DNA of 64,000 nucleotides, taken from contig NZ_CP049906.1 of NCBI RefSeq assembly GCF_011305535.1, positions 62,001 to 126,000 of the forward strand, read 5' to 3'. The position numbers were made by a program, and so were the translations under genes. Below the pieces are notes generated by a model. It was given only the letters and a program-made list of their open reading frames with translations. It was not told the DNA's origin and did no database searches. This stretch comes from Diaphorobacter sp. HDW4B (GTDB lineage Bacteria > Pseudomonadota > Gammaproteobacteria > Burkholderiales > Burkholderiaceae_C). Below, piece by piece: positions 1 through 64,000 of this stretch (positions within the stretch are counted from its first letter, which is position 1; each line of letters opens with the position of its first letter).

Positions 1-189
1 TGGGCGTGCAGGTGGTTTGATTTGCTGGACTCGTGTTTGGCCCGCGCTGCGTTGCGCTGAACCCGCCTGCCGAAAGGGCACGGCGCGCACGCATTGCTCC
101 AGAATATCAGGACCTTGACGAGGGTATTGCACACTCGGCCCCTCTGTTTTCGACACTCTGATTCTTGCGATCGAACGATCCAAGCTTTA

Positions 190-209
190 AGTTGAAGTGA
201 GCTTCAAGT
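190..209. promoter_or_regulatory. Degenerate SoxR-box-like operator beside soxR
   Basis: An imperfect inverted repeat, AGTTGAAGTGAGCTTCAAGT, lies 24 bp before the soxR start. Seven of ten half-site positions pair, and it resembles the perfect copy at 2056. On the minus strand it reads TTGACT, a 19-bp spacer, then AAGCTT. That is the overlong spacing typical of MerR-family promoters and points leftward, so its main target may be a gene beyond the left edge. Autoregulation of soxR is also possible. The target is inference. Confidence 0.55.
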
Positions 210-232
210 CAAGCAATGAACAGGAAATCACC

Positions 233-709
233 ATGAGCTTTGGGGATGATGAGCTGCTGCCCATTGGCACCATCGCGCAGCGCAGCGGCGTCAACGCGTC
301 GGCGCTGCGTTACTACGAATCGCTGGGCTTGATCGAGTCCGTGCGCAGCCAGGCGGGGCATCGCCGCTATCGCCGCTCTGCTCTGCGCCGTGTGGCCTAC
401 ATCGTGTTTGCGCAGCGGCTGGGGTTTCAACTGGAGGAAATCGCCGCGCAACTCGAAGGCCTGCCCAAGCACCATGCGCCCACGGGTGACGAGTGGAACA
501 GCCTGTCGCAGACCTGGATCGACCGCGTCGACGAGCGCATCGCGGAGCTCACGCATCTGCGCCGAAGTCTGGAGAACTGCATTGGCTGCGGTTGCCTGTC
601 GATGAAGGTGTGCAACGTATTCAACCGTGCGGACTTCATCGCCGAGAAAGGCGCCGGCCCACGCGTGTGGCTGGGGGACAGGCTGAAGCCCGTCGAGGAC
701 GGTGGATGA
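233..709 (+). CDS. soxR: SoxR-type redox-sensitive MerR-family activator
   Basis: A 158-residue MerR-family regulator. The N-terminal winged helix-turn-helix (about residues 10-75, with LPIGTIAQRSGVN and ALRYYE) is followed by a dimerisation helix. It then carries the SoxR iron-sulfur motif C-x2-C-x-C-x5-C at Cys116, Cys119, Cys121 and Cys127, which holds a [2Fe-2S] cluster in known SoxR proteins. Oxidation of that cluster by redox-cycling compounds switches target promoters on. I chose ATG 233 over the in-frame GTG at 197 because AGGAAA precedes it at good spacing. Outside enterics SoxR usually controls efflux pumps directly rather than SoxS, which fits the MFS gene next door. No soxS-like gene is seen here. 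Confidence 0.93.
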   Translation: MSFGDDELLPIGTIAQRSGVNASALRYYESLGLIESVRSQAGHRRYRRSALRRVAYIVFAQRLGFQLEEIAAQLEGLPKHHAPTGDEWNSLSQTWIDRVDERIAELTHLRRSLENCIGCGCLSMKVCNVFNRADFIAEKGAGPRVWLGDRLKPVEDGG

Positions 710-742
710 CGCGACCGGAAACCTCGCCGGGCGCACGGCGGT

Positions 743-1927
743 TCAAAGCTTGCGCGCCAACAGCGCCCCGCCCACGGCCATGGGCAACAGCATCCACGCC
801 ACCAGCGACCAGCCACCCGCCTGGGCCAACGCGCCAGCGGAAAGGGGGCCCACCAACTGCCCCACATAGCTGCCCTGCATCATGAGGCCAATCGTCGGCG
901 CGATCAATGCGGGGCTCGGGGCCACCCTCGGCGCAATGGCGGTCATGGCACCCGGGGCACCGCCCATCCCGCCGATCAGCGCCACCGCAAAACCGATGGC
1001 AACGCCCGGCGGCAGGTTCAGCCAGAACAGGCACGGAATGCAGATGACTGCAATGCTGAAGCAGCCAGAAATAATCCGGCGCGGCGGCATACCATGGCGC
1101 ATCAACGTGCCAGAACAGAGGTTGCCCAGCACGTTCGCAGCCACGATGCCCGCGCTCACAAAGCCCGCCTGAATGGGCGACAGTCCCAGCAGATCCCGCA
1201 GCAGCAGCGGCAGAAATCCGGAAAAGGCAAAGTAGACAATCGCATAGAGCCCAAAGCAGATCGCGATGAGTTGCGCGCCGCGTGATCTGCCTACGCTGCG
1301 GATGGCGTCCCAGATGCTGTGCTGCTGCGTGCTTGCCGAGGCGACGGGAGGCAACGGCGGCAATGCCAGCAGCACCACCACCGCACATGCCATGGCCAAC
1401 CCGGCATTGACATGCCAGATCGCCTGCCAGGACAGCGGTATGCCGAGCGAAGACACCAGCGTCGCCACAAACAGGACCAAGGCGATGCCGCTCGGAACCG
1501 CCGTGCTGGAAAACGCCATCGCCAGGTCTCGGTCCGCAGGCGACGCGAGACGCCCGACCACACTGGACGCACAGATCAGCAGCGTCACCACGGCAATGCC
1601 TTCAAGCACCCGCGATGCAAGCAACAGACCGACGCTGGGGGCGCTACCACCCACCCCGCTGGTCAATGCGATCACCACCAATCCCGCGACGAGGACCCTG
1701 CGTGCATCGACCCGCGCAATGAGCACGCCAAGCGGCATCGCCAGCACGGCGCCGACGATGGCGAGCGCCGAGATCACCTGCCCTGTCTGTCGCAGGTTCA
1801 AATGCAAAGGCGCGTCCTGCAGCAACGGCAAGGCGATGATGGCCTTGCCGATCTGAAACGCGGCGATCACCGCAACGAAAATCGCCAAAGCGATGTAGCG
1901 CCAAGGAGTTGGGGAGGGTGGTGTCAT
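743..1927 (-). CDS. MFS efflux transporter, probable SoxR target
   Basis: A major facilitator superfamily protein of about 394 residues, with about twelve hydrophobic segments and an inner-membrane location expected. Loop motifs such as GVLIARVDARR (between TM2 and TM3) fit the drug:H+ antiporter or CynX-like branches. It converges on soxR, with only 33 bp between the stops. I chose ATG 1927; a TTG at 1936 is also in frame, and neither has a strong ribosome binding site. The perfect SoxR box sits about 130 bp upstream, so induction by redox-active compounds is likely. In Pseudomonas, SoxR is known to control an MFS pump. The substrate cannot be told from sequence. Confidence 0.85.
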   Translation of the reverse strand: MTPPSPTPWRYIALAIFVAVIAAFQIGKAIIALPLLQDAPLHLNLRQTGQVISALAIVGAVLAMPLGVLIARVDARRVLVAGLVVIALTSGVGGSAPSVGLLLASRVLEGIAVVTLLICASSVVGRLASPADRDLAMAFSSTAVPSGIALVLFVATLVSSLGIPLSWQAIWHVNAGLAMACAVVVLLALPPLPPVASASTQQHSIWDAIRSVGRSRGAQLIAICFGLYAIVYFAFSGFLPLLLRDLLGLSPIQAGFVSAGIVAANVLGNLCSGTLMRHGMPPRRIISGCFSIAVICIPCLFWLNLPPGVAIGFAVALIGGMGGAPGAMTAIAPRVAPSPALIAPTIGLMMQGSYVGQLVGPLSAGALAQAGGWSLVAWMLLPMAVGGALLARKL

Positions 1928-2055
1928 GCGAGCCAATCACGAAGTCATGAGCCAGTGCTCGGCGCTCGATACTGTTTCAGCCTGTTCTGAACAGCGCCGT
2001 CCCGCAGCGGATTGCCGCGTGATGCCTCTGGACTCGGGAATGACTGCAGTCTGAT

Positions 2056-2075
2056 ACTTGAAGTGCACTTCAAGT
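2056..2075. promoter_or_regulatory. Perfect SoxR-box palindrome upstream of the MFS gene
   Basis: ACTTGAAGTGCACTTCAAGT is a perfect 20-bp palindrome and closely resembles the known SoxR site (CTCAAGTTAACTTGAG type). On the minus strand TTGACT (-35) and CAGACT (weak -10) flank it with a 19-bp spacer, the long spacing that MerR-family activators correct by twisting DNA. It drives toward the MFS gene. Confidence 0.8.
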
Positions 2076-2152
2076 CAAGCGCCTTTGCAAGGAGGCTCGG
2101 AATCCCGAATCCCGCGTGCCAGAAATGCCAGTGAACAGAGCCGACTGTGCCG

Positions 2153-2800
2153 CTACGTCTTCCTGCGCACCATCACATGCGTGGCGCGCTCGCCCTGCAC
2201 CACCTCATGCACCTTGTAGCCCAGCGCGCGCATGTCCAAGCCCTGCCACAGATTCTCGCCCGAGCCCAACAGGATGGGGCGCACGGCAAGGTGCAACTCG
2301 TCGATGAGCTGGGCCTGCAGAAACTGGCGCACGGTGGAAGCCCCACCGCCGATCCGAATGTCGCGCCCGCCTGCCACTGCTTTGGCTTGCGCCAGCGCCG
2401 ACGCCACCCCGTCCGTGATGAAATGGAAATCCGTGCCTCCCTGCATGCGCAGCATGGGTCGCGCGTGATGCGTCAGCACAAACGCAGGCACGTGATAAGG
2501 CGGCTCGTCGCCCCACCACCCTTTCCATTGGTCATCGGGCCAGGGACCACGGATGGGGCCAAACATGTTGCGCCCCAGAATCCACGCACCGATGTTCTCG
2601 AAGGCCTGCTCGGCCATCTGGTTGTCGATGCCCGTTTCGCCGGTCTGCTGTCCGCCGATCATCTGTTGAAAAACCCGCGTGGGGAAGAACCATTCCATCA
2701 GCTCAGTTCCACCGACGCCCAGCGGGTTCTCCAGATCCTGAGAAGGACCGGCCGAGTAACCGTCGAGCGAAACACCGAAGCAGAGAACTTTGACTTTCAT
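2153..2800 (-). CDS. Dihydrofolate reductase / RibD C-terminal-domain family protein
   Basis: A 215-residue single-domain protein of the RibD_C/DHFR-like family. It opens with MKVKVLCFGVSLDGYSAG, the usual first strand and loop of this family. It also has an ILGRNMFGP segment, a central IRIGGGASTVRQFL nucleotide-binding loop, and a C-terminal LHLAVRPILLGSGE strand. Family members use NADPH; most standalone copies have no assigned substrate. AAAGGCAGG precedes the ATG. It is not linked to folate or riboflavin genes, so its role is unknown. It may simply be a stress-associated reductase beside soxR. Confidence 0.85.
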   Translation of the reverse strand: MKVKVLCFGVSLDGYSAGPSQDLENPLGVGGTELMEWFFPTRVFQQMIGGQQTGETGIDNQMAEQAFENIGAWILGRNMFGPIRGPWPDDQWKGWWGDEPPYHVPAFVLTHHARPMLRMQGGTDFHFITDGVASALAQAKAVAGGRDIRIGGGASTVRQFLQAQLIDELHLAVRPILLGSGENLWQGLDMRALGYKVHEVVQGERATHVMVRRKT

Positions 2801-3121
2801 GGGTGCCTGCCTTTCATGGTCTCCAGATCAAGTGCATGTCGCCATCGACAAAGCCAACGCCAACATCGACCCCGACGTCTTGCGATTGGCGAAGAATCCA
2901 GACCTTCGTGCCATTCGCGATGCAGTCGCGTGTCAGCGCTTGACATGTTTCAAGCCTGCTTGCCACCATGAAGATATGTACCACGCCTTTTGGGCCAGCC
3001 CAAAAAACCATCACTGACTATATCGACCCTGCCGAGCGCAAGAGGGCCGAGCAGGCCAGTCAAATGAAGCGTGGGGGCGCTGCGGGAAATCGCACTCGGA
3101 ACACAGGCAACCGCATCCCAC
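2801..3121. other. 321-bp stretch without a supported gene
   Basis: Short ORFs exist on both strands here, for example a 66-codon minus-strand frame that ends 13 bp before the DHFR-like gene. None shows a recognisable domain or a good start context. I see no clear terminator or palindrome. Confidence 0.4.
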
Positions 3122-4543
3122 TCATCTCACAAACTCCGCCGGTCTTTCCGCCGCCAACAACTCAAGCAGAGATGCCACACTTTCCATGCGCTCGATGGAC
3201 TCGACCTGCTGGATGATCTGCTCCATCGCGGAGGGTGCCAGGCAGCCCGCCGCGACATTGCGGAACTTCTGCTCCACTTCGTAGGCCGACAGCGGATTCT
3301 CGGGACTTCCACGGCGATGCAATATCTCGTGATGCAGGCGCTTGCCGTCGCGCGTTGTGATTTCAACGCGTGCGGCATGACGATACGCGGCTCCCATGGC
3401 GTTGATTCCCGGATCCGCGCTGGCCTCGATGCGTTGGATGAACGCAAGAATGGCGGGGTCGGCCAGCCGGTCTTCGTCGTATTGCGCGACGAAGGCGACT
3501 CCATCGAGCGCGATCACGGCAAGCCCAAAAAACAGGTTCATCTGTGCGGCGGTCACGCCCTGGGCCTGATAGGGCCAGGCGCAGTGCACATAGGTCATGT
3601 GGCTCACACCGACTCGCACCAGAGCGATATCCGTCGCATCGAGCGCGTGGGAATCCATCAGCTCACGCAAGGCATCCATGGCCGCGTGAATGCTGGTCAC
3701 ACTGGCGTGCGGCTTGTAGCCGACCTTCTCGATCTCCCATTCGTGCCCAAGTCCCTGTGTCAACCGGTCCGCGTTGGGCTGATCGCTGTAGCTCGACAGG
3801 TAGCCACCATAGGCTGCCTCCAGCACATTGCCGATGCCCGTGAAGCCGCGTTGCGCCAACTGTGCGGCATACACGCCGCTTTGCGCCGCTCGTCCCGCGT
3901 GCAATCGCTTGACCATGGCACCCTCCTGCGCCGCCATCAGCCCGCCGGCTTGCGATCCCGCGATGCCCAAGGCATGTTGCATCTGCCGGGCATCCAACCC
4001 CAGCATCCAGCCAGCGGTGGCTGTGGCGACAAACACACCGGAGGTCCCCTGGGGATGAAAACCGCGAAAGAACAGATTCATCGTGGCCGCATTGCCGACG
4101 CGGATGCCCAGTTCGTAACCGCAGGCCAGCGCCGTCAAAAACTGCTTTCCGCTGCATGCACTGCCGCGGGCTTGCGCCAATGCGGCTGCCACCGGCAAGG
4201 CGATGGAGCCCGGATGCAGGATCGACTCCTTGTGGATGTCGTCGAGTTCGAAAGCGTGCCCTGCCGTGCCGTTGACCAGCACGGCACCCGCCGCCGATGT
4301 CGCGCGTCCCGTGCCGAACAGTGCCGACACGGGCGTCGCCTGCTCCGCCTCCACCATGGCCTGCACCTGCTGAGTCCACGGCAGAGTCATGCCGTAGAGG
4401 CAGCAACCGATGCTGTCCAGAAGACTTGTCTTCAACCGCGCAACCGCTGCGGCAGACAGATCGTCGAAGCGCATGTCCGCTGCAAACGCCGCCAGCGTTG
4501 CGGTGGCCCCTTCGAGCAAGGGCTCTTCATTCGAATCACGCAT
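3122..4543 (-). CDS. MmgE/PrpD family protein (first copy)
   Basis: A 473-residue member of the MmgE/PrpD family, which includes 2-methylcitrate dehydratase, cis-aconitate decarboxylase and many uncharacterised catabolic enzymes. Family features seen: the all-helical N-terminal domain with SLLDSIGCCLYG; the HAFELDDIHKESILHPGS segment, which holds the conserved Asp-Asp and His-Pro of the active-site region; and a C-terminal lid domain. I prefer ATG 4543 (GAGAGA upstream); a TTG at 4579 would add 12 residues. It is the last gene of a leftward run behind livKHMGF and an amidohydrolase. It is therefore more likely to act on an imported organic acid than in the propionate cycle, since no prpB or prpC is present. 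Confidence 0.88.
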   Translation of the reverse strand: MRDSNEEPLLEGATATLAAFAADMRFDDLSAAAVARLKTSLLDSIGCCLYGMTLPWTQQVQAMVEAEQATPVSALFGTGRATSAAGAVLVNGTAGHAFELDDIHKESILHPGSIALPVAAALAQARGSACSGKQFLTALACGYELGIRVGNAATMNLFFRGFHPQGTSGVFVATATAGWMLGLDARQMQHALGIAGSQAGGLMAAQEGAMVKRLHAGRAAQSGVYAAQLAQRGFTGIGNVLEAAYGGYLSSYSDQPNADRLTQGLGHEWEIEKVGYKPHASVTSIHAAMDALRELMDSHALDATDIALVRVGVSHMTYVHCAWPYQAQGVTAAQMNLFFGLAVIALDGVAFVAQYDEDRLADPAILAFIQRIEASADPGINAMGAAYRHAARVEITTRDGKRLHHEILHRRGSPENPLSAYEVEQKFRNVAAGCLAPSAMEQIIQQVESIERMESVASLLELLAAERPAEFVR

Positions 4544-4588
4544 GTGGTCTCTCGCAAGTGAGATAAGTCGCTGAGCCAATCCGCTCCA

Positions 4589-5632
4589 TCAAGCACCGAG
4601 GCGATAGACCTTCGCGGCCGTTTCCTTGAATAGCCAGTGCTTGTCCTCCGCGCTCGCTCCCGCCGCCAGTCGCTTGAAGGCATTCCAGACCACGCCATAT
4701 CCTGCGGCGCTGCGGTCTACGGGAAAATTGCTTTCAAACATGCAGCGCTCAGGTCCAAAGGCCTCGATCACCGGATCGAACCAAGGTCGCCAGGCATCGG
4801 CCAATATCTGCGACGATGGTGGCTGTGCGCGCTGGGCAAAGCCATAGCCGAAAACCGCTGTGCCCAGACCGCCCAGCTTCACGACCACATTGGGGCACTC
4901 GGCCAGATGCCTCAGCCACGGCAGCCATTCCAAGCGCGCCCTGTCCGCCCTGCCCTCGTAGTCTGCTACGCCAAGCACGCCGCCGATATGGTCGAGCACC
5001 AACGTCGTTTCAGGAAACGCACTGGCCAAGTCCAACACTTCCCTGATCTGTGGGTGGTAGACCCATGCGTCGAAGCTCAGCCCATGCCGTGCCAGTTGCG
5101 CGTAACCCGCGCGAAACGCCGCATCGCCATACAGGCCCTGCATCGCGCGGGGCAGCACGCCGTGCTTGAAGGTTGGATGGAAAGCGCCGCTGTTGCGAAT
5201 GCCGCGAAAACGGCCATCACCGGCAGCCACCTGAGCGGCCAGCACCTCACTCACCGCCTCGCCCAAACGCAGGTCGGCATAACCCACGATGCCTGCGGCG
5301 ATCCGGGTGTTCTTCTGCCGCTGATTCGCGTCCTTGGTAATGGCCACTACGGATTCGGTTTCTCCCACGGGCTGCAACGCAACGGAGCCCTGCTTGCGAT
5401 AACTCCAGCCGCATTGCACATAGACCGTGGATTCGATGCGATGCCCCGCACCATCTTCCAGCAGCTCGTCGGGGAAGTAGCCGCCCCAGTGTTCGGAGAA
5501 ATGGTGGTGCGCATCGATGATCGGGAGATCCGGCTCCAGCACCTCTTCACGGCTTGCCTTGAGCCATTCTGCCGACGGCTGCTGGTGTTCGATGAGCAGC
5601 AGATCGGTAGCAACGTTTTCAGTGGTTCGCAT
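4589..5632 (-). CDS. Amidohydrolase (COG3618, lactonase-like)
   Basis: A 347-residue TIM-barrel metallohydrolase of the amidohydrolase_2 family, the group holding 2-pyrone-4,6-dicarboxylate lactonase and fuconolactonase. Seen directly: the strand-1 HxH motif in IIDAHHHF (His42, His44), a later strand His in VLDHIGGVLG, and the C-terminal MFESNFPVD segment with the family's catalytic Asp. It probably hydrolyses a lactone or a related ring or ester in the cytoplasm. It sits seven bases upstream of the livF stop side and 45 bp before the MmgE/PrpD gene in the same direction, so it is probably co-transcribed. The substrate is not deducible. Confidence 0.87.
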   Translation of the reverse strand: MRTTENVATDLLLIEHQQPSAEWLKASREEVLEPDLPIIDAHHHFSEHWGGYFPDELLEDGAGHRIESTVYVQCGWSYRKQGSVALQPVGETESVVAITKDANQRQKNTRIAAGIVGYADLRLGEAVSEVLAAQVAAGDGRFRGIRNSGAFHPTFKHGVLPRAMQGLYGDAAFRAGYAQLARHGLSFDAWVYHPQIREVLDLASAFPETTLVLDHIGGVLGVADYEGRADRARLEWLPWLRHLAECPNVVVKLGGLGTAVFGYGFAQRAQPPSSQILADAWRPWFDPVIEAFGPERCMFESNFPVDRSAAGYGVVWNAFKRLAAGASAEDKHWLFKETAAKVYRLGA

Positions 5633-5638
5633 GATCTT

Positions 5639-6349
5639 TCAAACTCCCAGATAAGCCTTGCGCACAAATGGATCTTCGAGCAGTTCGCCGCCCTTGCCCG
5701 ACTTGACCACCTCGCCATGCTCCAGTGCATAGGCGTTGTGCGCCAGTCGCAGCGCCAGCCGCGCGTTCTGCTCGACGAGCACGATGGACATGCCCGATTG
5801 ATTCAGGCGGCGAATCGCATCGGCGATCTCGGCCACCACCTTGGGTGCAATGCCAAGCGACGGTTCATCCAGCATCAGCAAGCGCGGACGCGACATCAGC
5901 GCGCGACCTATCGCCACCATCTGCTGCTCTCCTCCCGAAAGCGAACCCGCCAATTGCGCACGCCGCTCCTGCACACGCGGGAAAAGCTCATAAATCATCT
6001 TCAGCGTTTCGGCCCGCTCGGCTTCCGACTTGACCGTGTGTGCACCGATCAGCAGGTTCTCCTGCACCGTCATGCGCGCAAACAGGCGTCTGCCCTCCGG
6101 CGACAGCGCAATGCCCTTGAGCACGCGCTGCTCCGTCGGCATGCGCTGCACCTCGTCGCCTTCCACGCGGATGCTGCCTGCGCTGCTGGCCACCAGTCCC
6201 GCGATCGCCTTCAGGGTGCTGCTCTTGCCCGCACCGTTGGAGCCGATGAGCGCCACGAGCTCGCCCTTGTTGACTTCGAAGCTGACGGAGCGAACGGCTT
6301 CGAGCTTCCCGTAATGCACACACAGATTCGATACTTCAAGCATGGGCAT
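5639..6349 (-). CDS. livF: Branched-chain-type ABC transporter ATPase LivF
   Basis: ABC ATPase of about 236 residues. Walker A GSNGAGKSS, signature LSGGEQQ and Walker B RLLMLDEPS are all intact, followed by the LivF-typical SLGIAPK and LVEQNARLAL. It pairs with LivG as one of two nucleotide-binding subunits of a HAAT-family importer at the inner face of the membrane. The start is taken at MPMLEV (6349), which overlaps the livG stop by 14 bp. MLEV at 6343 is an alternative, and the longer frame to 6379 would intrude further into livG. The substrate may be an aromatic or organic acid rather than leucine, given the catabolic neighbours. Confidence 0.92.
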   Translation of the reverse strand: MPMLEVSNLCVHYGKLEAVRSVSFEVNKGELVALIGSNGAGKSSTLKAIAGLVASSAGSIRVEGDEVQRMPTEQRVLKGIALSPEGRRLFARMTVQENLLIGAHTVKSEAERAETLKMIYELFPRVQERRAQLAGSLSGGEQQMVAIGRALMSRPRLLMLDEPSLGIAPKVVAEIADAIRRLNQSGMSIVLVEQNARLALRLAHNAYALEHGEVVKSGKGGELLEDPFVRKAYLGV

Positions 6350-7115
6350 ATTCGGGCGCTCCCAGATAAGCCTCGACAACGGCTGGATTCACACGCAACT
6401 CCTCCGGCGTTCCCTCTGCAATTTTTTCCCCATGCACCAGCACCACAATGCGCTCGCACACCTCCATGACGATGGCCATGTGGTGCTCCACCAGCAAGAT
6501 CGTCATGCCATGTTCATCACGCAGGCGGCGCAGCAAGCGCGTCAGCTCATTGCACTCCTCGTGATTCAAACCTGCGGCCGGTTCGTCCATCAGCATCATC
6601 GAAGGCCGTGTGGCCAAACCGATGGCGATGCCGAGCTTCTTCTGCAAGCCATAGGCCAGAGTGCCCGCCTCCATGTGCCGCCATTCCTGCATGCCGACGA
6701 TGTCGATCACGCGGTCGATCTCGGCCTGCACTTCCTCGCGTGCCAGCAGCGCCGAGCTGCGGCGCATGAGCACCTGCGGGGCAGATCCCCGGATGCGCGA
6801 CAGCAAAGCGTTTTCGATGTTGCGCTCCACGGTTTCATTCGCGAAGGTGGTGGTCGACTGGAACGTTCGCACCAGGCCGCGAGAGACAATTTCGCTGGGC
6901 CGTTTGCCGGTGATGTCCTGTCCCGCAAACAGCACTTGCCCTTTGGTGGGTGCCAGCACTCCGCAGATGGAATTGAACGCGGTGGTCTTGCCTGCCCCAT
7001 TGGGACCGATCAAACCGGCAATCTGCCCTTGTTGAATCGAAAAGCTCAGATTCTTCACGGCCGCCAAGCCACCGAAATGCTTGGCCAGCCCCTTTACTTC
7101 CAAAATGGCTGTCAT
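6336..7115 (-). CDS. livG: Branched-chain-type ABC transporter ATPase LivG
   Basis: A 259-residue ABC ATPase. Walker [10 protein letters not shown] and Walker [13 protein letters not shown] (the MDEPxAGLN form is a LivG hallmark) are intact. The signature reads [12 protein letters not shown], slightly off the usual LSYGQQR. I chose ATG 7115 because the family begins with a short lead such as TAILEVKGL; the frame runs open upstream inside livM but has no homology there. It overlaps livM by 4 bp (ATGA type), so translation is probably coupled. It works with LivF, LivH and LivM. Confidence 0.92.
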
Positions 7116-8107
7116 TGAGAACTCCGAGAGGAACGCAGCATTCCCACCAGACTGGCAATGCCGCCCGGCAAAAAGCGAAGAATCAGAATCAATGCAGCGC
7201 CATAGAACATGTGCTGCGTCTGCACCGCGCCGCGAAACAACTCCGGCAGCGGTGTGAGCACCAGTGCGCCCAGCACGGGGCCGTACACCGACTTGCGACC
7301 TCCGATCACCAGCATGGTGATGAACGCCACGGAAGCGCTGGTGCCGAATGACTCGGGCGATATGAAGCCGACATAGCGAGCGATCAGCACGCCACCCATT
7401 CCCGCCAGAACGGAGCCGATCACATAGGCCACGATCTGAATGCGCAGCACATTGATGCCCGTCGATTCGGCCAATGCCGGATTGGCTGCCACGGCTTCCA
7501 TCGCATGGCCGAGAGGACGTTGGAAAAGCCAGATCATCAATCCAAGCGAAGCCACCGCCATCACCAGCGCCAGCAGATAGAAACGTTCGCGCGAATCGAA
7601 CAGCCAACCGGCGATCTGCATGGGCGCGATGCCCGCGATACCGCTTGCACCGCCGGTGATCGGCGCAGCATCCAGCAAGACCAGTCGCACCAATTCTGCA
7701 AACGCGAAGGTGACCAGCACAAAGTAGACCCCCTTCAATCGCAGGATCACCCATCCGAGCAAGGCCGCCAACAGCGCCACGAACACAAGACCCAGCAAGG
7801 CAGAAGGGACAACGCCCATTCCCGTCCAGGTGACCAGCAGCACCGAGGCATAGGCCCCGAGCGCCACCGGAGCGGAATGACCGAAGGAGAGCTGGCCGCT
7901 GCGATCGATGAGCGACAGCCCGTTGACGATCACGATGTTGATGCAGGCCATGATGGCCAGATGCAGGACAAACTGCCCCGCCAGCCAGGGCCAGACGGCC
8001 AATGCCACGGCAGCCATGGCGACAGCGAACAGCACGGGCCTGAAGCCTGCGCGAGAGGTCTCCCGATTCGCCGGGGTGACTGGCAAGGGTTGTGCACGGG
8101 TATTCAT
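7112..8107 (-). CDS. livM: Branched-chain-type ABC permease LivM
   Basis: A 331-residue inner-membrane permease with about ten hydrophobic segments, family BPD_transp_2. It has the GQLSFGHSAPVALGAY block, equivalent to the LSLGHAAF-GIGAY motif, and the cytoplasmic EAVAANPALAESTGIN coupling loop that contacts the ATPases. One base separates it from livH, and it overlaps livG by 4 bp. Together with LivH it forms the heterodimeric channel. The N-terminal 20 residues are polar, as is common for LivM. Confidence 0.91.
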   Translation of the reverse strand: MNTRAQPLPVTPANRETSRAGFRPVLFAVAMAAVALAVWPWLAGQFVLHLAIMACINIVIVNGLSLIDRSGQLSFGHSAPVALGAYASVLLVTWTGMGVVPSALLGLVFVALLAALLGWVILRLKGVYFVLVTFAFAELVRLVLLDAAPITGGASGIAGIAPMQIAGWLFDSRERFYLLALVMAVASLGLMIWLFQRPLGHAMEAVAANPALAESTGINVLRIQIVAYVIGSVLAGMGGVLIARYVGFISPESFGTSASVAFITMLVIGGRKSVYGPVLGALVLTPLPELFRGAVQTQHMFYGAALILILRFLPGGIASLVGMLRSSRSSQ

Positions 8108-8108
8108 C

Positions 8109-8978
8109 TCACGCCTCCCCTTTGCCGATCAGCCCACGCGGGAAAGCCAGCATGCCCACGATGACCAGAATGAAAATCAGCATGTCCGCCGTGCTGCTTT
8201 CGAGGAACAGCGCTGTGTAGCTCTCCAGAAGTCCAAGGCACAGCCCCGCGAGCGCGGCACCCGGAATGCTGCCCAACCCACCCAGAATCACCACCATGAA
8301 AGCCTTGAGCAACGGCGCCTGTCCCATGAAGGGCGACACCGAAAACAACGGTGCCATCAACGCGCCCGCGATGGCCGCCAGCCCAATGCCAATACCGAAT
8401 CCCAGTGGGTAGTAAAGACGCGCCTTCACGCCTTGCAGCGCTGCAATATCGGCATCTTCCACCACCGCGCGCAGGCCACGCCCCACAGCGGAATGCCGCA
8501 GAAACACATACAGCAGCACCAGCACTGCGACCGCAAAGGCGATCACATACAAACGCGAGTTCGCCACGGTCACACCCAGAAAGCTGGAGGCCCCGGTGGC
8601 GATGGCAGGCACGGACACTGGGTCCGGCCCGAACACCATCAACGCCACGTTCTGCAAGATCATGGCCAGGCCAATGGTGACGATCATGCCGTTGAGTTCG
8701 TCCTTGCGAAACGGCTTGAGCACCAGCCATTCCACCAGACTGCCAAAGACAATCGCAATCACCACGGTGAGCACCACGGCCAGCAGAAATGGCGCACCCA
8801 GATGCACCATCAGCACATAGGCGGCAAACGCGCCCAGCATGTAGAACTCACCGTGCGCAAAATTCACCATGCGCATCACGCCGAACACCAGCGTGAAGCC
8901 CACGGCCATGAGCAGGTAGAGCAGGCCGACGACCAGTCCATTGACGGTCGCCTGGCCGAGCAGGAGATACCAATTCAT
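8109..8978 (-). CDS. livH: Branched-chain-type ABC permease LivH
   Basis: A 289-residue inner-membrane permease of family BPD_transp_2. Family motifs seen: GLLYLLMAVGFTLVFGVMRM, NFAHGEFYMLGAFAAY, and the ATPase-coupling loop LRAVVEDADIAALQGVK. It is the first membrane gene after the binding protein, 48 bp downstream of it, and begins the tightly packed livHMGF set. It should pair with LivM. The substrate is set by the upstream binding protein. Confidence 0.92.
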   Translation of the reverse strand: MNWYLLLGQATVNGLVVGLLYLLMAVGFTLVFGVMRMVNFAHGEFYMLGAFAAYVLMVHLGAPFLLAVVLTVVIAIVFGSLVEWLVLKPFRKDELNGMIVTIGLAMILQNVALMVFGPDPVSVPAIATGASSFLGVTVANSRLYVIAFAVAVLVLLYVFLRHSAVGRGLRAVVEDADIAALQGVKARLYYPLGFGIGIGLAAIAGALMAPLFSVSPFMGQAPLLKAFMVVILGGLGSIPGAALAGLCLGLLESYTALFLESSTADMLIFILVIVGMLAFPRGLIGKGEA

Positions 8979-9026
8979 ATCGCGAAGAACTCCGTTTGAG
9001 TTGTGAGGGCTCTGATCGGGAACCGC

Positions 9027-10199
9027 TTACTTGCAGCCCTCGACCACGGTGCATCGCGCGCGCGTCACCTCGGCGCCGTTCTTCACTTCGGCCAGATAGA
9101 AAGGCACGGCCAGTTGATGGTTGATGCCATAACGGGTTTTGCCGGTCCAGCCCAGCTTGCCCAGTGCGCCATCAAAATCCTTGATGTTTTCCAACTCTGC
9201 TGCCACCTTCTGCGAATCGGTCACGGTGCCAGCACGGCGCATGGCCTCGAACAGCATGTTGGTGAAGTCGTAGTACGGTGGGCTGAAGCCGTTCACCGAG
9301 GTCTTGTACTTGGCCGCGTAAGCGTCCATGTATGCCTTGGTGGACGGCAGCGATGGATCGAGCACCGCGTAGACGATCATGCCTTCCACGGCTTCCTTGC
9401 CTGCCACGCCAATGATCTCGGTGGTTGCAGGGCCACCGGTGCGCACGATCTTGCCTTTGAACCCCAGCTCGCGCGCCTGCTTGACGATCAGCCCTGCCGT
9501 GGCTGGCGAGTTGCCGTTGATGTCGATGGCATCCATGCCACGCGCCATCATCTTGGTCAGCATGGGAACGAAGTCGACGCGGTCGCGTTCGTAGAACTCC
9601 TTGGCTGCCATCGTGCTACCCGCCTTGGTGTATGCGCCCTCCAGATCACGCGCCATCACCTGACCGGTTTCGTCGTTGGGGAACATGGCTCCGACCTTCT
9701 TCACGCCCAGGCTCTTGACCAGCCAGTTCACCTGTTGCTCGGCAAACTCGACCGTCGTATTGACCGGGCGGAAGCTGAAGGGCTTTTCTGCTGAAAGGGC
9801 CTTGTCGGTGAAACCCAGCGTAGAGGTGATCACCTGGTTCTTCTCGGTGATCGGCTGCACCGCCAGAATCGGAGCCGAGCCCGTCGGGCCAATGATGTAT
9901 TTGACCTTGTCCTCGAACACCAGCCGGTTGGTGACCGTGACCGCCTCGCCTGCCTGGTACTTGTCGTCGTAGGGAATGATCTGGACCTTGTACTTCTTGC
10001 CCCCCACGTCCAGGCCACCCGCAGCGTTGACCTTGTCGGCCGCCAGCTCCGCAGCGTTCTTCATGGCCTGACCCCACGATGCACCTGCACCGGACAGCGT
10101 GACCACCGCACCGATCTTGAGCGTCTCCTGCGCCGAAGCATGCAGGGCGAAGCCGCCCAGAATCATGGAAGCGAGGAGGGAAGAAGTGAATCGAGTCAT
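9027..10199 (-). CDS. livK: Periplasmic substrate-binding protein of the Liv-type ABC importer
   Basis: A 390-residue type I periplasmic binding protein (Peripla_BP_6). A signal peptide spans about residues 1-24 and is cleaved after HASA. The mature start ETLKIGAVVTLSGAGASWG is the usual first strand and ligand loop. The start at 10199 is supported by GGAG eight bases upstream; the frame upstream lacks signal features. It delivers ligand to LivHMGF. The family recognises amino acids but also amides, aromatic acids and urea. The adjacent amidohydrolase and MmgE suggest an organic acid. The 228 bp upstream hold its promoter. Confidence 0.9.
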   Translation of the reverse strand: MTRFTSSLLASMILGGFALHASAQETLKIGAVVTLSGAGASWGQAMKNAAELAADKVNAAGGLDVGGKKYKVQIIPYDDKYQAGEAVTVTNRLVFEDKVKYIIGPTGSAPILAVQPITEKNQVITSTLGFTDKALSAEKPFSFRPVNTTVEFAEQQVNWLVKSLGVKKVGAMFPNDETGQVMARDLEGAYTKAGSTMAAKEFYERDRVDFVPMLTKMMARGMDAIDINGNSPATAGLIVKQARELGFKGKIVRTGGPATTEIIGVAGKEAVEGMIVYAVLDPSLPSTKAYMDAYAAKYKTSVNGFSPPYYDFTNMLFEAMRRAGTVTDSQKVAAELENIKDFDGALGKLGWTGKTRYGINHQLAVPFYLAEVKNGAEVTRARCTVVEGCK

Positions 10200-10427
10200 G
10201 TTTGTTGTCTCCAGAATTTGTATGCCGCCCAAAGCGGGCCCTTATGTGGCAAGAAAATTCTGACTTACGAGACTCTGACCAGAAAATCACCAATCCCTAT
10301 GCATTTATTGAGGCGGTGAATAACCGCGATTTGAATGAAAGAAAAAAAAGAACGAAGGAACAGGCACTGTATCGGCATCCTCACACGATGTGCCAATCGA
10401 AGCCAAAGGCTTCGTGCAAAAACAGAA
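10200..10427. promoter_or_regulatory. livK promoter region with a LysR-like inverted repeat
   Basis: No gene is seen in these 228 bp. At about 10305-10323 TTATT-N9-AATAA forms a T-N11-A-type repeat of the kind LysR regulators bind, about 105 bp upstream of livK. A short hairpin (CGAAGCC, AAA, GGCTTCG) at 10398-10414 follows the lysR stop but lacks a convincing U-tract in the lysR direction. The binding role is inference. Confidence 0.35.
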
Positions 10428-11339
10428 CTAAATCAGCGGCACAAACTCTGCATGCAGATGGTCGCGAAAGCTCTGCACCGCGGAAGTGATGGCCGCGCGA
10501 CGCGAGACCACGCTGCCGTAGTTGCGCGTGGCATGGAAGTCGGCCAGCTCCACAATCACGCGCGATTCGCGTGCGTTGATCTGCGCCATCGAGCGCGGCA
10601 GAAAGCCCACGCAGCTGCCGGTGTCGAGCATGCCCATGAGCGTGGGCATGGTGGTGGCTGTGGAGGTCTTGAGCGTCGCGCCAAAACGCGCAAACTCGCC
10701 CGACAGCTTTTCGCGCAGGTTGGTGTAGCGGTCCAGAAAAATCATGCGGTACGGCTGGATCATCTCCACCGTCACCTTGGATTGATCGGCGAGCGGATGC
10801 TTGGCCGGGACGACCAACACGATGGGCTCTTCGGCCAACGGCTGGAACTCGATGTTTTCGTAGTCGCCATCGATGGCCGTCACGCCGATGTCGGCCATGC
10901 CGCCGCTGAGCGTGCCCAGCAGCATGTCGAACGGCATGTCGCGCAGAACGACCTGCACGTCGGGAAAGCGTTCGCTGTACGACTGGATGATGGCGGGCAG
11001 AAAGGTGGCCGCAATCATCGGCGTGGCGGCAATCACCACGCGGTTGCGGGCTGCCTCGGAGCGGTCCTGGAACTGGCGCAGCACGCCATAGAGACCGGAC
11101 AGCGCCTCCTGCGCTGCGGTGCGCAGCAGCTCACCATCTTCGGTGGCGTAGACGCTGCGCGTGGTGCGCTTGATGAGCTGCACGCGCAGCACGTCTTCCA
11201 GGCGCTTGACGCGGCTGGACACCGCCGGCTGCGAAACGCAAAGACGCTCCGCAGCACGGCTGAAACTGCCCTCTTCGATCACCACCAGAAATGTCTCGAG
11301 TTCCGGCAGGTGAAAACGCAACTGCGGATGTCTGTTCAA
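10428..11339 (-). CDS. LysR-family transcriptional regulator
   Basis: A 303-residue LysR protein. The N-terminal winged helix-turn-helix (about residues 11-68) contains GSFSRAAERLCVSQPAVSSR. An effector domain follows that resembles type 2 periplasmic folds (VVIAATPMIAATFLP and onward). It lies between the Liv importer operon and the MmgE-DUF4387-AtuA-LLM operon, all on the same strand. It probably controls one or both in response to a pathway intermediate. The effector is unknown. Confidence 0.9.
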   Translation of the reverse strand: MNRHPQLRFHLPELETFLVVIEEGSFSRAAERLCVSQPAVSSRVKRLEDVLRVQLIKRTTRSVYATEDGELLRTAAQEALSGLYGVLRQFQDRSEAARNRVVIAATPMIAATFLPAIIQSYSERFPDVQVVLRDMPFDMLLGTLSGGMADIGVTAIDGDYENIEFQPLAEEPIVLVVPAKHPLADQSKVTVEMIQPYRMIFLDRYTNLREKLSGEFARFGATLKTSTATTMPTLMGMLDTGSCVGFLPRSMAQINARESRVIVELADFHATRNYGSVVSRRAAITSAVQSFRDHLHAEFVPLI

Positions 11340-11445
11340 TATGCCCCCACAACCAACACTATTGGGTCAATCCCAGCAATTGGGATAGATCAAAAGACCC
11401 GTCAATATTGATTACAGAGGATATATCAAGCAGCCTTTTCGTGCG

Positions 11446-12858
11446 TCAAGTGCGCAGCATTTCCACCATCTTTCGGGCGGGCGTTTCGGGCTTGGCATCC
11501 AGCAGCGCGTGCACCACCTGCGTCGCGCGCTCCTTGGACAGGACGATGCCGGCCGTGCCGTGGAATTTGGTGACGATGTCCTCGCGCGTGAGCGCTCGCA
11601 CTCCGCTGCCCAGATTGACGGGAATGCGGCAGGCAAGCGTCTCTCCGGAATCCAGCTCGATCGTCACCGCTCCCGAGAAATGTAGCGGGAAGGGCGAATC
11701 GCGCTCTTCGATGCAGGTCACGCGCCGGGCCAACGCCAGGGTGGCTTCATCCTTGAGCGCATCGTCCTCCAGCTCGGCCAATCCGAATCGACCCTTGAGC
11801 AGACAAGCAGCCACCACGAATTGCGCACTGAACTTGGCTTCGTAATCCGAGCGCGGCACCACCTTGGCAGCAGCCGGTTCAGCCACGATGGGCAGCGTCG
11901 GCGCAGGCAGCTCGCAGGTGATGCGGACGATGCGGCTCTTGTCTTTGACTTGTTCATGCAGTCGCAGTGCGGCTTCGGCGGCACCATGGATGAAGTGGCA
12001 CACGGGGTAAGGTTTGATGGCGGTGTCGAGCAAGGCCCAGTCGCGGCCGAGCCCGTCCACGATGGCGGCATAGTTCACATCGCCCACATGGGCTTGCATA
12101 TGGGTTTCGAAGAAGCCGAACCGACCCTCGTAGGGACGAAGCGGCGCCTTGAAACCGTTCTGCACCAGATGCGCTGCGGTGATGCCAGCCGACGCACCCA
12201 GCCCCGGATGCAGGCGCTTGGTCCATGCACCATCTTCAAGGAACACCTGCACGCTGGCAGACGTGCTCGCCGCAATGCCTTGCGCCCCCACGATCTCCGC
12301 TGCGTTCAGCCCCAGCAGCTTGCCCGCCACCACCGCCGCACTGAAATGCGAAAGCAGCCCGGTCGCATGAAAGCCCGCGTGGTGAAAGCCGCCTTTGACC
12401 GCCAGCCCCAGGCGGATGCAGGTCTCCATGCCGCTGACATAGGCCGCAATCAGTTCGCCCCAGGTCTGGTCTTGCACCTCGGCGAGCGCCATGGCGGCGG
12501 GAAGGCAGGCAACCGTCGGATGCACGATGCCGCCCGGATGCGTGTCGTCAAAATCCAGGCCATGCATGAGGTAGGCATTGGCCATGGCCGCATCGCGTGC
12601 GGAGAGTTTGAGCGCGCAACCGACGACGCTGGCCTCGCCCGACCCACCCGCCACCGCGATGCCTTTCAGGCCCGGGGCCGCAAACGGGAAATGGTGGGAA
12701 GCAAAACCGATGCCGATCGAGTCGATGATGTGGTGCACCGATTTGTCCCAGACGGGCTTGGGCAGATCGGATGCTTTCACGCCGACCGCGAAATCGGCGA
12801 GCTGCTGTGCGATGTTTTCCGCTGGCGCGTTGTTCGCGCTGGTAGTGTGGTTTGCCAT
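11446..12858 (-). CDS. MmgE/PrpD family protein (second copy)
   Basis: A 470-residue MmgE/PrpD protein, a diverged paralogue of the one at 3122. It keeps HGLDFDDTHPGGIVHP, with the conserved Asp-Asp and His-Pro, and has the same two-domain layout. The family catalyses dehydration or decarboxylation of tricarboxylate-like acids, or is uncharacterised. It starts 17 bp after the DUF4387 stop, so it is probably the last gene of the LLM-AtuA-DUF4387-MmgE transcript. Two MmgE copies in one cluster may act at successive hydration or dehydration steps; that is inference. Confidence 0.88.
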   Translation of the reverse strand: MANHTTSANNAPAENIAQQLADFAVGVKASDLPKPVWDKSVHHIIDSIGIGFASHHFPFAAPGLKGIAVAGGSGEASVVGCALKLSARDAAMANAYLMHGLDFDDTHPGGIVHPTVACLPAAMALAEVQDQTWGELIAAYVSGMETCIRLGLAVKGGFHHAGFHATGLLSHFSAAVVAGKLLGLNAAEIVGAQGIAASTSASVQVFLEDGAWTKRLHPGLGASAGITAAHLVQNGFKAPLRPYEGRFGFFETHMQAHVGDVNYAAIVDGLGRDWALLDTAIKPYPVCHFIHGAAEAALRLHEQVKDKSRIVRITCELPAPTLPIVAEPAAAKVVPRSDYEAKFSAQFVVAACLLKGRFGLAELEDDALKDEATLALARRVTCIEERDSPFPLHFSGAVTIELDSGETLACRIPVNLGSGVRALTREDIVTKFHGTAGIVLSKERATQVVHALLDAKPETPARKMVEMLRT

Positions 12859-12875
12859 TTCTATTTTGTCTCTGA

Positions 12876-13196
12876 CTAGCTAGCTTGGATCGGAACCTCG
12901 ATGTCCAGCAATGGTGCATGCTGCTGCGCGCCGTAGATATCCGTATCTCCTATCGCGCCAGATGGAATTCGCCGCGCGATGGTGGCCTTCCACGCCAACG
13001 CGGGCGGGTATTCGGTGAACTGCACCGATTCGGCAGGCACACCGTACAACTGCGCGATCAGCTCAGCACGGATCACGCCCGTGGCGCGCACGCGCTCGAA
13101 CAGCTTGGGATCGTCGAACATGATGTCCAGCGTGATGTGAAACGGTCCTGCATTCTTGCTCTTGCAAGCCTTGGCAATGTCTTTCAGGCGCGTCAT
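12876..13196 (-). CDS. DUF4387 family protein
   Basis: A 106-residue small protein matching the DUF4387 family: the N-terminal LKDIAKACKSKNAGPFHITLD pattern, then DPKLFERVRATGV and IARRIPSG. The family almost always lies next to AtuA-like (DUF1446) genes, as here, and has no known activity. Its ATG overlaps the AtuA stop by 4 bp, so the two are translationally coupled. A stable complex of the two is a reasonable inference. Confidence 0.85.
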   Translation of the reverse strand: MTRLKDIAKACKSKNAGPFHITLDIMFDDPKLFERVRATGVIRAELIAQLYGVPAESVQFTEYPPALAWKATIARRIPSGAIGDTDIYGAQQHAPLLDIEVPIQAS

Positions 13197-14575
13197 GCGG
13201 CGGCTCCTACGGTTTCGTAGTCAATGGGGAACATGGTCAAAGGGTCGTCGATCTCGATGACATGCTGGAGCATGAATTCGTAGATGGCACCGCGCTCCAC
13301 ATCGGACGGCGAGAACGGAAACGCCATATTGCCTTCGCGGCACATGCGGCCGGGAAAGTCCGAATGCAGCAGCGTCACGCGCGCCAGCGACAGCGCCGCA
13401 TTGGCAATCTCCTGCGTCGTTGCGACCACCTCGGCGATCAACGAGACCTCGATGGGCTTGGCATCCTTCGATGGCTCCCACGCACCCATCACACCATCGC
13501 GTCCGTAAACACGCAGCACGAGCTGGTAGTCGTCCGTGGACAGACCCAGTGCCTTGACCTTGGTGGCAGTCGATTCACGCACGAAATCCAGAAAACTGTC
13601 GATCTGCCCGATGAGCCCGGGATCGCGCGTCGCAGCAATCGTGAATGCGCTGAAGCCCACGCGCCGCGCGCCTTCGAGCTTGATGGTGTAGGGTGCGGGC
13701 TTCCACTGCATGCCGGTGATGCGCACCACCCTGTCCGTCACCGCCGTGATGCTGCAGTGCTCGCTGTGCACCACGCCGCCGGGCTCGTAGCGAATCACGG
13801 GACTCGCGTTTTCATGCAGCGCCTGCACCGCCACCGACATGGGTGTGCAACGCAGTTCGGGATTGAGCGGCTCGGCCTGCACAAAGTCCTCGCCCACGGT
13901 CACGAGCAGGCAATCATGCTTCTTGGGAATCGCCGCATTGCAGGCGCATTCCAGCATCTTGCCCGCATACCAGGCCGGCGCTTCCGGCACGCCATGGTGC
14001 ATGGCCAGTGCCACCCACGGTGCAGGGTCGGTGCCCCGACCACCCAGAATCACCTGCGCACCTTCGGCCAAAGCACGGCGATAAGGCTCGGGGCCCATCA
14101 TGCCGACAATGCGCTCTGCCCCCTCGATGTCCTGCGCCCTGAGTTGCGGCGCATTGCCAAGAGGACGGAGCTTGCCTGCGTTCAACTGCTCCAGCAGAAA
14201 GCCCTTGTCCTGCTCGGCATGGATCAGCGCCATCTTGAAGCTCAAGCCGTGTTCCTTGGCCACTTCGCGAATGATGTCGGCACAGATCTGCAGATGCGGC
14301 TCTCCGCCCGCGCCGCCGCAGGTGCCCACCATCATCGGAATGCCGTTCTTGATGGCCCCGCGCAGCAGCAGCGACAGATCGCGCTTCATCGCCAGACGTG
14401 AATTCAGCGTCTTTCCCGAGCCCAGATAATGCGGCCCCGGATCGGAGCTGCCGCCGTCCACGCCGATCATGTGCGGCTTGCGCTCCAGCGCCGCGTTCAG
14501 CGAGGCCTCCGGAAAGCCGTAGCCCAGAATGCCGCTCGCGGACATCATCCGCACCTCGTGATTTGTCTGGCTCAT
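13193..14575 (-). CDS. AtuA-family (DUF1446) acyclic terpene utilisation-like protein
   Basis: A 460-residue protein of the DUF1446/AtuA family. It has the GYGFPEASLNAAL start, the HMIGVDGGSSDPGPHYLG glycine-rich segment, MMVGTCGGAGG, and VILGGRGTDPAPW. AtuA is required for citronellol and geraniol breakdown in Pseudomonas, but its reaction is undefined. The homologues next to DUF4387 and Bug or LLM genes belong to other, uncharacterised pathways. It overlaps the LLM gene by 4 bp upstream and DUF4387 by 4 bp downstream. No atuC/atuF acyl-CoA carboxylase subunits are present, so a terpene role should not be assumed. Confidence 0.85.
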   Translation of the reverse strand: MSQTNHEVRMMSASGILGYGFPEASLNAALERKPHMIGVDGGSSDPGPHYLGSGKTLNSRLAMKRDLSLLLRGAIKNGIPMMVGTCGGAGGEPHLQICADIIREVAKEHGLSFKMALIHAEQDKGFLLEQLNAGKLRPLGNAPQLRAQDIEGAERIVGMMGPEPYRRALAEGAQVILGGRGTDPAPWVALAMHHGVPEAPAWYAGKMLECACNAAIPKKHDCLLVTVGEDFVQAEPLNPELRCTPMSVAVQALHENASPVIRYEPGGVVHSEHCSITAVTDRVVRITGMQWKPAPYTIKLEGARRVGFSAFTIAATRDPGLIGQIDSFLDFVRESTATKVKALGLSTDDYQLVLRVYGRDGVMGAWEPSKDAKPIEVSLIAEVVATTQEIANAALSLARVTLLHSDFPGRMCREGNMAFPFSPSDVERGAIYEFMLQHVIEIDDPLTMFPIDYETVGAAA

Positions 14576-15936
14576 TGCGCGCCCTTCTTCCAGTCGCCAG
14601 CGTTAGGACGACGCAGACCCAGCGTGTCGCGCAGCGTCGTGCCCGGATATTCCTTGCGGAAGATGCCACGGCGTTGCAGCTCGGGAATCACCAGACGCAC
14701 GATGTCCTCGTACGTGCCCGGCACAGTAGTGCCCGAGAGCACAAAGCCGTCGCAGGCGTTCTCGAACCATTCCTGCATCTGATCGGCCACCTGAGTGGGG
14801 GTGCCCACAAAGCACGGACCGTCGTTGAGCGTGCCGCGACCAGAGGCTTCCACAAAGTCGCGCACCGAGGGGTTCTTCTTGCCACTGACCTGAATGACCT
14901 TGTCGCGCAGGCTCTGCCAGGACACGGCGGCCAACTCCTCATCTGTGAATGGTTGGTCGTAAGGACGGTTGGAGAAGTCGATGTTCAGCGTCTCGCCGAT
15001 CATCGTCAGCCCGTCGATGGGACGCGACAGGCTGGCGATCAGGTCGCGCTTTTCCTTGGCGATGCTTTCCGTTTCGCCCACGATGATTTTGAGCTCCGGT
15101 GCAATGCGCAGCAGTGACGGATCGCGGCCCGCATTCGCCACGGCGTCCTTCAGACCCTTGTACTGCTTCTTGCCGCCTTCAAGCGTCGGATACTTGCAGA
15201 AGACGACTTCGGCCCAGCGCGCGGCAAACGTCAGCCCGCGACCGCTTTGTCCCGCCTGCAGAATCACCGGATTGCCCTGCCGCGAGCGCGGCACTGACAG
15301 CGGTCCGCGCGATTTGAAATACGTGCCTTGATGGTCGAGTCGGCGCACTTTGTCGGGATCCGCATAGATCTCGGAGGCCTTGTCGTTGATGATGGCGTCG
15401 TCGGCCCAAGTGTCCCAATGCCCCATCACGACTTCCATAAACTCGTCGGCGCGGTCGTAGCGCAGATCGTGCTCCAGATGCTCTTCGTGGCCGAAGTTGG
15501 CGGCTTCAGAGTCGTTCATCGAAGTGACCACGTTCCACGCTACACGGCCTTTGGTCATCAGATCCAAAGTCGCATAAAGCCGCGCCACGTGATAAGGCTC
15601 GTAGTAAGTGGTCGAGTAAGTGGCACCCAGCCCCAAGCGCGAAGTCGCCATCGCCATCGCCATCAGCACGGCGGTGGGCTCCAGCTTGGTGGCACGCACA
15701 CCGTACTTGACGGTATCGCGGTGGCTGTTGCCGTAGATGTCGGGAATGGCAAGCCGGTCGTCGAAAAAGGCCATGTCGAACTTGCCCTCTTCCAGCGTGC
15801 GCGCCACGCGCTGGTAGTACTCGGGACTGAGCGAGTCCGTCATGCTGTCAGGGTGCCTCCACGAGCCCGCGTAGTTGGTGCAGTTCTGCGCCTGCATGAA
15901 GGCGATGAGCGACATTTGGCGTGGTGTTTTGGACAT
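14572..15936 (-). CDS. LLM-class flavin-dependent monooxygenase (NtaA/SnaA/DszA family)
   Basis: A 454-residue bacterial-luciferase-like monooxygenase of the nitrilotriacetate monooxygenase component A group. Seen: the MSLIAFMQAQNCTNYAGSWR start, the FDMAFFDDRLAIPD segment, AWNVVTSMNDSEAANFGHE (a group hallmark), and RQGNPVILQAGQSGRG. These enzymes are TIM barrels that use reduced FMN supplied by a partner reductase. The divergent gene at 16187 encodes such a reductase. ATG 15936 was chosen over the longer frame because family proteins begin with this sequence. It is the first gene of the leftward AtuA operon. Confidence 0.9.
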   Translation of the reverse strand: MSKTPRQMSLIAFMQAQNCTNYAGSWRHPDSMTDSLSPEYYQRVARTLEEGKFDMAFFDDRLAIPDIYGNSHRDTVKYGVRATKLEPTAVLMAMAMATSRLGLGATYSTTYYEPYHVARLYATLDLMTKGRVAWNVVTSMNDSEAANFGHEEHLEHDLRYDRADEFMEVVMGHWDTWADDAIINDKASEIYADPDKVRRLDHQGTYFKSRGPLSVPRSRQGNPVILQAGQSGRGLTFAARWAEVVFCKYPTLEGGKKQYKGLKDAVANAGRDPSLLRIAPELKIIVGETESIAKEKRDLIASLSRPIDGLTMIGETLNIDFSNRPYDQPFTDEELAAVSWQSLRDKVIQVSGKKNPSVRDFVEASGRGTLNDGPCFVGTPTQVADQMQEWFENACDGFVLSGTTVPGTYEDIVRLVIPELQRRGIFRKEYPGTTLRDTLGLRRPNAGDWKKGAQ

Positions 15937-16062
15937 GGGCGTTTGTCTTCCTTGAGTTGTCGTGTGGTGACTTGGAGCGCCAACGCGGCGCACGATGGGA
16001 AGTATTCGCACAAGGACCCGAGGCGGCAATTTCCGGACTCTGATGGACTTATTGACCAGCCG

Positions 16063-16089
16063 AATAAATGCCGGTGGCGGGCATTCATT
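16063..16089. promoter_or_regulatory. Inverted repeat in the divergent LLM / flavin reductase promoter
   Basis: AATAAATGCCG, five bases, then CGGGCATTCATT form a near-perfect inverted repeat, with AATGCC and GGCATT as the exact inner arms (16067-16085). It lies in the 250-bp divergent region between the monooxygenase and its reductase. It is a good candidate operator for the cluster's LysR protein, or for a regulator not in the window. Confidence 0.45.
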
Positions 16090-16186
16090 GCTGGCGCTTA
16101 TGAATCAATTGAAGCTCGCGATTTGTTCTGCGGCCCGACGCGTCTCAAACTTTGACCATCATCAAAGCAGAGGTCCAGGAGACTGC

Positions 16187-17257
16187 ATGAATTTCGACAG
16201 CAAACATCTGCGCCAAGTGCTGGGAGCCTTCCCCACCGGCGTGACCGTGGTGACCACCATCGATGCGGGAGGCAACCCGTTCGGCGTGACAGCCAATTCG
16301 TTCAGCTCGGTGTCGCTCGATCCGCCACTCATCCTGTGGAGCCAAGCCAATACATCAAGCAGCCATCCGGCGTTTCGCGACGCCGATCGCTTCGTGGTCA
16401 ACATCATGGCCGACGACCAGATCCCGATCGCCAACCAGTTCGCGAAGTCCGGCGTGGACAAGTTCGCAGGCGTGAAGGTGAGCCCGGGCATTGGCGGTCT
16501 GCCCGTCATCGACGGCAGCGCGGCCCATCTTCAATGCCGCAAGGTGGCGGCCTATCCCGGCGGCGATCACACCATCTTCATCGGCATGATCGAGCACATG
16601 GAGCGCTCCACCCGCAACCCGCTGGCGTTCGGTCAGGGTCGCTACATGGTCACGTTCGCACATGACCTTGGCGGGCACGTGAGCCAGGATGCGCAGCCCG
16701 CCAACCTGTCAACCATCCAGGCCGTTCGTCTGGCAAGCGCCGCGCTGCCGGAAATCTGCGAAGAGATCGGCCAGCGCACGCTGGGCATCGCCGTCTGGGG
16801 CAACCATGGACCCACTCTGGTGCGATGGGAACCATCCAAAAATCCGGTCAGCCCCAATCTGCAGACCGGCGTGGTGGTGAACCTCACCCAGTCCGCAACC
16901 GGCATGGCATTCACCGCGTTCATGAACACCGAGCAGGTGAGGCGCTCGGTCGATGAAGAACTGGCCATTCGGCGCACCTCCGGCAACCTGGATCTGGCCG
17001 ATTTCGAAGCCCGGCTCGCAGATGCGCGCAAGCACGGTCTGGCCCGCTCGGTAGGCAAGGCTCCCTCGGATCGCCACCAGATCACGGTGAACGCCTTCAG
17101 CGCGCCGGTGTTCGATGCCAACGGCGACATGGCGATCGTGCTGTCCACCACTTGCGCGGCGGATCGACTGACTCCCGATTGGGAGGGCGACGTCCCGCAA
17201 GCCTTGCTGGGCGCGGCCAAGAGGCTGTCCGGCATGCTGGGAGCCAAGCCCTCTTGA
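16187..17257 (+). CDS. Flavin reductase fused to an IclR-type effector-binding domain
   Basis: A 356-residue two-domain protein. Residues 1 to about 160 form a flavin reductase-like FMN-binding domain with GVTANSFSSVSLDPPL at 33-48 and GDHTIFIG at 126-133. Residues from about 175 to the end resemble the ligand-binding half of IclR regulators (AVRLASAALPEICEEIGQRT, TGVVVNLTQSATGMAF, SAPVFDANGDMAIVLST), but no DNA-binding domain is present. It should supply reduced FMN to the divergent LLM monooxygenase. The IclR part may sense the substrate and gate the reductase. By comparison, the reductase component of Acinetobacter p-hydroxyphenylacetate hydroxylase has a C-terminal domain that controls activity. 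The ATG at 16187 is preceded by CAGGAGA. Confidence 0.88.
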   Translation: MNFDSKHLRQVLGAFPTGVTVVTTIDAGGNPFGVTANSFSSVSLDPPLILWSQANTSSSHPAFRDADRFVVNIMADDQIPIANQFAKSGVDKFAGVKVSPGIGGLPVIDGSAAHLQCRKVAAYPGGDHTIFIGMIEHMERSTRNPLAFGQGRYMVTFAHDLGGHVSQDAQPANLSTIQAVRLASAALPEICEEIGQRTLGIAVWGNHGPTLVRWEPSKNPVSPNLQTGVVVNLTQSATGMAFTAFMNTEQVRRSVDEELAIRRTSGNLDLADFEARLADARKHGLARSVGKAPSDRHQITVNAFSAPVFDANGDMAIVLSTTCAADRLTPDWEGDVPQALLGAAKRLSGMLGAKPS

Positions 17258-17381
17258 GACGGTAAAGAAGTGAAAAGCTGCGCTACTCCCAATTTACTTT
17301 CTAACCCATCGTGATGACGATGTGCGCGCGCTTTTCACTCTCGCAAAACGAATCACATAACAAACCCGAACCGGAGACACA

Positions 17382-18860
17382 GTGACCAAGCAGTACCAAC
17401 TCTTCATTGACGGCCAATACGTCGCGCCCGCCAACGCACGCACCATGCCCAGCGTGAACCCCTATACAGGCGAAGTCTGGGCACACATTCCAGACGCTGA
17501 TGCGGTCGATGTCGAGCGCGCGGTGTCCGCCGCAGAGCAGGCCTACCAGAACGTCTGGCGCAAGACCTCGGGCGTGGCCCGTGCAGCGCTGATGAACAAA
17601 CTGGCCGGGCTGATCGAATCGCAGGCCGAGCGCATGTCCATCATCGAGACCACCGACAACGGCAAGGTGATCCGCGAGACCTCCTCGCAGATGAAATGGG
17701 TCGGCCGCCAGTTGCGATTCTTTGCGGGCTACGCAGACAAGCTGTACGGCCAGCACATTCCACTGGATCAACCGGACACACTCGACTACGTGATGTACGA
17801 GCCCTACGGCGTCGTCGGCTTGATCACCGCCTGGAACTCCCCGCTTTCGCTGCTGGCCAACAAGCTTGCGCCTGCGCTGGCTGCGGGCAACTGCGTGGTG
17901 GTGAAACCTTCGGAACACGCATCGGCATCGACGCTGGAATTTGCCGCGCTCGTACAGGAGGCTGGTTTTCCCGCAGGTGTCTTCAACGTGGTGACGGGCG
18001 GCGCGCAGGTCGGCCAGGCCTTGGTGAACGCCAAGGGCATCTCGCGCGTGAGCTTCACCGGCAGTCCCGGTGTGGGCCGCGAGATCGCCGCCGCCGCAGG
18101 GCGTCGTCTGATTCCCGTGACGCTGGAGCTGGGCGGCAAGTCGCCCAACATCATCTTTGACGATGCCGACATCGGCAAGGCGGTGATCGGTGCGCTGGCG
18201 GGCATCTTCGGTGCCACCGGCCAGACCTGCGTGGCGGGCTCGCGCCTGCTGGTGCAGCGCGGCGTGTACGAACAGGTGCTCGCCGGTGTGGCCGAACGCG
18301 CGGCGCAGATCCGCATGGGCGATCCTCTCGATCCCGCCACCGAAATGGGCACGGTCGCCAACGAGCCGCAGTTCAAGCGCATTCTGGGATCCATCGAGCG
18401 TGCGCAAGCCGTCGGTGCGCGATTGGTGACCGGCGGCAAACGCGCCACCGGTCCGGGTCTCGACAAGGGCTACTTCATCGAACCCACGGTGTTTGCCGAT
18501 GTGCGCAACGACAGCGAACTGGCGCAGGAAGAAATCTTCGGCCCGGTGCTGGCCGTGATTCCGTTCGACACCGAAGAGCAAGCCATCGCCATGGCCAACG
18601 ACAGCCGCTACGGCTTGGCCGCAGGCATCTGGTCGCGCGACATCAACCGCGTCATGCGCGTGAGCCGCCAAATGCAGGCGGGCAGCGTCTGGGTGAATAC
18701 CTACCGCGCGCTGGCCGCCCAAGCACCGTTTGGTGGCTTCAAGGAATCGGGCATTGGCCGTGAGCGTGGCGAAGTGGGTCTGCACGAATACCTGACGACG
18801 CGCAACGTGATGATCGATTTTTCGAACGCCGAGCGTGATCCGTTCGCCATCAAGAACTGA
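17382..18860 (+). CDS. NAD(P)-dependent aldehyde dehydrogenase
   Basis: A 492-residue aldehyde dehydrogenase. The catalytic set is complete: Asn152 in WNSPL, the general base Glu249 in LELGGKSPN, and nucleophile Cys283 in GQTCVAG. The NAD-binding FTGSPGVG turn is at about 225-232. The start is GTG 17382, with GGAGA upstream. The family includes betaine-, 4-hydroxymuconic- and aromatic-aldehyde dehydrogenases. Here it probably oxidises an aldehyde made by the LLM monooxygenase pathway. It heads a run with the Bug receptor and the HIBADH-like gene, closed by a terminator at 20844. Confidence 0.92.
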   Translation: MTKQYQLFIDGQYVAPANARTMPSVNPYTGEVWAHIPDADAVDVERAVSAAEQAYQNVWRKTSGVARAALMNKLAGLIESQAERMSIIETTDNGKVIRETSSQMKWVGRQLRFFAGYADKLYGQHIPLDQPDTLDYVMYEPYGVVGLITAWNSPLSLLANKLAPALAAGNCVVVKPSEHASASTLEFAALVQEAGFPAGVFNVVTGGAQVGQALVNAKGISRVSFTGSPGVGREIAAAAGRRLIPVTLELGGKSPNIIFDDADIGKAVIGALAGIFGATGQTCVAGSRLLVQRGVYEQVLAGVAERAAQIRMGDPLDPATEMGTVANEPQFKRILGSIERAQAVGARLVTGGKRATGPGLDKGYFIEPTVFADVRNDSELAQEEIFGPVLAVIPFDTEEQAIAMANDSRYGLAAGIWSRDINRVMRVSRQMQAGSVWVNTYRALAAQAPFGGFKESGIGRERGEVGLHEYLTTRNVMIDFSNAERDPFAIKN

Positions 18861-18884
18861 CACCAACCATCACAGGGGACAACC

Positions 18885-19886
18885 ATGAACATCCATGACA
18901 CGCCGCCGTCACTGCGCCGCCGCTCGCTGCTGCTGCTGGCTGCGGCAGGCACCGTCGCCGCGCCGTTTGGTCTTGCCAACGCAGCGGACTATCCGAACAA
19001 ACCGATCAAGCTCATCGTGCCCTTCCCGCCCGGAGGTTCGGTGGACACCGTCGCACGCACACTCGCACCACAGTTGCAGCAACAGCTCAACCAACCCGTG
19101 GTAATCGAGAACCGGCCCGGCGCCAACAGCGTGCTGGGCGCGCAATCGGTCAAGCGGGCAGCGCCGGACGGCTACACAATCTTGCTGAACGCATCGCTGC
19201 AGGTGGTGAACCCGTTGATCATGACGGCCACCACTTATGACCAGGACAAGGACTTCGCACCCATCACCTACGTCGGCGCGCTGCCGCAGTTGGTGCTGGT
19301 GTCCGCATCCAGCCCCTACAACAGCCTGAAGGACATGCTGGACGATGCACGCAAGCGTCCCGGCGAAGTGCAATGGGCGACCGCCGCCTATGGTGCTGCA
19401 GGCCATCTGGCTGCCGAACTTCTCGCCTCCAAAGCGCAGGTGAAGATGCCCATCGTTCCCTACAAGGGCGGCGGTCCCGCGCTCAACGATCTGATCGGCG
19501 GACATGTCCAGGCGATGATCGAGCCCATGGCATCGGCCTACCCGCAGGTCAAGGGCGGTCGCCTCAAGGCGCTGGCCGTCACCACTGCCAAGCGATTGCC
19601 TGACCTGCCCGATCTGCCCACCGTGGCCGAGAGCGGCTTCAGCGGCTTCGACATGCCAAGCTGGTACGGCTTCTGGGCTCCCACGGGCACGCCATCCGCA
19701 GCGGTCGCGCGCATCAACGCGGAAGTGCGCACCGCCATGCAGGCACCTGCGGTGGTCAGCAAATTCTCGTCGATGTTCTTTCAGCCGGTCGCGTCATCGC
19801 TCACGGAATTCTCGACCTTCATACAGCGCGAGACCAGCATGTACAAAGAGCTGGTGGCCAGCGCGAAGATCCGCATCGAAGAATGA
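18885..19886 (+). CDS. Bug-family (TctC-like) tripartite tricarboxylate receptor, copy 1
   Basis: A 333-residue periplasmic receptor. The signal peptide (about 1-32) contains RRRSLLLLAAAG, close to a twin-arginine motif. The mature start YPNKPIKLIVPFPPGGSVD is the classic Bug opening, and the second conserved block DGYTILLNAS is present. Bug proteins bind carboxylic acids through their carboxylate. No TctA or TctB membrane gene is in the window, so it may use a distant permease or act as a sensor. AGGGGACA precedes the ATG, and it lies 24 bp after the aldehyde dehydrogenase. Confidence 0.92.
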   Translation: MNIHDTPPSLRRRSLLLLAAAGTVAAPFGLANAADYPNKPIKLIVPFPPGGSVDTVARTLAPQLQQQLNQPVVIENRPGANSVLGAQSVKRAAPDGYTILLNASLQVVNPLIMTATTYDQDKDFAPITYVGALPQLVLVSASSPYNSLKDMLDDARKRPGEVQWATAAYGAAGHLAAELLASKAQVKMPIVPYKGGGPALNDLIGGHVQAMIEPMASAYPQVKGGRLKALAVTTAKRLPDLPDLPTVAESGFSGFDMPSWYGFWAPTGTPSAAVARINAEVRTAMQAPAVVSKFSSMFFQPVASSLTEFSTFIQRETSMYKELVASAKIRIEE

Positions 19887-19915
19887 CCGAACAACCCCTC
19901 CAGGAGACATCCACA

Positions 19916-20797
19916 ATGAACACCCCCATCCAGAAGCTCGGCTTCATCGGGCTGGGCGTCATGGGCGAGCCCATGTGCGCCAACCTGCTGCGCAAGTCGG
20001 GCCTGCCCGTCACGATTTTTGACCAGTCCTCCGAACCCATTCAGCGGCTCGCAGCTCAAGGCGCGAAGGCGGCAGAATCCATCGAAGCCGTCGCCGCGCA
20101 ATCCGACGTGGTGTTTCTCTCGCTGCCATCGATCAAGCAAGTGGAAGTCGTTGCGACAGTGCTGCTGAATGCGCCTGTGAAGCCCCGCATGATCGTGGAC
20201 ATGAGCACCAGCGACGTGGCCGGCACCCGCGCGCTCGCGGCGAAAGTCAACGCCGCAGGCATTGAATACGTGGACGCCCCCGTTGCCCGTACCAAGGAAG
20301 CCGCCGTCAACGGCACGCTGTTCATCACCGTGGGCGCCACGCCGGAGCAGTTCCAGCAACTGCTGCCCCTGCTCTCGCACATGGGCAGCGATGTGCTGCA
20401 TTGCGGCGACACGGGCTGCGGGCAGATCCTCAAGATTCTCAACAACATCACCGTGCTGATGACGGTGAATGCCTTGTCCGAAGTGTTGACCATCGGTCGC
20501 CGCGCGGGCATCGAAAGCAAAGCGCTGTTCGAGGCTCTGTCCAAGGGATCAGCCGACAGCTTTGTCCTGCGCAATCACGGCATGAAGTACATGGTGCCGG
20601 ACAACTTCCCCGAGAAGGTCTTCCCGGTCGACTACGCGCTCAAGGATGGTCTGCTCGCGATTGCGCTGGCTGACGCCTCTGGCTTCAAGCCGCATATCGC
20701 GCAATACACCTGCGATCTGCTGAAGAAAACACAGGCCGCTGGCTTCTCGCAAAACTACCACCCGGTGATGATCAAGCTCGTGGACGGCCGCGCATAA
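19916..20797 (+). CDS. NAD(P)-dependent beta-hydroxyacid dehydrogenase (HIBADH/GarR family)
   Basis: A 293-residue member of the 3-hydroxyisobutyrate and tartronate semialdehyde reductase family. The N-terminal Rossmann motif GFIGLGVMGEPM, the substrate loop DAPVARTKEAA, and the catalytic-lysine helix GCGQILKILNN are present. It oxidises or reduces a beta-hydroxyacid with NAD(P). ATG 19916 follows CAGGAGACA; the frame extends to 19883, overlapping the Bug gene, without support. It closes the ALDH-Bug-dehydrogenase run. Confidence 0.9.
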   Translation: MNTPIQKLGFIGLGVMGEPMCANLLRKSGLPVTIFDQSSEPIQRLAAQGAKAAESIEAVAAQSDVVFLSLPSIKQVEVVATVLLNAPVKPRMIVDMSTSDVAGTRALAAKVNAAGIEYVDAPVARTKEAAVNGTLFITVGATPEQFQQLLPLLSHMGSDVLHCGDTGCGQILKILNNITVLMTVNALSEVLTIGRRAGIESKALFEALSKGSADSFVLRNHGMKYMVPDNFPEKVFPVDYALKDGLLAIALADASGFKPHIAQYTCDLLKKTQAAGFSQNYHPVMIKLVDGRA

Positions 20798-20843
20798 CGT
20801 ATCCACCGTCGCCGTCACGCCGCACCCTTCGGCAACCCGAATG

Positions 20844-20876
20844 AAGCCCGCGATCCACCCATCGCGGGCTTTGTCG
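20844..20876 (+). terminator. Intrinsic terminator after the ALDH-Bug-HIBADH run
   Basis: A perfect 11-bp stem, AAGCCCGCGAT and ATCGCGGGCTT, with a six-base loop and a short T-rich tail, about 47 bp after the dehydrogenase stop. It separates this run from the next Bug gene. Confidence 0.8.
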
Positions 20877-21057
20877 TTTGCGCTCCAGATCGATCGGAGA
20901 CCCACGCTCCGACCAGTCATTGCGCTGGTGAATAAATGGATTGAGACCTGCAATTTGTGAACCCCCTCCTGCATCTCCAGAATTTGATTCCGGGCAACGA
21001 ATCCATTCACAAAAAGTGCTTTGCGAAGACAACGACAAGGCATGCAAGGAGCAACAC

Positions 21058-22041
21058 ATGGCGATCAACAGACGCGAATTCATCGGTGCCACTGCGGCGG
21101 TTGCGGGCGGGGTTTTCTCCGGCAACTCGATGGCTCAGACGAAGGCCTATCCCGACAAGCCGATCCGCATCATCGTTCCGTTTGCGCCCGGTGGCGGCAC
21201 CGATTTTTCCGCGCGGGTCTACAGCACAGCGCTGGCCGAAAGAATCGGGCAACCCGTGATCGTGGAAAACAAGCCCGGTGCGGCTTCCACCATCGGCACG
21301 AATCTGGCACTCAAATCAGCTGCCGATGGCTACACGCTGTTGGTGATTTCCGGCAGCTATGTGGTCAACCCAAGTCTCTACAAGCTCGACTATGACCCGG
21401 TGCAGGACATCACGCCCATCATCCAGCTCACCGAGAGCGGCTATGTGCTCGCAGTCAACGCCAAATCACCCGCGAAGAATCTCGCCGAACTGATCGAGAT
21501 GATGCGAGCCAAGCCGGGAGAAATATCGTATGCGTCAAGCGGTCAGGGCGGGCACCTGCAAGTCGTCACCGAGTACATGCTCGGGCTAGCCAACGTCAAA
21601 GCCAAACACATTCCTTATCGCGGCACCGGGCCGGGCCTGGCCGATTTGCTCGCAGGCACGGTGGACATGATGTTCGGCGGCACCGAGGCCATCATGCAGC
21701 ATGTGGCTGCGGGCAAGCTGCGCGCGCTGGCTGTGGGCACGCCTCATCGGCTAAGTGCCTTTCCGGACATCCCCACAGTGGCAGAAGCGGGCGTGCCCGG
21801 CTACGACGTGGTCGCCTGGCACGGCATGATCGCGCCCAAAGGTGTGCCACCACAGATCGTGGCGACATTGAACAAACACATGAATGAGATCGTTCACGAC
21901 CAGGCACTCAAGAAGAAAACCGCGCACTTGGGCGTGGACGGTTTTGGCGGGACACCGGCGCAATTTCAAAAGCTGCTCCGAATGGAGGTTGATCGCTATG
22001 CGCAAGTGATTCGCGACGCGAACATCAAGGCCGGGGCCTGA
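21058..22041 (+). CDS. Bug-family tripartite tricarboxylate receptor, copy 2
   Basis: A 327-residue periplasmic receptor. The signal contains NRREFIGATAA, a good twin-arginine motif. The mature segment YPDKPIRIIVPFAPGGGTD is typical of Bug proteins, as are VVENKPGAAS-like and DGYTLLVIS blocks. ATG 21058 follows AAGGAGCA; the longer frame to 20941 is rejected because it would bury the signal peptide. It stands alone after a terminator, so it has its own promoter. No membrane subunits are nearby. Confidence 0.91.
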   Translation: MAINRREFIGATAAVAGGVFSGNSMAQTKAYPDKPIRIIVPFAPGGGTDFSARVYSTALAERIGQPVIVENKPGAASTIGTNLALKSAADGYTLLVISGSYVVNPSLYKLDYDPVQDITPIIQLTESGYVLAVNAKSPAKNLAELIEMMRAKPGEISYASSGQGGHLQVVTEYMLGLANVKAKHIPYRGTGPGLADLLAGTVDMMFGGTEAIMQHVAAGKLRALAVGTPHRLSAFPDIPTVAEAGVPGYDVVAWHGMIAPKGVPPQIVATLNKHMNEIVHDQALKKKTAHLGVDGFGGTPAQFQKLLRMEVDRYAQVIRDANIKAGA

Positions 22042-22089
22042 TCGGAGCGAATGGCGCCGGAGAGGCGTACCGGAACCCTTGGCGTTGCA

Positions 22090-22449
22090 CTAGGCCATAT
22101 CCAGCGGCATCCCATTGGCACCGAACACCACGCCGCGTTCTTCCAGCTTTTTGCGGGCTGCATGGTGTATCACTCCACGCTTGGGCACATCGCGCTCCAG
22201 CAACCTGCGCAGTGTGGCAAGGCTGACATTGGCGTTGTGCACCACCTCCATCCGCACGCCCCAGAATCGGTCATTCGCAAAGCGATCCAGAATGTCGGCG
22301 TCTGCATCGGGATTCATGACGGCAACTGCCCTGATGGACTGATTGGGATCCGTCAGAAACGGCTCCAGCTCCTGCGCATTAGCCGCGCCGGATGCGGCAA
22401 TGTAGCGACGCTCTTCTGCAGCTTTCTGCTCGGGTGTTTTCTTTGCCAT
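22090..22449 (-). CDS. Small LRV/HEAT-like repeat protein, function unknown
   Basis: A 119-residue protein. After a charged start (MAKKTPEQKAAEERRYI) it shows two or three short helical repeats of the leucine-rich-variant kind, with NP-x6-ILDRFAND and VHNANVSLATLRRLLERD. Such repeats are seen in small cytosolic proteins of unknown role and beside some iron-sulfur proteins. ATG 22449 is supported by TGAGGA seven bases upstream; the longer frame (from 22488) is not. No operon partner is evident. The minus-strand lipoprotein upstream is 250 bp away. Confidence 0.7.
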   Translation of the reverse strand: MAKKTPEQKAAEERRYIAASGAANAQELEPFLTDPNQSIRAVAVMNPDADADILDRFANDRFWGVRMEVVHNANVSLATLRRLLERDVPKRGVIHHAARKKLEERGVVFGANGMPLDMA

Positions 22450-22705
22450 AAGGTCCTCAGAAGCATATGGAGATCGTTCAACCTGCATTCTGACGCATGC
22501 ACCCTACAGCGTGCTGGCATCAACTGCCTTGCTACGCTACTTGGCGGCCGTGGCGAGAACCGTATTTCTCCTCTAGAACACCTCGCTAGCGCGGCGAAAC
22601 CCAGTCCATATGCAATCAGCCCAGTCCTCCGCTTCAATACAGAACCAGTGCACAGGACACTGATGAATGACATCACCTGCCCCTTGAATAACTACGCCTC
22701 AAAAA
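22450..22705. other. Intergenic stretch with no supported gene
   Basis: I see no ORF with good start context, terminator or strong palindrome between the LRV-like gene and the extended lipoprotein frame. Confidence 0.4.
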
Positions 22706-22831
22706 TCACTTTTTCTCCACCAGGAACAGGACTTGGTTGTTGTTGCCGGGTTGTTGTTGGATCACCTTCCAGCCGTTGTTGAGATACAGCCGCACTGGCA
22801 GGGTATCGTTACCGCATTTCACAATGGAATC
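22706..22831 (-). pseudogene. In-frame continuation of the lipoprotein gene past an amber stop
   Basis: Directly after the TAG at 22832-22834, the same frame stays open for 41 codons to a TGA at 22706. The residues look like real protein: DSIVKCGNDTLPVRLYLNN, then GWKVIQQQPGN and QVLFLVEKK. The lipoprotein gene therefore either has a recent nonsense mutation that removed its C-terminal 42 residues, or is read through at TAG. Codon use matches the upstream gene. Confidence 0.65.
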
Positions 22832-23614
22832 CTAGTTCAGCTGGTAGTGGGCAGAGCAGGAGCGTTGGGTTCCGCGTGGTGCATTCTGGATCCCCGCCAT
22901 CCGCAATTCATCGCGCAGCTTGGCCTGCTGCAACTCCGCCTCATATACCGCTTTCTGACGGGCTTCGCGATCGCGCCGTTCCTGCAGTTCCTTTGCGGCC
23001 TTGGCTTCCACTCTATAGCGTTCCTGCGCCTCGGCTTCCTGTTGCTGACGCTGAATGCTGTTGACCACCACGTCACCGGCAGCAACCCAACTGATGGTCT
23101 GGTAATAGGTGGAGACCTGCTTTTCGGCGCGTCGCATCTCATCGACCGTTCGATACTTCATATAGTCACTCAAACCCTTGTAACTCTCGATGAAGTGACA
23201 GGCCTCACGTGTGAAGCCCTGACCCACGGGGCACCACCAGTAGGAAAAGATGAAGCGGTAAGCAGACTTTGCGCCATTCTTTTCGGTCAAGACAGTGTCG
23301 CGGCCATTTTTGCTGACAGTGGCCACGTCACCCAATCGTGTGGCCTTGAATTCACCCTCGCCATAGGACGGCGACGAAGCAAGTCGTCCGCGGGCATAGA
23401 TTTCTCCGGTACCTTGAGCGATGGAATGATTCTCGGACGAGTTGCTGACCGTGACGCTCGTAATGAGGTCGGGTGATGACATGACGTCACCTCGGATGAA
23501 GGTCGGAATCACCGGAACAGTCGTGGATTGCAGCTTCTTGTGCGTCGGGCCCGAGGCGCAGCCGACCAGAACAGCACTAATCAAAACAGGGATCGCAAGG
23601 GAGAGATGGCGCAA
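22832..23614 (-). CDS. Putative outer-membrane lipoprotein with coiled-coil tail
   Basis: A 260-residue protein with a lipoprotein signal: a hydrophobic stretch ending in LVGC, so lipidation at Cys19 is expected. The middle part is beta-rich, with SYWWCPVGQG, and has no family I recognise. Residues about 185-240 are a charged Gln/Glu/Ala/Arg-rich coiled coil. The frame stops at TAG but continues sensibly for 41 codons (22706-22831), so the annotated C-terminus may be a truncation. The gene is transcribed away from the riboswitch region. Function unknown. Confidence 0.75.
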   Translation of the reverse strand: MRHLSLAIPVLISAVLVGCASGPTHKKLQSTTVPVIPTFIRGDVMSSPDLITSVTVSNSSENHSIAQGTGEIYARGRLASSPSYGEGEFKATRLGDVATVSKNGRDTVLTEKNGAKSAYRFIFSYWWCPVGQGFTREACHFIESYKGLSDYMKYRTVDEMRRAEKQVSTYYQTISWVAAGDVVVNSIQRQQQEAEAQERYRVEAKAAKELQERRDREARQKAVYEAELQQAKLRDELRMAGIQNAPRGTQRSCSAHYQLN

Positions 23615-23883
23615 AACGGAACCTTGTATGGAGCGTCCAAAGCAACCTGCCCGACCAAGCCAGGCCGAGTGCAGATTGCTTGGGAGGTTGAAGACGTGAA
23701 GCCAACGGACGCAATGAATCCGTCAACAATACAAAGTGTAAGTAATTATTTCCATCAATTACATCTTGAATGACAAAAATGCACCCGCCGCTCGGAATGG
23801 AAGCACCTTATCGAGGTGTCCATTTGGATGGGGCCCGTGAGAAATATTCCCGATCTCGATAAGCATGGTTACAATCCACCCCA

Positions 23884-24050
23884 GCACTGCGCTCCCATCC
23901 CCGGGATGAAAAAGGGAACACGTTGAAAATACGTGGCTGTCCTCGCAACTGTAAGCACCGAGTCTTCCACTTGAAACCACTGCCTTGTCCGCAAGGTGGG
24001 AAGGTGTGGATGGCGACCAAGACGGTGTGAGCCAGGAGACCTGCCGGTGC
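23884..24050 (+). ncRNA. Cobalamin (B12) riboswitch
   Basis: The conserved core is clear: AGGGAACACG near 23913, then GGCTGTCCTCGCAACTGTAA (23935-23954, matching the B12-riboswitch core), then CCACTG, GGGAAGG, GGCGACCAAGAC, and the near-universal AGCCAGGAGACCTGCC ending near 24045. GCAC at 23884 and GTGC at 24047 can close the P1 stem. It precedes the TonB receptor gene btuB by about 250 nt. In known cases, adenosylcobalamin binding turns off the downstream uptake genes. Confidence 0.95.
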
Positions 24051-24302
24051 GATTCGTTACTGTGCCATCGAGCGAGGGCTCTGGGTGGACGGCAAGTTCC
24101 GTTCAGTAGCGTAAACCCAAGCGTTTTTTCGTTTTGTTGTTTATGTTTGCTGCTCCGGAGCATCACCACTTGCAGTGGGTGACTCTTCTTCTTGCGCTCG
24201 CGTTTCTTCGCAGCGGCTGGCGTCTTCGCGATGCACGGCTGCGGCGCAACGCTGCGCGCGAGAGTCCGCTCTGGTTGCGGCAAGCCACTGACTTGTCCAC
24301 CC
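24051..24302 (+). promoter_or_regulatory. Long leader between B12 riboswitch and btuB
   Basis: About 250 nt hold a T-rich run (GTTTTTTCGTTTTGTTGTTT, about 24123-24142), which could belong to the riboswitch expression platform. A short frame from 24134 with an HHH motif also lies here. It runs into btuB in another frame, and I do not accept it as a gene. Confidence 0.4.
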
Positions 24303-26330
24303 ATGAAATCCAAAATCATCCGCGCAAGCACATTGGGCTTGCTTCCTGTGTTCGCTCACCTTGGTGCCTCAGCGCAAGCAGACGCCACCACCGTGGCATC
24401 TGCAGCCCGAGGCCTGTCTGAAGTCACTGTCGAAGCATCCAAGCTCGACAAGGATCTGTTCACGCTGACGCAAGCGGCCACCATCATCGAGCAGGAGCAG
24501 ATCGAGCGCAGCGGCTATACCGATGTCACCGAAATCCTGCGCAGCGTGCCGGGCGTGGAGTTCAAACAGGTCGGTGGTCCGGGCCAGTTCAACTACATCA
24601 AGATGCGCGGCTTTGGTTCTGCCAACGTGCTGATCGTCGTCGATGGTGTGACCATGAACCTGCCAAGCTCCGGCGATGTGGGCAACTTGCTCAGCCAACT
24701 GGATCCGTCGTCGATCTCGCGCATCGAGGTGCTGCGTGGTCCGCAAACCGTGCTGTATGGCTCTAATGCCACGGCAGGCGTCATCTCGATCACGACCAAG
24801 CGCGGCACGACGGAGCCACGTCGCTCGATCTCTATCGAAGGCGGCTCGCTCGGTTGGAAAAAGGCCAAGGCTTCGCTGCAGCAGCAGTTCGAGATGGGCG
24901 ATGGCAAGCTCAGTACATCGCTGTTCGCATCGCACACCGACAGCGATGGCCTGTTGCGATACGAAGGCACGCGCGACACCACTCTGCAAGCGTCTGCAGA
25001 CTACAAGAACAAGGACATCGATGTCGGCTTTGCCGTATCGCACAACAAGAACCGCTTCCGCTCCGCACAGCTCAAGGAGGTCACCTACGGCCCGAATGGA
25101 CCGGCCTACTGGAGCATGCAGATGCCCGACCCCGATGCGTTCAACGACCGCAAGTCGGAAACCGCAAGCGCCTACATCGAGCATCGTCTGGCCGACAATC
25201 TGAGCCAGCGCCTGGATCTGGGCTGGACGCAGACCCGCCGCAGCAATGGCAATCCCAACAACGGATTGCTGGGCTACGTGACCGCGCCCTGGGACAACTT
25301 CTCGCTCGACTACGCCAACTACCACAGTCGTGGAGACCAGGTCCCGTTCAAAGACAACGGCCAACCCGGAACGGCCGACTACAAGGATCAAACCAAGCAA
25401 CTGAACTACTCGCTGCGCTACGCAGGCAGTGGCTACAAGCTGCTGGGTGGCTTCGAACTGTATGAAGGCAATGCGCGCCAATGGGGTATCTATGGCGATT
25501 TGACTGGCAAGAACAAACGCAAGTCGCTCTATGCCAACGGTGAGTACCAGAGCGGCAGTGCAGGACCGGTTCTCGCGGCTGGTGTGCGCCATGATCGGTA
25601 TGACGTATGGGGCAACAAAACCACGGGCAGTGTCGGCATCAACCAGAAGATCGGCAATGCCACGATCTTCAGCAACTTCGCCACCAGCTACGCCGCGCCC
25701 AACCTGTCTCAGCTCTACAACCCGACCTACGGCAGCACGAACCTCAAGCCAGAAAGCGGTCGCACCGTGGAGTTCGGTGTTCGTCAGGCATTGGCAGATC
25801 TGGGCGTGAACTGGGAGGCCATGGTATGGCATGCCAAGGTGAATGATGCGATTCTGTATGACAGCAGCATTCCCAATCCGCGCAATACCTACGGCGGCTA
25901 CGGCCAGTACGCCAACGGCGACGAACTGCGCACGCAGGGCCTGGAGTTGAGTGGTGCATATCGCATCAACTCATCCTGGCAATTGAAGGCCAACTACACA
26001 TACACCGACTCCGACACCAAGAAAAAGGGCAAGGACTTCGCGCGCACCGTGCAGGTCGCTCGCAACAAGGGCAACGCAGGTGTGGGCTATTCCAGCGGAC
26101 CGCTCAGCGTCGATTTCTCTGCCTTCATGACCAACAAGCGCTACGACTGGACCGGCGTGGACTGGATTCCGGGCTATGTGCGCTTTGATCTGTCGGCGCG
26201 CTACGCCGTCAATCAACACCTGAGTCTCTACACGCGTCTCGAAAATCTGTTCGACACCAAAGTGCAGGAAGGTCTGGGCTACAAGCCCATGGGCTTCTAT
26301 GGCGTGGTGGGTCTCGACTACCGATTCTGA
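24303..26330 (+). CDS. btuB: TonB-dependent outer-membrane cobalamin receptor
   Basis: A 675-residue TonB-dependent receptor. A signal peptide is followed by a plug domain (about 40-160: SVPGVEFKQVGG, YIKMRGFG, VLIVVDGVTMNLP, VLRGPQTVLYGSNATAGVIS). A 22-strand barrel then ends in the aromatic YGVVGLDYRF. It imports B12 across the outer membrane using TonB energy. The assignment rests on the upstream cobalamin riboswitch and downstream btuFCD-like genes as much as on sequence. The protein is longer than E. coli BtuB (about 614). ATG 24303 was chosen because the signal peptide starts there; the frame extends to 24192. Confidence 0.9.
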   Translation: MKSKIIRASTLGLLPVFAHLGASAQADATTVASAARGLSEVTVEASKLDKDLFTLTQAATIIEQEQIERSGYTDVTEILRSVPGVEFKQVGGPGQFNYIKMRGFGSANVLIVVDGVTMNLPSSGDVGNLLSQLDPSSISRIEVLRGPQTVLYGSNATAGVISITTKRGTTEPRRSISIEGGSLGWKKAKASLQQQFEMGDGKLSTSLFASHTDSDGLLRYEGTRDTTLQASADYKNKDIDVGFAVSHNKNRFRSAQLKEVTYGPNGPAYWSMQMPDPDAFNDRKSETASAYIEHRLADNLSQRLDLGWTQTRRSNGNPNNGLLGYVTAPWDNFSLDYANYHSRGDQVPFKDNGQPGTADYKDQTKQLNYSLRYAGSGYKLLGGFELYEGNARQWGIYGDLTGKNKRKSLYANGEYQSGSAGPVLAAGVRHDRYDVWGNKTTGSVGINQKIGNATIFSNFATSYAAPNLSQLYNPTYGSTNLKPESGRTVEFGVRQALADLGVNWEAMVWHAKVNDAILYDSSIPNPRNTYGGYGQYANGDELRTQGLELSGAYRINSSWQLKANYTYTDSDTKKKGKDFARTVQVARNKGNAGVGYSSGPLSVDFSAFMTNKRYDWTGVDWIPGYVRFDLSARYAVNQHLSLYTRLENLFDTKVQEGLGYKPMGFYGVVGLDYRF

Positions 26331-26342
26331 TCTCCAAGGGTT

Positions 26343-26379
26343 GCCTGCGCCACGCCACTTTGTGGCGCAGGCTTTTTTT
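26343..26379 (+). terminator. Strong intrinsic terminator between btuB and the next gene
   Basis: The stem GCCTGCGCCAC with GTGGCGCAGGC (11 bp, perfect) is followed by seven Ts, 12 bp after the btuB stop. The rest of the B12 genes start only 28 bp later, so this must attenuate, or separate, btuB from them. Confidence 0.85.
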
Positions 26380-26406
26380 CAACACCAAAGAACGAGGCCC
26401 TCGTCT

Positions 26407-26979
26407 ATGAACACCATCACCACTTCCCGCGACCCTGTCGAATACGACGAACCCGGCATGGGCCGCGTGCAGGCATGGCCATTGCCATGCGACGAAGACA
26501 CGCTGTGGATGCTGAGCAAGGATGTCTTTCAGAAATACTGGAAGGACATCGTTTTCGGCATGCTTATTCCTGGCGCGGCCTGGGAAATCCGAGCCCCCAA
26601 CGAGCCCACCAAGGTGAGCGTGCTGGACGGTTATCTCACCGTGGATTTCGGTGCATGGCATTTCCATATCTGCATCGGACATTTCAGCGGCGCGGAGGAG
26701 CAGGATGCGTTCATGCGCCGCACAGGTCGCGCAGAACTGTACCGCGTTCTCGGGCGTGATGGTGCGCCCAAGTCCTGGGGGCTGCGCATGTTCAACAACG
26801 CGGGACAGCAGCAGATGACGGTGTTTCTGCCCAATCCGTTTCTCACGCCCGAGCAGCAGATGGCCGATGCGCCGGACTGGTCGCGCCTTGCCATGTGGGA
26901 TTGGCTGCGCGAAACCTATCTTGACCTGCCAGCGGACCCGAAGGATCGCAGCGGTCGCGGGTTTGCATGCGGCGATTGA
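26407..26979 (+). CDS. Conserved unknown protein in the B12 uptake cluster
   Basis: A 190-residue soluble protein with no domain I can name and no signal peptide. Features: an N-terminal DEPGMGRVQAWPLPCDEDTLW, then FGMLIPGAAWEIRAPNE, then FGAWHFHICIGHFSG, a His-rich motif (HFHICIGH) that could bind metal. Near the C-terminus it has GWGLRMFNN-like and TVFLPNPF segments. It lies between btuB and btuF and overlaps the btuF frame, so it is probably part of B12 (or cobalt) handling. I chose ATG 26407; the frame extends back into btuB. A metal- or corrinoid-binding role is inference. Confidence 0.75.
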   Translation: MNTITTSRDPVEYDEPGMGRVQAWPLPCDEDTLWMLSKDVFQKYWKDIVFGMLIPGAAWEIRAPNEPTKVSVLDGYLTVDFGAWHFHICIGHFSGAEEQDAFMRRTGRAELYRVLGRDGAPKSWGLRMFNNAGQQQMTVFLPNPFLTPEQQMADAPDWSRLAMWDWLRETYLDLPADPKDRSGRGFACGD

Positions 26980-27809
26980 TGACTCGCGTGCTGGCTGCTG
27001 CCAGCACATTCGTTGCGCTGCTTGCGTTTGCGGACGCGTCGCCACAGCCAGAGCGTCCGCAGCGCATCGTCTCGCTCAATCTCTGCACCGATCAGATCCT
27101 GCTTCAACTGGTGCCGCACGAGCGCATCGCCGCCCTCTCGTTTCTGAGCCAGGACACCCGCAGCTCGGCCCTGAGCCCACTCGCGCGCGGCATGCACACG
27201 GTGCGAGGAAACGCGGAAGAAGTGCTCGCACTCCAACCGGATCTGGTGCTGGTCGGCACCTACACCACCCGGCACACCAACGCCATGCTCCGGCGTTTCG
27301 GCATTCCTGTGGTGGCCATTCCGGGTGCCAACAGCTTTGAGGAAGTGCGCGCGGAAATGCGTGCCGTCGCCAAAGCCGTTGGCGAGCAAGCACGCGGGGA
27401 AGAACTGATCCGCCAGTTTGATGCAAGACTGGATCAGCTGCGTGCAAGTGCGTTGCCGAACGACGAGGTCATCATGCAATACCGCTCGGGGGGCTACACG
27501 GCAGGCAGCAATACGCTGTATGACTCCATCTACGAAGCAGCCGGTCTGATCAATGGTGCAAAGCGTGCCGGCGTCAAAGGCTACGGCGTGCTTCCGATGG
27601 AACGTCTGATCGAGCAGAGACCCGGCATCATCAACGCCAGCGACTACAAGCCGGACACTCCGACCCAAGGCAATCGCATGCTGACCCATCCCGCCATTGC
27701 CGCGTTGGGCGCCCAATCCATTGTTCTCGCGTCCCGAGATACCGTTTGCGGAGGCATCTGGAATCTCGACGCCGCAGCGCTTGTGCGCACGCAATCCCAA
27801 GCACCATGA
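26967..27809 (+). CDS. btuF: BtuF-like periplasmic cobalamin-binding protein
   Basis: A 280-residue class III periplasmic binding protein. After a signal peptide (about 1-25) the fold begins QRIVSLNLCTDQILLQLVP, standard for BtuF and siderophore binders. LALQPDLVLVGTYTTR and a long linking helix (SFEEVRAEMRAVAKAVGEQA) follow. It should carry B12 to BtuCD. The start is either ATG 26967, overlapping the upstream gene by 13 bp, or ATG 26979 overlapping its TGA by one base. Coupled translation is likely in both cases. Confidence 0.86.
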   Translation: MRRLMTRVLAAASTFVALLAFADASPQPERPQRIVSLNLCTDQILLQLVPHERIAALSFLSQDTRSSALSPLARGMHTVRGNAEEVLALQPDLVLVGTYTTRHTNAMLRRFGIPVVAIPGANSFEEVRAEMRAVAKAVGEQARGEELIRQFDARLDQLRASALPNDEVIMQYRSGGYTAGSNTLYDSIYEAAGLINGAKRAGVKGYGVLPMERLIEQRPGIINASDYKPDTPTQGNRMLTHPAIAALGAQSIVLASRDTVCGGIWNLDAAALVRTQSQAP

Positions 27810-28963
27810 TGCGATCTCCATCCACGCCTCAAGCCCAGAGCGGCAGCTTTACCTTGCCTGCCAACGAGACCCATGCCGTTCACACAACAGCCGGTCTTGC
27901 GCACCTGCATGGCAGTGTCCTCCAGCCCCACACCGCTGCGACCGTCATGCAGGACTTCGCGCCTGCAAGCCGACTCGTCTGGATCGTCTGCACTCTGATC
28001 GCACTTCTGATGCTGCTGACAGGACTGTCCCTGTTCGTCGGCTATGTGGACATCGGCCCGCTACGACTCGTGCAAGGCGCACTGGCCGGAGACCTCGTGC
28101 CGCAACGCATCTTGCTCGACATTCGTCTGCCAAGAACCATCCTGTGCGTAGCCGTTGGCGCGACGCTGGGTCTGACCGGGGCGGCCATGCAAGGTCTGTT
28201 GAGAAACCCGCTCGCGGAGCCGGGTCTGCTTGGCGTCTCAAGCGGGGCTGCATTGGGCGCGGTGCTCGCGCTCTATACCGGCTTTGCCAATGCCTTCTAT
28301 CTGGCGCTCCCGTTGTCCGGGTTTGCCGGCACCGCACTTGCCTGTGCTTTTGTCTTTGCGCTGGCGGGCAGCACCACCCACCGCACCACCTTGATTCTGG
28401 GCGGTGTTGCGGTCTCCTCGCTGTGCGGTGCCTTGATCTCGCTGATTCTGAACTGGTCATCCAATCCGCTGGCCATGAGCGAAATCGTGTTCTGGATGAT
28501 GGGCTCGCTGGCCGATCGCAGCCATCAGGACTTGCTGCTCGCCCTGCCCTTCATGGTGCTTGGCTGCGGTGTTCTGCTCAGTTGCGGCACGGCGCTGCGC
28601 GCGTTGGCTCTGGGCGAAGACACAGCGCATTCGATGGGCGTGAATCTGGGAAGACTGCGCATGAAGATTCTGCTTGGCGCAGCACTCGCCGTAGGTGCAT
28701 CGGTTTCCGTGTCCGGCAGCATCGGCTTCATCGGCTTGGTTGCGCCGCATCTGATGCGCCGATCCATGCAAGGCGACCCCGCACGCCTGCTCCCCGTATC
28801 CGCACTGGCAGGGGCTGTCCTGTTGCTGCTGGCCGATCTGGGCGTTCGGTTTCTCTACAACAGCGGTCAGGAGCTCAAGCTCGGCGTGCTCACATCACTG
28901 GTCGGAGCCCCGTTTTTTCTGGCCCTGATTCTGCGGCGCAAAGGGAATGAACATGGAGAATGA
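27806..28963 (+). CDS. btuC: BtuC-like ABC permease of the FecCD family
   Basis: A 385-residue inner-membrane permease with about ten TM segments after an unusually long polar N-terminus (about 55 residues). FecCD hallmarks seen: DIRLPRTILCVAVGATLGLTG, AAMQGLLRNPLAEPGLLGVSSGAALG, and GFIGLVAPHLMRR. It overlaps the btuF stop in an ATGATG context (start 27806 or 27809). It forms the B12 channel with BtuD. The extra N-terminus is not in E. coli BtuC and may reflect a start placed too early, but no better ATG with a ribosome binding site is evident. Confidence 0.9.
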   Translation: MMRSPSTPQAQSGSFTLPANETHAVHTTAGLAHLHGSVLQPHTAATVMQDFAPASRLVWIVCTLIALLMLLTGLSLFVGYVDIGPLRLVQGALAGDLVPQRILLDIRLPRTILCVAVGATLGLTGAAMQGLLRNPLAEPGLLGVSSGAALGAVLALYTGFANAFYLALPLSGFAGTALACAFVFALAGSTTHRTTLILGGVAVSSLCGALISLILNWSSNPLAMSEIVFWMMGSLADRSHQDLLLALPFMVLGCGVLLSCGTALRALALGEDTAHSMGVNLGRLRMKILLGAALAVGASVSVSGSIGFIGLVAPHLMRRSMQGDPARLLPVSALAGAVLLLLADLGVRFLYNSGQELKLGVLTSLVGAPFFLALILRRKGNEHGE

Positions 28964-29750
28964 AACAAAGCCAACAAAGCTGCCCGGCCAACTGGCCTGT
29001 CGGCAACTGTGCGTGCAACTTGAGCAACGCACGGTGTTGAACCATGTCGATTTTCAGCTGTCGCCCGGTGAACTGGTAGGCATCATCGGCAGCAACGGCG
29101 CGGGCAAATCCAGCTTGCTCAAGGCGTTGATGGGCCTGTACAAACCCGTTGCTGGCGACGTCACATTTGCCGGCGACCCAATCCTGACGCTTTCACCCAA
29201 GGCACGCGCTCAAAGCATCGCCTATGTCGCGCAAGGCAACCAACTGCATTGGAGCCAGCGCGTGGACAAAGTCGTGGCGCTTGGACTCATTCCACATGGC
29301 CGCACGCACGGGCCGGACGGTCAATCCATCGTCCATGAAGTCATGCGGCAGGCTGATATCGACCATCTGAAACATCGCAACGTGTTGACGCTGTCCGGCG
29401 GCGAACGTGCTCGCGTGCTGCTTGCTCGAGCCCTCGCGGTGCAAGCGCCGGTCCTGCTTGCGGACGAACCCCTTTCGGCACTCGATCCCGCGCACCAGTT
29501 GCGCATCATGCAGTTGCTCTCCACGCAAGCGCAAACAGGCACTGCGGTAGCCGTTGTGCTGCACGATCTGACCTTGGCCATGCGTTACTGCAGCCGCATC
29601 GTCATCCTCCACCAGGGATTCAAGCTGGCGGATGCCGCCCCTCTGAATGCCTGTACCAACGAGAACCTGATGAAGGCTTTCGGCATCCGCGTGGCGCGAA
29701 TCGAATACAACGAAGGTTCATTCGCACTTCCATGGGAATTGTCGGCCTGA
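28947..29750 (+). CDS. btuD: BtuD-like ABC transporter ATPase
   Basis: A 267-residue ABC ATPase of the iron/B12 family. Walker A GSNGAGKSS, the Q-loop YVAQGNQLHW, signature LSGGERARV, Walker B VLLADEPLSALD and the switch His in VVLHDLTLAMRY are complete. It overlaps the btuC stop by 17 bp; ATG 28953 is an alternative start. It powers B12 import. No cobalamin adenosyltransferase (btuR) or cob biosynthesis gene follows, so the locus is uptake only. Confidence 0.9.
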   Translation: MNMENETKPTKLPGQLACRQLCVQLEQRTVLNHVDFQLSPGELVGIIGSNGAGKSSLLKALMGLYKPVAGDVTFAGDPILTLSPKARAQSIAYVAQGNQLHWSQRVDKVVALGLIPHGRTHGPDGQSIVHEVMRQADIDHLKHRNVLTLSGGERARVLLARALAVQAPVLLADEPLSALDPAHQLRIMQLLSTQAQTGTAVAVVLHDLTLAMRYCSRIVILHQGFKLADAAPLNACTNENLMKAFGIRVARIEYNEGSFALPWELSA

Positions 29751-30114
29751 CGAACGGCCGAGAGACTGCAACCACGACTCCCACGTTGCTCAAATCGATC
29801 AACGAAAAGCTCCGGCAATTCCGGCAGCGGAAAAAATGCCGCTCCTTGTCATGGCCAACGCACCAGACGTCAAGCCCGTGAAACCTGCACTGCTGGACAA
29901 GCTGCTGCGAGCCTTTGGCACCCATCTTCTGGGGTCTGATCCACCCAGTCTCAATCGAGCTGATGTCTGAAGATGCTTCTGGCGCATGGATCGAAAGCTT
30001 GTTGGACAGACTCGTGAGCATGGTTGCTCGTTGAGTGGAAACTCTGCGGCAATCGATCAGGTGTCGGTTTGGAGTCGCCCTGCGACTGGCGCTCCCGGCT
30101 GCGGATTCAACCGG
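29751..30114. other. 364-bp stretch after the B12 genes
   Basis: The only candidate is a 44-codon frame at 29836-29970 (plus; MPLLVMANAPDVKPVKPALL, ending RADV). It has protein-like composition but no good ribosome binding site and no known family. No clear terminator is seen. Confidence 0.35.
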
Positions 30115-30504
30115 TCAATGCATTGGCGAACAAAGCTCGACCAATGTTCCATCGGGACAGCGAATATAGGAGACTACTTGGCCCCATGGCTTGGTAACAG
30201 GAGGGGCCAATTCGATTGCTCCGCAAGCAAGCGCATGCGTATGGGCTGCCTGCACTTCGTCTGTCACTAGTGCCACCTCCATACCGAGCGGAGCCGGGGA
30301 AGAAGAGGCGGAAACATGCCCTATCTTGAAGTTCATTGCGGCCAATTCGTCGGCTGCGAAGGCAAGCGTTGTTGCCCCCGTTTCCAATTCACCGTAGGTG
30401 CCAGACTCGTGCAAGAACCGTCTGGAAAATCCGAATGCAACCTCAAAGAAAGACAAGGATGCGGCGACGTCGGGAACATAAATAATGGTGTAACCAAACT
30501 TCAT
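30115..30504 (-). CDS. VOC (glyoxalase/bleomycin resistance) family protein
   Basis: A 129-residue single-copy vicinal oxygen chelate protein made of two beta-alpha-beta-beta-beta modules. It opens MKFGYTIIYVPDVAASLSFFE and ends GQVVSYIRCPDGTLVELCSP, whose Glu is the usual metal-ligand position. Such proteins act as glyoxalases, dioxygenases or binders of fosfomycin or bleomycin. Context gives no help: it stands alone between the B12 genes and a small membrane protein. Confidence 0.85.
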   Translation of the reverse strand: MKFGYTIIYVPDVAASLSFFEVAFGFSRRFLHESGTYGELETGATTLAFAADELAAMNFKIGHVSASSSPAPLGMEVALVTDEVQAAHTHALACGAIELAPPVTKPWGQVVSYIRCPDGTLVELCSPMH

Positions 30505-30711
30505 GACTGAGTGGGAAAAGGTGCTCGGGTGGGCCTGGAACCCTCATGGTATATGGGTTTCTATCCAGTATTTGGCGAATGCCTGGAGCCAAAGATCACC
30601 TGCAACAGCCCCCGAGGCTGATGGCCATCTTCGATGAAGTGACAAGTTACGGTCGTCCGGCGAATGCATGGTTCATCGCATTCCTGCATATCCGCTGAGC
30701 AGCCTCTCCCA

Positions 30712-30945
30712 TCAAGGCAGGCTCAAGTCCATGCCGAGCGTCTTGGCAAGGCCGAAGGTGAAGAGCAACACCACCACCAGCGCCAGCATGAAGGCGGCAA
30801 CCACCTTGCCAATCGTGCGCAGCAGCGCGCGCTTGTCCGCGCCCTTCTTGCCTTGGTCGTAATGCCACTTGATGGCGAAGAACATGCAGGTGCCGAAGAT
30901 GAGCGCCTTGAACGCAACGAAGACTACAGGGACCCAATCGATCAT
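30712..30945 (-). CDS. Small two-helix membrane protein
   Basis: A 77-residue protein with two predicted membrane helices (about 5-24 and 48-70) separated by a basic loop, KWHYDQGKKGADKRAL. ATG 30945 (MIDWVPVVF) was chosen because hydrophobicity starts there; the longer frame is not supported. I recognise no family. It may be a subunit or a stress-type small membrane protein. Confidence 0.6.
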   Translation of the reverse strand: MIDWVPVVFVAFKALIFGTCMFFAIKWHYDQGKKGADKRALLRTIGKVVAAFMLALVVVLLFTFGLAKTLGMDLSLP

Positions 30946-31104
30946 TTTGAGAATTTCCAGCCTATGGCTTGACACGGTCTGTTGTGAGAAACACAGCCTC
31001 CCGGACGAGAGAGGCGAAAACGTCAGCGGCTGCCATACAGGGATGGTGTTGCCACACGTTCTGGGACATACTAATTTAAAACAATTTCCATACATGAAGA
31101 CAAA

Positions 31105-32505
31105 ATGCCCCAATCAAAATCCATGCAAGATGAAGGTTCGCCCATCTGGTTGCCGCGATTGGTCATGCGGGGCGGGCCGCGTTTTTTGCAGATTGCGGAT
31201 GCCTTGCAGGCGGCGGTCGCAGACGGATCGCTGAAACCAGGTGACCGCCTGCCTCCGCAACGCTGGCTGGCAGCGCAGTTGGATGTGGACCTGACGACGA
31301 TCACACGCGCGTATGACGAAGCCAGACGCCGCCACTTGCTGGAGGGACGGGGCGCTCGTGGCACTTATGTGGCGGCGCCGAAAGTCGAATTGACCTCGAT
31401 CCTCGATCTGAGCATGAATACCCCACCGCCGCCGGAGGGCGTGGACTTCGACGACATGTTGAAGCAGGGTTTGTCTCAGGTATTGATGAGGGCAGACACT
31501 GAACTGCTGATGACTTACCACTTGGGCGGAGGGAGCGACTCTGACCGCAAGGCGGGAGCCAAATGGCTGGCACCGATGTTTGGACATCTGGATTCAGGGC
31601 AGGTGGTTGTCTGTCCGGGTGCGCAAGCGGCGATCGCGGCATTGATCCTTGCGCTGACGGAGCCTGGCGATGCGATCCTGACAGAACCGACAAGTTATCC
31701 CGGCTTGCGTGCCGCAGGGACTCAATTCGGTCGGCGCATCATTGCGGTGGAAGCGGACAAGCACGGGATGATGCCCGAAAGTCTTGAGCAAGCATGCCGT
31801 CAGCACCAACCTGGACTGGTCTATCTCAATCCGACATTGCAGAACCCGACCGCCGTCACCATGACAGAACGCCGGCGCAAGGAGCTCGCCAGCATCGCCA
31901 AGCGCTGCAAGGTACGCATCGTCGAGGACGATCCCTACTGGCTGCTTGCCGATGCACCGCCGCCGCCGATTGCCACGTTTGCTCCTGAACAGGTGTACTA
32001 CATCTCGACCCTGTCGAAATGCCTGACGCCCGGTTTGCGCGTCGCCTTTGTGCTCATACGTGACCCGCACGAACGCGAACGTTTTCTGGTCGCACTGAGG
32101 TCCTTTGCGCTGATGGTCGCTCCTCTGACGGCCGCACTGGCCACGCAGTGGATCCTCGATGGTTCGGCAGACGGATTGATGGAAGGCGTACGCAAGGAGG
32201 CGCGTCTACGCCACCGGATGGCCAAGGACGTTCTGGCGGGGCGGTACAGCGGAGCTGGCGACGGCCTGCATGTATGGCTCGAATTGCCGGGATATTGGAA
32301 CTCCATACAGCTTGCGCGTGCAGCCGACAGCGAGGGCATCGCCGTCACGCCGGCGGAGGCATTCGCCACCGACGGCGGATCCGTGAATGCCATTCGCATC
32401 TCCTTGGGCAGCACCAAGGACCGTGGACACTTGCAGGCGGGGCTTCAACGGCTGTCTCAACTGCTTGCACGGCGGCCCGAGTCGTTCAGCGCCGCAGTGG
32501 TTTGA
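31105..32505 (+). CDS. MocR-like GntR/aminotransferase regulator
   Basis: A 466-residue fusion. An N-terminal GntR winged helix (about 25-90, with GSLKPGDRLPPQRWLAAQL and TTITRAYDEAR) joins a fold-type I PLP aminotransferase domain. STLSKCLTPGLR holds the PLP-binding Lys, and VEDDPYW holds the Asp that contacts the pyridine nitrogen. MocR proteins are regulators such as PdxR, GabR and TauR. Its target is probably divergent or distant. The upstream gene on the other strand is the small membrane protein, 159 bp away, so that is a candidate. Confidence 0.9.
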   Translation: MPQSKSMQDEGSPIWLPRLVMRGGPRFLQIADALQAAVADGSLKPGDRLPPQRWLAAQLDVDLTTITRAYDEARRRHLLEGRGARGTYVAAPKVELTSILDLSMNTPPPPEGVDFDDMLKQGLSQVLMRADTELLMTYHLGGGSDSDRKAGAKWLAPMFGHLDSGQVVVCPGAQAAIAALILALTEPGDAILTEPTSYPGLRAAGTQFGRRIIAVEADKHGMMPESLEQACRQHQPGLVYLNPTLQNPTAVTMTERRRKELASIAKRCKVRIVEDDPYWLLADAPPPPIATFAPEQVYYISTLSKCLTPGLRVAFVLIRDPHERERFLVALRSFALMVAPLTAALATQWILDGSADGLMEGVRKEARLRHRMAKDVLAGRYSGAGDGLHVWLELPGYWNSIQLARAADSEGIAVTPAEAFATDGGSVNAIRISLGSTKDRGHLQAGLQRLSQLLARRPESFSAAVV

Positions 32506-32536
32506 GAGATCTGGAAAAACGGGGTTAGCTCGCTCG

Positions 32537-32559
32537 CAATTCAACAATTGCTGTATTAT
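32537..32559 (+). promoter_or_regulatory. arsR operator/promoter, probably leaderless
   Basis: CAATT-caac-AATTG (32537-32550) is an inverted repeat suited to an ArsR dimer. It is followed by TATTAT (32554-32559), a -10 hexamer seven bases before the arsR ATG. With no ribosome binding site in that gap, the transcript probably starts at or next to the ATG. Inference from spacing. Confidence 0.5.
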
Positions 32560-32565
32560 TGATAT

Positions 32566-32889
32566 ATGCAAGAAGCCAACGTCATCCGCTCCCTCTCCGC
32601 TCTGGCCCATGAGGCTCGTCTACGCGTCTTTCGGGCGTTGGTGGTGGCGGGGCCGGATGGTCTGATTCCCAGTGCATTGGCAGAGCAATTGGGGATCGCA
32701 CCCAACGCGTTGTCGTTTCACCTCAAGGAGCTCTCCCATGCGCAACTGATCAATCAGGAGCGGCAAGGACGCAACGTGGTCTACCGAGCCGAGTTCGCTG
32801 TCATGAATGACTTGCTGGCCTATCTCACGGAAAACTGCTGCCAAGGTGTGGCCTGCACTACCGTGTCTTCCACTTCCTGCGGCTGTTGA
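32566..32889 (+). CDS. arsR: Arsenic-responsive ArsR repressor
   Basis: A 107-residue ArsR/SmtB winged-helix repressor with the helix-turn-helix core APNALSFHLKEL at about 45-56. The metalloid site is not the classic helix-3 CVCDLC. Instead Cys91, Cys92 and Cys97 near the C-terminus match the arrangement of the Acidithiobacillus ferrooxidans ArsR. A further Cys105 and Cys107 close the protein. It should repress arsBCH and release on As(III) or Sb(III). It starts within seven bases of its -10 box. Confidence 0.92.
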   Translation: MQEANVIRSLSALAHEARLRVFRALVVAGPDGLIPSALAEQLGIAPNALSFHLKELSHAQLINQERQGRNVVYRAEFAVMNDLLAYLTENCCQGVACTTVSSTSCGC

Positions 32890-33028
32890 ACGAGGGGTTT
32901 CGACATGAAGCGGCTTCACCTTCCCGGTCGCTGAACGCACTCGGCGTCCGAATGGGCGCATCTCGCGGCTGCTTGGTGACAACTGGCAAGCCGACATCTC
33001 ACAGCCCCGCGTTGAGGACTCCATCGTC

Positions 33029-34318
33029 ATGTTGACGGCCATTCTGATTTTCATCTTCACTCTGACTCTGGTCATCTGGCAACCGCGTGGTCTCGGAATT
33101 GGCTGGAGTGCATCCATCGGCGCGATGGTGGCCCTGCTTCTGGGCGTCGTTCATCTGGCCGATATTCCGGTGGTATGGAACATTGTCTGGAATGCCACAG
33201 CGACGTTTGTCGCAGTCATCATCATCAGCTTGCTGCTGGATGAAGCAGGCTTTTTTGAATGGGCTGCGCTGCACTTTGCGCGCTGGGGCGGCGGCAGCGG
33301 AATCAAGCTGTTTGCGTTCATCGTGCTGCTGGGAGCTGCGGTGTCGGCAGTGTTTGCGAACGACGGCGCTGCATTGATTCTGACGCCCATCGTGATGGCG
33401 ATGCTGGTGGCTCTGGGCTTTTCTCCTGCGGCCACACTGGCCTTCGTCATGGCGGCCGGGTTCATCGCCGACACCGCCAGCTTGCCGCTGATTGTGTCGA
33501 ATCTGGTGAACATCGTTTCGGCTGACTTTTTCAAGATCGGCTTCAACGAATACGCATCGGTCATGGTGCCGGTCAACATCGCATCGGTGCTGGCCAGTCT
33601 GGGTGTGCTGCTGCTGTTTTTCAAACGCGATGTGCCGGATTCATACAACCTGAGCCAACTTAAGTCGCCCTCGGCCGCCATCAAGGACGTTGCGACGTTC
33701 CGCGCGGGGTGGGTGGTTCTGGCTTTGCTGTTGGTGGGTTTCTTTGCACTGGAGCCCATGGGAGTGCCGGTCAGTGTGGTCGCAGCCGCCGGCGCTGTGC
33801 TGCTCCTCGCGGTCGCGTCCCGTGGGACGGTCATCAGCACCAGAAAAGTGCTGCGGGGAGCCCCTTGGCAAATCGTGGTGTTCTCTTTGGGCATGTACCT
33901 GGTGGTCTATGGCCTTCGCAACGCGGGGCTGACCGGGTACATCGCCACGCTGCTGAATCGATTGGCGCAAGGCGGTGTCTGGGGCGCAGCCATCGGAACA
34001 GGCATCCTGTCTGCGCTGTTGTCCTCGGTGATGAACAACATGCCCACTGTGCTGATCGGAGCCCTGTCAATTGACGCCTCCAGTGCCACGGGGGTGGTCA
34101 AGGAAGCCATGGTCTACGCCAACGTCATTGGCTGCGATCTGGGGCCGAAGATCACGCCCATCGGCAGCTTGGCCACGCTGCTGTGGTTGCATGTGCTGGC
34201 CAAGAAAGGCACGACGATCCGCTGGGGCTACTACTTCCGAGTGGGTGCGGCGCTGACCATGCCGGTGCTGCTCGTCACCCTTGCTGCGCTGGCCTTGCGG
34301 CTCAGCATGGCTTTCTGA
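33029..34318 (+). CDS. arsB: Arsenite efflux pump ArsB
   Basis: A 429-residue inner-membrane protein of the ArsB/NhaD superfamily with about twelve TM segments. Family blocks seen: [34 protein letters not shown], and [16 protein letters not shown], with [21 protein letters not shown] near the end. It exports arsenite or antimonite as an H+ antiporter. It lies 139 bp after arsR; that gap holds no supported gene. No ArsA ATPase is present, so it works alone. Confidence 0.95.
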
Positions 34319-34343
34319 AAATTTGCAACGGAATTGAAGCGCT

Positions 34344-34775
34344 ATGAGTGACATAACGATCTATCACAACCCCGCTTGCGGCACGTCCCGCAACGTCTTG
34401 GCCATGATCAGGAACAGCGGAGCATCGCCAACGGTCATCGAATATCTCAAGACGCCTCCCGACCGCGCCACGTTGGTTCAACTGATCCAGGCGATGGGAA
34501 TTTCCGTGCGAGATGTGCTGCGGCAAAAGGGAACCCCTTACGACGAGCTCGGGCTGGATGATCCCCAGTGGACCGATGCGCAGTTGATTGACTTCATGCT
34601 GCAGCATCCCAGCTTGATCAACCGCCCGATTGTGGTCACCCCCATCGCAACCCGCTTGTGTCGTCCTTCCGAGGCTGTGCTGGACATCCTGCCCAGCCCG
34701 CAGCAAGCAGCTTTCAACAAAGAAGATGGCGACGCCGTCGTGGATGAAAAAGGAAATCGAATTGGCAAGCTCTGA
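34344..34775 (+). CDS. arsC: Glutaredoxin-dependent arsenate reductase ArsC
   Basis: A 143-residue plasmid R773-type ArsC. Catalytic Cys12 lies in [11 protein letters not shown], and the substrate Arg region [16 protein letters not shown] is intact. It reduces arsenate to arsenite using glutathione and glutaredoxin, feeding ArsB. It is 25 bp after arsB and overlaps arsH by 32 bp. Confidence 0.95.
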
Positions 34776-35478
34776 CCTCCCCCACCTGGATGAGCAGGCG
34801 TTTGAAAAGCCCGACTTGGAAGGCTTGCTGCCAGAAAAACGCGCGACCCACGCCCCGAGAATTTTGCTGCTGTACGGCTCCGTACGTGAGCGCTCATACA
34901 GCCGTTTGCTGACGGAAGAAGCGGCGCGGTTGCTTCGCAAGATGGGCGCCGAGACCCGCATCTTTGACCCACGAGATCTACCTTTGCCCGATGGTGCTCC
35001 GGAAGATCACCCCAAGGTCAAGGAATTGCGTGAACTGGCTCAGTGGGCCGAAGGCATGGTATGGACTTCGCCCGAACGCCACGGTGCCATGACCAGCATT
35101 CTGAAAGCGCAGATCGACTGGATTCCGTTGTCCGTAGGTGCTGTTCGTCCCACACAGGGCAAGACGCTGGCTGTCATGCAAGTCTCCGGCGGCTCGCAGT
35201 CGTTCAACGCCGTGAACCAAATGCGTGTGCTGGGCCGCTGGATGCGCATGATCACCATCCCCAACCAGTCATCGGTCGCCAAGGCCTTTGCGGAGTTTGA
35301 CGAAGCCGGTCGCATGAAGCCCTCCTCCTACTACGAGCGCGTGGTGGACGTGATGGAAGAACTGGTGAAGTTCACCTTGCTCACCCGCGACTGCTCCGAC
35401 TATCTGGTGAATCGCTACAGCGAACGCCGCGAAAGCGCTGAGGAATTGTCCAAGCGGGTCAATCAACGCAGCATCTGA
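34744..35478 (+). CDS. arsH: ArsH NADPH-dependent FMN reductase
   Basis: A 244-residue flavodoxin-fold protein with the ArsH features [17 protein letters not shown] (phosphate loop), [16 protein letters not shown] and [14 protein letters not shown]. ArsH oxidises trivalent organoarsenicals and can reduce quinones and azo dyes. The start is uncertain: ATG 34744 ([11 protein letters not shown]) overlaps arsC by 32 bp, while ATG 34726 adds six residues. The overlap suggests the group is translated from one mRNA. Confidence 0.93.
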
Positions 35479-35502
35479 TATCGCTCCGAAACGGCTGAAC
35501 TC

Positions 35503-35535
35503 AAAGCCATGACTTCCCAGTCATGGCTTATTGGT
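35503..35535 (+). terminator. Probable terminator of the ars operon
   Basis: AAGCCATGAC and GTCATGGCTT form a perfect 10-bp stem, 25 bp after arsH. The tail is only weakly T-rich (ATTGGTTTT). It could also serve the convergent epimerase gene. Confidence 0.6.
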
Positions 35536-35593
35536 TTTCCGCATCTCGCTACCGCTTGCATTGCAGCAATGTCATCTTCCTGTGTGCCTTTCG

Positions 35594-36598
35594 TCAGCGC
35601 GCATTTTGAAGGGATACGTCATTCATCCCGAGCATGGCTTTCAAACCTTGCTCTCGTGAAACCACCGGGCGGAATCCAAGTTCGCGCTCCGCTTTGCCGA
35701 TGTCGAGCGTGAAAGGGGCACCCATGAGGCGCAGCATCTGGCGCGTAATCGGTGGTTCGCCCTTTCGCGAAAATGTGCGCCAGATCCACTCCATCACGCA
35801 TGCCATGGGCCAAGCCATCGCAAGCGGCACAGAAGCACGCGGCGGCTCGACGCCACGGGTCTGCAGCAAGCTGGAAATCACCGCTTTGAGCGTGCTGTCA
35901 TCCGCATCGCTTACAAAGTAGACCTCCCCTCCACGGCCCCGATGGACCGCCAATTCGAGCGCGTGGCAAACGTTGTCGACATGGGCGGTGGACATGCCTT
36001 GCGAACCATCGCCCACCCAGCGGAACTGACCTGATTTCACGCTCTCGACCATCTGATCGAGCGTCGGCATACCGGCACCCCAAATCATCGGCGGACGAAC
36101 CACCATCGTCTCGAACACACCCGGACGATTGGCACCCAGCACCAGCGCTTCGCTGCGAGCTTTGGACGCACTGTACGGAGCCCATGATCGCTCCTGACGC
36201 GGCGCAGATTCGTCAACGCGCAGCATCGGCTCCATGTCCCCCATCACCACCGCTGCGGCACCGAGTTGCACCAATCGCTTGACGGACTCCCCTGTTGCCG
36301 CCTTCAGCAGATTGGCAGTACCACCCACATTCGCGTGTTCAAACTCATCGGTCTCACCCCACAGTTTGAACAGTGCCGCCACATGGATGACAACGCTGCA
36401 GCCTTGAACAGCGCGGACCAATGAGTCCATATCATCCAAGGAGCCACGCACAGCTTCCGCGCCCTGTTTTTGCACAATCCGTGCTGCGGCATCGCTGCGT
36501 GCCAATGCGCGCACCTGCCACCCTTGCGCCACGAGACGTTCAATCAATCGGGCACCAACGAAGCCGGAACCACCGGTAATCAGACATGTGGAGACCAT
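35594..36598 (-). CDS. NAD-dependent epimerase/dehydratase (extended SDR)
   Basis: A 334-residue extended short-chain dehydrogenase. The cofactor motif GGSGFVGARL is at about 8-17 and the catalytic YSASK appears where the YxxxK is expected. Family members act on nucleotide sugars, 3-beta-hydroxysteroids or dihydroflavonols. ATG 36598 follows CAGGTG; the longer frame would cross the operator. It is divergent from a TetR gene 83 bp away, and the pair looks like a repressor with its target. Confidence 0.87.
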   Translation of the reverse strand: MVSTCLITGGSGFVGARLIERLVAQGWQVRALARSDAAARIVQKQGAEAVRGSLDDMDSLVRAVQGCSVVIHVAALFKLWGETDEFEHANVGGTANLLKAATGESVKRLVQLGAAAVVMGDMEPMLRVDESAPRQERSWAPYSASKARSEALVLGANRPGVFETMVVRPPMIWGAGMPTLDQMVESVKSGQFRWVGDGSQGMSTAHVDNVCHALELAVHRGRGGEVYFVSDADDSTLKAVISSLLQTRGVEPPRASVPLAMAWPMACVMEWIWRTFSRKGEPPITRQMLRLMGAPFTLDIGKAERELGFRPVVSREQGLKAMLGMNDVSLQNAR

Positions 36599-36610
36599 GA
36601 AGCACCTGTA

Positions 36611-36649
36611 TGTATCACTGATATAATTATCGTATAACGTTGATATACA
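36611..36649. promoter_or_regulatory. AT-rich palindromic operator between epimerase and TetR genes
   Basis: TATCACTGATA (36613-36623) is a perfect odd palindrome next to ATAATTAT (36623-36630), followed by TGATATACA. It lies in the divergent gap. A TetR-family repressor would be expected to bind here and control both genes. Inference. Confidence 0.5.
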
Positions 36650-36680
36650 TCCGTCAAGTGCTGATTTGAGGAGGACACAA

Positions 36681-37226
36681 ATGGACAAAGAAGCGGCGAT
36701 TCTGGATGGGGCGTTGGCGCTCCTTGAGGCGCATGGGCCAGCGGGACTGACCACGCGCGCGGTGTGCGAGGCCGCTGGGATCAAGGCGCCCACGCTCTAC
36801 CATTACTTCGGCGACAAGGACGGTTTGGAGCGGGCCGTCATTCGGCGCGGGCTCGCTGACTTCATGCGACTCAAGCAGCAGACCAAGCCACTTGCCGACC
36901 CCCTCGAGCAACTTCGCGATGGATGGGATGTGGCTCTTGAGTTCGCACTGAAGCGGCCCGCACTCTATGCATTGGTCTCTCAACATGCCCGCACTGAACC
37001 GGAGCTGCTCGCCGACGCATATGCGCTGATGCAGTCCCGCGTGCAGCGGCTGGTGGACATGGGCCGCCTCCAAGGACCCGTCGATCACGCGGCGCGTGGC
37101 ATTTGGGCGGCGTCTCAAGGAGCACTGTCATTGCTGTTTCTCGGCACGTCGCGAAAGGACGTCGAAGCAGTGAGTGATCTGCTGTTCAATGCCGTCATCG
37201 ACAGGCTGTCGAAAGCGCACCCTTGA
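36681..37226 (+). CDS. TetR-family transcriptional regulator
   Basis: A 181-residue TetR protein. The helix-turn-helix is at about 20-45 (GLTTRAVCEAAGIKAPTLYHYFGDKDGL), a canonical TetR motif, followed by an all-helical ligand domain. ATG 36681 follows GAGGACACAA. It is divergent from the epimerase gene. Its ligand is unknown; by context it is the substrate of that SDR enzyme. Confidence 0.9.
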   Translation: MDKEAAILDGALALLEAHGPAGLTTRAVCEAAGIKAPTLYHYFGDKDGLERAVIRRGLADFMRLKQQTKPLADPLEQLRDGWDVALEFALKRPALYALVSQHARTEPELLADAYALMQSRVQRLVDMGRLQGPVDHAARGIWAASQGALSLLFLGTSRKDVEAVSDLLFNAVIDRLSKAHP

Positions 37227-37280
37227 TGAGCTATCGAAACACAAGCAGGGGATCCGAATGACCGTGCTTGCGTTTCGAGA

Positions 37281-37697
37281 GTGAGAAGGCGACTGGCGGT
37301 ATCGAAGGTTTGCACGATCCTCACAGATAACGGCAAAGAGTTCTCGGATCGTCTGTTTGGCAAGCACGAGAAGCAACCAAGCGGTGATCACGAGTTTGAT
37401 TTACTGTGCAAGGAACTCGGTATAGAGCACCGACTCACACGGCCCAGAACGCCACGTACCAACGGAATGGTGGAGCGCTTCAACGGAAGGCTCAGCCAAG
37501 TGCTGCGCACGCATCACTTCAACAGTGCAGAGGATCTAGAGAAGACGCTTCATCGCTTTGTGTGGCTGTACAACCAGCAGATTCCACAGAAAGCTCTGCG
37601 GCATGAAACGCCCGTTCAGGCCCTCAAGCGATGGCAGGCGTCACATCCAAAATTGTTTGAAAAGAACGTGCGCAATCATCCGGGACCTGACATCTAA
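37281..37697 (+). pseudogene. 5'-truncated IS481-type transposase remnant
   Basis: About 139 codons match the C-terminal half of an IS481-family DDE (rve) transposase. ILTDNGKEFSDRLFG holds the second catalytic Asp, followed by GIEHRLTRPRTPRTNGMVERFNGR (third acidic residue, Glu) and LYNQQIPQKALRHETPVQAL. The N-terminal helix-turn-helix and first catalytic Asp are missing, and no terminal inverted repeats are seen. It is a dead fragment. It marks the left edge of a region of different base composition and suggests past transfer. Confidence 0.85.
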
Positions 37698-37714
37698 CGT
37701 TTGCAAAAATCGAT

Positions 37715-39352
37715 ATGTCAGAGCCAACAACATCGTTCAGCCAGGCGCCGCAGGAAGAACCTTCGACAGCGCCCAATCGTCGCACTTTGCGGAAAGTCTC
37801 GCCCGGCGCTTTGTTGGCTTTGGGTGTCATAGCCGGTGGATCTTTATCATCCGTCTTTGCGGCAACGGCAAGGGACGACTTTATCGCTGTGCAAGAAGGT
37901 ACTACGGTTGCTGGGGACGTAGGGACTAACGATGATTTCGTCGCTGGGCAAGCGACCTTTACCGCTGCCAATCCTTCTGATCTGGTATTTACAAATCCAT
38001 CCCAAGGCACTTATTCCCTGTCCCAGAGTGCTAGCCCTTCTCCCTTGCCCTATGGATTCAATCAGTACTCCTATGGGTACACCTTGTCGGAGGGGAGCTC
38101 AAGCACCCCCGCCAGCCTCGCTGTTTATGTCAACAGCAACACGAACACCGTCTTTCCCAAGGCGGATTCCTACTCGATTCCGGCGAATCAGCCGTTTGTG
38201 TTCAAACCCTATGCCAACGATGACGTCAGTAAAACAACTGCACCGATCACCGCATTGAACTTGCGGTCCACGGCAAACGGAAAGTTGATTGACCTGAGCT
38301 CTGGGAGTTTCGATCCCAACGCGAGCTTTCTCTACATTCCTGATGTGGGATTTTCGGGGTTCGACAATTCGGTTTACGTTGTAATGGAGCCGAATTCAAA
38401 CACTTTCATGGGCTACGCGAGCGCTGCGGCAGTGATTTCTTTCCAGGTCAACGCAGCACCTGTTCCACCAGCCCCACCGGCACCGCCGTCGGCCCCGGCT
38501 CCCGCTCCGGGCACTGGCCCGTTGGCAACCAATGACTCCTACGGCATCTATCCCGGATCGTACGTTTACCAAGACGTGACTGTGAACGATAACTGGGGCG
38601 ACACCGCGTCTGATCCGAGTATGTACGCAGTGGTTACTGTCGTCACACCACCCGCGAATGCGGAAAACTTCCTGTTCGACATTGGCGGGCCGCAAGCGCC
38701 CGGGCAGTTCTATTACACGGCCAAGGCTAGCAGCTTTGGTCAGCCAGACTCGTTCACGTATTCGCTTACCAAGTATTGGACCGACAGTAACAACAATCCC
38801 ATGAGTTCGAGTTCAACCGCTACCGTGACAATCACCCCCGTGACACGCTTGGTGGCCGACACGGTAAACGCTGATGCAGGCGTGCCGCTCAATGCCTCGG
38901 TAACCGGAAATGACGACCCGAACCAAATGGCAAGCGGGACATTCCGTGAAGTGGATGCACCGGCACACGGATCACTGACGTTCAACTCTGACGGCACTTA
39001 CACCTACACGCCCGATGCCACCTATGCAGGCCCGGATCTATTTACGTACAACCTGGAAGAAAAAGACAGCCAGGGTAACGTGCTGGGAACGCATCAAAAG
39101 GTCGCGGTCAATATTACGGTAACGGCGGCACCACCACCACCACCACCACCACCTGCGCCATCGCCATCACCATCACCATCACCATCGCCATCACCATCGC
39201 CGTCACCCGCTCCATCACCTGTACCGGGTGAAGTGCAAGCGGTGCCGGCAATGAACGGCGCAGGATTGGCTGGCCTGTCCACGTTGTTGGCTGGCGTGGC
39301 CGCGTTGGCCCAGCGTCGCCGACGTCGAGGCACGAATCAACAAGACCGATAA
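37715..39352 (+). CDS. Secreted Ig/cadherin-like surface protein with Pro-Ser stalk and sorting tail
   Basis: A 545-residue secreted protein. A long signal region (about 1-50, RRTLRKVSPGALLALGVIAGG) is followed by three or more beta-sandwich repeats. The repeats carry the DDF/ANDD and FTYxL signatures of bacterial cadherin/VCBS-like domains (ADSYSIPANQPFVFKPYANDD; ADTVNADAGVPLNASVTGNDD). Two Pro-rich linkers separate them: a PAPPAPP stretch near 250, and a Pro8-(Pro-Ser)n stalk at about 475-505. The tail VPAMNGAGLAGLSTL plus a TM segment and RRRRR resembles IPTL/PEP-CTERM exosortase signals, but the IPTL box is altered. It precedes four glycosyltransferase genes, so it may be a glycosylated adhesin. 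Weak ribosome binding site. Confidence 0.75.
   Translation: MSEPTTSFSQAPQEEPSTAPNRRTLRKVSPGALLALGVIAGGSLSSVFAATARDDFIAVQEGTTVAGDVGTNDDFVAGQATFTAANPSDLVFTNPSQGTYSLSQSASPSPLPYGFNQYSYGYTLSEGSSSTPASLAVYVNSNTNTVFPKADSYSIPANQPFVFKPYANDDVSKTTAPITALNLRSTANGKLIDLSSGSFDPNASFLYIPDVGFSGFDNSVYVVMEPNSNTFMGYASAAAVISFQVNAAPVPPAPPAPPSAPAPAPGTGPLATNDSYGIYPGSYVYQDVTVNDNWGDTASDPSMYAVVTVVTPPANAENFLFDIGGPQAPGQFYYTAKASSFGQPDSFTYSLTKYWTDSNNNPMSSSSTATVTITPVTRLVADTVNADAGVPLNASVTGNDDPNQMASGTFREVDAPAHGSLTFNSDGTYTYTPDATYAGPDLFTYNLEEKDSQGNVLGTHQKVAVNITVTAAPPPPPPPPAPSPSPSPSPSPSPSPSPAPSPVPGEVQAVPAMNGAGLAGLSTLLAGVAALAQRRRRRGTNQQDR
39130..39216 (+). repeat. CCA and CCATCR microsatellite coding for the Pro-Ser stalk
   Basis: A (CCA)n run (about 39130-39152) and about nine hexamers of CCATCA/CCATCG (about 39158-39216). 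Both unit sizes keep reading frame, so slippage would change stalk length without breaking the gene. Confidence 0.8.
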
Positions 39353-40009
39353 GCGGTGCGAACAAGGCCTTGAACCACGGTTTAAGGCTTTGATTTAGCC
39401 TGTCAGCACTGCAGGGCTGCGGCACGACCCTTCGCAGAGTCCATAGCGAGGATCCGGCCCAAGGGACACACGCCACCCAAAAGCGAACGCACGGGGTGGA
39501 TGCCCCACGCCATTTGGTCTACCGAAGACATAAGATGTGTCCCCGCGACATTGTTGCCGTTGTAGTTCACATGCATTCACTGACTCAGCCGCAGCCTTTG
39601 TTCCGACGAAATGAGTAACGGCGTCCCAACGGTTCGATCCGAAAAATGGCTTCTTGCTTGTTTGAATCCCGTATATCGTCATCTGCCCAACGCAGAATCT
39701 GCTGACCAACGGCCTCTACCTGAGGCATCACCGATGCGCAACAACTGCTCAGTTGCATGTGAATCACATGTACTCAGCTTTGGTGGACAAAAGCACATGC
39801 ACGTATCCCCCATTTGTAGTCGCTTTCGGGTGCATGCTGCAGTTCTCGCGTGGTTCGCCTGAGCCTGTACGGCACAATAGGTTGGGCAGGAGAGTGATTT
39901 TCCGGTTCGACGGGGCGATAGAGTGACTGCAATCATTGCCGCGCACAGATTTTGACAACGGCTGCCAACTGCAAAATTTGATGAATTTTAATCAACTGAA
40001 ACGCCATCG
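39353..40009. other. 657-bp gap with no supported gene
   Basis: Several short frames overlap here on both strands, none with a family or good start. AAGGCCTTGAACC and GGTTTAAGGCTTT near 39364-39392 may be a weak terminator for the surface-protein gene. GCATGTGAATCACATG near 39755 is a palindrome that could be an operator for the glycosyltransferase cassette. The composition is A/T-richer than most of the window. Confidence 0.4.
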
Positions 40010-40792
40010 ATGACTGCCACCATATTGATGACTTATCGGGAGTTGAATCCTGAGCGCCGCAACAACCTTATGACCACTATGCGATGGTTGGCGCAGGAAG
40101 CCCCTCAGGTCCCATTGTTGATTGTGGAACAGGATACTCAGCCGCGTTTGTTCGGTGAGTTGCCTCATCCCAATTTTCAGAGCATTTTTGCATTCAACCC
40201 GCATGGATTCAACCGCTCATGGGGCTTCAACGTAGGCACGCGTATGACCCAATCAAAGGTCATGGTATTCACAGATGCGGATCTGATCGTGCGGGGTCAG
40301 TTGCGCCCGATGATCGATGCGTGCGAGCACCAATATCCGGTCGTCAAACCCTATGAAAGTGTGCGCGATCTCAGCGAAACAGAAAGCGAGACTTTGCACC
40401 AGGGTCATTGGGATCACGTACCTGCTCCCCGCCCTGAAGCGCTGCGTGAAAAATTGATGATACCCGGCGGAATGTTTGCCATACGGCGCGACGCATTTTT
40501 TCATATCGGTGGCTGGGACGAGCGCTTTGTGGGCTGGGGCGGCGAAGACAATGCATTGGCTATCAAATTGGAGCGGGCACGCATTCAAGCGAGCGTGATA
40601 CCGGGAATGGCCTTGCATCTATGGCACGCGCGTGCGGATGCTCAAATGGATCAACAGCTCTACCAGAACAATTTGGCGCTGCTCGACAGTCTGATCCAAT
40701 GCAGTGAAGCTCGTATGGCGCGAATGGTCGAAGTACAGCGCCAAATTATGGGCTACCAAGAAAAATATCGCCCTACCAATTTCGCAAAATGA
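40010..40792 (+). CDS. Family 2-type glycosyltransferase (first of four)
   Basis: A 260-residue GT-A fold enzyme. Seen: TILMTYRELNPERR at the start, the nucleotide-binding FTDADLIVRG with a DxD-like DAD motif, and the C-terminal MIPGGMFAIRRDAFFHIGGWDERFVGWGGEDNALAIKL block of the Glyco_transf_7C / chondroitin-polymerase type. It adds a sugar from a nucleotide donor. No membrane helix or signal is present, so it is probably cytoplasmic. The stop overlaps the next gene by 4 bp. Confidence 0.85.
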   Translation: MTATILMTYRELNPERRNNLMTTMRWLAQEAPQVPLLIVEQDTQPRLFGELPHPNFQSIFAFNPHGFNRSWGFNVGTRMTQSKVMVFTDADLIVRGQLRPMIDACEHQYPVVKPYESVRDLSETESETLHQGHWDHVPAPRPEALREKLMIPGGMFAIRRDAFFHIGGWDERFVGWGGEDNALAIKLERARIQASVIPGMALHLWHARADAQMDQQLYQNNLALLDSLIQCSEARMARMVEVQRQIMGYQEKYRPTNFAK

Positions 40793-41526
40793 CCATCCAG
40801 CGCCGCCCCAAACCCATTGCGGGATTCACCGCCGTGTCTGAGTCGTTCCCCCTCACCGCATTGCCTGCACTTCGGACACCTAGTACGCATTTGATGATAG
40901 GAACACCAGCTTACGGCGGTATGGTGCACCTTGACTATCTCAATTCACTACTGGCCTATCAGCAAGCAGGCATTAGCTACACGTTGGCAGGAATTGGCAA
41001 CGAAAGCCTCATCACTCGGGCCAGAAATACCCTGCTTTCGATGTTCTGGGCGAATGATGCGTACTCGCACCTGCTTTTTCTGGATGCCGATGTGAGCTTG
41101 CCGCCCGAAGCGCTCAAACACATGCTGGCTCAAGAGCGTGATGTGATTGGCGCACCAGTAGCACTGAAAGGGCGCAACGCACAGGGCGCGCGAATTTTCA
41201 ACATTGGGCGCTGTTTGGGTGAAGCGGGTGAGCAAATTCTGGTGGAACACATCGGTACTGCCGCTTTGCTGCTAAGTCGCAAAGCCGTTGGTGCCTTGGT
41301 GAAGCAAGCCATCCAACAAGGTAGGGTGTACAAAAACTCCCGTGAAACGCTGCGCGGTGATTACGCTGCAGATACGCCGATGTACGACGTGTTCCAGGTC
41401 GGGGTGGTAGATGACGGATATATGTCGGAAGACTTCTGGGTCTGTCGCCAGTTACGTGCACTGGGTTTCAATATTCATGTGCAAATCGACGTCGTCACGC
41501 AGCATCAGGGAGTGATGCCAGCATGA
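40789..41526 (+). CDS. GT-A glycosyltransferase-like protein (second of four)
   Basis: A 245-residue protein. LMIGTPAYGGMVHLDYLNSL opens a GT-A-like fold, ESLITRARNTLLSMF resembles the donor-binding helix, and HLLFLDADVSLPPEALKHML holds a DAD metal-binding motif. VVDDGYMSEDFWVCRQLRALG near the end holds the likely catalytic acid. The family is often annotated as a GT2-like hypothetical. It overlaps the neighbours by 4 bp on both sides (ATGA). Confidence 0.78.
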   Translation: MTIQRRPKPIAGFTAVSESFPLTALPALRTPSTHLMIGTPAYGGMVHLDYLNSLLAYQQAGISYTLAGIGNESLITRARNTLLSMFWANDAYSHLLFLDADVSLPPEALKHMLAQERDVIGAPVALKGRNAQGARIFNIGRCLGEAGEQILVEHIGTAALLLSRKAVGALVKQAIQQGRVYKNSRETLRGDYAADTPMYDVFQVGVVDDGYMSEDFWVCRQLRALGFNIHVQIDVVTQHQGVMPA

Positions 41527-42701
41527 CCGTGTCGCAGACTTTGCGCGTCATCAGTTTTTTGGATTCGCGCGCCCCCTCGGCGCAAACGGATCTTTCCTGG
41601 CTCGCAATACGACAAATACGCGCATTGGTGAACGCTGGAATCTCTGTGCAATGGCACATTCTGGAAACACCGGCTACTGGGCTTAGTGTCATGCAGACTC
41701 AGCCTTTGGTGGCACTTAACGCGGCCGCCATTGAGTACATGGCGCAGCACGATGTACGGCTAGCCGATTTGCCAGCATTGGTGAAACGAACCGTTGTGCA
41801 AGGCGACGCGGATATCCTGCTGGCCATAACCTCACCTGAATGGTGGGCTCCATTGCTGGGGAACGCCAAACGGCGCATCGCTTATCTGGAGCGCAACCTG
41901 CACTGGCCTCAACACATGCTGTTGCGTCTATGCGCAATGTGCGACGAAGTTTGGCTGCCCGATGCGCAATGGGGAGACACTATTCTCGCAAGCAATGTTG
42001 GATTGGAGTTGGCAGTGATACCGCCGATCCGTATGCATCGCATGAGTGGCAATATTGCACAGGATCGCTTGCAGGCCTTTCAAACGTCGCTTGAGATACC
42101 GGTAGATAGTCTCGTGTTTCTTTGCGTGCTCGATAACCATGGCATGCAAGCCTGCAGTCATCTGCTGGCGGCGTGGGGCAAGGCTTTTGGTGAGCGCCCG
42201 GATGTCAATGTATCGCTGATATTGCATTGCCCACCGCACTTTGTCGATCATACAGTTCATGGCGGATCAGTGCATGCGGCCGACTGGGTCGATACGAAGA
42301 TGGAATCATCGAAACATTCTGGCATTGTGCTGCTGGATCAAAACCTCAACGCTGAAGGCGCAGAACTGCTGCGCGCTTGCTCGCATATACAGATCGTGAC
42401 GACCGCAGGCGATGGGCTGGGCCTGCGGGTCATGGATGCGGTTGAAGCAGGTAATGCCGTCGTCGGTCCAGCCACGCAAGGCCTTGAAGGCTTGCTCGGG
42501 CCTGATTGGCAGGGTTTCTCGGTGGAGGGTAAATCGCCGACTGATGCCTTGGCACAGGCATTGTGCGATGCCTACGAACATACGTTTGATGAAGGTCCAC
42601 GTCGCACGGTGATTCAGTGGTACGCGGCAAACCACCTGTCTGAAGCAGCCTTTGTGCAACGCGTATTGCAGCGTTTGCCAACACTGCAGGTTCATGCATG
42701 A
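41523..42701 (+). CDS. GT-B glycosyltransferase, family 4-like (third of four)
   Basis: A 392-residue two-domain protein. The C-terminal half has GIVLLDQNLNAEGAELLRAC, then GDGLGLRVMDAVEAGNAVVGP, corresponding to the donor-site E-x7-E region of GT4 enzymes. The N-terminal half is poorly conserved and would bind the acceptor. It overlaps the preceding and following genes by 4 bp. Specificity is unknown. Confidence 0.75.
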   Translation: MTVSQTLRVISFLDSRAPSAQTDLSWLAIRQIRALVNAGISVQWHILETPATGLSVMQTQPLVALNAAAIEYMAQHDVRLADLPALVKRTVVQGDADILLAITSPEWWAPLLGNAKRRIAYLERNLHWPQHMLLRLCAMCDEVWLPDAQWGDTILASNVGLELAVIPPIRMHRMSGNIAQDRLQAFQTSLEIPVDSLVFLCVLDNHGMQACSHLLAAWGKAFGERPDVNVSLILHCPPHFVDHTVHGGSVHAADWVDTKMESSKHSGIVLLDQNLNAEGAELLRACSHIQIVTTAGDGLGLRVMDAVEAGNAVVGPATQGLEGLLGPDWQGFSVEGKSPTDALAQALCDAYEHTFDEGPRRTVIQWYAANHLSEAAFVQRVLQRLPTLQVHA

Positions 42702-43534
42702 AGACCTCGAAACGATTCCATTTCATCTGCGGATTGAGTCCGCAGACTGAGCCCTTTCATCTCGTTCACTATCTATGCTTGGCATCTTGCTTGGCCGTGA
42801 ATCAACCGGACGAGCTGAACGTGCACGTGCGTAACGAACCTTATGGACCTTTGTGGGACAGGATCAAAGGACGCGTAACGCTGCGCCATATCGACGAAGA
42901 AAGTACAAAGGGATTTACTCTAGCGTACTACGCTGAGCATGCAGAAGGTCGTTTGATAGCGAAACACGCCAACAACTATGCGCACGAGGCTGATTTCATT
43001 CGACTCGCTGTACTGGCGCGCGAGGGCGGCGTCTATGTGGACATTGACACCCTATTCGTCGAGCCCTATCCCGGCAGCTTGTATACCGAGTCCTGCGTAC
43101 TGTGCGAAGAAGGTGCCTCGCTCTCGGGGGAGGGTGTACTGAGCCCTGTTTTGTGCAACGCAGTGATTTTTGCGCAACCGGGAAGCTCCTTTATCGAGCA
43201 GTGGGCTAGAGAAGCCAAGGTCGTTTTCGACGGCACTTGGAGCAAACATTCTTGTCAGCTCGCAACAAAACTCTGGAATCAGCTTCCTGGGCAGTTGCGC
43301 ATTGCGCCGCGTCAGTGGTTCTATCACTTTGGTTACGACCGCAACGGCATTCGCTCGTTGTTTGAGCATGCCGCTCCTGTCCCTGAGCAACTGATGAGCA
43401 TTCACTTATGGGCAAGTCTTTGGTGGTCAAAAGAGCGGACAGAACTCACGCGATTTCATGCCGGGCTCCTGGATGAAAATTACGTGTGTCGCAGCCCAAG
43501 CACCTACGCAGTGCTTGCTCGGCAGTTTTTGTGA
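42698..43534 (+). CDS. DxD glycosyltransferase (GT32/sugar-transferase type, fourth of four)
   Basis: A 278-residue protein. HANNYAHEADFIRLAVLAREGGVYVDIDTLF is the defining Gly_transf_sug (OCH1-like, GT32) block, with the DID metal-binding motif. RFHFICGLSPQTEPFHLVHY opens the fold. It ends the cassette; no flippase, polymerase or sugar-nucleotide gene follows. The absence of a transporter favours transfer to a protein or lipid made elsewhere. Confidence 0.82.
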   Translation: MKTSKRFHFICGLSPQTEPFHLVHYLCLASCLAVNQPDELNVHVRNEPYGPLWDRIKGRVTLRHIDEESTKGFTLAYYAEHAEGRLIAKHANNYAHEADFIRLAVLAREGGVYVDIDTLFVEPYPGSLYTESCVLCEEGASLSGEGVLSPVLCNAVIFAQPGSSFIEQWAREAKVVFDGTWSKHSCQLATKLWNQLPGQLRIAPRQWFYHFGYDRNGIRSLFEHAAPVPEQLMSIHLWASLWWSKERTELTRFHAGLLDENYVCRSPSTYAVLARQFL

Positions 43535-43671
43535 AGTGCGGCGTGAGTCACCACATTAGCGTCCCAGTAAAGGCATTTATTCAAACCGGGCCATGACAAC
43601 AAGGGTATGCATACGCATGTTGGTATGCAGAAACTTTAGAATGATATGCATCGTCAGCACATGAAAATACC
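43535..43671. promoter_or_regulatory. Promoter region of the GntR/FCD regulator
   Basis: A GTATGCATAC palindrome (43605-43614) and a degenerate TTGGTATGCAGA (43620-43631, nine of twelve matches to the TTGGTATACCAA operator) precede the regulator by about 40-65 bp. They could mediate weak autoregulation. Confidence 0.4.
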
Positions 43672-44463
43672 ATGCCCACCATTGCGGCCAAAGTCCAGTC
43701 CTTGATTTCCGAGCAGATCATCAGCGGCCAATTCAAGCCCGGCACCCGGCTGGATGAGCGCGAGTTGGCGCAGCAGTTCAACGTCTCGCGCACGCCCGTG
43801 CGGGAAGCGCTGCGCCAATTGGCGGCGCGCGGGCTCACGCAACTGCTGCCGATGCGCGGCGTGGTGGTCTCGGAGATCAGCGTCAAAGACCTCACCGAAA
43901 TCCTGCACGCCAACTGCGAGCTCGAAGCCATGTGCGCGCGCTTGGCGGCCGAGTCCATGACCACCATGGAGAAGTCCGAGCTGCAGTACATCCACGAGCG
44001 CACCAACGAATACGTGGCCGAGGGCAATCTCGACAAGTACCTCGACGCCAACCGCGAGTTGCACCAGCTCATCCAGGAGGGCGCGCACAACTCCGTCATC
44101 TCCAAGATGGTGGGTGAAATTCGCGACCGCCTGAGCCCGTATCGCCAATTCCATCCGGCCGAGACCGATCGCCTCGCCGTCTCGCGCGATGCGCACAAGG
44201 AAATCGTCGAAGCCATCATGCAAGGCAACGGCGAAGCCGCCTATCTGGCCATGCGCGCGCACAACGCGCATCTGGGCAATGCGGCATTGCGGGCACTGCG
44301 CCAGTCCAAAGAAGCAGAAGATGCCGCGCCTGCGCAGGAGATAGAACCGGCCCGCAAGCGCGCTGCCGTCAAGACGGCAAAGTCCGCCGCGACCACCAAA
44401 GCTGCAAAGCCTGCCAAGCCCGAAAAAGCCGTAGCGGCGACACGCACACGTCGAGTTTCGTGA
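43672..44463 (+). CDS. GntR/FCD-family regulator with lysine-alanine-rich tail
   Basis: A 263-residue FadR-subfamily regulator. The winged helix (about 5-70) contains LDERELAQQFNVSRTPVREAL. The FCD ligand domain (about 75-215) keeps metal-site features DANRELHQLI, VSRDAHKEI and MRAHNAHL. After residue about 220 comes an unusual 45-residue Lys/Ala/Pro/Arg-rich tail (KTAKSAATTKAAKPAKPEKA) like a histone H1 tail. It probably binds the five TTGGTATACCAA palindromes found across 44482-59432; FadR-type sites have this TGGT-n-ACCA form. It should be released by a carboxylate ligand from the pathway. No other regulator lies by the first two sites. Confidence 0.9.
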   Translation: MPTIAAKVQSLISEQIISGQFKPGTRLDERELAQQFNVSRTPVREALRQLAARGLTQLLPMRGVVVSEISVKDLTEILHANCELEAMCARLAAESMTTMEKSELQYIHERTNEYVAEGNLDKYLDANRELHQLIQEGAHNSVISKMVGEIRDRLSPYRQFHPAETDRLAVSRDAHKEIVEAIMQGNGEAAYLAMRAHNAHLGNAALRALRQSKEAEDAAPAQEIEPARKRAAVKTAKSAATTKAAKPAKPEKAVAATRTRRVS

Positions 44464-44481
44464 CGCATGGATTTTTTGTTT

Positions 44482-44503
44482 GTATTTTGGTATACCAAAA
44501 TAC
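44482..44503. promoter_or_regulatory. GntR/FCD operator, site 1
   Basis: A perfect 22-bp palindrome centred on TTGGTATACCAA, extended to GTATT and AATAC arms, 19 bp after the regulator stop and about 120 bp before the nitroreductase start. It is the longest and best of five copies. Confidence 0.85.
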
Positions 44504-44624
44504 GCAACTGATTTAGAATTTTCGGCGGCCTGTCGGCAAGGGCTGCCGCAGGTGTCGATGAAGCACGCGCGTCCTTGCGACAGAACCAGCTGTCTCTCCA
44601 CGCAATACGACAAGGATGACCACC

Positions 44625-45215
44625 ATGGTGCTCGACACTGCCGGCGCTGACGCGCTGTTTCTCAACGCCCGCTCTCAGAACGGTTTTCTTGCCGACCGCC
44701 CTGTCGAGGAGGCCACGCTGCGCCGCCTCTATGAGCTCATGAAAATGGGGCCCACCAGTGCCAACTGCAGTCCTCTGCGTGTGGTGTTTCTCACCACCGC
44801 CGAGGCCCGCGCGAGGCTGGTGCCTGCACTCAGTCCGGGCAATGTGGCCAAGACCGCGTCTGCGCCCGTCACCGCGCTGCTGGCGTGGGACACGCGCTTT
44901 TTCGAGCAGGCCACGCGCCTGTTCCCGCACAACCCGCAGCTCTACGATGGGTTTGCGAACAATGCCGAGCACGCCCATGCCACGGCGTTTCGCAATGCCA
45001 CCTTGCAGGCGGGCTATTTTCTGCTTGCCGCGCGGGCCGTGGGTCTGGATTGCGGGCCGATGTCGGGGTTCAACGAAGCGTTGGTCAATTCCACCTTCTT
45101 TCCCGACGGACAATACCGCATCAATTTCTTGTGCAATCTCGGTTATGGAGACCCCGAGAAGCTGTTCGGCAGATTGCCGCGTCTGGCCTTCGAGGAGGCT
45201 TGCGAACTGCTCTGA
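44625..45215 (+). CDS. Nitroreductase family protein, RutE-like
   Basis: A 196-residue FMN-dependent nitroreductase of the malonic semialdehyde reductase (RutE) group. It has MKMGPTSANCSPLRVVFL (FMN site) and NATLQAGYFLLAARAVGLDCGPMSGF (the helix and glycine-rich loop of the group). RutE reduces malonic semialdehyde to 3-hydroxypropionate. No other rut genes are near, so here it may reduce another semialdehyde or a nitro compound. ATG 44625 has AAGGA at good spacing, while ATG 44616 abuts it. Confidence 0.87.
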   Translation: MVLDTAGADALFLNARSQNGFLADRPVEEATLRRLYELMKMGPTSANCSPLRVVFLTTAEARARLVPALSPGNVAKTASAPVTALLAWDTRFFEQATRLFPHNPQLYDGFANNAEHAHATAFRNATLQAGYFLLAARAVGLDCGPMSGFNEALVNSTFFPDGQYRINFLCNLGYGDPEKLFGRLPRLAFEEACELL

Positions 45216-45311
45216 GAGCGTGCCTCGGCTTCGCATGCGGAGCCGACTTTGTTCTAGAGTTTGAGCACTAATGGTGATATCTATTGATATTTTGTATTTT
45301 CTTATGTATTC

Positions 45312-45323
45312 TTGGTATACCAA
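45312..45323. promoter_or_regulatory. GntR/FCD operator, site 2
   Basis: An exact TTGGTATACCAA palindrome, 21 bp before the Bug receptor start, within an A/T-rich promoter-like tract (TATTTTCTTATGTATTC). Confidence 0.85.
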
Positions 45324-45343
45324 ACAAGAAATCAAGGAAGACA

Positions 45344-46315
45344 ATGTATCGAACACTCGCCACAGTGGCTGCTGCAACCCTCGCACTGTGCGCCGCAAGC
45401 TCCGCTCTCGCACAGGGCAACTGGCCCAGCAAGCCCATCACCATCGTCGTGCCCTTCGGCGCGGGCGGCAACACCGATGTGATGGCGCGCATGGCAGCCG
45501 CCCATCTTGGCAAGGCGCTGGGCACCTCGGTGGTGGTGGACAACAAGCCCGGTGCGTCGGGCCTGATCGCCGCGCGTCAGGTGCTGGGTGCACCGGCTGA
45601 CGGCCACACGCTGTTCATGGCGACGGCCACGCAGATCGTCACCGCGCCATTCGTGAACGCGAGCTTCAATTTCGATGCGCTCAAGGAATTCGCGCCGGTG
45701 GTCAACATTGGCGCCAACTCCTTTGTGCTGACCACGCGCTCCTCGTTGCCAGCCAAGAATGTGGGCGAGCTGATCACGTTGGCCAAGCAGACTCCCGGCA
45801 AGATCACTTATGGCAGCGGCGGCACAGGTGCGCTCACGCAGTTGTCGGCCTATCTTTTTGCCAAGCGGGCAGGCGTGGAGATGACCCACGTGCCCTACAA
45901 GGGCGGCGCGGCCGTGATGACCGATCTGATCGGCGGCCAGATCGATATGTATTCCGCCAGTCCGTCGGAAGTCATTCCGCAGATGAACAGCGGAAAGATT
46001 CGCCTGCTCGCCATCTCCAGCCCCACGCGCCTGAAGGAGTTGCCGAACGTGCCCACCATTGCCGAGACCTTTCCCGGCTATGAAGTGAGCACCTGGAACG
46101 GTCTGGTGGCCAAGGCCGGCACACCGCCCGAAGTGCTCGACCGCATCGCAAGCGAGGTCGCGAAGATGAAGGACGATCCGGCCATCGTCAAGAAACTCGA
46201 AGACATGGGCGTGGTGCCGATGTTCGTGACCCGTGCCGCCTTTGGCGCGCAGATCCAGCGCGAAGTGGACATGTGGGGCAAGGCCCTCAAGAACTCCGGC
46301 ATCCAGGCCGATTGA
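45344..46315 (+). CDS. Bug-family tripartite tricarboxylate receptor, copy 3
   Basis: A 323-residue periplasmic receptor. The signal peptide is cleaved near SSALAQG; the Bug opening WPSKPITIVVPFGAGGNTD, VVDNKPGASGLIAA and MTHVPYKGG blocks follow. It is preceded by operator site 2 and followed by FAH and VOC genes. It should therefore bind the carboxylate that this pathway degrades. ATG 45344 follows AAGGAAGACA. No TctAB genes are present. Confidence 0.92.
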   Translation: MYRTLATVAAATLALCAASSALAQGNWPSKPITIVVPFGAGGNTDVMARMAAAHLGKALGTSVVVDNKPGASGLIAARQVLGAPADGHTLFMATATQIVTAPFVNASFNFDALKEFAPVVNIGANSFVLTTRSSLPAKNVGELITLAKQTPGKITYGSGGTGALTQLSAYLFAKRAGVEMTHVPYKGGAAVMTDLIGGQIDMYSASPSEVIPQMNSGKIRLLAISSPTRLKELPNVPTIAETFPGYEVSTWNGLVAKAGTPPEVLDRIASEVAKMKDDPAIVKKLEDMGVVPMFVTRAAFGAQIQREVDMWGKALKNSGIQAD

Positions 46316-46382
46316 AGCATCAAAGAGCAAGTGAAGGTGCGCAGCGACTGCTGTGCAGCATATTGAAAGCAAGGAACGAGAC

Positions 46383-47303
46383 ATGCAATGGTTTGGAATC
46401 GCCGCCTACGCGGCAAGCAATGGTGGTGAACGCGTGGGACTGGTGGTGGACGAGAAGGTCTACGACGCACAGGACGCTTTGAAGGCTTCGGGCCTGCAGT
46501 TGCCCGCCGATCTGGGCACGTTGCTCGCCCACTGGGAAAGCTCTGGCGCAATCGTCAAAGCGCTTGAAGACGCGGGCGCGGCCATCCGCAGCGGAAAGCT
46601 GGAGTTGCCCGTGCAGCGCGGCGCAATCGGCGTGCCCTACTCGCCCACGCGCATCTTCGCCACGGCATCGAACTACTACGAACACGCGGCTGAGATGGGC
46701 ACCAAGCTGGCTGCACGCAGCGAGAGTACGCCCTACATTTTCATCAAGGCCGACAGCAGCATCACGGCAACCAAGACCGCCGTGGTGATGCCATCGAACA
46801 CCATGAAGCTCGACTGGGAAGTGGAACTGGCCGTCATCATCGGCAAGGGCGGTCGCAACATCAGCGCTGCGAATGCATACGAGCACATCGCGGGCTACAC
46901 CGTGATCAACGACGTGAGCGCGCGCGACCTCACACGCCGTTCGGACTATCCGTTCTCGCACGACTGGTTCCGCGGCAAGAGTTTTGACACCTTCGCGCCC
47001 ATCGGCCCCTGGTTCGTGCCGCGCGACTGTCTGGGCGATCCGATGAAGCTACGCATGCAGCTCACGGTGAATGGCGAATCCATGCAGGACGCGCTGACAG
47101 AAGGCATGATTTTCAACATCGCCGAGCAGATCGAATACCTCTCCAGCATCCTCACGCTGCGCCCCGGCGACATGATCGCAACCGGCACGCCGACGGGGGT
47201 GGGCATGGGCAAGGGCATCTTCCTGAAGCCGGGCGACGTGATGGTCGCATCGGTCGAAGACATCGGCTCCATCGAAAACCACATCGTGGCCGCTGCACAA
47301 TAA
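46383..47303 (+). CDS. Fumarylacetoacetate hydrolase (FAH) family protein
   Basis: A 306-residue FAH-fold enzyme. The metal and catalytic region is intact: DWEVELAVIIGKGGRNIS, GYTVINDVSARD, FAPIGPWFV, and GDMIATGTPTGVGMG at the C-terminus. Family members cleave C-C bonds of fumarylpyruvate or acylpyruvates, or act as hydratase/decarboxylase in meta-cleavage routes. It follows the Bug gene by 67 bp. Paired with the VOC dioxygenase, a ring-cleavage role is plausible. ATG 46383 has GGAACGAGAC upstream. Confidence 0.9.
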   Translation: MQWFGIAAYAASNGGERVGLVVDEKVYDAQDALKASGLQLPADLGTLLAHWESSGAIVKALEDAGAAIRSGKLELPVQRGAIGVPYSPTRIFATASNYYEHAAEMGTKLAARSESTPYIFIKADSSITATKTAVVMPSNTMKLDWEVELAVIIGKGGRNISAANAYEHIAGYTVINDVSARDLTRRSDYPFSHDWFRGKSFDTFAPIGPWFVPRDCLGDPMKLRMQLTVNGESMQDALTEGMIFNIAEQIEYLSSILTLRPGDMIATGTPTGVGMGKGIFLKPGDVMVASVEDIGSIENHIVAAAQ

Positions 47304-47349
47304 CGGATCAGGAGCGAGCGCATCCATGCGCTCGCCAGGAGACAAGACG

Positions 47350-47907
47350 ATGACGCAGACAGAAAAAAGCAAGCTCAGGCCGCGCCGACTCGGGCACATG
47401 GTGCTCATGGTGCGCGACATCCAGAAGTCGGCCAAGTTCTACACCGAGGTGCTGGGACTGGAAGTGTCGGACTGGATCGGTGAGAACATGGTGTTCCTGC
47501 GCGCAGGCACCGATCACCACGATCTCGCGCTCGCGCAATTGCCCGACCAGAACTCGCCCGACTACAACGACCTGCCGCGCTATTCGCGCCCTGGGCTCGA
47601 GCATTTCTCGTACCTGATCGACAGCGAGGAAGAGATGGAGCGCTCCGTGAAAGTGCTGCAGGAGCACGGCGTCGAGATCGTGCGCGGCATCGGTCGCCAC
47701 GGCCCCGGCAACAACCTGTTCCTCGTCTTCAAGGACCCGGACGGCAACAACGTCGAGGTGTATTGCGACATGACCCAGATCCCGCAGGACGGCAAGCATC
47801 AGGCCGAAGTGTGGGAGCGCAATCTGGAGAGCTTCGACCAGTACCGGCTCGAGCGCTTCGTCGTGCCGCCGCCGGCACATCTGGTGGCGTCCAAGACGCA
47901 GAAGTAA
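47350..47907 (+). CDS. VOC-fold dioxygenase (catechol 2,3-dioxygenase-like)
   Basis: A 185-residue VOC protein related to extradiol dioxygenases. RRLGHMVLMVRDIQKSAKFY supplies the first His ligand, GLEHFSYLI the second, and NNVEVYCDM the Glu ligand, a complete 2-His-1-Glu iron site. The C-terminal extension WERNLESFDQYRLERF is typical of the group. It could open an aromatic ring whose product passes to the FAH enzyme. ATG 47350 follows CAGGAGACA. A terminator follows. Confidence 0.85.
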   Translation: MTQTEKSKLRPRRLGHMVLMVRDIQKSAKFYTEVLGLEVSDWIGENMVFLRAGTDHHDLALAQLPDQNSPDYNDLPRYSRPGLEHFSYLIDSEEEMERSVKVLQEHGVEIVRGIGRHGPGNNLFLVFKDPDGNNVEVYCDMTQIPQDGKHQAEVWERNLESFDQYRLERFVVPPPAHLVASKTQK

Positions 47908-47939
47908 AGCCTCTCAAAAATCAATGCGAGCGGAAGTTT

Positions 47940-47969
47940 CGGGGGACGTCATGTCCCCCGCTTTTGTTT
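47940..47969 (+). terminator. Intrinsic terminator after the VOC dioxygenase
   Basis: CGGGGGAC, loop GTCAT, GTCCCCCG, then CTTTTGTTT: an eight-bp GC stem with a T-rich tail. Confidence 0.82.
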
Positions 47970-48041
47970 GAGCGGGCAAGCCGTCGTCGAGGCAAAGCGT
48001 GCCTTCGGTACAGCATAGACATTCATCACAAAGCCACTACC

Positions 48042-49088
48042 TTACCCCTCGTCCACCCCCGCCGCATGTCGCAACACGCCCGGCGGCAGTTGCGCCATTT
48101 TCATGGTGAGCTTGCGCAGCGCCGTGGCGTTGGCATAGCCGACACGCTGGGCAACGGCTTCCAGCGGCAAATCGCCCTGTGCCAGCAAGCGCTGGGCGTG
48201 GCGCATGCGCACCGTGTTGACGAGTTGCAGCGGTGCAAGCCCCGTGCTGGCGGCGATGCGGCGTGACAGGGTGCGCGCCGTCATGCCCAGCGCATCGGCC
48301 GCGTCAGCAATGGTGGGGATGTGGGGCAGGCGCGCTTCGATCAGGGCTTCAAAGCGCATGGCCGTGTCGTCGCCCGCGCCGCGCATATGTTCCCACACGC
48401 GGTAGCGCGCCTGACTGCTGCGGCTGTCCACCAGCAGGTATTGCATGACGCGTTGTGCCACGGCTTCGCCCTCTTGGCCGCCGATGGAGGCTTGCACCAG
48501 GTGCAGCATCAAATCGGCCTGGGCCATGGCGGCACCAGCGCTGGTGATGCGGCCATCTTCCACCAGCATGCGGTTTTCATCCAACTGGGCCTTGGGAAAC
48601 TGACGGCGCACAAAATCGCCCAGACGCCAGTGCGTGGTGGCGCGCCGCCCATCCAGCAAACCCGCCATGCCCAGCAGCAGCACACCCGAGCAGGAAGCGG
48701 CCACACGTCCTCCCGCTGCGTAGTGCCGCGCAGCCAACTGAGCGTAGGCCGTGGCGTCGGGTGCAGCCATGCGCGCCTGCAAGCGCTCTTGCGCATAACG
48801 TTCGTTGATGTTGCCCTGTCCGGCCGCGCTGTAACCGGGGACATCCCCATCCAGCCCAATGCCGGGGATGACCAGCACCGATTGCGGCGACAGGCGCAAG
48901 CCCGCCAGCGGCGTTGCGGACATCGACATGCCGCTGGACAAAGCCACCTGCGACGCGAAGCTGGCGACCTGCCAATCCACGCTGCCAGTCGGCGCGCCGC
49001 AACGCCTGGCAAAGCTCAGAATGTCGAGGCTGGCACCTACGCTACCGGCCAGAACACCTTCTGGCACCAGGATAGTAAAACTGGTCAT
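48042..49088 (-). CDS. GlxA-type AraC-family regulator
   Basis: A 348-residue regulator. The N-terminal DJ-1/PfpI-like domain (about 1-190) has VLVIPGIGLDGD and AASCSGVLLLGMAGLLDGRRATTHW, with the nucleophile-elbow Cys in SCSG. The C-terminal AraC domain (about 240-345) has two helix-turn-helices (IADAADALGMTARTLSRRI; LEAVAQRVGYANATALRK). It is divergent from an MFS gene and probably controls it. It lies inside the GntR regulon span but has no TTGGTATACCAA site. Confidence 0.9.
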   Translation of the reverse strand: MTSFTILVPEGVLAGSVGASLDILSFARRCGAPTGSVDWQVASFASQVALSSGMSMSATPLAGLRLSPQSVLVIPGIGLDGDVPGYSAAGQGNINERYAQERLQARMAAPDATAYAQLAARHYAAGGRVAASCSGVLLLGMAGLLDGRRATTHWRLGDFVRRQFPKAQLDENRMLVEDGRITSAGAAMAQADLMLHLVQASIGGQEGEAVAQRVMQYLLVDSRSSQARYRVWEHMRGAGDDTAMRFEALIEARLPHIPTIADAADALGMTARTLSRRIAASTGLAPLQLVNTVRMRHAQRLLAQGDLPLEAVAQRVGYANATALRKLTMKMAQLPPGVLRHAAGVDEG

Positions 49089-49138
49089 TGCTAGTCTAAT
49101 TTGGATGTTTATTGCACATTTCAGACAAGCACTCTAGC

Positions 49139-50419
49139 ATGGCCCACAAAACAATCCTTTCGAGACAGGCCATGACTGCAGAGACACCAACACGAGCACC
49201 AACACCCGCTCCCAGCCCTGCGACGGCGCAGACAACGGCCAGCACAATCCGCCATCCGTTCGCCATCGCGCTCGCCTTGTCGCTGGGTGCCGCCGTGGCG
49301 CTGGGGATTTCGCGTTTTTCGTATGGCTTGCTGCTGCCGCCCATGCGCGATGACCTCGGTTGGTCGTATCTGCTGGCGGGCAGCATGAACACCGCCAACG
49401 CCCTGGGCTACTTTGGCGGCGCGCTGCTCACGCCGTGGCTGATGCGGCGTTTTGGCGCTTGGCGTCTGCTGATGGTGGGTTCTGTTTTGGCAGGTGCCTT
49501 CATGCTGGCGTCAGGTGCCATCACCGATACGGGAGCGTTGATGGTGCAGCGCGTGCTTGCGGGTGCGGCGAGTGCCTTGGTCTTCATAGCAGGTGGCGTG
49601 CTTGCAGCGCGCCTGGGCAGCATGTTTGCCACGAATGCGGGCTTTTTGATTGGCCTGTACTACGGCGGCACGGGTATTGGCATTGCGCTGTCGGCCTTGC
49701 TGGTACCCGCCAGTTTGGGCGCTGCACATGCGCAAGGCGTGGCGCACAGTTGGCAATGGCCATGGCTGGCCTTGGGGTTGGCCTGCTTTGTGGCGGCTGC
49801 TGCCATGGCGTGGCCCGCGCGGCAGATTGGCGAGCCCACCCGTGCGCAGGCAGGCAGCAGCCAGTTTGCGCTGCGTGATTTTGGCTTTGGTCTGGGCGGC
49901 TATTTCATGTTTGGCGCGGGCTATATCGGCTACATGACCTTTGTCGTCGCCTTGCTCAAGCAGCAAGGCATGTCGCCCACACGCATCACCGTGTTCTACG
50001 CGCTGCTGGGCGTAGCTGTTCTGGTCAGCTCGCGCATCTGGGCACGCATGCTCGACTACTTCAAGGGCGGGCAGTCGCTCGCCATCCTGAACCTGGTGCT
50101 GGCCGTGGTCACCATCTTGCCCGCGCTCACGGCATGGGTGCCGGTGGTGTTTGTGTCAGGCATGGTGTTTGGCGCGGTGTTTTTGTCGGTCGTGGCATCG
50201 ACCACGACGCTGGTGCGCCACAACCTCCCACCAAGCGCATGGCCTGCGGGCATCAGCGCTTTCACCACCGTGTTTGCGCTCGGCCAGATCATCGGCCCGA
50301 CGCTGGTCGGTTGGGTCGCCGACGGCGAGGGCGGACTCGAGCGCGGACTGGTGGTATCGGCGGCTTGCTTGCTGCTGGGGGCGGTGTTGGGGTGGCAGCA
50401 GAAGGCCTTGAATGTTTGA
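49139..50419 (+). CDS. MFS transporter, YbfB/YjiJ family
   Basis: A 426-residue MFS protein with twelve TM segments; the YbfB/YjiJ group features GISRFSYGLLLPPMRDDLGW and GGVLAARLG are clear. It exports or imports an unknown small molecule at the inner membrane. The start is uncertain: ATG 49139, ATG 49172 (GAGACAGG upstream) or TTG 49112. The 30-40 residues before the first helix are Thr/Pro/Ala-rich. Divergent from the GlxA-type regulator. Confidence 0.87.
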   Translation: MAHKTILSRQAMTAETPTRAPTPAPSPATAQTTASTIRHPFAIALALSLGAAVALGISRFSYGLLLPPMRDDLGWSYLLAGSMNTANALGYFGGALLTPWLMRRFGAWRLLMVGSVLAGAFMLASGAITDTGALMVQRVLAGAASALVFIAGGVLAARLGSMFATNAGFLIGLYYGGTGIGIALSALLVPASLGAAHAQGVAHSWQWPWLALGLACFVAAAAMAWPARQIGEPTRAQAGSSQFALRDFGFGLGGYFMFGAGYIGYMTFVVALLKQQGMSPTRITVFYALLGVAVLVSSRIWARMLDYFKGGQSLAILNLVLAVVTILPALTAWVPVVFVSGMVFGAVFLSVVASTTTLVRHNLPPSAWPAGISAFTTVFALGQIIGPTLVGWVADGEGGLERGLVVSAACLLLGAVLGWQQKALNV

Positions 50420-50623
50420 TGGCAACGACTGCTTGCGGTCATCAAACAGAGGGGGTTTCTTGAGATTGGCGAAATCGAACTTTTCGATCAAGATAAGCGC
50501 AATCCATCTCTATGGATTTGGGAAGCGAACTCATCTACTGTCTGCGGTCGACGCGCAGAATTACCGGCTGCGTCCAAGCCGATGAGTTCATGTCCATCCA
50601 TTTGCGACCTCAGGAAATCCCCG

Positions 50624-51043
50624 ATGCCCTATCCGCCAGTTTTAGATGCAAGCCTCGTTGGGTCATATCCAGCTGCTGCCAAGGCAGGGGGCGGCTACGT
50701 GTGGGATGCTGTACTCGAATACCGTGTATGGCTTCACCCCGAGCGCGGTGCGCCAGACGAAGCCGATGGCAGTGACTACTACTATGCCTTTGACTCTTAT
50801 GAAGAGGCGAAAGAGTTCGCAACTGCGACAACGGGCGCCGAAGAACCGCTCGCGCTCGTACTTCAAAGAGAGTACATCGATGAGCCAGAGGACGGAGTTT
50901 TCATGCACATCTGCGAAGAGCGAGTCACTGAATGGCCAGTTGCATTCCTCCGCCGACCAAGAAGAACCGACAAGACGATTCCCAACTTTCTTGCCCCTGA
51001 TGCGCCTGACAATCGTTTGGAAATTCTCAGGGGAACTCAATGA
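50624..51043 (+). CDS. Conserved small protein of unknown function
   Basis: A 139-residue acidic soluble protein. Features: YPPVLDASLVGSYPAAAKAGG, a YVWDAVLEYRVWLHPERGAPD strand, DYYYAFDSYEEAKEFA, and REYIDEPEDGVFMHI. Database relatives are, as I recall, sometimes labelled as acetyltransferases, but I see no acetyl-CoA motif. ATG 50624 has AGGAAA upstream. There is no operon link beyond a 58-bp gap to the next gene. Confidence 0.7.
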   Translation: MPYPPVLDASLVGSYPAAAKAGGGYVWDAVLEYRVWLHPERGAPDEADGSDYYYAFDSYEEAKEFATATTGAEEPLALVLQREYIDEPEDGVFMHICEERVTEWPVAFLRRPRRTDKTIPNFLAPDAPDNRLEILRGTQ

Positions 51044-51101
51044 TTCCATCAACAACGCTTGAAAAGCGTTCAACGATCAACGCCAGCAAGGAGACTCGTT
51101 C

Positions 51102-51656
51102 ATGATGCGATTGCAGCGGAATATCTGTCTTTTCACCGGAGCCCTGCTGCTCGCGTTCGGCGTGCATGCGGCCGAAATGTTGGAGCAGCGCTCGTTCGCC
51201 AACGAGAACGTGGGGGCCGTCACGCTCACGGCGCCCAAGGACTGGAAAGGCGTCCAGCGCGCGCATATCCACTTCGGCACGACCTTCTACCGGCTCGTGC
51301 CGCCGAAGGAAGGGCAGTTCGATTTCGAGATTCTGGTCAACGACCTCAAGCATATGAAGATGGATGCGCTGGTGGACAAGGACCTTGAGCGTTACATCGA
51401 AAGCAATATGGCCCAGGCGGCACCGCAATCCCGCGAGGGAACCGTCAAGGCAGCGCGCTTTGGCAAGGCGGGAAATGCCGTGTATGCGCGCTTGACCGAC
51501 AAGGCGCCCAAGCCGGGCGAGTTCCACTACTTCACGCAAGGAGTGAAGCTGCAAGGCCAGAAGGTAGTGCTGTTCACGCTGATGTCCAACGACAAAGATG
51601 GCGCGGTGCTCAAGCAGGCGCTGCAGATCGTCGACAGCGTTCAGTTCAAGGACTGA
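51102..51656 (+). CDS. Secreted protein of unknown function
   Basis: A 184-residue protein with a signal peptide (about 1-23, cleaved after VHAA). The mature part is a mixed alpha/beta single domain (FANENVGAVTLTAPKDW, GTTFYRLVPPKEGQFDFEI, KVVLFTLMSNDKDG) suggestive of a PsbP/Mog1-like fold; that is only a guess. Periplasmic location expected. AAGGAG precedes the start. Confidence 0.65.
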   Translation: MMRLQRNICLFTGALLLAFGVHAAEMLEQRSFANENVGAVTLTAPKDWKGVQRAHIHFGTTFYRLVPPKEGQFDFEILVNDLKHMKMDALVDKDLERYIESNMAQAAPQSREGTVKAARFGKAGNAVYARLTDKAPKPGEFHYFTQGVKLQGQKVVLFTLMSNDKDGAVLKQALQIVDSVQFKD

Positions 51657-51672
51657 CGCGAAGTTTGCCGTC

Positions 51673-52617
51673 TCAAGCTGCGATGACCATCGCTGGTCGG
51701 CGGCCTTGGAGCGCATCCGCAAAACTGGCCAGCAGCACATCCGTCTGCGCACGATGCGCGGCTGGCGAACGGCCGGCCATGTGCGGCGTGAGCAGCACGT
51801 TGTCCATGGCTTTGAGCGCGTCGGGAATGGTGGGTTCGCCTTCGAACACATCCAGCCCCGCGCCTGCGATCACATCGGCCTGCAGTGCATGCACCAGATC
51901 AGCGGTATGCACCACCGACCCGCGCGCCACATTCACGACAAAGCCCTGTGAACCCAAAGCGCGCAGCACCTCGGCATTGATGATGTGGCGCGTGGCTGCG
52001 CCGCCGGGACACGCGGCCACCAGATAGTCGCACTGCTCGGCCATCTTGAGCAGATCGGACTCATGGGCATAAGGCAGATCCGAGCGCGACGTTCGGGTGT
52101 TGTAGAGCACCCGCATGCCGAATGCGGCGCAGCGGCGGGCAATCCCTTGACCGATGCGACCCATGCCGATGATGCCCACGGTCGCACCACACAACGTGGG
52201 CTGCGCGGCGCGTGCGCTGTCCCATTGTCCATTGCGCACGGCATGCGTCAGTACGGCGTAGCCACGGCTGAGCGCAAGCATGAAGCCGAGCGCGTGATCC
52301 GCCACGGTTTCGTCGTTGGTGCCCGGCGCGTTGGTGACGATCACCCCGCGTGCATGCGCCGCAGGCACATCCACGTTCTCGTAGCCCACGCCGAAGGCGC
52401 TCACGACACGCAACGCGGGCATCTGCTGAATCCATTCGGCAGACAGACCTGTCGTGCCATTGGTGACGACGGCGACGATGCGATCGAGCGGAACAAGCGC
52501 ATCCACCGGATCACTCAGCCCACGCGCCGCCAGGTGCAATTGGTAGCGCTGTGCCAGTGCCTCGCGCGTCATTGCGGGCAAGGGGATCAGAGAGAGAACG
52601 TGGGGGCGGCTGTCCAT
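51673..52617 (-). CDS. D-isomer-specific 2-hydroxyacid dehydrogenase
   Basis: A 314-residue dehydrogenase. The NAD motif GIIGMGRIGQGIA and the catalytic residues are present: Arg in NVARGSVVH, Glu in DVFEGEP, His in LLTPHMAGR. It reduces a 2-keto acid (glyoxylate or hydroxypyruvate type) or runs in reverse. It is 24 bp after the VOC gene stop in the same direction, and probably shares its promoter and operator site 3. Confidence 0.9.
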   Translation of the reverse strand: MDSRPHVLSLIPLPAMTREALAQRYQLHLAARGLSDPVDALVPLDRIVAVVTNGTTGLSAEWIQQMPALRVVSAFGVGYENVDVPAAHARGVIVTNAPGTNDETVADHALGFMLALSRGYAVLTHAVRNGQWDSARAAQPTLCGATVGIIGMGRIGQGIARRCAAFGMRVLYNTRTSRSDLPYAHESDLLKMAEQCDYLVAACPGGAATRHIINAEVLRALGSQGFVVNVARGSVVHTADLVHALQADVIAGAGLDVFEGEPTIPDALKAMDNVLLTPHMAGRSPAAHRAQTDVLLASFADALQGRRPAMVIAA

Positions 52618-52641
52618 GCGTGGGCTCCGGGCAATCTGGCG

Positions 52642-53073
52642 TCAAGCTGTCTTCTGCGGCTCGGCTTCTTCCACCGGCTGCACGTGCTTGACGGCACCCT
52701 TCCAGCCTGATTCGGTGATGTCGAACACGATGCCGTCGGGCGTGCGGTACTTCACTTCGTAGAACACGTTGGGATCGGTTTCCTTGCGGCCCGTGAGGTA
52801 AGTGCCACCAGCGGCGATCACCTTCTTCTCAGCCTCTTCCAGGTTGTCCACCCACATGCCGAAGTGGATCACGCCGCGCACGTCCTTGAGCTTTTCATAG
52901 CCAGGCACTGCTTCGTCCTTGAAGTTCAGCAGCGCCACGTTCATCACGCCGTCCGTCATGTACCAGCCTCGCATGGCGCGACCCGCGCGGGTCATGCCGA
53001 AGGCCTGCTCAAAGAAGGTGGCGGCGGCTTCCGGGTCGCTCACCGAGAGGGCGATGTGTCTGAGTTTTTCCAT
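52642..53073 (-). CDS. VOC family protein
   Basis: A 143-residue vicinal oxygen chelate protein. EKLRHIALSVSDPEAAATFFEQAFG at the N-terminus holds a metal His, RGVIHFGMWVDNLEEAEK the second, and YRTPDGIVFDIT a third-ligand region. It could be an isomerase, lyase or dioxygenase. AAAGGAGC lies at the right distance. It is divergent from the hydrolase gene at 53165 with operator site 3 between. Confidence 0.83.
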   Translation of the reverse strand: MEKLRHIALSVSDPEAAATFFEQAFGMTRAGRAMRGWYMTDGVMNVALLNFKDEAVPGYEKLKDVRGVIHFGMWVDNLEEAEKKVIAAGGTYLTGRKETDPNVFYEVKYRTPDGIVFDITESGWKGAVKHVQPVEEAEPQKTA

Positions 53074-53127
53074 GCTGATGCTCCTTTGTGTATATCAGTT
53101 AGCGAATTATATAGACTGAATCTGTAT

Positions 53128-53157
53128 TTGGTATACCAATTAATGCTTGTGTATAAT
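53128..53157 (+). promoter_or_regulatory. GntR/FCD operator site 3 overlapping a hydrolase promoter
   Basis: TTGGTATACCAA (53128-53139) is exact. Its first half, TTGGTA, can act as the -35 box, with an 18-bp spacer to TATAAT (53152-53157). This places the site to block RNA polymerase directly. The divergent VOC gene would be controlled too. The -10 ends eight bases before the hydrolase ATG. Confidence 0.78.
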
Positions 53158-53164
53158 TTTTAGC

Positions 53165-54094
53165 ATGATTCACGAAAACCAACCTTTCGGCTCGCTGAGC
53201 ACGCATGAGCAGTCCTTGCTCGATGCCGCAGGCGCTGTCTGGGCCACGGACATCAACAAGCACCGCGATCTGGTCGTGAGGACCTACTCCCCGCTGGTGC
53301 TGCAGGCCGACAACAGCGGCATCGACGTCGAGCGCGATGTGTCTTACGGCAGTGCCGAACGCCAGCGCCTCGATGTCTACACACGCGATGAATGGCGCAA
53401 TGAATCGCGCGATGTGCTCATGTTCTTTCATGGCGGGGCCTTCATTCGTGGCAACAAGAGCGCCAACGGCGCGATCTACGACAACGTCACCTACTGGTTT
53501 GCGCATCAAGGCTGTGTGGCAGTGAATGTGGAATACCGGCTGGCAGCAGATGCGCCCTATCCTGGCGGCGCAGAGGACGTGATTGCCGCCGTGCGCTGGG
53601 TTCAGCAGCACATTGCCGCCAGCGGGGGCAACCCGCGTCGCATCTTTCTGATGGGGCATTCGGCAGGCGGATCGCATGTGGCGAGTGCGCTGCTCGATCC
53701 GGCGATGCTCGATCGGCTGAATGAGAACGACGTGGCCGGAGCCATGTTGATCAGCGCGCGCCTGAAGGCCGATGTGCTGCCCGACAACCCCAACGCCAAC
53801 GGCGTGCGTGCTTACTTTGGCGAAGACGAAACGCTCTACGCCGAGCGCTCGCCCGCAAGCCATGTGGAGCGCAGCAATGTGCCGCTGCTGATTGCCGTGG
53901 CGGAGCACGAAAACACCCATCTGGACCGCTACGGGCGCGAGTTCTACGACTGCGCACTGCAAAGCGATCGCACGGCGATCACGCGCTTTCTCAAGCTGAA
54001 TCGGCACAACCACACCTCCATCGTTGCGCACTTCAACAGCGGCGAAGAAACGCTGGGCCCGCAACTGATCCGTTTCATGCACGACACGCGCTGA
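53165..54094 (+). CDS. Alpha/beta hydrolase (esterase/kynurenine formamidase-like)
   Basis: A 309-residue alpha/beta hydrolase of the hormone-sensitive-lipase-like group. It has the oxyanion HGGAFIRG, the nucleophile elbow GHSAGG, an acid region near the AVAEHENTHLD segment, and His in LNRHNHTSI. Related enzymes are carboxylesterases and arylformamidases. With a kynureninase farther right, formamidase activity is possible but unproven. No ribosome binding site is visible; the -10 box lies eight bases before the ATG, so the mRNA is probably leaderless. Confidence 0.87.
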   Translation: MIHENQPFGSLSTHEQSLLDAAGAVWATDINKHRDLVVRTYSPLVLQADNSGIDVERDVSYGSAERQRLDVYTRDEWRNESRDVLMFFHGGAFIRGNKSANGAIYDNVTYWFAHQGCVAVNVEYRLAADAPYPGGAEDVIAAVRWVQQHIAASGGNPRRIFLMGHSAGGSHVASALLDPAMLDRLNENDVAGAMLISARLKADVLPDNPNANGVRAYFGEDETLYAERSPASHVERSNVPLLIAVAEHENTHLDRYGREFYDCALQSDRTAITRFLKLNRHNHTSIVAHFNSGEETLGPQLIRFMHDTR

Positions 54095-54147
54095 AGTGCG
54101 CCCACACCACCACCGATTCATTCGACCACAACGGAGACAAGCAAGCC

Positions 54148-55065
54148 ATGGCTGCCACACCCCAACCCCGCAACGCACGGGTTTTCACACCGGCCCTCAC
54201 CCCTTTCAACGCCGACCAGAGCGTCAACGTCGAGGCCTTCATCGACTTCTGCCGTTGGCTGATTTCGCAGGGCTCGGGATTGGCGGTCTTCGGCACCAAC
54301 AGCGAGGCCAATTCGCTGGGACTCGAAGAGAAGATTCTGCTGCTCGAAAAGCTTGTCGAGGCTGGCATTCCTGCCGACCAGATGGTGCCTGGCACGGGCC
54401 TGTGCGCGTTGCCCGAAACCATTGCGCTCACGCGCGCTGCCGTGGCGCTGGGCTGCGCGGGCACCTTGACGCTGCCGCCCTTCTATTTCAAGCCAGCGTC
54501 GGACGACGGACTGTTCGACTATTACACGCGCATCATCGAGGCCGTGGGTTCCGAGCGGCTCAAGCTCTACCTGTATCACATCCCGCAGTTCACCGGCGTG
54601 CCGATCACGATGACGCTGATCGAGCGTCTCATCAAGGCTTATCCCAGGACCGTGGTGGGCATCAAGGACAGTTCCGGCAACTGGGAAAACACCGAACGCA
54701 TGCTGCGCGAGTTCCCCGGTTTCGAGGTCTATCCGGCCTCCGAAGCCTTGCTCGAAAAGGCCTTGCCACTGGGCGCGGCGGGTTGCATTTCGGCGACTGC
54801 CAATGTGCAGCCCGCCACCATTGCCCGGGCACTGAAGGCCTGGGGAACATCGGAGTTCGATGCCCTGCAGGCGCAACTCAAGGTCGTGCGCAACATCTTC
54901 CAGGCGCAGCCCATGATTCCTGCGCTCAAGCATGTGGTCGGCGCGCATTTTGGCAACGCCGATTGGAGCCATGTGCGCCCACCACTGGTAGCAGCCGATG
55001 CATCCTGGTCCGCGCCGCTGATGGCCCAGCTCGCGGAAGCGGGCTTCAACATGCAGCCGGCATGA
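54148..55065 (+). CDS. DHDPS/NAL-family aldolase or dehydratase
   Basis: A 305-residue TIM-barrel class I aldolase-family enzyme. The catalytic Tyr in LYHIPQ and the Schiff-base Lys in VVGIKDSSGNW are present, and GTNSEANSLG replaces the usual GTTGE loop. Family reactions: dihydrodipicolinate, N-acetylneuraminate, 2-keto-3-deoxysugar and hydroxybenzylidenepyruvate aldol chemistry. It starts 54 bp after the hydrolase and overlaps the next gene by 4 bp. Confidence 0.88.
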   Translation: MAATPQPRNARVFTPALTPFNADQSVNVEAFIDFCRWLISQGSGLAVFGTNSEANSLGLEEKILLLEKLVEAGIPADQMVPGTGLCALPETIALTRAAVALGCAGTLTLPPFYFKPASDDGLFDYYTRIIEAVGSERLKLYLYHIPQFTGVPITMTLIERLIKAYPRTVVGIKDSSGNWENTERMLREFPGFEVYPASEALLEKALPLGAAGCISATANVQPATIARALKAWGTSEFDALQAQLKVVRNIFQAQPMIPALKHVVGAHFGNADWSHVRPPLVAADASWSAPLMAQLAEAGFNMQPA

Positions 55066-55484
55066 GCAACACAAGCCACGCGACCAGCAGCTTGCCCAAG
55101 CCGCTCGGCGCATATGCACGCTGGCGTCAGCATGGCTCGGCACTGTATGTCGCAGGCGTGAGCGCACGCTTGCCCGATGGGCGCATCGACGGCGTCACAC
55201 GCGACGTCAGTGGTGCAGTGACCTATGACGTGGCAGCGCAGACCCGCCGTGTGCTGTGCAACATCGAAGGGATACTGCTCGAAGCGGGAGCCACGCTGGC
55301 CGACTGTCTCGACATGACGGTGTTTCTCGTGAACCCGGACGACTTTGCCGTCTTCAACGCCACCTATGCCGAGTTCTTCGGCGCGCAAGCGGAACCACCC
55401 ACGCGCACCACCGTGGTCGTGCGCGGTCTGCCGCATGCGGACATGGTGGTGGAGATCAAGGCCATCGCGCGCGCGCCGCGTTGA
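55062..55484 (+). CDS. Rid-family protein, 2-aminomuconate deaminase-like
   Basis: A 140-residue Rid (YjgF) fold protein. It has the group features of 2-aminomuconate deaminases (AmnD/NbaF type): GAYARWRQHGSALYVAGVSA, RLPDGRI, RRVLCNIEGILLEAGATL, TRTTVVVRGLPHADMVVEIK. NbaF-type enzymes remove ammonia from 2-aminomuconate. RidA-type 2-iminoacid hydrolase activity is the alternative. ATG 55062 overlaps the aldolase stop (ATGA). Confidence 0.82.
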   Translation: MSNTSHATSSLPKPLGAYARWRQHGSALYVAGVSARLPDGRIDGVTRDVSGAVTYDVAAQTRRVLCNIEGILLEAGATLADCLDMTVFLVNPDDFAVFNATYAEFFGAQAEPPTRTTVVVRGLPHADMVVEIKAIARAPR

Positions 55485-55508
55485 TGTGCACTTGTCTGCG
55501 CCTGTTTC

Positions 55509-55533
55509 AAGCAGCCCTTGCGGCTGCTTTTTT
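55509..55533 (+). terminator. Intrinsic terminator after the Rid gene
   Basis: AGCAGCC, loop CTTGC, GGCTGCT, followed by six Ts. It closes the hydrolase-aldolase-Rid run. Confidence 0.85.
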
Positions 55534-56045
55534 CATGGACCAACGGTCTTGCGCACGTCACTCGGAACCGATGCGCAAGCAACCGCATTCATCGCGACGG
55601 TGCATTTCAAAAGACACATGGAGATGTCGGCCCTCATACCCGCGCAGCGACTTTTCTCACTTTTCTCTACTCGTTTTCACGTAGATATAGCTTTGCAGAC
55701 TACATATTCTGCTCTGAACAATATATATTCTTGGTATACCCAAACGCGTTGATGTATTTCATTCGATCAAGGGAAGCCTGAAACGCCCCACGCATCCGTA
55801 AGGAAGCCGGATGCAGGCCTCGCAAGAGACCGGGGAGTCGGTCGATGCCATGCAGCAGCGCGGTGGGGGAACAAAGGCATTGCGAGACGCCTGGTGGACA
55901 GCAAACAAGCACTTCACGGACCGAACCCGAACAAGGAGACGCATGACGGCAGACACGACAACGAGAACAACAACGACAGAAACGCTCGCATGAGCGGACA
56001 CAAGGCAGAACGAGTCAAACGATCAATCAACTGGAGACGCAAATC
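55534..56045. promoter_or_regulatory. Long leader/promoter region of the first porin
   Basis: About 510 bp without a firm gene. It contains operator site 4 (55731) and then about 300 nt to the porin ATG. A 60-codon frame (55811-55993, Thr/Arg-rich end, AAGGAAG four bases ahead) might be a leader peptide, but I cannot support it further. The long untranslated leader may allow small-RNA control of the porin. Confidence 0.4.
55731..55743. promoter_or_regulatory. GntR/FCD operator, site 4 (one mismatch)
   Basis: TTGGTATACCCAA: the TTGGTATACC core is exact, with one extra C before the closing AA. It lies in an A/T-rich tract 300 bp upstream of the porin start. Confidence 0.7.
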
Positions 56046-57086
56046 ATGAAGAAAAACAAGGTATTGGCGGCTGTGCTGCTGCTCGTGGGGAGCACGGCAT
56101 TCGCGCAGTCCAAGGTGACCCTCTCGGGGTTCGTGGACCTGAATCTGGAAGTGCTCAAGAACTCGGGCACCGAAGGCACGCGCAAGCGCATCAGCAGCGG
56201 CGGGCTGAACAACTCGCGCTTCAACATCAGCGGCATCGAGGACCTGGGCGGTGCCAACCGTGCCTACTTCACCATCGAGCCGATGTTCGGTGCGGACACC
56301 GGCGAGATGAGCGCGCAGTTCCGCCAGTCCTTTGTCGGCCTGCGTGGCGACTGGGGTGACGTGACTCTGGGTCGCCAGTTCACGCCATCGTTCTGGGTTG
56401 CGGGCTATGCCGATCCGAACTGGGCATCGTCGTACAGCATGGTCAACGCCATGCAGTTCTTCTACGCGTCCTACCGCGTGGACAACGCGCTGCAGTACAA
56501 GACCGCCAACTTCGGTGGCTTGCAAGGTCGCTTCATGTATGCCTTCGGCAAGGAAGACACGACCAAGAACGGTCGCTTCATGAGCGCCGCCGCCGAATAC
56601 CGCAACGGCCCGCTGTTCCTCGGCTTCGCTGCGGAAAAGGCTTATCAGGTCGACGTCTACAACAAGACTTCGATGAAGAGCTCGCGCGACAACTACCTGT
56701 CGGCCACCTACCGCTTCGGCAGCGTCGAGCCCACGTTCGTGTTCCACACCTACGACGGCTACTACGCCTATCCTCCTTATGTGGGCTTCACCTCCAAGGG
56801 CTGGGACACGCAACTGGGCGTGCGCTGGAACGTCAGCGACCGCACACGCGTTCACGCCAGCTACGTGCATCGCAAGGACGACAAGAACGTCGACATCGGC
56901 ACGGCAGATGGCCTGACGCTGGGCGTGACGCACGGCCTGTCCAAGCGCACCGATGTCTACATCCTCGCCTCGCATGTGAAGAACAAGAAGGATGTGAAGA
57001 TCGGCTATCCCGTGAGCTGGAGTGCCAATCCGTCCGCTGGCCAGAGCCCATCGGGTCTGGCAATCGGCATTCGCCATGCGTTCTGA
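56046..57086 (+). CDS. Burkholderiales-type outer-membrane porin, first copy
   Basis: A 346-residue general porin (Porin_4 family). The signal peptide is cleaved after AFAQ. Strand one is SKVTLSGFVDLNLE, the SFVGLRGDWGDVTLGRQFTP loop-3 block follows, and the last strand ends AIGIRHAF with the terminal Phe needed for assembly. It is probably a trimeric channel in the outer membrane. Operator site 4 upstream links it to the GntR regulon, so it may admit that pathway's substrate. CTGGAGACGC precedes the ATG. Confidence 0.92.
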   Translation: MKKNKVLAAVLLLVGSTAFAQSKVTLSGFVDLNLEVLKNSGTEGTRKRISSGGLNNSRFNISGIEDLGGANRAYFTIEPMFGADTGEMSAQFRQSFVGLRGDWGDVTLGRQFTPSFWVAGYADPNWASSYSMVNAMQFFYASYRVDNALQYKTANFGGLQGRFMYAFGKEDTTKNGRFMSAAAEYRNGPLFLGFAAEKAYQVDVYNKTSMKSSRDNYLSATYRFGSVEPTFVFHTYDGYYAYPPYVGFTSKGWDTQLGVRWNVSDRTRVHASYVHRKDDKNVDIGTADGLTLGVTHGLSKRTDVYILASHVKNKKDVKIGYPVSWSANPSAGQSPSGLAIGIRHAF

Positions 57087-57134
57087 GCACCCGCGTGGCA
57101 GCGATTCAGAACACCTCCAGAACATTTCCCCGAG

Positions 57135-58946
57135 ATGCAATCCATGAACCATTCCCACCGCACACCCCGTCAACTGTGCAAGACGGCCGCTGCCGCCATG
57201 CTCTTCGCGGCATTGGGTGCCAGTGCCTTTGCGCAGGACAAGGCCACGCAACCCGCAGCGGCTCAGGCTGCGCCGGTCGATCCCAACTTCGTGCCCGGCA
57301 CACCCGACATCAAGGACCCATGGCTGGCCAAGTGGCTGGCCGCCACGCCCGACCGCACGCCCAAGGAGCTCAAGCCCGGTATCGACTACGGCATGAACCC
57401 CAAGACCGGCGAATTCGTCTGGCCCAAGGCCACGCCCGAAGTCCACAAGGGCCAGAAGTTCCCCGGCATGCTCGATCATTGGGACAAGACCACCTTCACC
57501 AAGAACGTGAAGGTGCTGGCGTTCTATGAAAATGTGGCGTCGCCTTTCCACGTGTGGAACAACATCATCGATTTCGACGGCAAGCGTTATCTGTACCTGC
57601 ACGACCGCGACTACCTGCGCATCATGGACGTGACCGATCCGGCCAACGCCAAGGTCGTTTTCTCCAAGGGCGCGGTCTGGGGCCCCAAGGGTCCAAGCGA
57701 GCGCTGGAATGCCGCGACGGTGACCGACTACCTCGGCGGTGCAACCATCGCGTGGAGCAAGAAGCTCAACAAGCCGGTGATGGTGGCGTCATATGAAATC
57801 GGACGCTACGGCCTGATGAACGAGAAGATGAAGGAGCCGGAAAAGGTTGCCGCACAGCGCAACTACAGCTCGCTCAAGGGCTTCAAGGTCTATGAGATGA
57901 ATGGCCCGCTGCCCAGCGACTGGAAGCTGATCGCCACGCGCACCACCGATTACCAGCACCCCGATGCGCCCATCGGCCAGCAGCAGGGTTCGGGCTCGCT
58001 CGATTCGCCCGAGTACTACGGCGGCAAGTACATGATTCTGGCGGCCGCGCCCAACGACAGCTACGCACTCAGCGAGTATCCGAACTACCTGTACTCGCCC
58101 GGCTACCAGGTGTGGGACATGAGCGATCCGGCCGATCCGAAGTTCCTCTCGCAGGTCACCGTTCCCGGTCAGGTCGTGGACGACAAGGACAGCATTTTTG
58201 CCTACCTGCAGAACCCACGCGCGGGCAATCGCGCATCGTGGATGGGCGCGCGCATTCCGATGTTCCTGCCCAAGCCGCTGGAGCAAGGCGGCAAGATCGG
58301 CTTCGGCGCGATGGGCGGTCTGGGTCTGTGGTCGTTCGACATGAGCGATCCGGCCAATCCGAAAATCCTCGACAACGTGAACACACCGCCCTCGTTTGCA
58401 GGCACGGAATACGACAACGCCGACGTGAGCCAGTACGAGCGCACCGGCTACGTGTTCACCAGCGGCTATCCGATGAACCGCGACTGCTACGAGCCCTACA
58501 AGGACATCTTCGTGGTGAACGCGAAGAACCCAGCCAGGATGAAGGTCGAGACCACACTGCCACGCCCCAAGCCACCGGAAGGCGCGCCCTACACCGACTT
58601 CTGCCAGCGCGGCGGCAACTTCGGCCCCAAACGCTCCAACGCGATTGGCCAACCGGGCGGATGGCGTCAGAACATCGTGCCGTACTCGTTCTACAACGCG
58701 GGCGTGCAGATGTTCGACGTGAGCAACCCGGCCGATCCCAAGATCGCGGGCTACTTCGTGCCGCCGCTGGCTGACACCACGCAACTGCCGGGCTACACGC
58801 TGGGCAAGGGGGTGCTTGCGATGTACACCGAGTACGACCGCAACATCATGTGGGCGTTCACCGAACATGGTGCTTATGCGCTGTCTTCGCCACTGCTTGG
58901 CGAGCCTTTGATGGGGGCTCCGAAGAAGCCGTTCCCTGCGCGTTGA
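57135..58946 (+). CDS. LVIVD-repeat secreted beta-propeller protein
   Basis: A 603-residue secreted protein with a signal peptide ending near SAFAQD. It has repeated LVIVD-type propeller blades (YLYLHDRDYLRIMDVTDPANAKVV, YQVWDMSDPADPKFLSQV, LWSFDMSDPANPKILDNV, VQMFDVSNPADPKIAGYF), about one per 70 residues. Periplasmic or surface location expected. It lies 48 bp after the porin and is probably co-expressed. The role is unknown; binding of substrate or of porin is speculation. The start is ATG 57135 or 57144. Confidence 0.85.
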   Translation: MQSMNHSHRTPRQLCKTAAAAMLFAALGASAFAQDKATQPAAAQAAPVDPNFVPGTPDIKDPWLAKWLAATPDRTPKELKPGIDYGMNPKTGEFVWPKATPEVHKGQKFPGMLDHWDKTTFTKNVKVLAFYENVASPFHVWNNIIDFDGKRYLYLHDRDYLRIMDVTDPANAKVVFSKGAVWGPKGPSERWNAATVTDYLGGATIAWSKKLNKPVMVASYEIGRYGLMNEKMKEPEKVAAQRNYSSLKGFKVYEMNGPLPSDWKLIATRTTDYQHPDAPIGQQQGSGSLDSPEYYGGKYMILAAAPNDSYALSEYPNYLYSPGYQVWDMSDPADPKFLSQVTVPGQVVDDKDSIFAYLQNPRAGNRASWMGARIPMFLPKPLEQGGKIGFGAMGGLGLWSFDMSDPANPKILDNVNTPPSFAGTEYDNADVSQYERTGYVFTSGYPMNRDCYEPYKDIFVVNAKNPARMKVETTLPRPKPPEGAPYTDFCQRGGNFGPKRSNAIGQPGGWRQNIVPYSFYNAGVQMFDVSNPADPKIAGYFVPPLADTTQLPGYTLGKGVLAMYTEYDRNIMWAFTEHGAYALSSPLLGEPLMGAPKKPFPAR

Positions 58947-59013
58947 TGCAGCGCTGAACTGCATGGGGCAGCTGCTTTTCGACCTGCGGCAGCTGCTCGT
59001 GACGTGGGATTTG

Positions 59014-59038
59014 ATGCCGCCTTGTGCGGCATTTTTTT
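59014..59038 (+). terminator. Intrinsic terminator after the LVIVD gene
   Basis: ATGCCGC, loop CTTGT, GCGGCAT and a run of seven Ts, 67 bp after the stop. Confidence 0.85.
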
Positions 59039-59098
59039 GTTCGTCTCTTTGTCGCTGGTTTTGATGGATTGACGAACTTGTTGCCTGTGCTTCGTTGA

Positions 59099-59226
59099 AG
59101 AGTCTTCGTTTTGGGGTGCCGATATGGCCCCTCATACTTTGTTGCAAAGCCTTGCCGTACGGAAGTACTGTCTGCGGCTTTGCGTCGCGTCTGAGGGGCC
59201 ATCTCGGCATTGTGGTGCTTGATTCA
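59099..59226. repeat. Intergenic inverted-repeat element, copy A
   Basis: About 128 bp almost matched by copy B at 60672. It starts AGAGTCTTCGTTTT and contains an 18-bp inverted repeat: TGCCGATATGGCCCCTCA at 59117-59134 against TGAGGGGCCATCTCGGCA at 59192-59209. A GTACGGAAGTACTG stretch lies inside. It looks like a small mobile or REP/ERIC-like element that folds into a long hairpin. It carries no coding. Confidence 0.8.
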
Positions 59227-59247
59227 TGCCTTGCGTTCGCTGCGCAG

Positions 59248-59297
59248 CTTGCTGTTCTTGCTGTTCTTGCTGTTCTTGCTGTTCTTGCTGTTCTTGC
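59248..59297. repeat. 9-bp tandem repeat (CTTGCTGTT)n
   Basis: Five exact units of CTTGCTGTT and a partial sixth (CTTGC), directly abutting a second tandem repeat. About 175 bp upstream of the porin start. Confidence 0.9.
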
Positions 59298-59338
59298 AGG
59301 TTTGAAGGTTTGAAGGTTTGAAGGTTTGAAGGTTTGAA
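59298..59338. repeat. 8-bp tandem repeat (AGGTTTGA)n
   Basis: Five exact units of AGGTTTGA. It abuts the 9-bp repeat and lies about 80 bp upstream of operator site 5, so copy-number change would alter promoter spacing. Confidence 0.9.
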
Positions 59339-59420
59339 GCATTTGCTCGGCTGCGTGGTAAATCCGGTGAAACCCCGAAGGAAAGCCCTGAAGTTTTTTC
59401 GATGAATGCAATATCATTGC

Positions 59421-59432
59421 TTGGTATACCAA
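59421..59432. promoter_or_regulatory. GntR/FCD operator, site 5
   Basis: An exact TTGGTATACCAA palindrome, 39 bp before the second porin start, flanked by A/T-rich DNA. Confidence 0.82.
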
Positions 59433-59471
59433 AATATGAATTGGTGTTCTTCAACTTTCATCAGGAAAAAC

Positions 59472-60599
59472 ATGAAAAAACCCACCACGAGAAATCGCTT
59501 CTGGCTGCGCGCGACCGCGTTGGCTGCCCTTGCGCCCGTCATGGCGCTGGCGCAGACCAACGTGGGTGACCCGGTCACCATCTACGGCTTTGTGAAGGCG
59601 GATGTGGAGCATGTGCGCGCGTCGGGCGGCGGAGCACCTTCGCTGTCCGTGAACCGGCTGTCCAACAACCTGTCGGTGCTGGGCTTTCGCATGAAGGAAG
59701 ATCTGGGCGCAGGCTTGGGCGTCTGGGCGCAGATCGAGACCAATGTGCGCATGGACAACGGGGATGGCCCCTGGGGTGGTCGCAATACAGCCATCGGTCT
59801 GTCATCGTCCAGCGCCGGGCAGATCGTGATGGGCCAGTGGGAAGCGCCGCTGCGCTTTGTGTCGGTCTACGCGATCGACCCGTTCACGGCCGGCATTTTT
59901 GCGTCCAACTCCATCATGGGCAACGGATTTGCGACGGGTGCGAACGGCGTGTCACCGACCTCGTTCGACCGCCGTCAGCCCAATCTGCTGCAGTACTGGT
60001 CGCCCAATTTAGCCAACTTCGAGTTCCGCCTGGCCTACGCCATGCCGGAGGAGAAGACCGAAGACAAATCACCCAGCATGTGGGGCGGCTTGGTCATCTA
60101 CCGCAACGGCCCGCTCTATGCGGCATGGGGTTATGAACAGCACCGCAGCTACTTCTACAACGGCAGCAAGGACGACGCACACCGCATCGGCGTAGCGTAT
60201 TCGTTCGGGCCCACGCGTGTGCGCGGCAGTTTCGAGCGCTTGAGCTACGAGCCAGAGCGCGGCCAGAGCCTCACGCGCAATGCTTGGCAGTTGGCGGTGA
60301 GCCACCAGTTCACACCGCAGCATGAGGTGATGGCATCCTACGTGCGCGCGCAGTCCCCTCATGGGAACACGAAAAAATCGGTGGGCGGCATTGGCATTCC
60401 GGGCACTGATGCGGGTGCGAATCAGGTCTCGCTGGGCTATACGTATCACATGTCCAAGCGCACGGATCTGTGGACCGCATATACCAGGATCACCAACGGT
60501 GCGACGTCGAACTACAACCTCTCGGCCAATTCCATCGGGGGCATGAAGCCGGGGCAAGATCCTTCAGGCTTCGGCGTCGGCATCACGCACAAGTTCTGA
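59472..60599 (+). CDS. Burkholderiales-type outer-membrane porin, second copy
   Basis: A 375-residue porin. The signal is cleaved after MALAQ; then VTIYGFVKADVEHVRA, SNNLSVLGFRMKEDLGAGL, GQIVMGQWEAP, and the terminal strand FGVGITHKF with a C-terminal Phe. It is only distantly similar to the first porin (different strand-one and loop-3 sequence). It may open for another substrate of the same regulon. ATG 59472 follows AGGAAAAAC; the frame extends over operator site 5 without support. Confidence 0.9.
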   Translation: MKKPTTRNRFWLRATALAALAPVMALAQTNVGDPVTIYGFVKADVEHVRASGGGAPSLSVNRLSNNLSVLGFRMKEDLGAGLGVWAQIETNVRMDNGDGPWGGRNTAIGLSSSSAGQIVMGQWEAPLRFVSVYAIDPFTAGIFASNSIMGNGFATGANGVSPTSFDRRQPNLLQYWSPNLANFEFRLAYAMPEEKTEDKSPSMWGGLVIYRNGPLYAAWGYEQHRSYFYNGSKDDAHRIGVAYSFGPTRVRGSFERLSYEPERGQSLTRNAWQLAVSHQFTPQHEVMASYVRAQSPHGNTKKSVGGIGIPGTDAGANQVSLGYTYHMSKRTDLWTAYTRITNGATSNYNLSANSIGGMKPGQDPSGFGVGITHKF

Positions 60600-60671
60600 T
60601 GAGGCTTCTGCCGCCCACTTGATCGCTGCGGCGTCCATTGATCGACGGACTCTCAGGCAGTGCTCGTTTTG

Positions 60672-60786
60672 AGAGTCTTCGTTTTCAGGTGCTGAGATGG
60701 CCCCCGTACTTTGTTCGGGCGGGAAGTACTGACTGCGGCTTTGTGTCGCGTCTGAGGGCCATCTCGGCATTGTGGAGGGTGATTCA
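60672..60786. repeat. Intergenic inverted-repeat element, copy B
   Basis: About 115 bp closely matching copy A at 59099: AGAGTCTTCGTTTT, GAGATGGCCCCCGTACTTTG, GAAGTACTG, CTGCGGCTTTG, GTCGCGTCTGAGG, GCCATCTCGGCATTGTGG. It lacks the AAAGCCTTGCC segment of copy A. The two copies bracket the second porin gene. Confidence 0.8.
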
Positions 60787-60909
60787 AAGGGTGCGCACAC
60801 TGCGTAGTTGGTTGGTTTGAAGTCCGGCGTGCATTCCGACTTTCGTGATGAATTAAGAAAAATGGCCGCTTCTCGCGGCCATATCTCTACTTCACACGAT
60901 GACCAAATA

Positions 60910-62184
60910 TCAGGTCACTGTGCCACGCTGATGGAACTTGGGCTGGTCCCAGCTCTTGGTTTCCAGAATGTCCTTGAGCACGGCCACGGCGTTCCAAACT
61001 TCTTCGAAACCGATGTACAGCGGCGTGAAGCCGAAGCGCATGATCTTGGGCTCGCGGTAATCGGGGATCACGCCGCGTTCGATCAGCGCTTGCACCACGG
61101 CGAAGCCGTGCGGGTGCTCGAAACCGACCTGGCTGCCGCGGTACTTGGTGTCGAGTGGCGTGTTCAGCGTGAGCGGGAAACCGGCGCATTCCTGGTTCAC
61201 CAGGTCGATGAACAACGTGGTCATCGCGAGGGACTTCGTGCGCAGCTCCTGCATGTTGGTGTCGGCAAAGGTGTCGAGACCGTTTTCGACCAAGGCCAGC
61301 GAAGTGATCGCCTGTGTGCCGCACAGATAGCGCTTGACGCCCTGATGCGGGTCGTACTGCGGCTCCATCGCGAACGGGCGGGCGTGGCCCCACCAGCCTG
61401 ACAGGGGTTGCCAGAAGGTTTCCTGGTGCTTGGCGTTCACCCACAGAAACGCGGGTGATCCGGGGCCGCCGTTCAGATACTTGTAGGTGCAGCCGATGGC
61501 GTAGTCGGCGTTTGCGCCGTTCAGGTCGATGGGCACGGCACCGGCGGAATGGCACAGGTCCCAGATCGTGACCGCGCCGACTTTGTGCGCCTTGGCTGTG
61601 AAGTCCGCCATGTCGTACATGTAGCCGGTCTGGTAGTTCACGTGGGTGAGCAGCACCACGGCAACGTCTTCGGTCAGCGCGGCCTGCAGGCCTTCAGCAC
61701 CATCGACCAGACTCAGTTCGTAGTCGGCACTTCCAAGCGAACTCAACATGTCCATCAGGCCCTGCGTGATGTACAGGTCGGTGGGAAAGTTGTTGCGCTC
61801 GGAGACGATCACGCGGCGCTTGGGTGCCTTGTCTTTCTGCATGCGCAGTGCGGCGGCCATCACCTTGAACAGGTTCGTCGAGGTGGTGTCGGTCACCACT
61901 ACTTCGTTGTCCTTGGCACCCACCAGACGCGCGAGCTTGTCGCCGAGCTTGCGCGGCATGTCAAACCAGCCAGCGGTGTTCCAACTGCGGATCAGGCCTA
62001 CGCCCCATTCCTTGGTGATCACTTCCTGCGCGCGGCTGAGCGACGACTTGGGCATCGCGCCCAGCGAATTGCCGTCGAGGTAGATCACGTCGGAGGGCAG
62101 ATCGAACTGCTCGCGCAGCTTGGCCAGTGGGTCGCGCGCGTCCATCGCGCGGCAGTCTTCAAGGGTGATTTTGGTTGTTGTCAT
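60910..62184 (-). CDS. kynU: Kynureninase
   Basis: A 424-residue PLP enzyme. It splits kynurenine (or 3-hydroxykynurenine) into anthranilate and alanine. Seen: [14 protein letters not shown] at the start, [16 protein letters not shown], the [11 protein letters not shown] loop, [15 protein letters not shown], and the PLP-binding Lys in [27 protein letters not shown] precedes ATG 62184; the frame before it is not supported. It follows an ABC transporter in the same direction by 95 bp. No kynA or kynB is seen in the window; an arylformamidase-like hydrolase lies at 53165. Confidence 0.95.
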
Positions 62185-62278
62185 GAACGTCGTTCCTGTC
62201 GAAAGTGGAGTGCGAGAAGACCGTCTGAAGGCGTGACTTTTCGCACGTGTGAAATGGGTTGCGGTGCCGGATTGCTTT

Positions 62279-63214
62279 TCAGCGTTCGCGCATCGCCTCA
62301 CGGCCCGGTGCGCTGCCGGTCTTCTTGCCACTGCGCAGCGATGGCAGTGCGAGCATGAACAGCACGAACAGTCCGGTAGCGAGCTTCAGGTCGGGCGGTG
62401 GCATGTTGGCGGCCAGGCACAGCGAGATCAACTGGTAGTAGATGATCGCGCCGACGATGGGTGCCAGCAGTTGGCGAAACACCGTCTGGTTGCCGATGAT
62501 GGCCTCACCGATCATCAGCGCGGCCAGACCGTTGATGAGCACGCCCAGACCCATGTTGATGTCGCCAAAGCCCTGCGACTGCACCATGAGCGCACCCGCC
62601 ATGGCCGAGAAGCCACCAGCGATGCCGATGCCCACGATGGTGGCGGTCCAGACGTTGATGCCCTGTGCTTCCGACATGTCGGGGTTGGCGCCCACAGCGC
62701 GCATGGCCGTGCCTTTTTCTGTCTTGAAGAAATAGTTGAGTGCGAAGAACGCGATGGCCAGCAGCAGGCCGACGATGGCGATCTTGTTCCATGGCGAGCC
62801 CGCGTCGGCCACCGGGATCACATCCAGAATGCTGTCGCTGCCGAACAGCGAGATGTTGGAGCGGCCCATGATGCGCAGGTTGATGCTGTAGAGCATCGTG
62901 GTCATCAGAATGCCGGCAAGCAGCGTGTGGATGCGAAAGCGCAGGTGGATGTAGGCGGTGCAGCAGCCCGCGATGAAGCCTGCGGCGATAGCGCAGACCA
63001 CCGCCAGCCACGGGTTCATGCCCGCCATGATCAGGATGGTGCAGACGCAGCCGCCGAGCGGAAATGCGCCTTCGGCCGTCATGTCGGGAAAGCTCAGCAC
63101 GCGAAACGGCAGCATGATGCCCAGCACCACGAAACCCATGATCAGACTCTGGGCGATGGTGACCGGAATCAGTGCGTAGAACGTCGAAAAAGTGGTTGCA
63201 ATGAATTCGCTCAT
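62279..63214 (-). CDS. ABC permease, TrpY-like (COG4120)
   Basis: A 311-residue inner-membrane permease (BPD_transp_2) with about eight TM segments. It has [50 protein letters not shown], and [17 protein letters not shown], the cytoplasmic coupling loop. This family is predicted to carry tryptophan in Firmicutes (TrpXYZ). Next to kynU a tryptophan or kynurenine substrate is likely. It starts 6 bp after the ATPase stop. Confidence 0.87.
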
Positions 63215-63219
63215 GATGG

Positions 63220-63999
63220 TCAGCTCGCCAGCAACATGCGGTCGCTCTTGGTGGAGAAATGGGAGATCAGGTCGGGCACGGTGAGGCCCTTCTTTTCTTC
63301 GGGGCCGATCTCCAGCTTCACGCGGCCCGCGTCCACCATGAACACGCGGTGGCCGTAGTCGATGGCGTGCTGCATGTTGTGCGTCACCATCAGCACGGTG
63401 AGTTGGAAGGCTTCGACAGCCTTGATGGTCGCGGCCATCACCAGATCGGCGGTGCGCGGATCAAGCGCCGCCGTGTGCTCGTCGAGCAGCAGCAGTTGCG
63501 GCGATGTGCTCACCGCCATCACCAGCGAGAGCGACTGGCGCTGTCCGCCCGAGAGCAGATCGACGCGCGCGTCCAAGCGGTCTTCGAGCCCGAGGCCGAG
63601 CACCGACAGACGCTCCTGATAAAGCTTGCGACGCGCGGCGGTGAGGCCGGGACGCAGCGTGCGCTTGGCCACGCGCAACTCGGCCAGCAGCATGTTTTCG
63701 GCGATCGTCATGCTGGCGGCGGTACCCTTCATCGGGTCCTGAAAAACGCGGGTGATGCGCTGCGCGCGCTTGTGCACGGGCAGCGCAGTCACATCGTCGT
63801 TGCCCACAATGACCGTTCCTTCATCGAGCATCAGCGCACCGCTGATCGCGTTGAGCATGGTGCTCTTGCCCGCTCCGTTGGTGCCGATGATGATGCCGAA
63901 CTCTCCCGTCGCGAGCTTGAGCGTCAGGTCGTTGAGCGCCACCTTCTCGTCGGGTTTGCCGCGATAGAACACCTTGCGCGCATTTCTTACTTCCAGCAT
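63220..63999 (-). CDS. ABC ATPase, TrpZ-like (COG1101)
   Basis: A 259-residue ABC ATPase. Walker A GTNGAGKST, signature LSGGQRQSLSL and Walker B LLLLDEHTAALDP are intact. The H in LDEHTAALD (instead of the usual P) is characteristic of this COG1101 group. Its ATG lies one base from the right edge, so the coding frame is complete. The upstream ribosome binding site and any substrate-binding protein gene (TrpX-like) are outside the window. It energises the permease above. Confidence 0.9.
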   Translation of the reverse strand: MLEVRNARKVFYRGKPDEKVALNDLTLKLATGEFGIIIGTNGAGKSTMLNAISGALMLDEGTVIVGNDDVTALPVHKRAQRITRVFQDPMKGTAASMTIAENMLLAELRVAKRTLRPGLTAARRKLYQERLSVLGLGLEDRLDARVDLLSGGQRQSLSLVMAVSTSPQLLLLDEHTAALDPRTADLVMAATIKAVEAFQLTVLMVTHNMQHAIDYGHRVFMVDAGRVKLEIGPEEKKGLTVPDLISHFSTKSDRMLLAS

Positions 64000-64000
64000 G

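Follow-up and report, generated by a model that had tools for sequence, protein, structure and literature searches.

Predicted operators of an adjacent GntR/FCD regulator ahead of a 12-gene catabolic cluster in Diaphorobacter sp. HDW4B

The window, that is, the whole 64,000-nucleotide stretch analysed here (positions 62,001 to 126,000 of contig NZ_CP049906.1), carries a catabolic cluster that occurs from Comamonadaceae to Burkholderia and Ensifer. Next to a gene encoding a GntR/FCD regulator, five copies of a 12-base palindrome, numbered below as predicted operators, precede six transcription units totalling 12 genes:

43672-44463, plus strand: GntR/FCD regulator, 263 aa (Pfam GntR 2.1e-20, FCD 6.8e-25), the proposed repressor
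44487-44498, no strand: operator 1, TTGGTATACCAA, exact copy, ahead of the rutE-type gene
44616-45215, plus strand: RutE-type malonic semialdehyde reductase with a nitroreductase fold (NCBIfam NF003768; 279.6 bits, cut-off 152)
45312-45323, no strand: operator 2, TTGGTATACCAA, exact copy, ahead of bug-FAH-VOC1
45344-46315, plus strand: Bug/TctC solute receptor (Pfam TctC 8.6e-64)
46386-47303, plus strand: fumarylacetoacetate-hydrolase (FAH) family enzyme (Pfam FAA_hydrolase 1.5e-71)
47350-47907, plus strand: VOC1, one-module extradiol-dioxygenase-like protein (Pfam Glyoxalase 2.8e-25)
51673-52617, minus strand: D-2-hydroxyacid dehydrogenase, D2HDH (Pfam 2-Hacid_dh_C 1.4e-50)
52642-53073, minus strand: VOC2, small VOC-family protein (Pfam Glyoxalase 1.6e-10)
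53128-53139, no strand: operator 3, TTGGTATACCAA, exact copy, common to the divergent VOC2-D2HDH and hydrolase-DapA-RidA operons
53165-54094, plus strand: alpha/beta hydrolase (Pfam; Abhydrolase_3 / BD-FAE)
54148-55065, plus strand: DapA-family lyase/aldolase (Pfam DHDPS 2.9e-41)
55065-55484, plus strand: RidA-family deaminase (Pfam Ribonuc_L-PSP 1.9e-22)
55731-55742, no strand: operator 4, TTGGTATACCCA, about 300 bp before the porin1 ATG
56046-57086, plus strand: porin1 (Pfam Porin_4 5.4e-47)
57135-58946, plus strand: 603-aa protein with a weak LVIVD-repeat match (Pfam LVIVD; 19.9 bits, cut-off 20.2)
59421-59432, no strand: operator 5, TTGGTATACCAA, exact copy, ahead of porin2
59472-60599, plus strand: porin2 (Pfam Porin_4 1e-44)

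The gene identities proposed in an earlier sequence-only reading stand, and its "about a dozen genes" come to 12; what it called a nitroreductase passes the equivalog cut-off of NF003768 as a RutE-type enzyme. Annotation gave no substrate, most of the enzymes landing in general families. By sequence, the nearest solved relatives of the FAH enzyme and the alpha/beta hydrolase are 1gtt, an isomerase/decarboxylase of HPA degradation, and 4zrs, an esterase, respectively; VOC1 matches the NCBIfam HpaD and catechol 2,3-dioxygenase models, both under cut-off, and the DapA-family protein lies under the cut-off of every NCBIfam model listed. The homoprotocatechuate (hpa/hpc) meta-cleavage enzymes are a partial parallel, with the FAH enzyme resembling the HpaG type and VOC1 the HpaD type; however, the FAH and VOC1 matches fall under the equivalog cut-offs, and the window's gene set instead has RutE, DapA, RidA and a D-2-hydroxyacid dehydrogenase. 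A literature search covering titles and abstract openings named no matching cluster. Four genes at 48042-51656 (an AraC-type regulator, an MFS transporter and two hypothetical proteins), although inside the span of the regulon as first described, have no site, and are missing from the corresponding place in the relatives compared.

The palindromes themselves are real. The 6.21-Mb genome (two contigs) holds four exact copies of TTGGTATACCAA, all in the cluster inside the window, and TTGGTATACCCA departs from it by one mismatch. These scans, of which the genome-wide one was suggested by the sequence-only reading, bear out the four exact copies and one near copy described earlier, with four of the five start positions as given and the first moved by two bases, from 44489 to 44487. 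With up to two mismatches allowed, the window contains six matches, against a mean of 0.61 in shuffled sequence (0 of 100 shuffles reach six); the sixth, at 39514, carries two mismatches and is the sole match beyond the five sites, in keeping with the claim that the window has no further copy. Genome-wide, 11 sites lie within one mismatch of TTGGTATACCAA, compared with three for a reversed-pattern control, whereas the two-mismatch level is background (66 versus 62). Ahead of gntR itself, the window has no match within two mismatches.

Relatives keep the same sites ahead of the same genes. Over 31 sites from five promoter sets, the operator shows 55 invariant columns out of 60 and the flanks 42 out of 400, and the core GGTATACC is present in 31/31; this count omits the rearranged promoters of loci L047 and L048 and the second upstream porin1 sites of genomes G002 and G005. 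Operators 1 and 2 were each found in 7/7 orthologous promoters (the window's included for operator 1) and operator 3 in 8/8 genomes compared, in each case once with one mismatch, and operator 5 in 5/5 genomes, twice with one mismatch. Operator 4 occupies the same place in all four genus members compared, and each copy departs from the consensus at position 11, where three carry T and one carries C. The porin block of G002 and G005, some 15 kb distant from the core, has retained its sites. Across the six genomes having both the cluster and exact sites, 19/19 exact copies fall in the cluster (G000, four; G002, five; G003 and G004, two each; G005 and G540, three each; L044 and L117 both belong to G004). 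G535 has the cluster with sites bearing one mismatch only, and G001, a member of the same genus without a close relative of the regulator or VOC1, has no exact copy. VOC2 relatives at L107-L113, L115 and L116, where most of the cluster is missing, were excluded. The comparison with relatives proposed by the sequence-only reading thus shows the sites tracking the cluster and its regulator.

With an N-terminal GntR winged helix (PF00392, 72.6 bits, cut-off 27) and a C-terminal FCD domain (PF07729, 88.3 bits, cut-off 24.3), the regulator falls in the FadR/FCD subfamily. FCD pockets of the metal type follow a D/N-H-H-H residue rule, which N127, H131, H175 and H197 fit as a putative metal site; the first two are kept in 23/23 homologues and the last two in all 22 that reach that far. 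Its best NCBIfam match is TIGR03338 (phnR_burk, a phosphonate-utilisation GntR of Burkholderiales); identity with PhnR was rejected at 119.8 bits, below the equivalog threshold of 271.5, and no phosphonate genes were recognised among the 12. In the excerpted text of PMC4494728, the operator consensus of the FadR subfamily is a palindrome, TKGT/ACMA, with 2-3 nt spacing (2 nt for GntR, HpxS, HypR, MdcY, PrpR and UxuR), and Arg at position 28 of the helix-turn-helix (HTH) pairs with G at the K position. TTGGTATACCAA, read as TGGT-AT-ACCA, matches this consensus with 2-nt spacing. The HTH residue Arg30 was equated with position 28 through the spacing of E29-R30-R40, as in E34-R35-R45 of FadR (excerpted Table 1 of PMC4494728), and the Arg-G rule holds when 11 Arg loci are set against 12 non-Arg loci. 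The locus also resembles the local regulons of that excerpt in its GntR HTH plus FCD architecture and in the single site within a divergon. Among the regulon reconstructions of the excerpt, the window's regulator, target genes and 12-base operator were not met, and among the titles listed by a literature search on the motif there was no bacterial regulator.

The proposal of a local GntR/FCD regulon is therefore supported by the confinement of exact copies to the cluster, their co-occurrence with the regulator, the TKGT/ACMA fit and the joint difference in operator and residue described below. On these sequence grounds, the link of the sites to the adjacent regulator is well supported; from it we infer that the regulator binds there and represses rather than activates, and likewise the effector, the extent of the operons and the pathway. 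We put at roughly 0.83 the probability that the five palindromes are operators through which the 43672-44463 regulator would repress the six promoters of a 12-gene regulon until released by an effector. A regulator dimer would bind the two half-sites of each TTGGTATACCAA and block the promoters; a small carboxylate-type effector would enter the FCD pocket and release it, turning on rutE, bug-FAH-VOC1, VOC2-D2HDH, hydrolase-DapA-RidA, porin1-LVIVD and porin2, and the 12 genes would serve uptake and breakdown of one compound. The cluster now has a candidate regulator, an exact operator sequence and a promoter set; thus, its substrate can be sought through the compound that releases the regulator.

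The following promoter elements were located around the operators:

44514-44519, plus strand: candidate -10 box TAGAAT of the rutE-type gene, by eye
45284-45312, plus strand: candidate promoter TTGATA-N17-TATTCT of the bug operon, by eye; TATTCT there in 5/7 promoters
53106-53111, minus strand: -10 box TATAAT of the VOC2 operon, mean match 5.25/6 over eight genomes, reached in 0/2000 column shuffles
53152-53157, plus strand: -10 box TATAAT of the hydrolase operon, mean match 5.38/6 over eight genomes, shuffle fraction 0.003

The -10 boxes of the divergent pair begin 13 and 17 bases away from operator 3, so that the operator overlies the -35 region of each promoter. An effector-released repressor is most likely because this pair has conserved -10 boxes adjoining the operator. 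An unlikely alternative is that the regulator binds the same sites yet acts mainly as an activator or dual regulator. In its favour, a statistically supported -10 box stands beside the operator at only two of six promoters, the ungapped shuffle test giving non-significant fractions for porin1 (0.24), porin2 (0.94), rutE (0.13) and bug (0.34). An activator would be expected further upstream, however, than an operator that covers two -35 regions or, as judged by eye for operator 2, one whose first T is the last T of TATTCT; moreover, most characterised FCD proteins are repressors. By eye, TAGAAT follows the operator by 15 or 16 bases in 6/7 rutE-type promoters, a one-base variation between genomes that the ungapped test cannot track. 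TTGGTA was also considered as the -35 box of every promoter; this was retained solely for the hydrolase side of operator 3, where the -10 box lies 18 bases after it, an earlier pooled count having looked stronger because three promoters were combined.

In a sister group, the same cluster stands under ATGTATACAT, and the regulators lack the Arg that the excerpt of PMC4494728 ties to the G of TGGT. At 11 Arg30 loci, GGTATACC was found in 10 and TGTATACA in none; at 12 non-Arg loci, GGTATACC was found in none and TGTATACA in 11. Arg30 is thus paired with TGGT, and Lys, Leu, Val or Ile30 with ATGT-type sites. No site was seen at the Xylophilus locus (Arg30), but there the contig stops shortly beyond the gene. 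All 26 copies of TGTATACA at non-Arg loci fall outside the cluster genes found by tblastn. Seven of the ten sister-group loci (L143-L152) enter this comparison, L149, L151 and L152 being without a regulator. Because the R30 regulators form one clade (100/100), the switch is one evolutionary event rather than many independent tests, and since the wing differs as well (PMRG versus PR[HRK]G), R30 alone need not be its cause. This is very probably an ordinary type of control circuit whose DNA code has, in relatives, changed together with the regulator, and the two groups offer a clean test of joint specificity change in FCD regulators and all their operators.

Kynureninase, 3-hydroxyanthranilate and 2-aminomuconate mark a known pathway, to which the core cluster would be an addition. 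Genes for kynureninase and an AMSDH-like dehydrogenase adjoin the cluster in the window's genome, in C. metallidurans CH34 (with 3-HAO, PF06052) and in B. arboris. In the sister group, a GTATAC palindrome precedes kynureninase in 6/6 loci with the gene and its upstream region (L143, L145, L147, L148, L149 and L152; short, with half length 4, in three), a predicted operator position that hints at a kynurenine link. Tentatively, the cluster (extradiol-type VOC, FAH, DapA-type lyase, RidA, D-2-hydroxyacid dehydrogenase and malonic semialdehyde reductase) may represent an undescribed kynurenine-linked degradation pathway, its regulon recoded between (C)ATGTATACAT(G) and TTGGTATACCAA along with the regulator's reading residues and its transporter exchanged (ABC system versus Bug receptor); if true, this would be a natural experiment in whole-regulon rewiring. 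That the kynureninase-ABC operon shortly beyond the window end forms a seventh unit through a TCGGTATACCAA site is improbable: the divergent region does hold this one-mismatch site and the sister-group palindromes speak for it, but in G002 and G005 that region is free of sites within two mismatches and the left half of the site is not conserved there. No TTGGTATACCAA with up to one mismatch precedes kynureninase in G002, G005 or A. soli. Separately, molybdenum-hydroxylase genes lie beside the regulator in G233 or porin2 in G537 (in G012 by sequence likeness only); such neighbours suggest an N-heterocycle substrate, but in the window's clade these genes were not seen under the operator.

Six one-mismatch sites lie outside the window. 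Three are in good reading frames (C2:167468, C2:566593 and C2:701673) and one, C1:5198546, falls in a questionable frame adjacent to a transposase-like gene; C1:513095 and C2:127206 both stand ahead of genes and may conceivably be additional targets. The former, 25 bp ahead of a VOC-family gene, is not supported as an extra operator because nothing within two mismatches lies near its orthologues in G001-G005; it could be specific to the window's strain. Nor is C2:127206, which lies 1.2 kb beyond the window, supported as a sixth operator, because no such site exists there in G002 and G005, whose alignment shows a different conserved element. Another FCD paralogue, such as the second GntR just beyond the window end, is very unlikely to be the protein that binds the cluster's sites. 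At least 23 matches to the regulator occur in the genome, and the region separating the second GntR from its divergent ABC operon holds a one-mismatch site (L062:5206); however, that protein has Thr and Trp in place of Arg30 and Arg40, the intergenic alignment gives ACC[AG]...ATCTTGGTA as the conserved element while the left half TCGGTA is not conserved, and the sites accompany the cluster and its own regulator.

Outside the cluster genomes, the 12-mer occurs once in each of 26 further genomes of the family and has two copies in G592; these 28 copies, compared with 16 for the reversed control (a hand count of rows), indicate that it is not exclusive to the cluster regulator. These single copies would suit a chance or dispersed repeat without regulatory role, an exceedingly improbable reading that is largely refuted by the shuffles and reversed control, by conservation limited to 12 bases with diverging flanks, and by the intergenic placement of the sites ahead of the same genes in relatives. 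The FCD regulator that the G592 copies adjoin is a different one (27% identity), and allophanate-hydrolase-like genes lie there too.

A pattern search of the window located the palindrome TTGGTATACCAA in four exact copies and one near copy, TTGGTATACCCA, arranged as follows:

Operator 1, start 44487, exact: between gntR, the adjacent GntR/FCD regulator gene (end 44463), and the rutE-type gene
Operator 2, start 45312, exact: about 20 bp upstream of the ATG of the Bug receptor gene
Operator 3, start 53128, exact: between VOC2 (-) and the alpha/beta hydrolase gene (+)
Operator 4, start 55731, near copy: about 300 bp upstream of porin1
Operator 5, start 59421, exact: about 40 bp upstream of porin2

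The sequence-only reading had placed the last four at these starts and operator 1 two bases off. It had also proposed a local GntR/FCD regulon of about a dozen genes; both observation and interpretation are right as far as sequence can tell, and 12 genes are counted in six inferred units (rutE; bug-FAH-VOC1; VOC2-D2HDH; hydrolase-DapA-RidA; porin1-LVIVD; porin2). Between VOC1 and D2HDH, an insert at 48042-51656 encodes an AraC/GlxA-type regulator, an MFS transporter, and two small proteins without a Pfam match; the window search found no palindrome site in it, and VOC1 adjoins D2HDH without it in the relatives compared.

At up to two mismatches, the 64 kb hold six matches (mean of 0.61 in shuffles), a number reached in 0 of 100 shuffles. 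Genome-wide (6,214,887 bases), there are four exact copies, all inside the window (C2:62001-126000), in agreement with the proposed regulon. Eleven sites occur at up to one mismatch versus three for the reversed pattern, while two-mismatch sites are at background (66 versus 62). Three of the six one-mismatch sites beyond the window fall within good reading frames and one within a doubtful frame. Outside the cluster, the site at C1:513095 (L005:1501-1512) precedes a VOC-family gene by 25 bp; the orthologues of this gene in G001-G005 have no such site upstream.

The exact 12-mer was found in 33 of 399 family genomes, six of which (G000, G002, G003, G004, G005, and G540) encode a VOC1 relative with 94% identity or more; all 19 copies in these six lie within the cluster. 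Another 28 copies are spread over the remaining 27 genomes, 26 of which have a single copy (reversed control, 16 among the rows listed). G535 (VOC1 at 92%) has no exact copy and two one-mismatch sites at the expected places, and G001, of the same genus, has no close regulator, VOC1, or sites. In agreement with the regulon reading, exact or one-mismatch sites precede the same genes, as far as contigs extend, in D. caeni (L042), the genus members G002, G003, and G004, and in Acidovorax soli, Acidovorax CF316, Variovorax E3, and 'Pantoea' 18069. The porin1-LVIVD-porin2 block of G002 and G005 is separated from the core end by about 15 kb, beyond a kynureninase region, with its operator sites retained. 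In five orthologous promoter sets, comprising 31 sites, 55 of the 60 operator columns show no variation versus 42 of 400 in the flanks, and GGTATACC occurs in every site; the porin1 operator departs from consensus at position 11 in all four genomes (C once, T three times).

According to one study (PMC4494728), FadR-subfamily operators follow TKGT/ACMA with a spacing of 2 or 3, and a regulator with Arg in HTH position 28 favours G as the K base. The cluster site, TGGT-AT-ACCA, and residue R30 fit this arrangement, R30 being placed by the spacing E29-R30-R40, which matches E34-R35-R45 of FadR (PMC4494728, Table 1). Among 23 regulator-bearing loci, R30 occurs in 11, with GGTATACC in 10 (the exception, Xylophilus, is at a contig end) and TGTATACA in none. 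The other 12 have K (3), I (1), V (2), or L (6), with GGTATACC in none and TGTATACA in all but Ensifer; none of the 26 TGTATACA copies in these loci falls inside cluster genes found by tblastn. Clusters of a second group, G061 and G233 among them, have ATGTATACAT in place of the palindrome, preceding the D2HDH/FAH divergon, VOC2/gntR, kynureninase, and porin2. The other ten VOC1-bearing genomes (71-73% identity) lack the exact 12-mer, and all belong to this sister group. The R30 regulators form one clade (support 100/100); the operator switch was therefore one event. Wing residues also differ between the two sets of regulators. This kind of system is already known, and the whole-regulon switch raises its interest; among the matches listed in a literature search by motif, no description of the cluster's operator was met. 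The word may also serve other FCD proteins elsewhere, because G592 carries two exact copies (positions 6332 and 11215 of L153, G592:C6:204000-222000) beside a different FCD GntR, preceding a receptor-type and an allophanate-hydrolase-like gene; the pair may belong to another regulon that shares this operator word.

Conserved -10 boxes flank operator 3. On its hydrolase side, TATAAT starts 13 bases past the operator (5.38/6 matches over eight genomes; shuffle fraction 0.003), and TTGGTA of the operator stands an 18-base spacer from it. On the VOC2 side, the TATAAT box starts 17 bases past (5.25/6 over eight genomes; 0/2000 shuffles). Operator 3 therefore sits on the -35 region, so repression with effector-triggered release is likely from the promoter layout. 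The final T of a candidate TATTCT -10 box is also the first base of operator 2; for bug and the remaining promoters, -10 box statistics were not significant. FCD residues N127, H131, H175, and H197 are conserved across homologues, and the regulator's effector class we presume from its FCD family.

Operator 4 and porin1 are separated by about 300 bp (55743-56045), and the corresponding gap in G002, G003, and G005 is roughly 240-330 bp or more, a spacing that suggests a long leader on the porin RNA. In G002 and G005, a second operator is present about 300 bp farther 5'. Immediately 5' of operator 5 (59255-59340) there are short tandem repeats, first of GTTCTTGCT type and then of GGTTTGAA type.

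Among the 12 genes, in a scan that left out Bug and the porins, the assignment that passed the NCBIfam cut-off was RutE-type malonic semialdehyde reductase. The same enzymes recur in the sister group and Ensifer, with an ABC system that reads as SsuA-type replacing Bug, and in C. metallidurans CH34 and B. arboris beside kynureninase, 3-HAO, and AMSDH-like genes; no gntR was found in the 24 kb covered for CH34. A kynurenine link of the pathway is a lead. In L143 (16754-19051) and L148 (17563-19782), a molybdenum-hydroxylase large-subunit gene (by Pfam and by likeness, respectively) is transcribed divergently from porin2, and a GTATAC palindrome separates the two; the sister-group regulon may include this hydroxylase gene. 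The 603-aa protein at 57135-58946 has a weak LVIVD match; in C. metallidurans (by Pfam) and B. arboris (by likeness), a gene for a small cytochrome c-like protein adjoins its homologue.

Immediately beyond the end of the window, L062:3220-16093 (L062 being G000:C2:122001-142000) encodes an ABC transporter, kynureninase, a second GntR/FCD regulator, LysR, an AMSDH-like dehydrogenase, an FAH-family decarboxylase/hydratase-type protein, RidA, and an amidohydrolase, and looks like a kynurenine/3-hydroxyanthranilate/2-aminomuconate pathway. The one-mismatch site at C2:127206, between the ABC receptor gene and the second GntR, was left out of the regulon because alignment with G002 and G005 shows a different conserved element there and the left half of the site is not kept. 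This element, ACC[AG]-ATATA-n-ATCTTGGTA (L062:5206-5240; G000, G002, and G005), is probably the second GntR's own operator.
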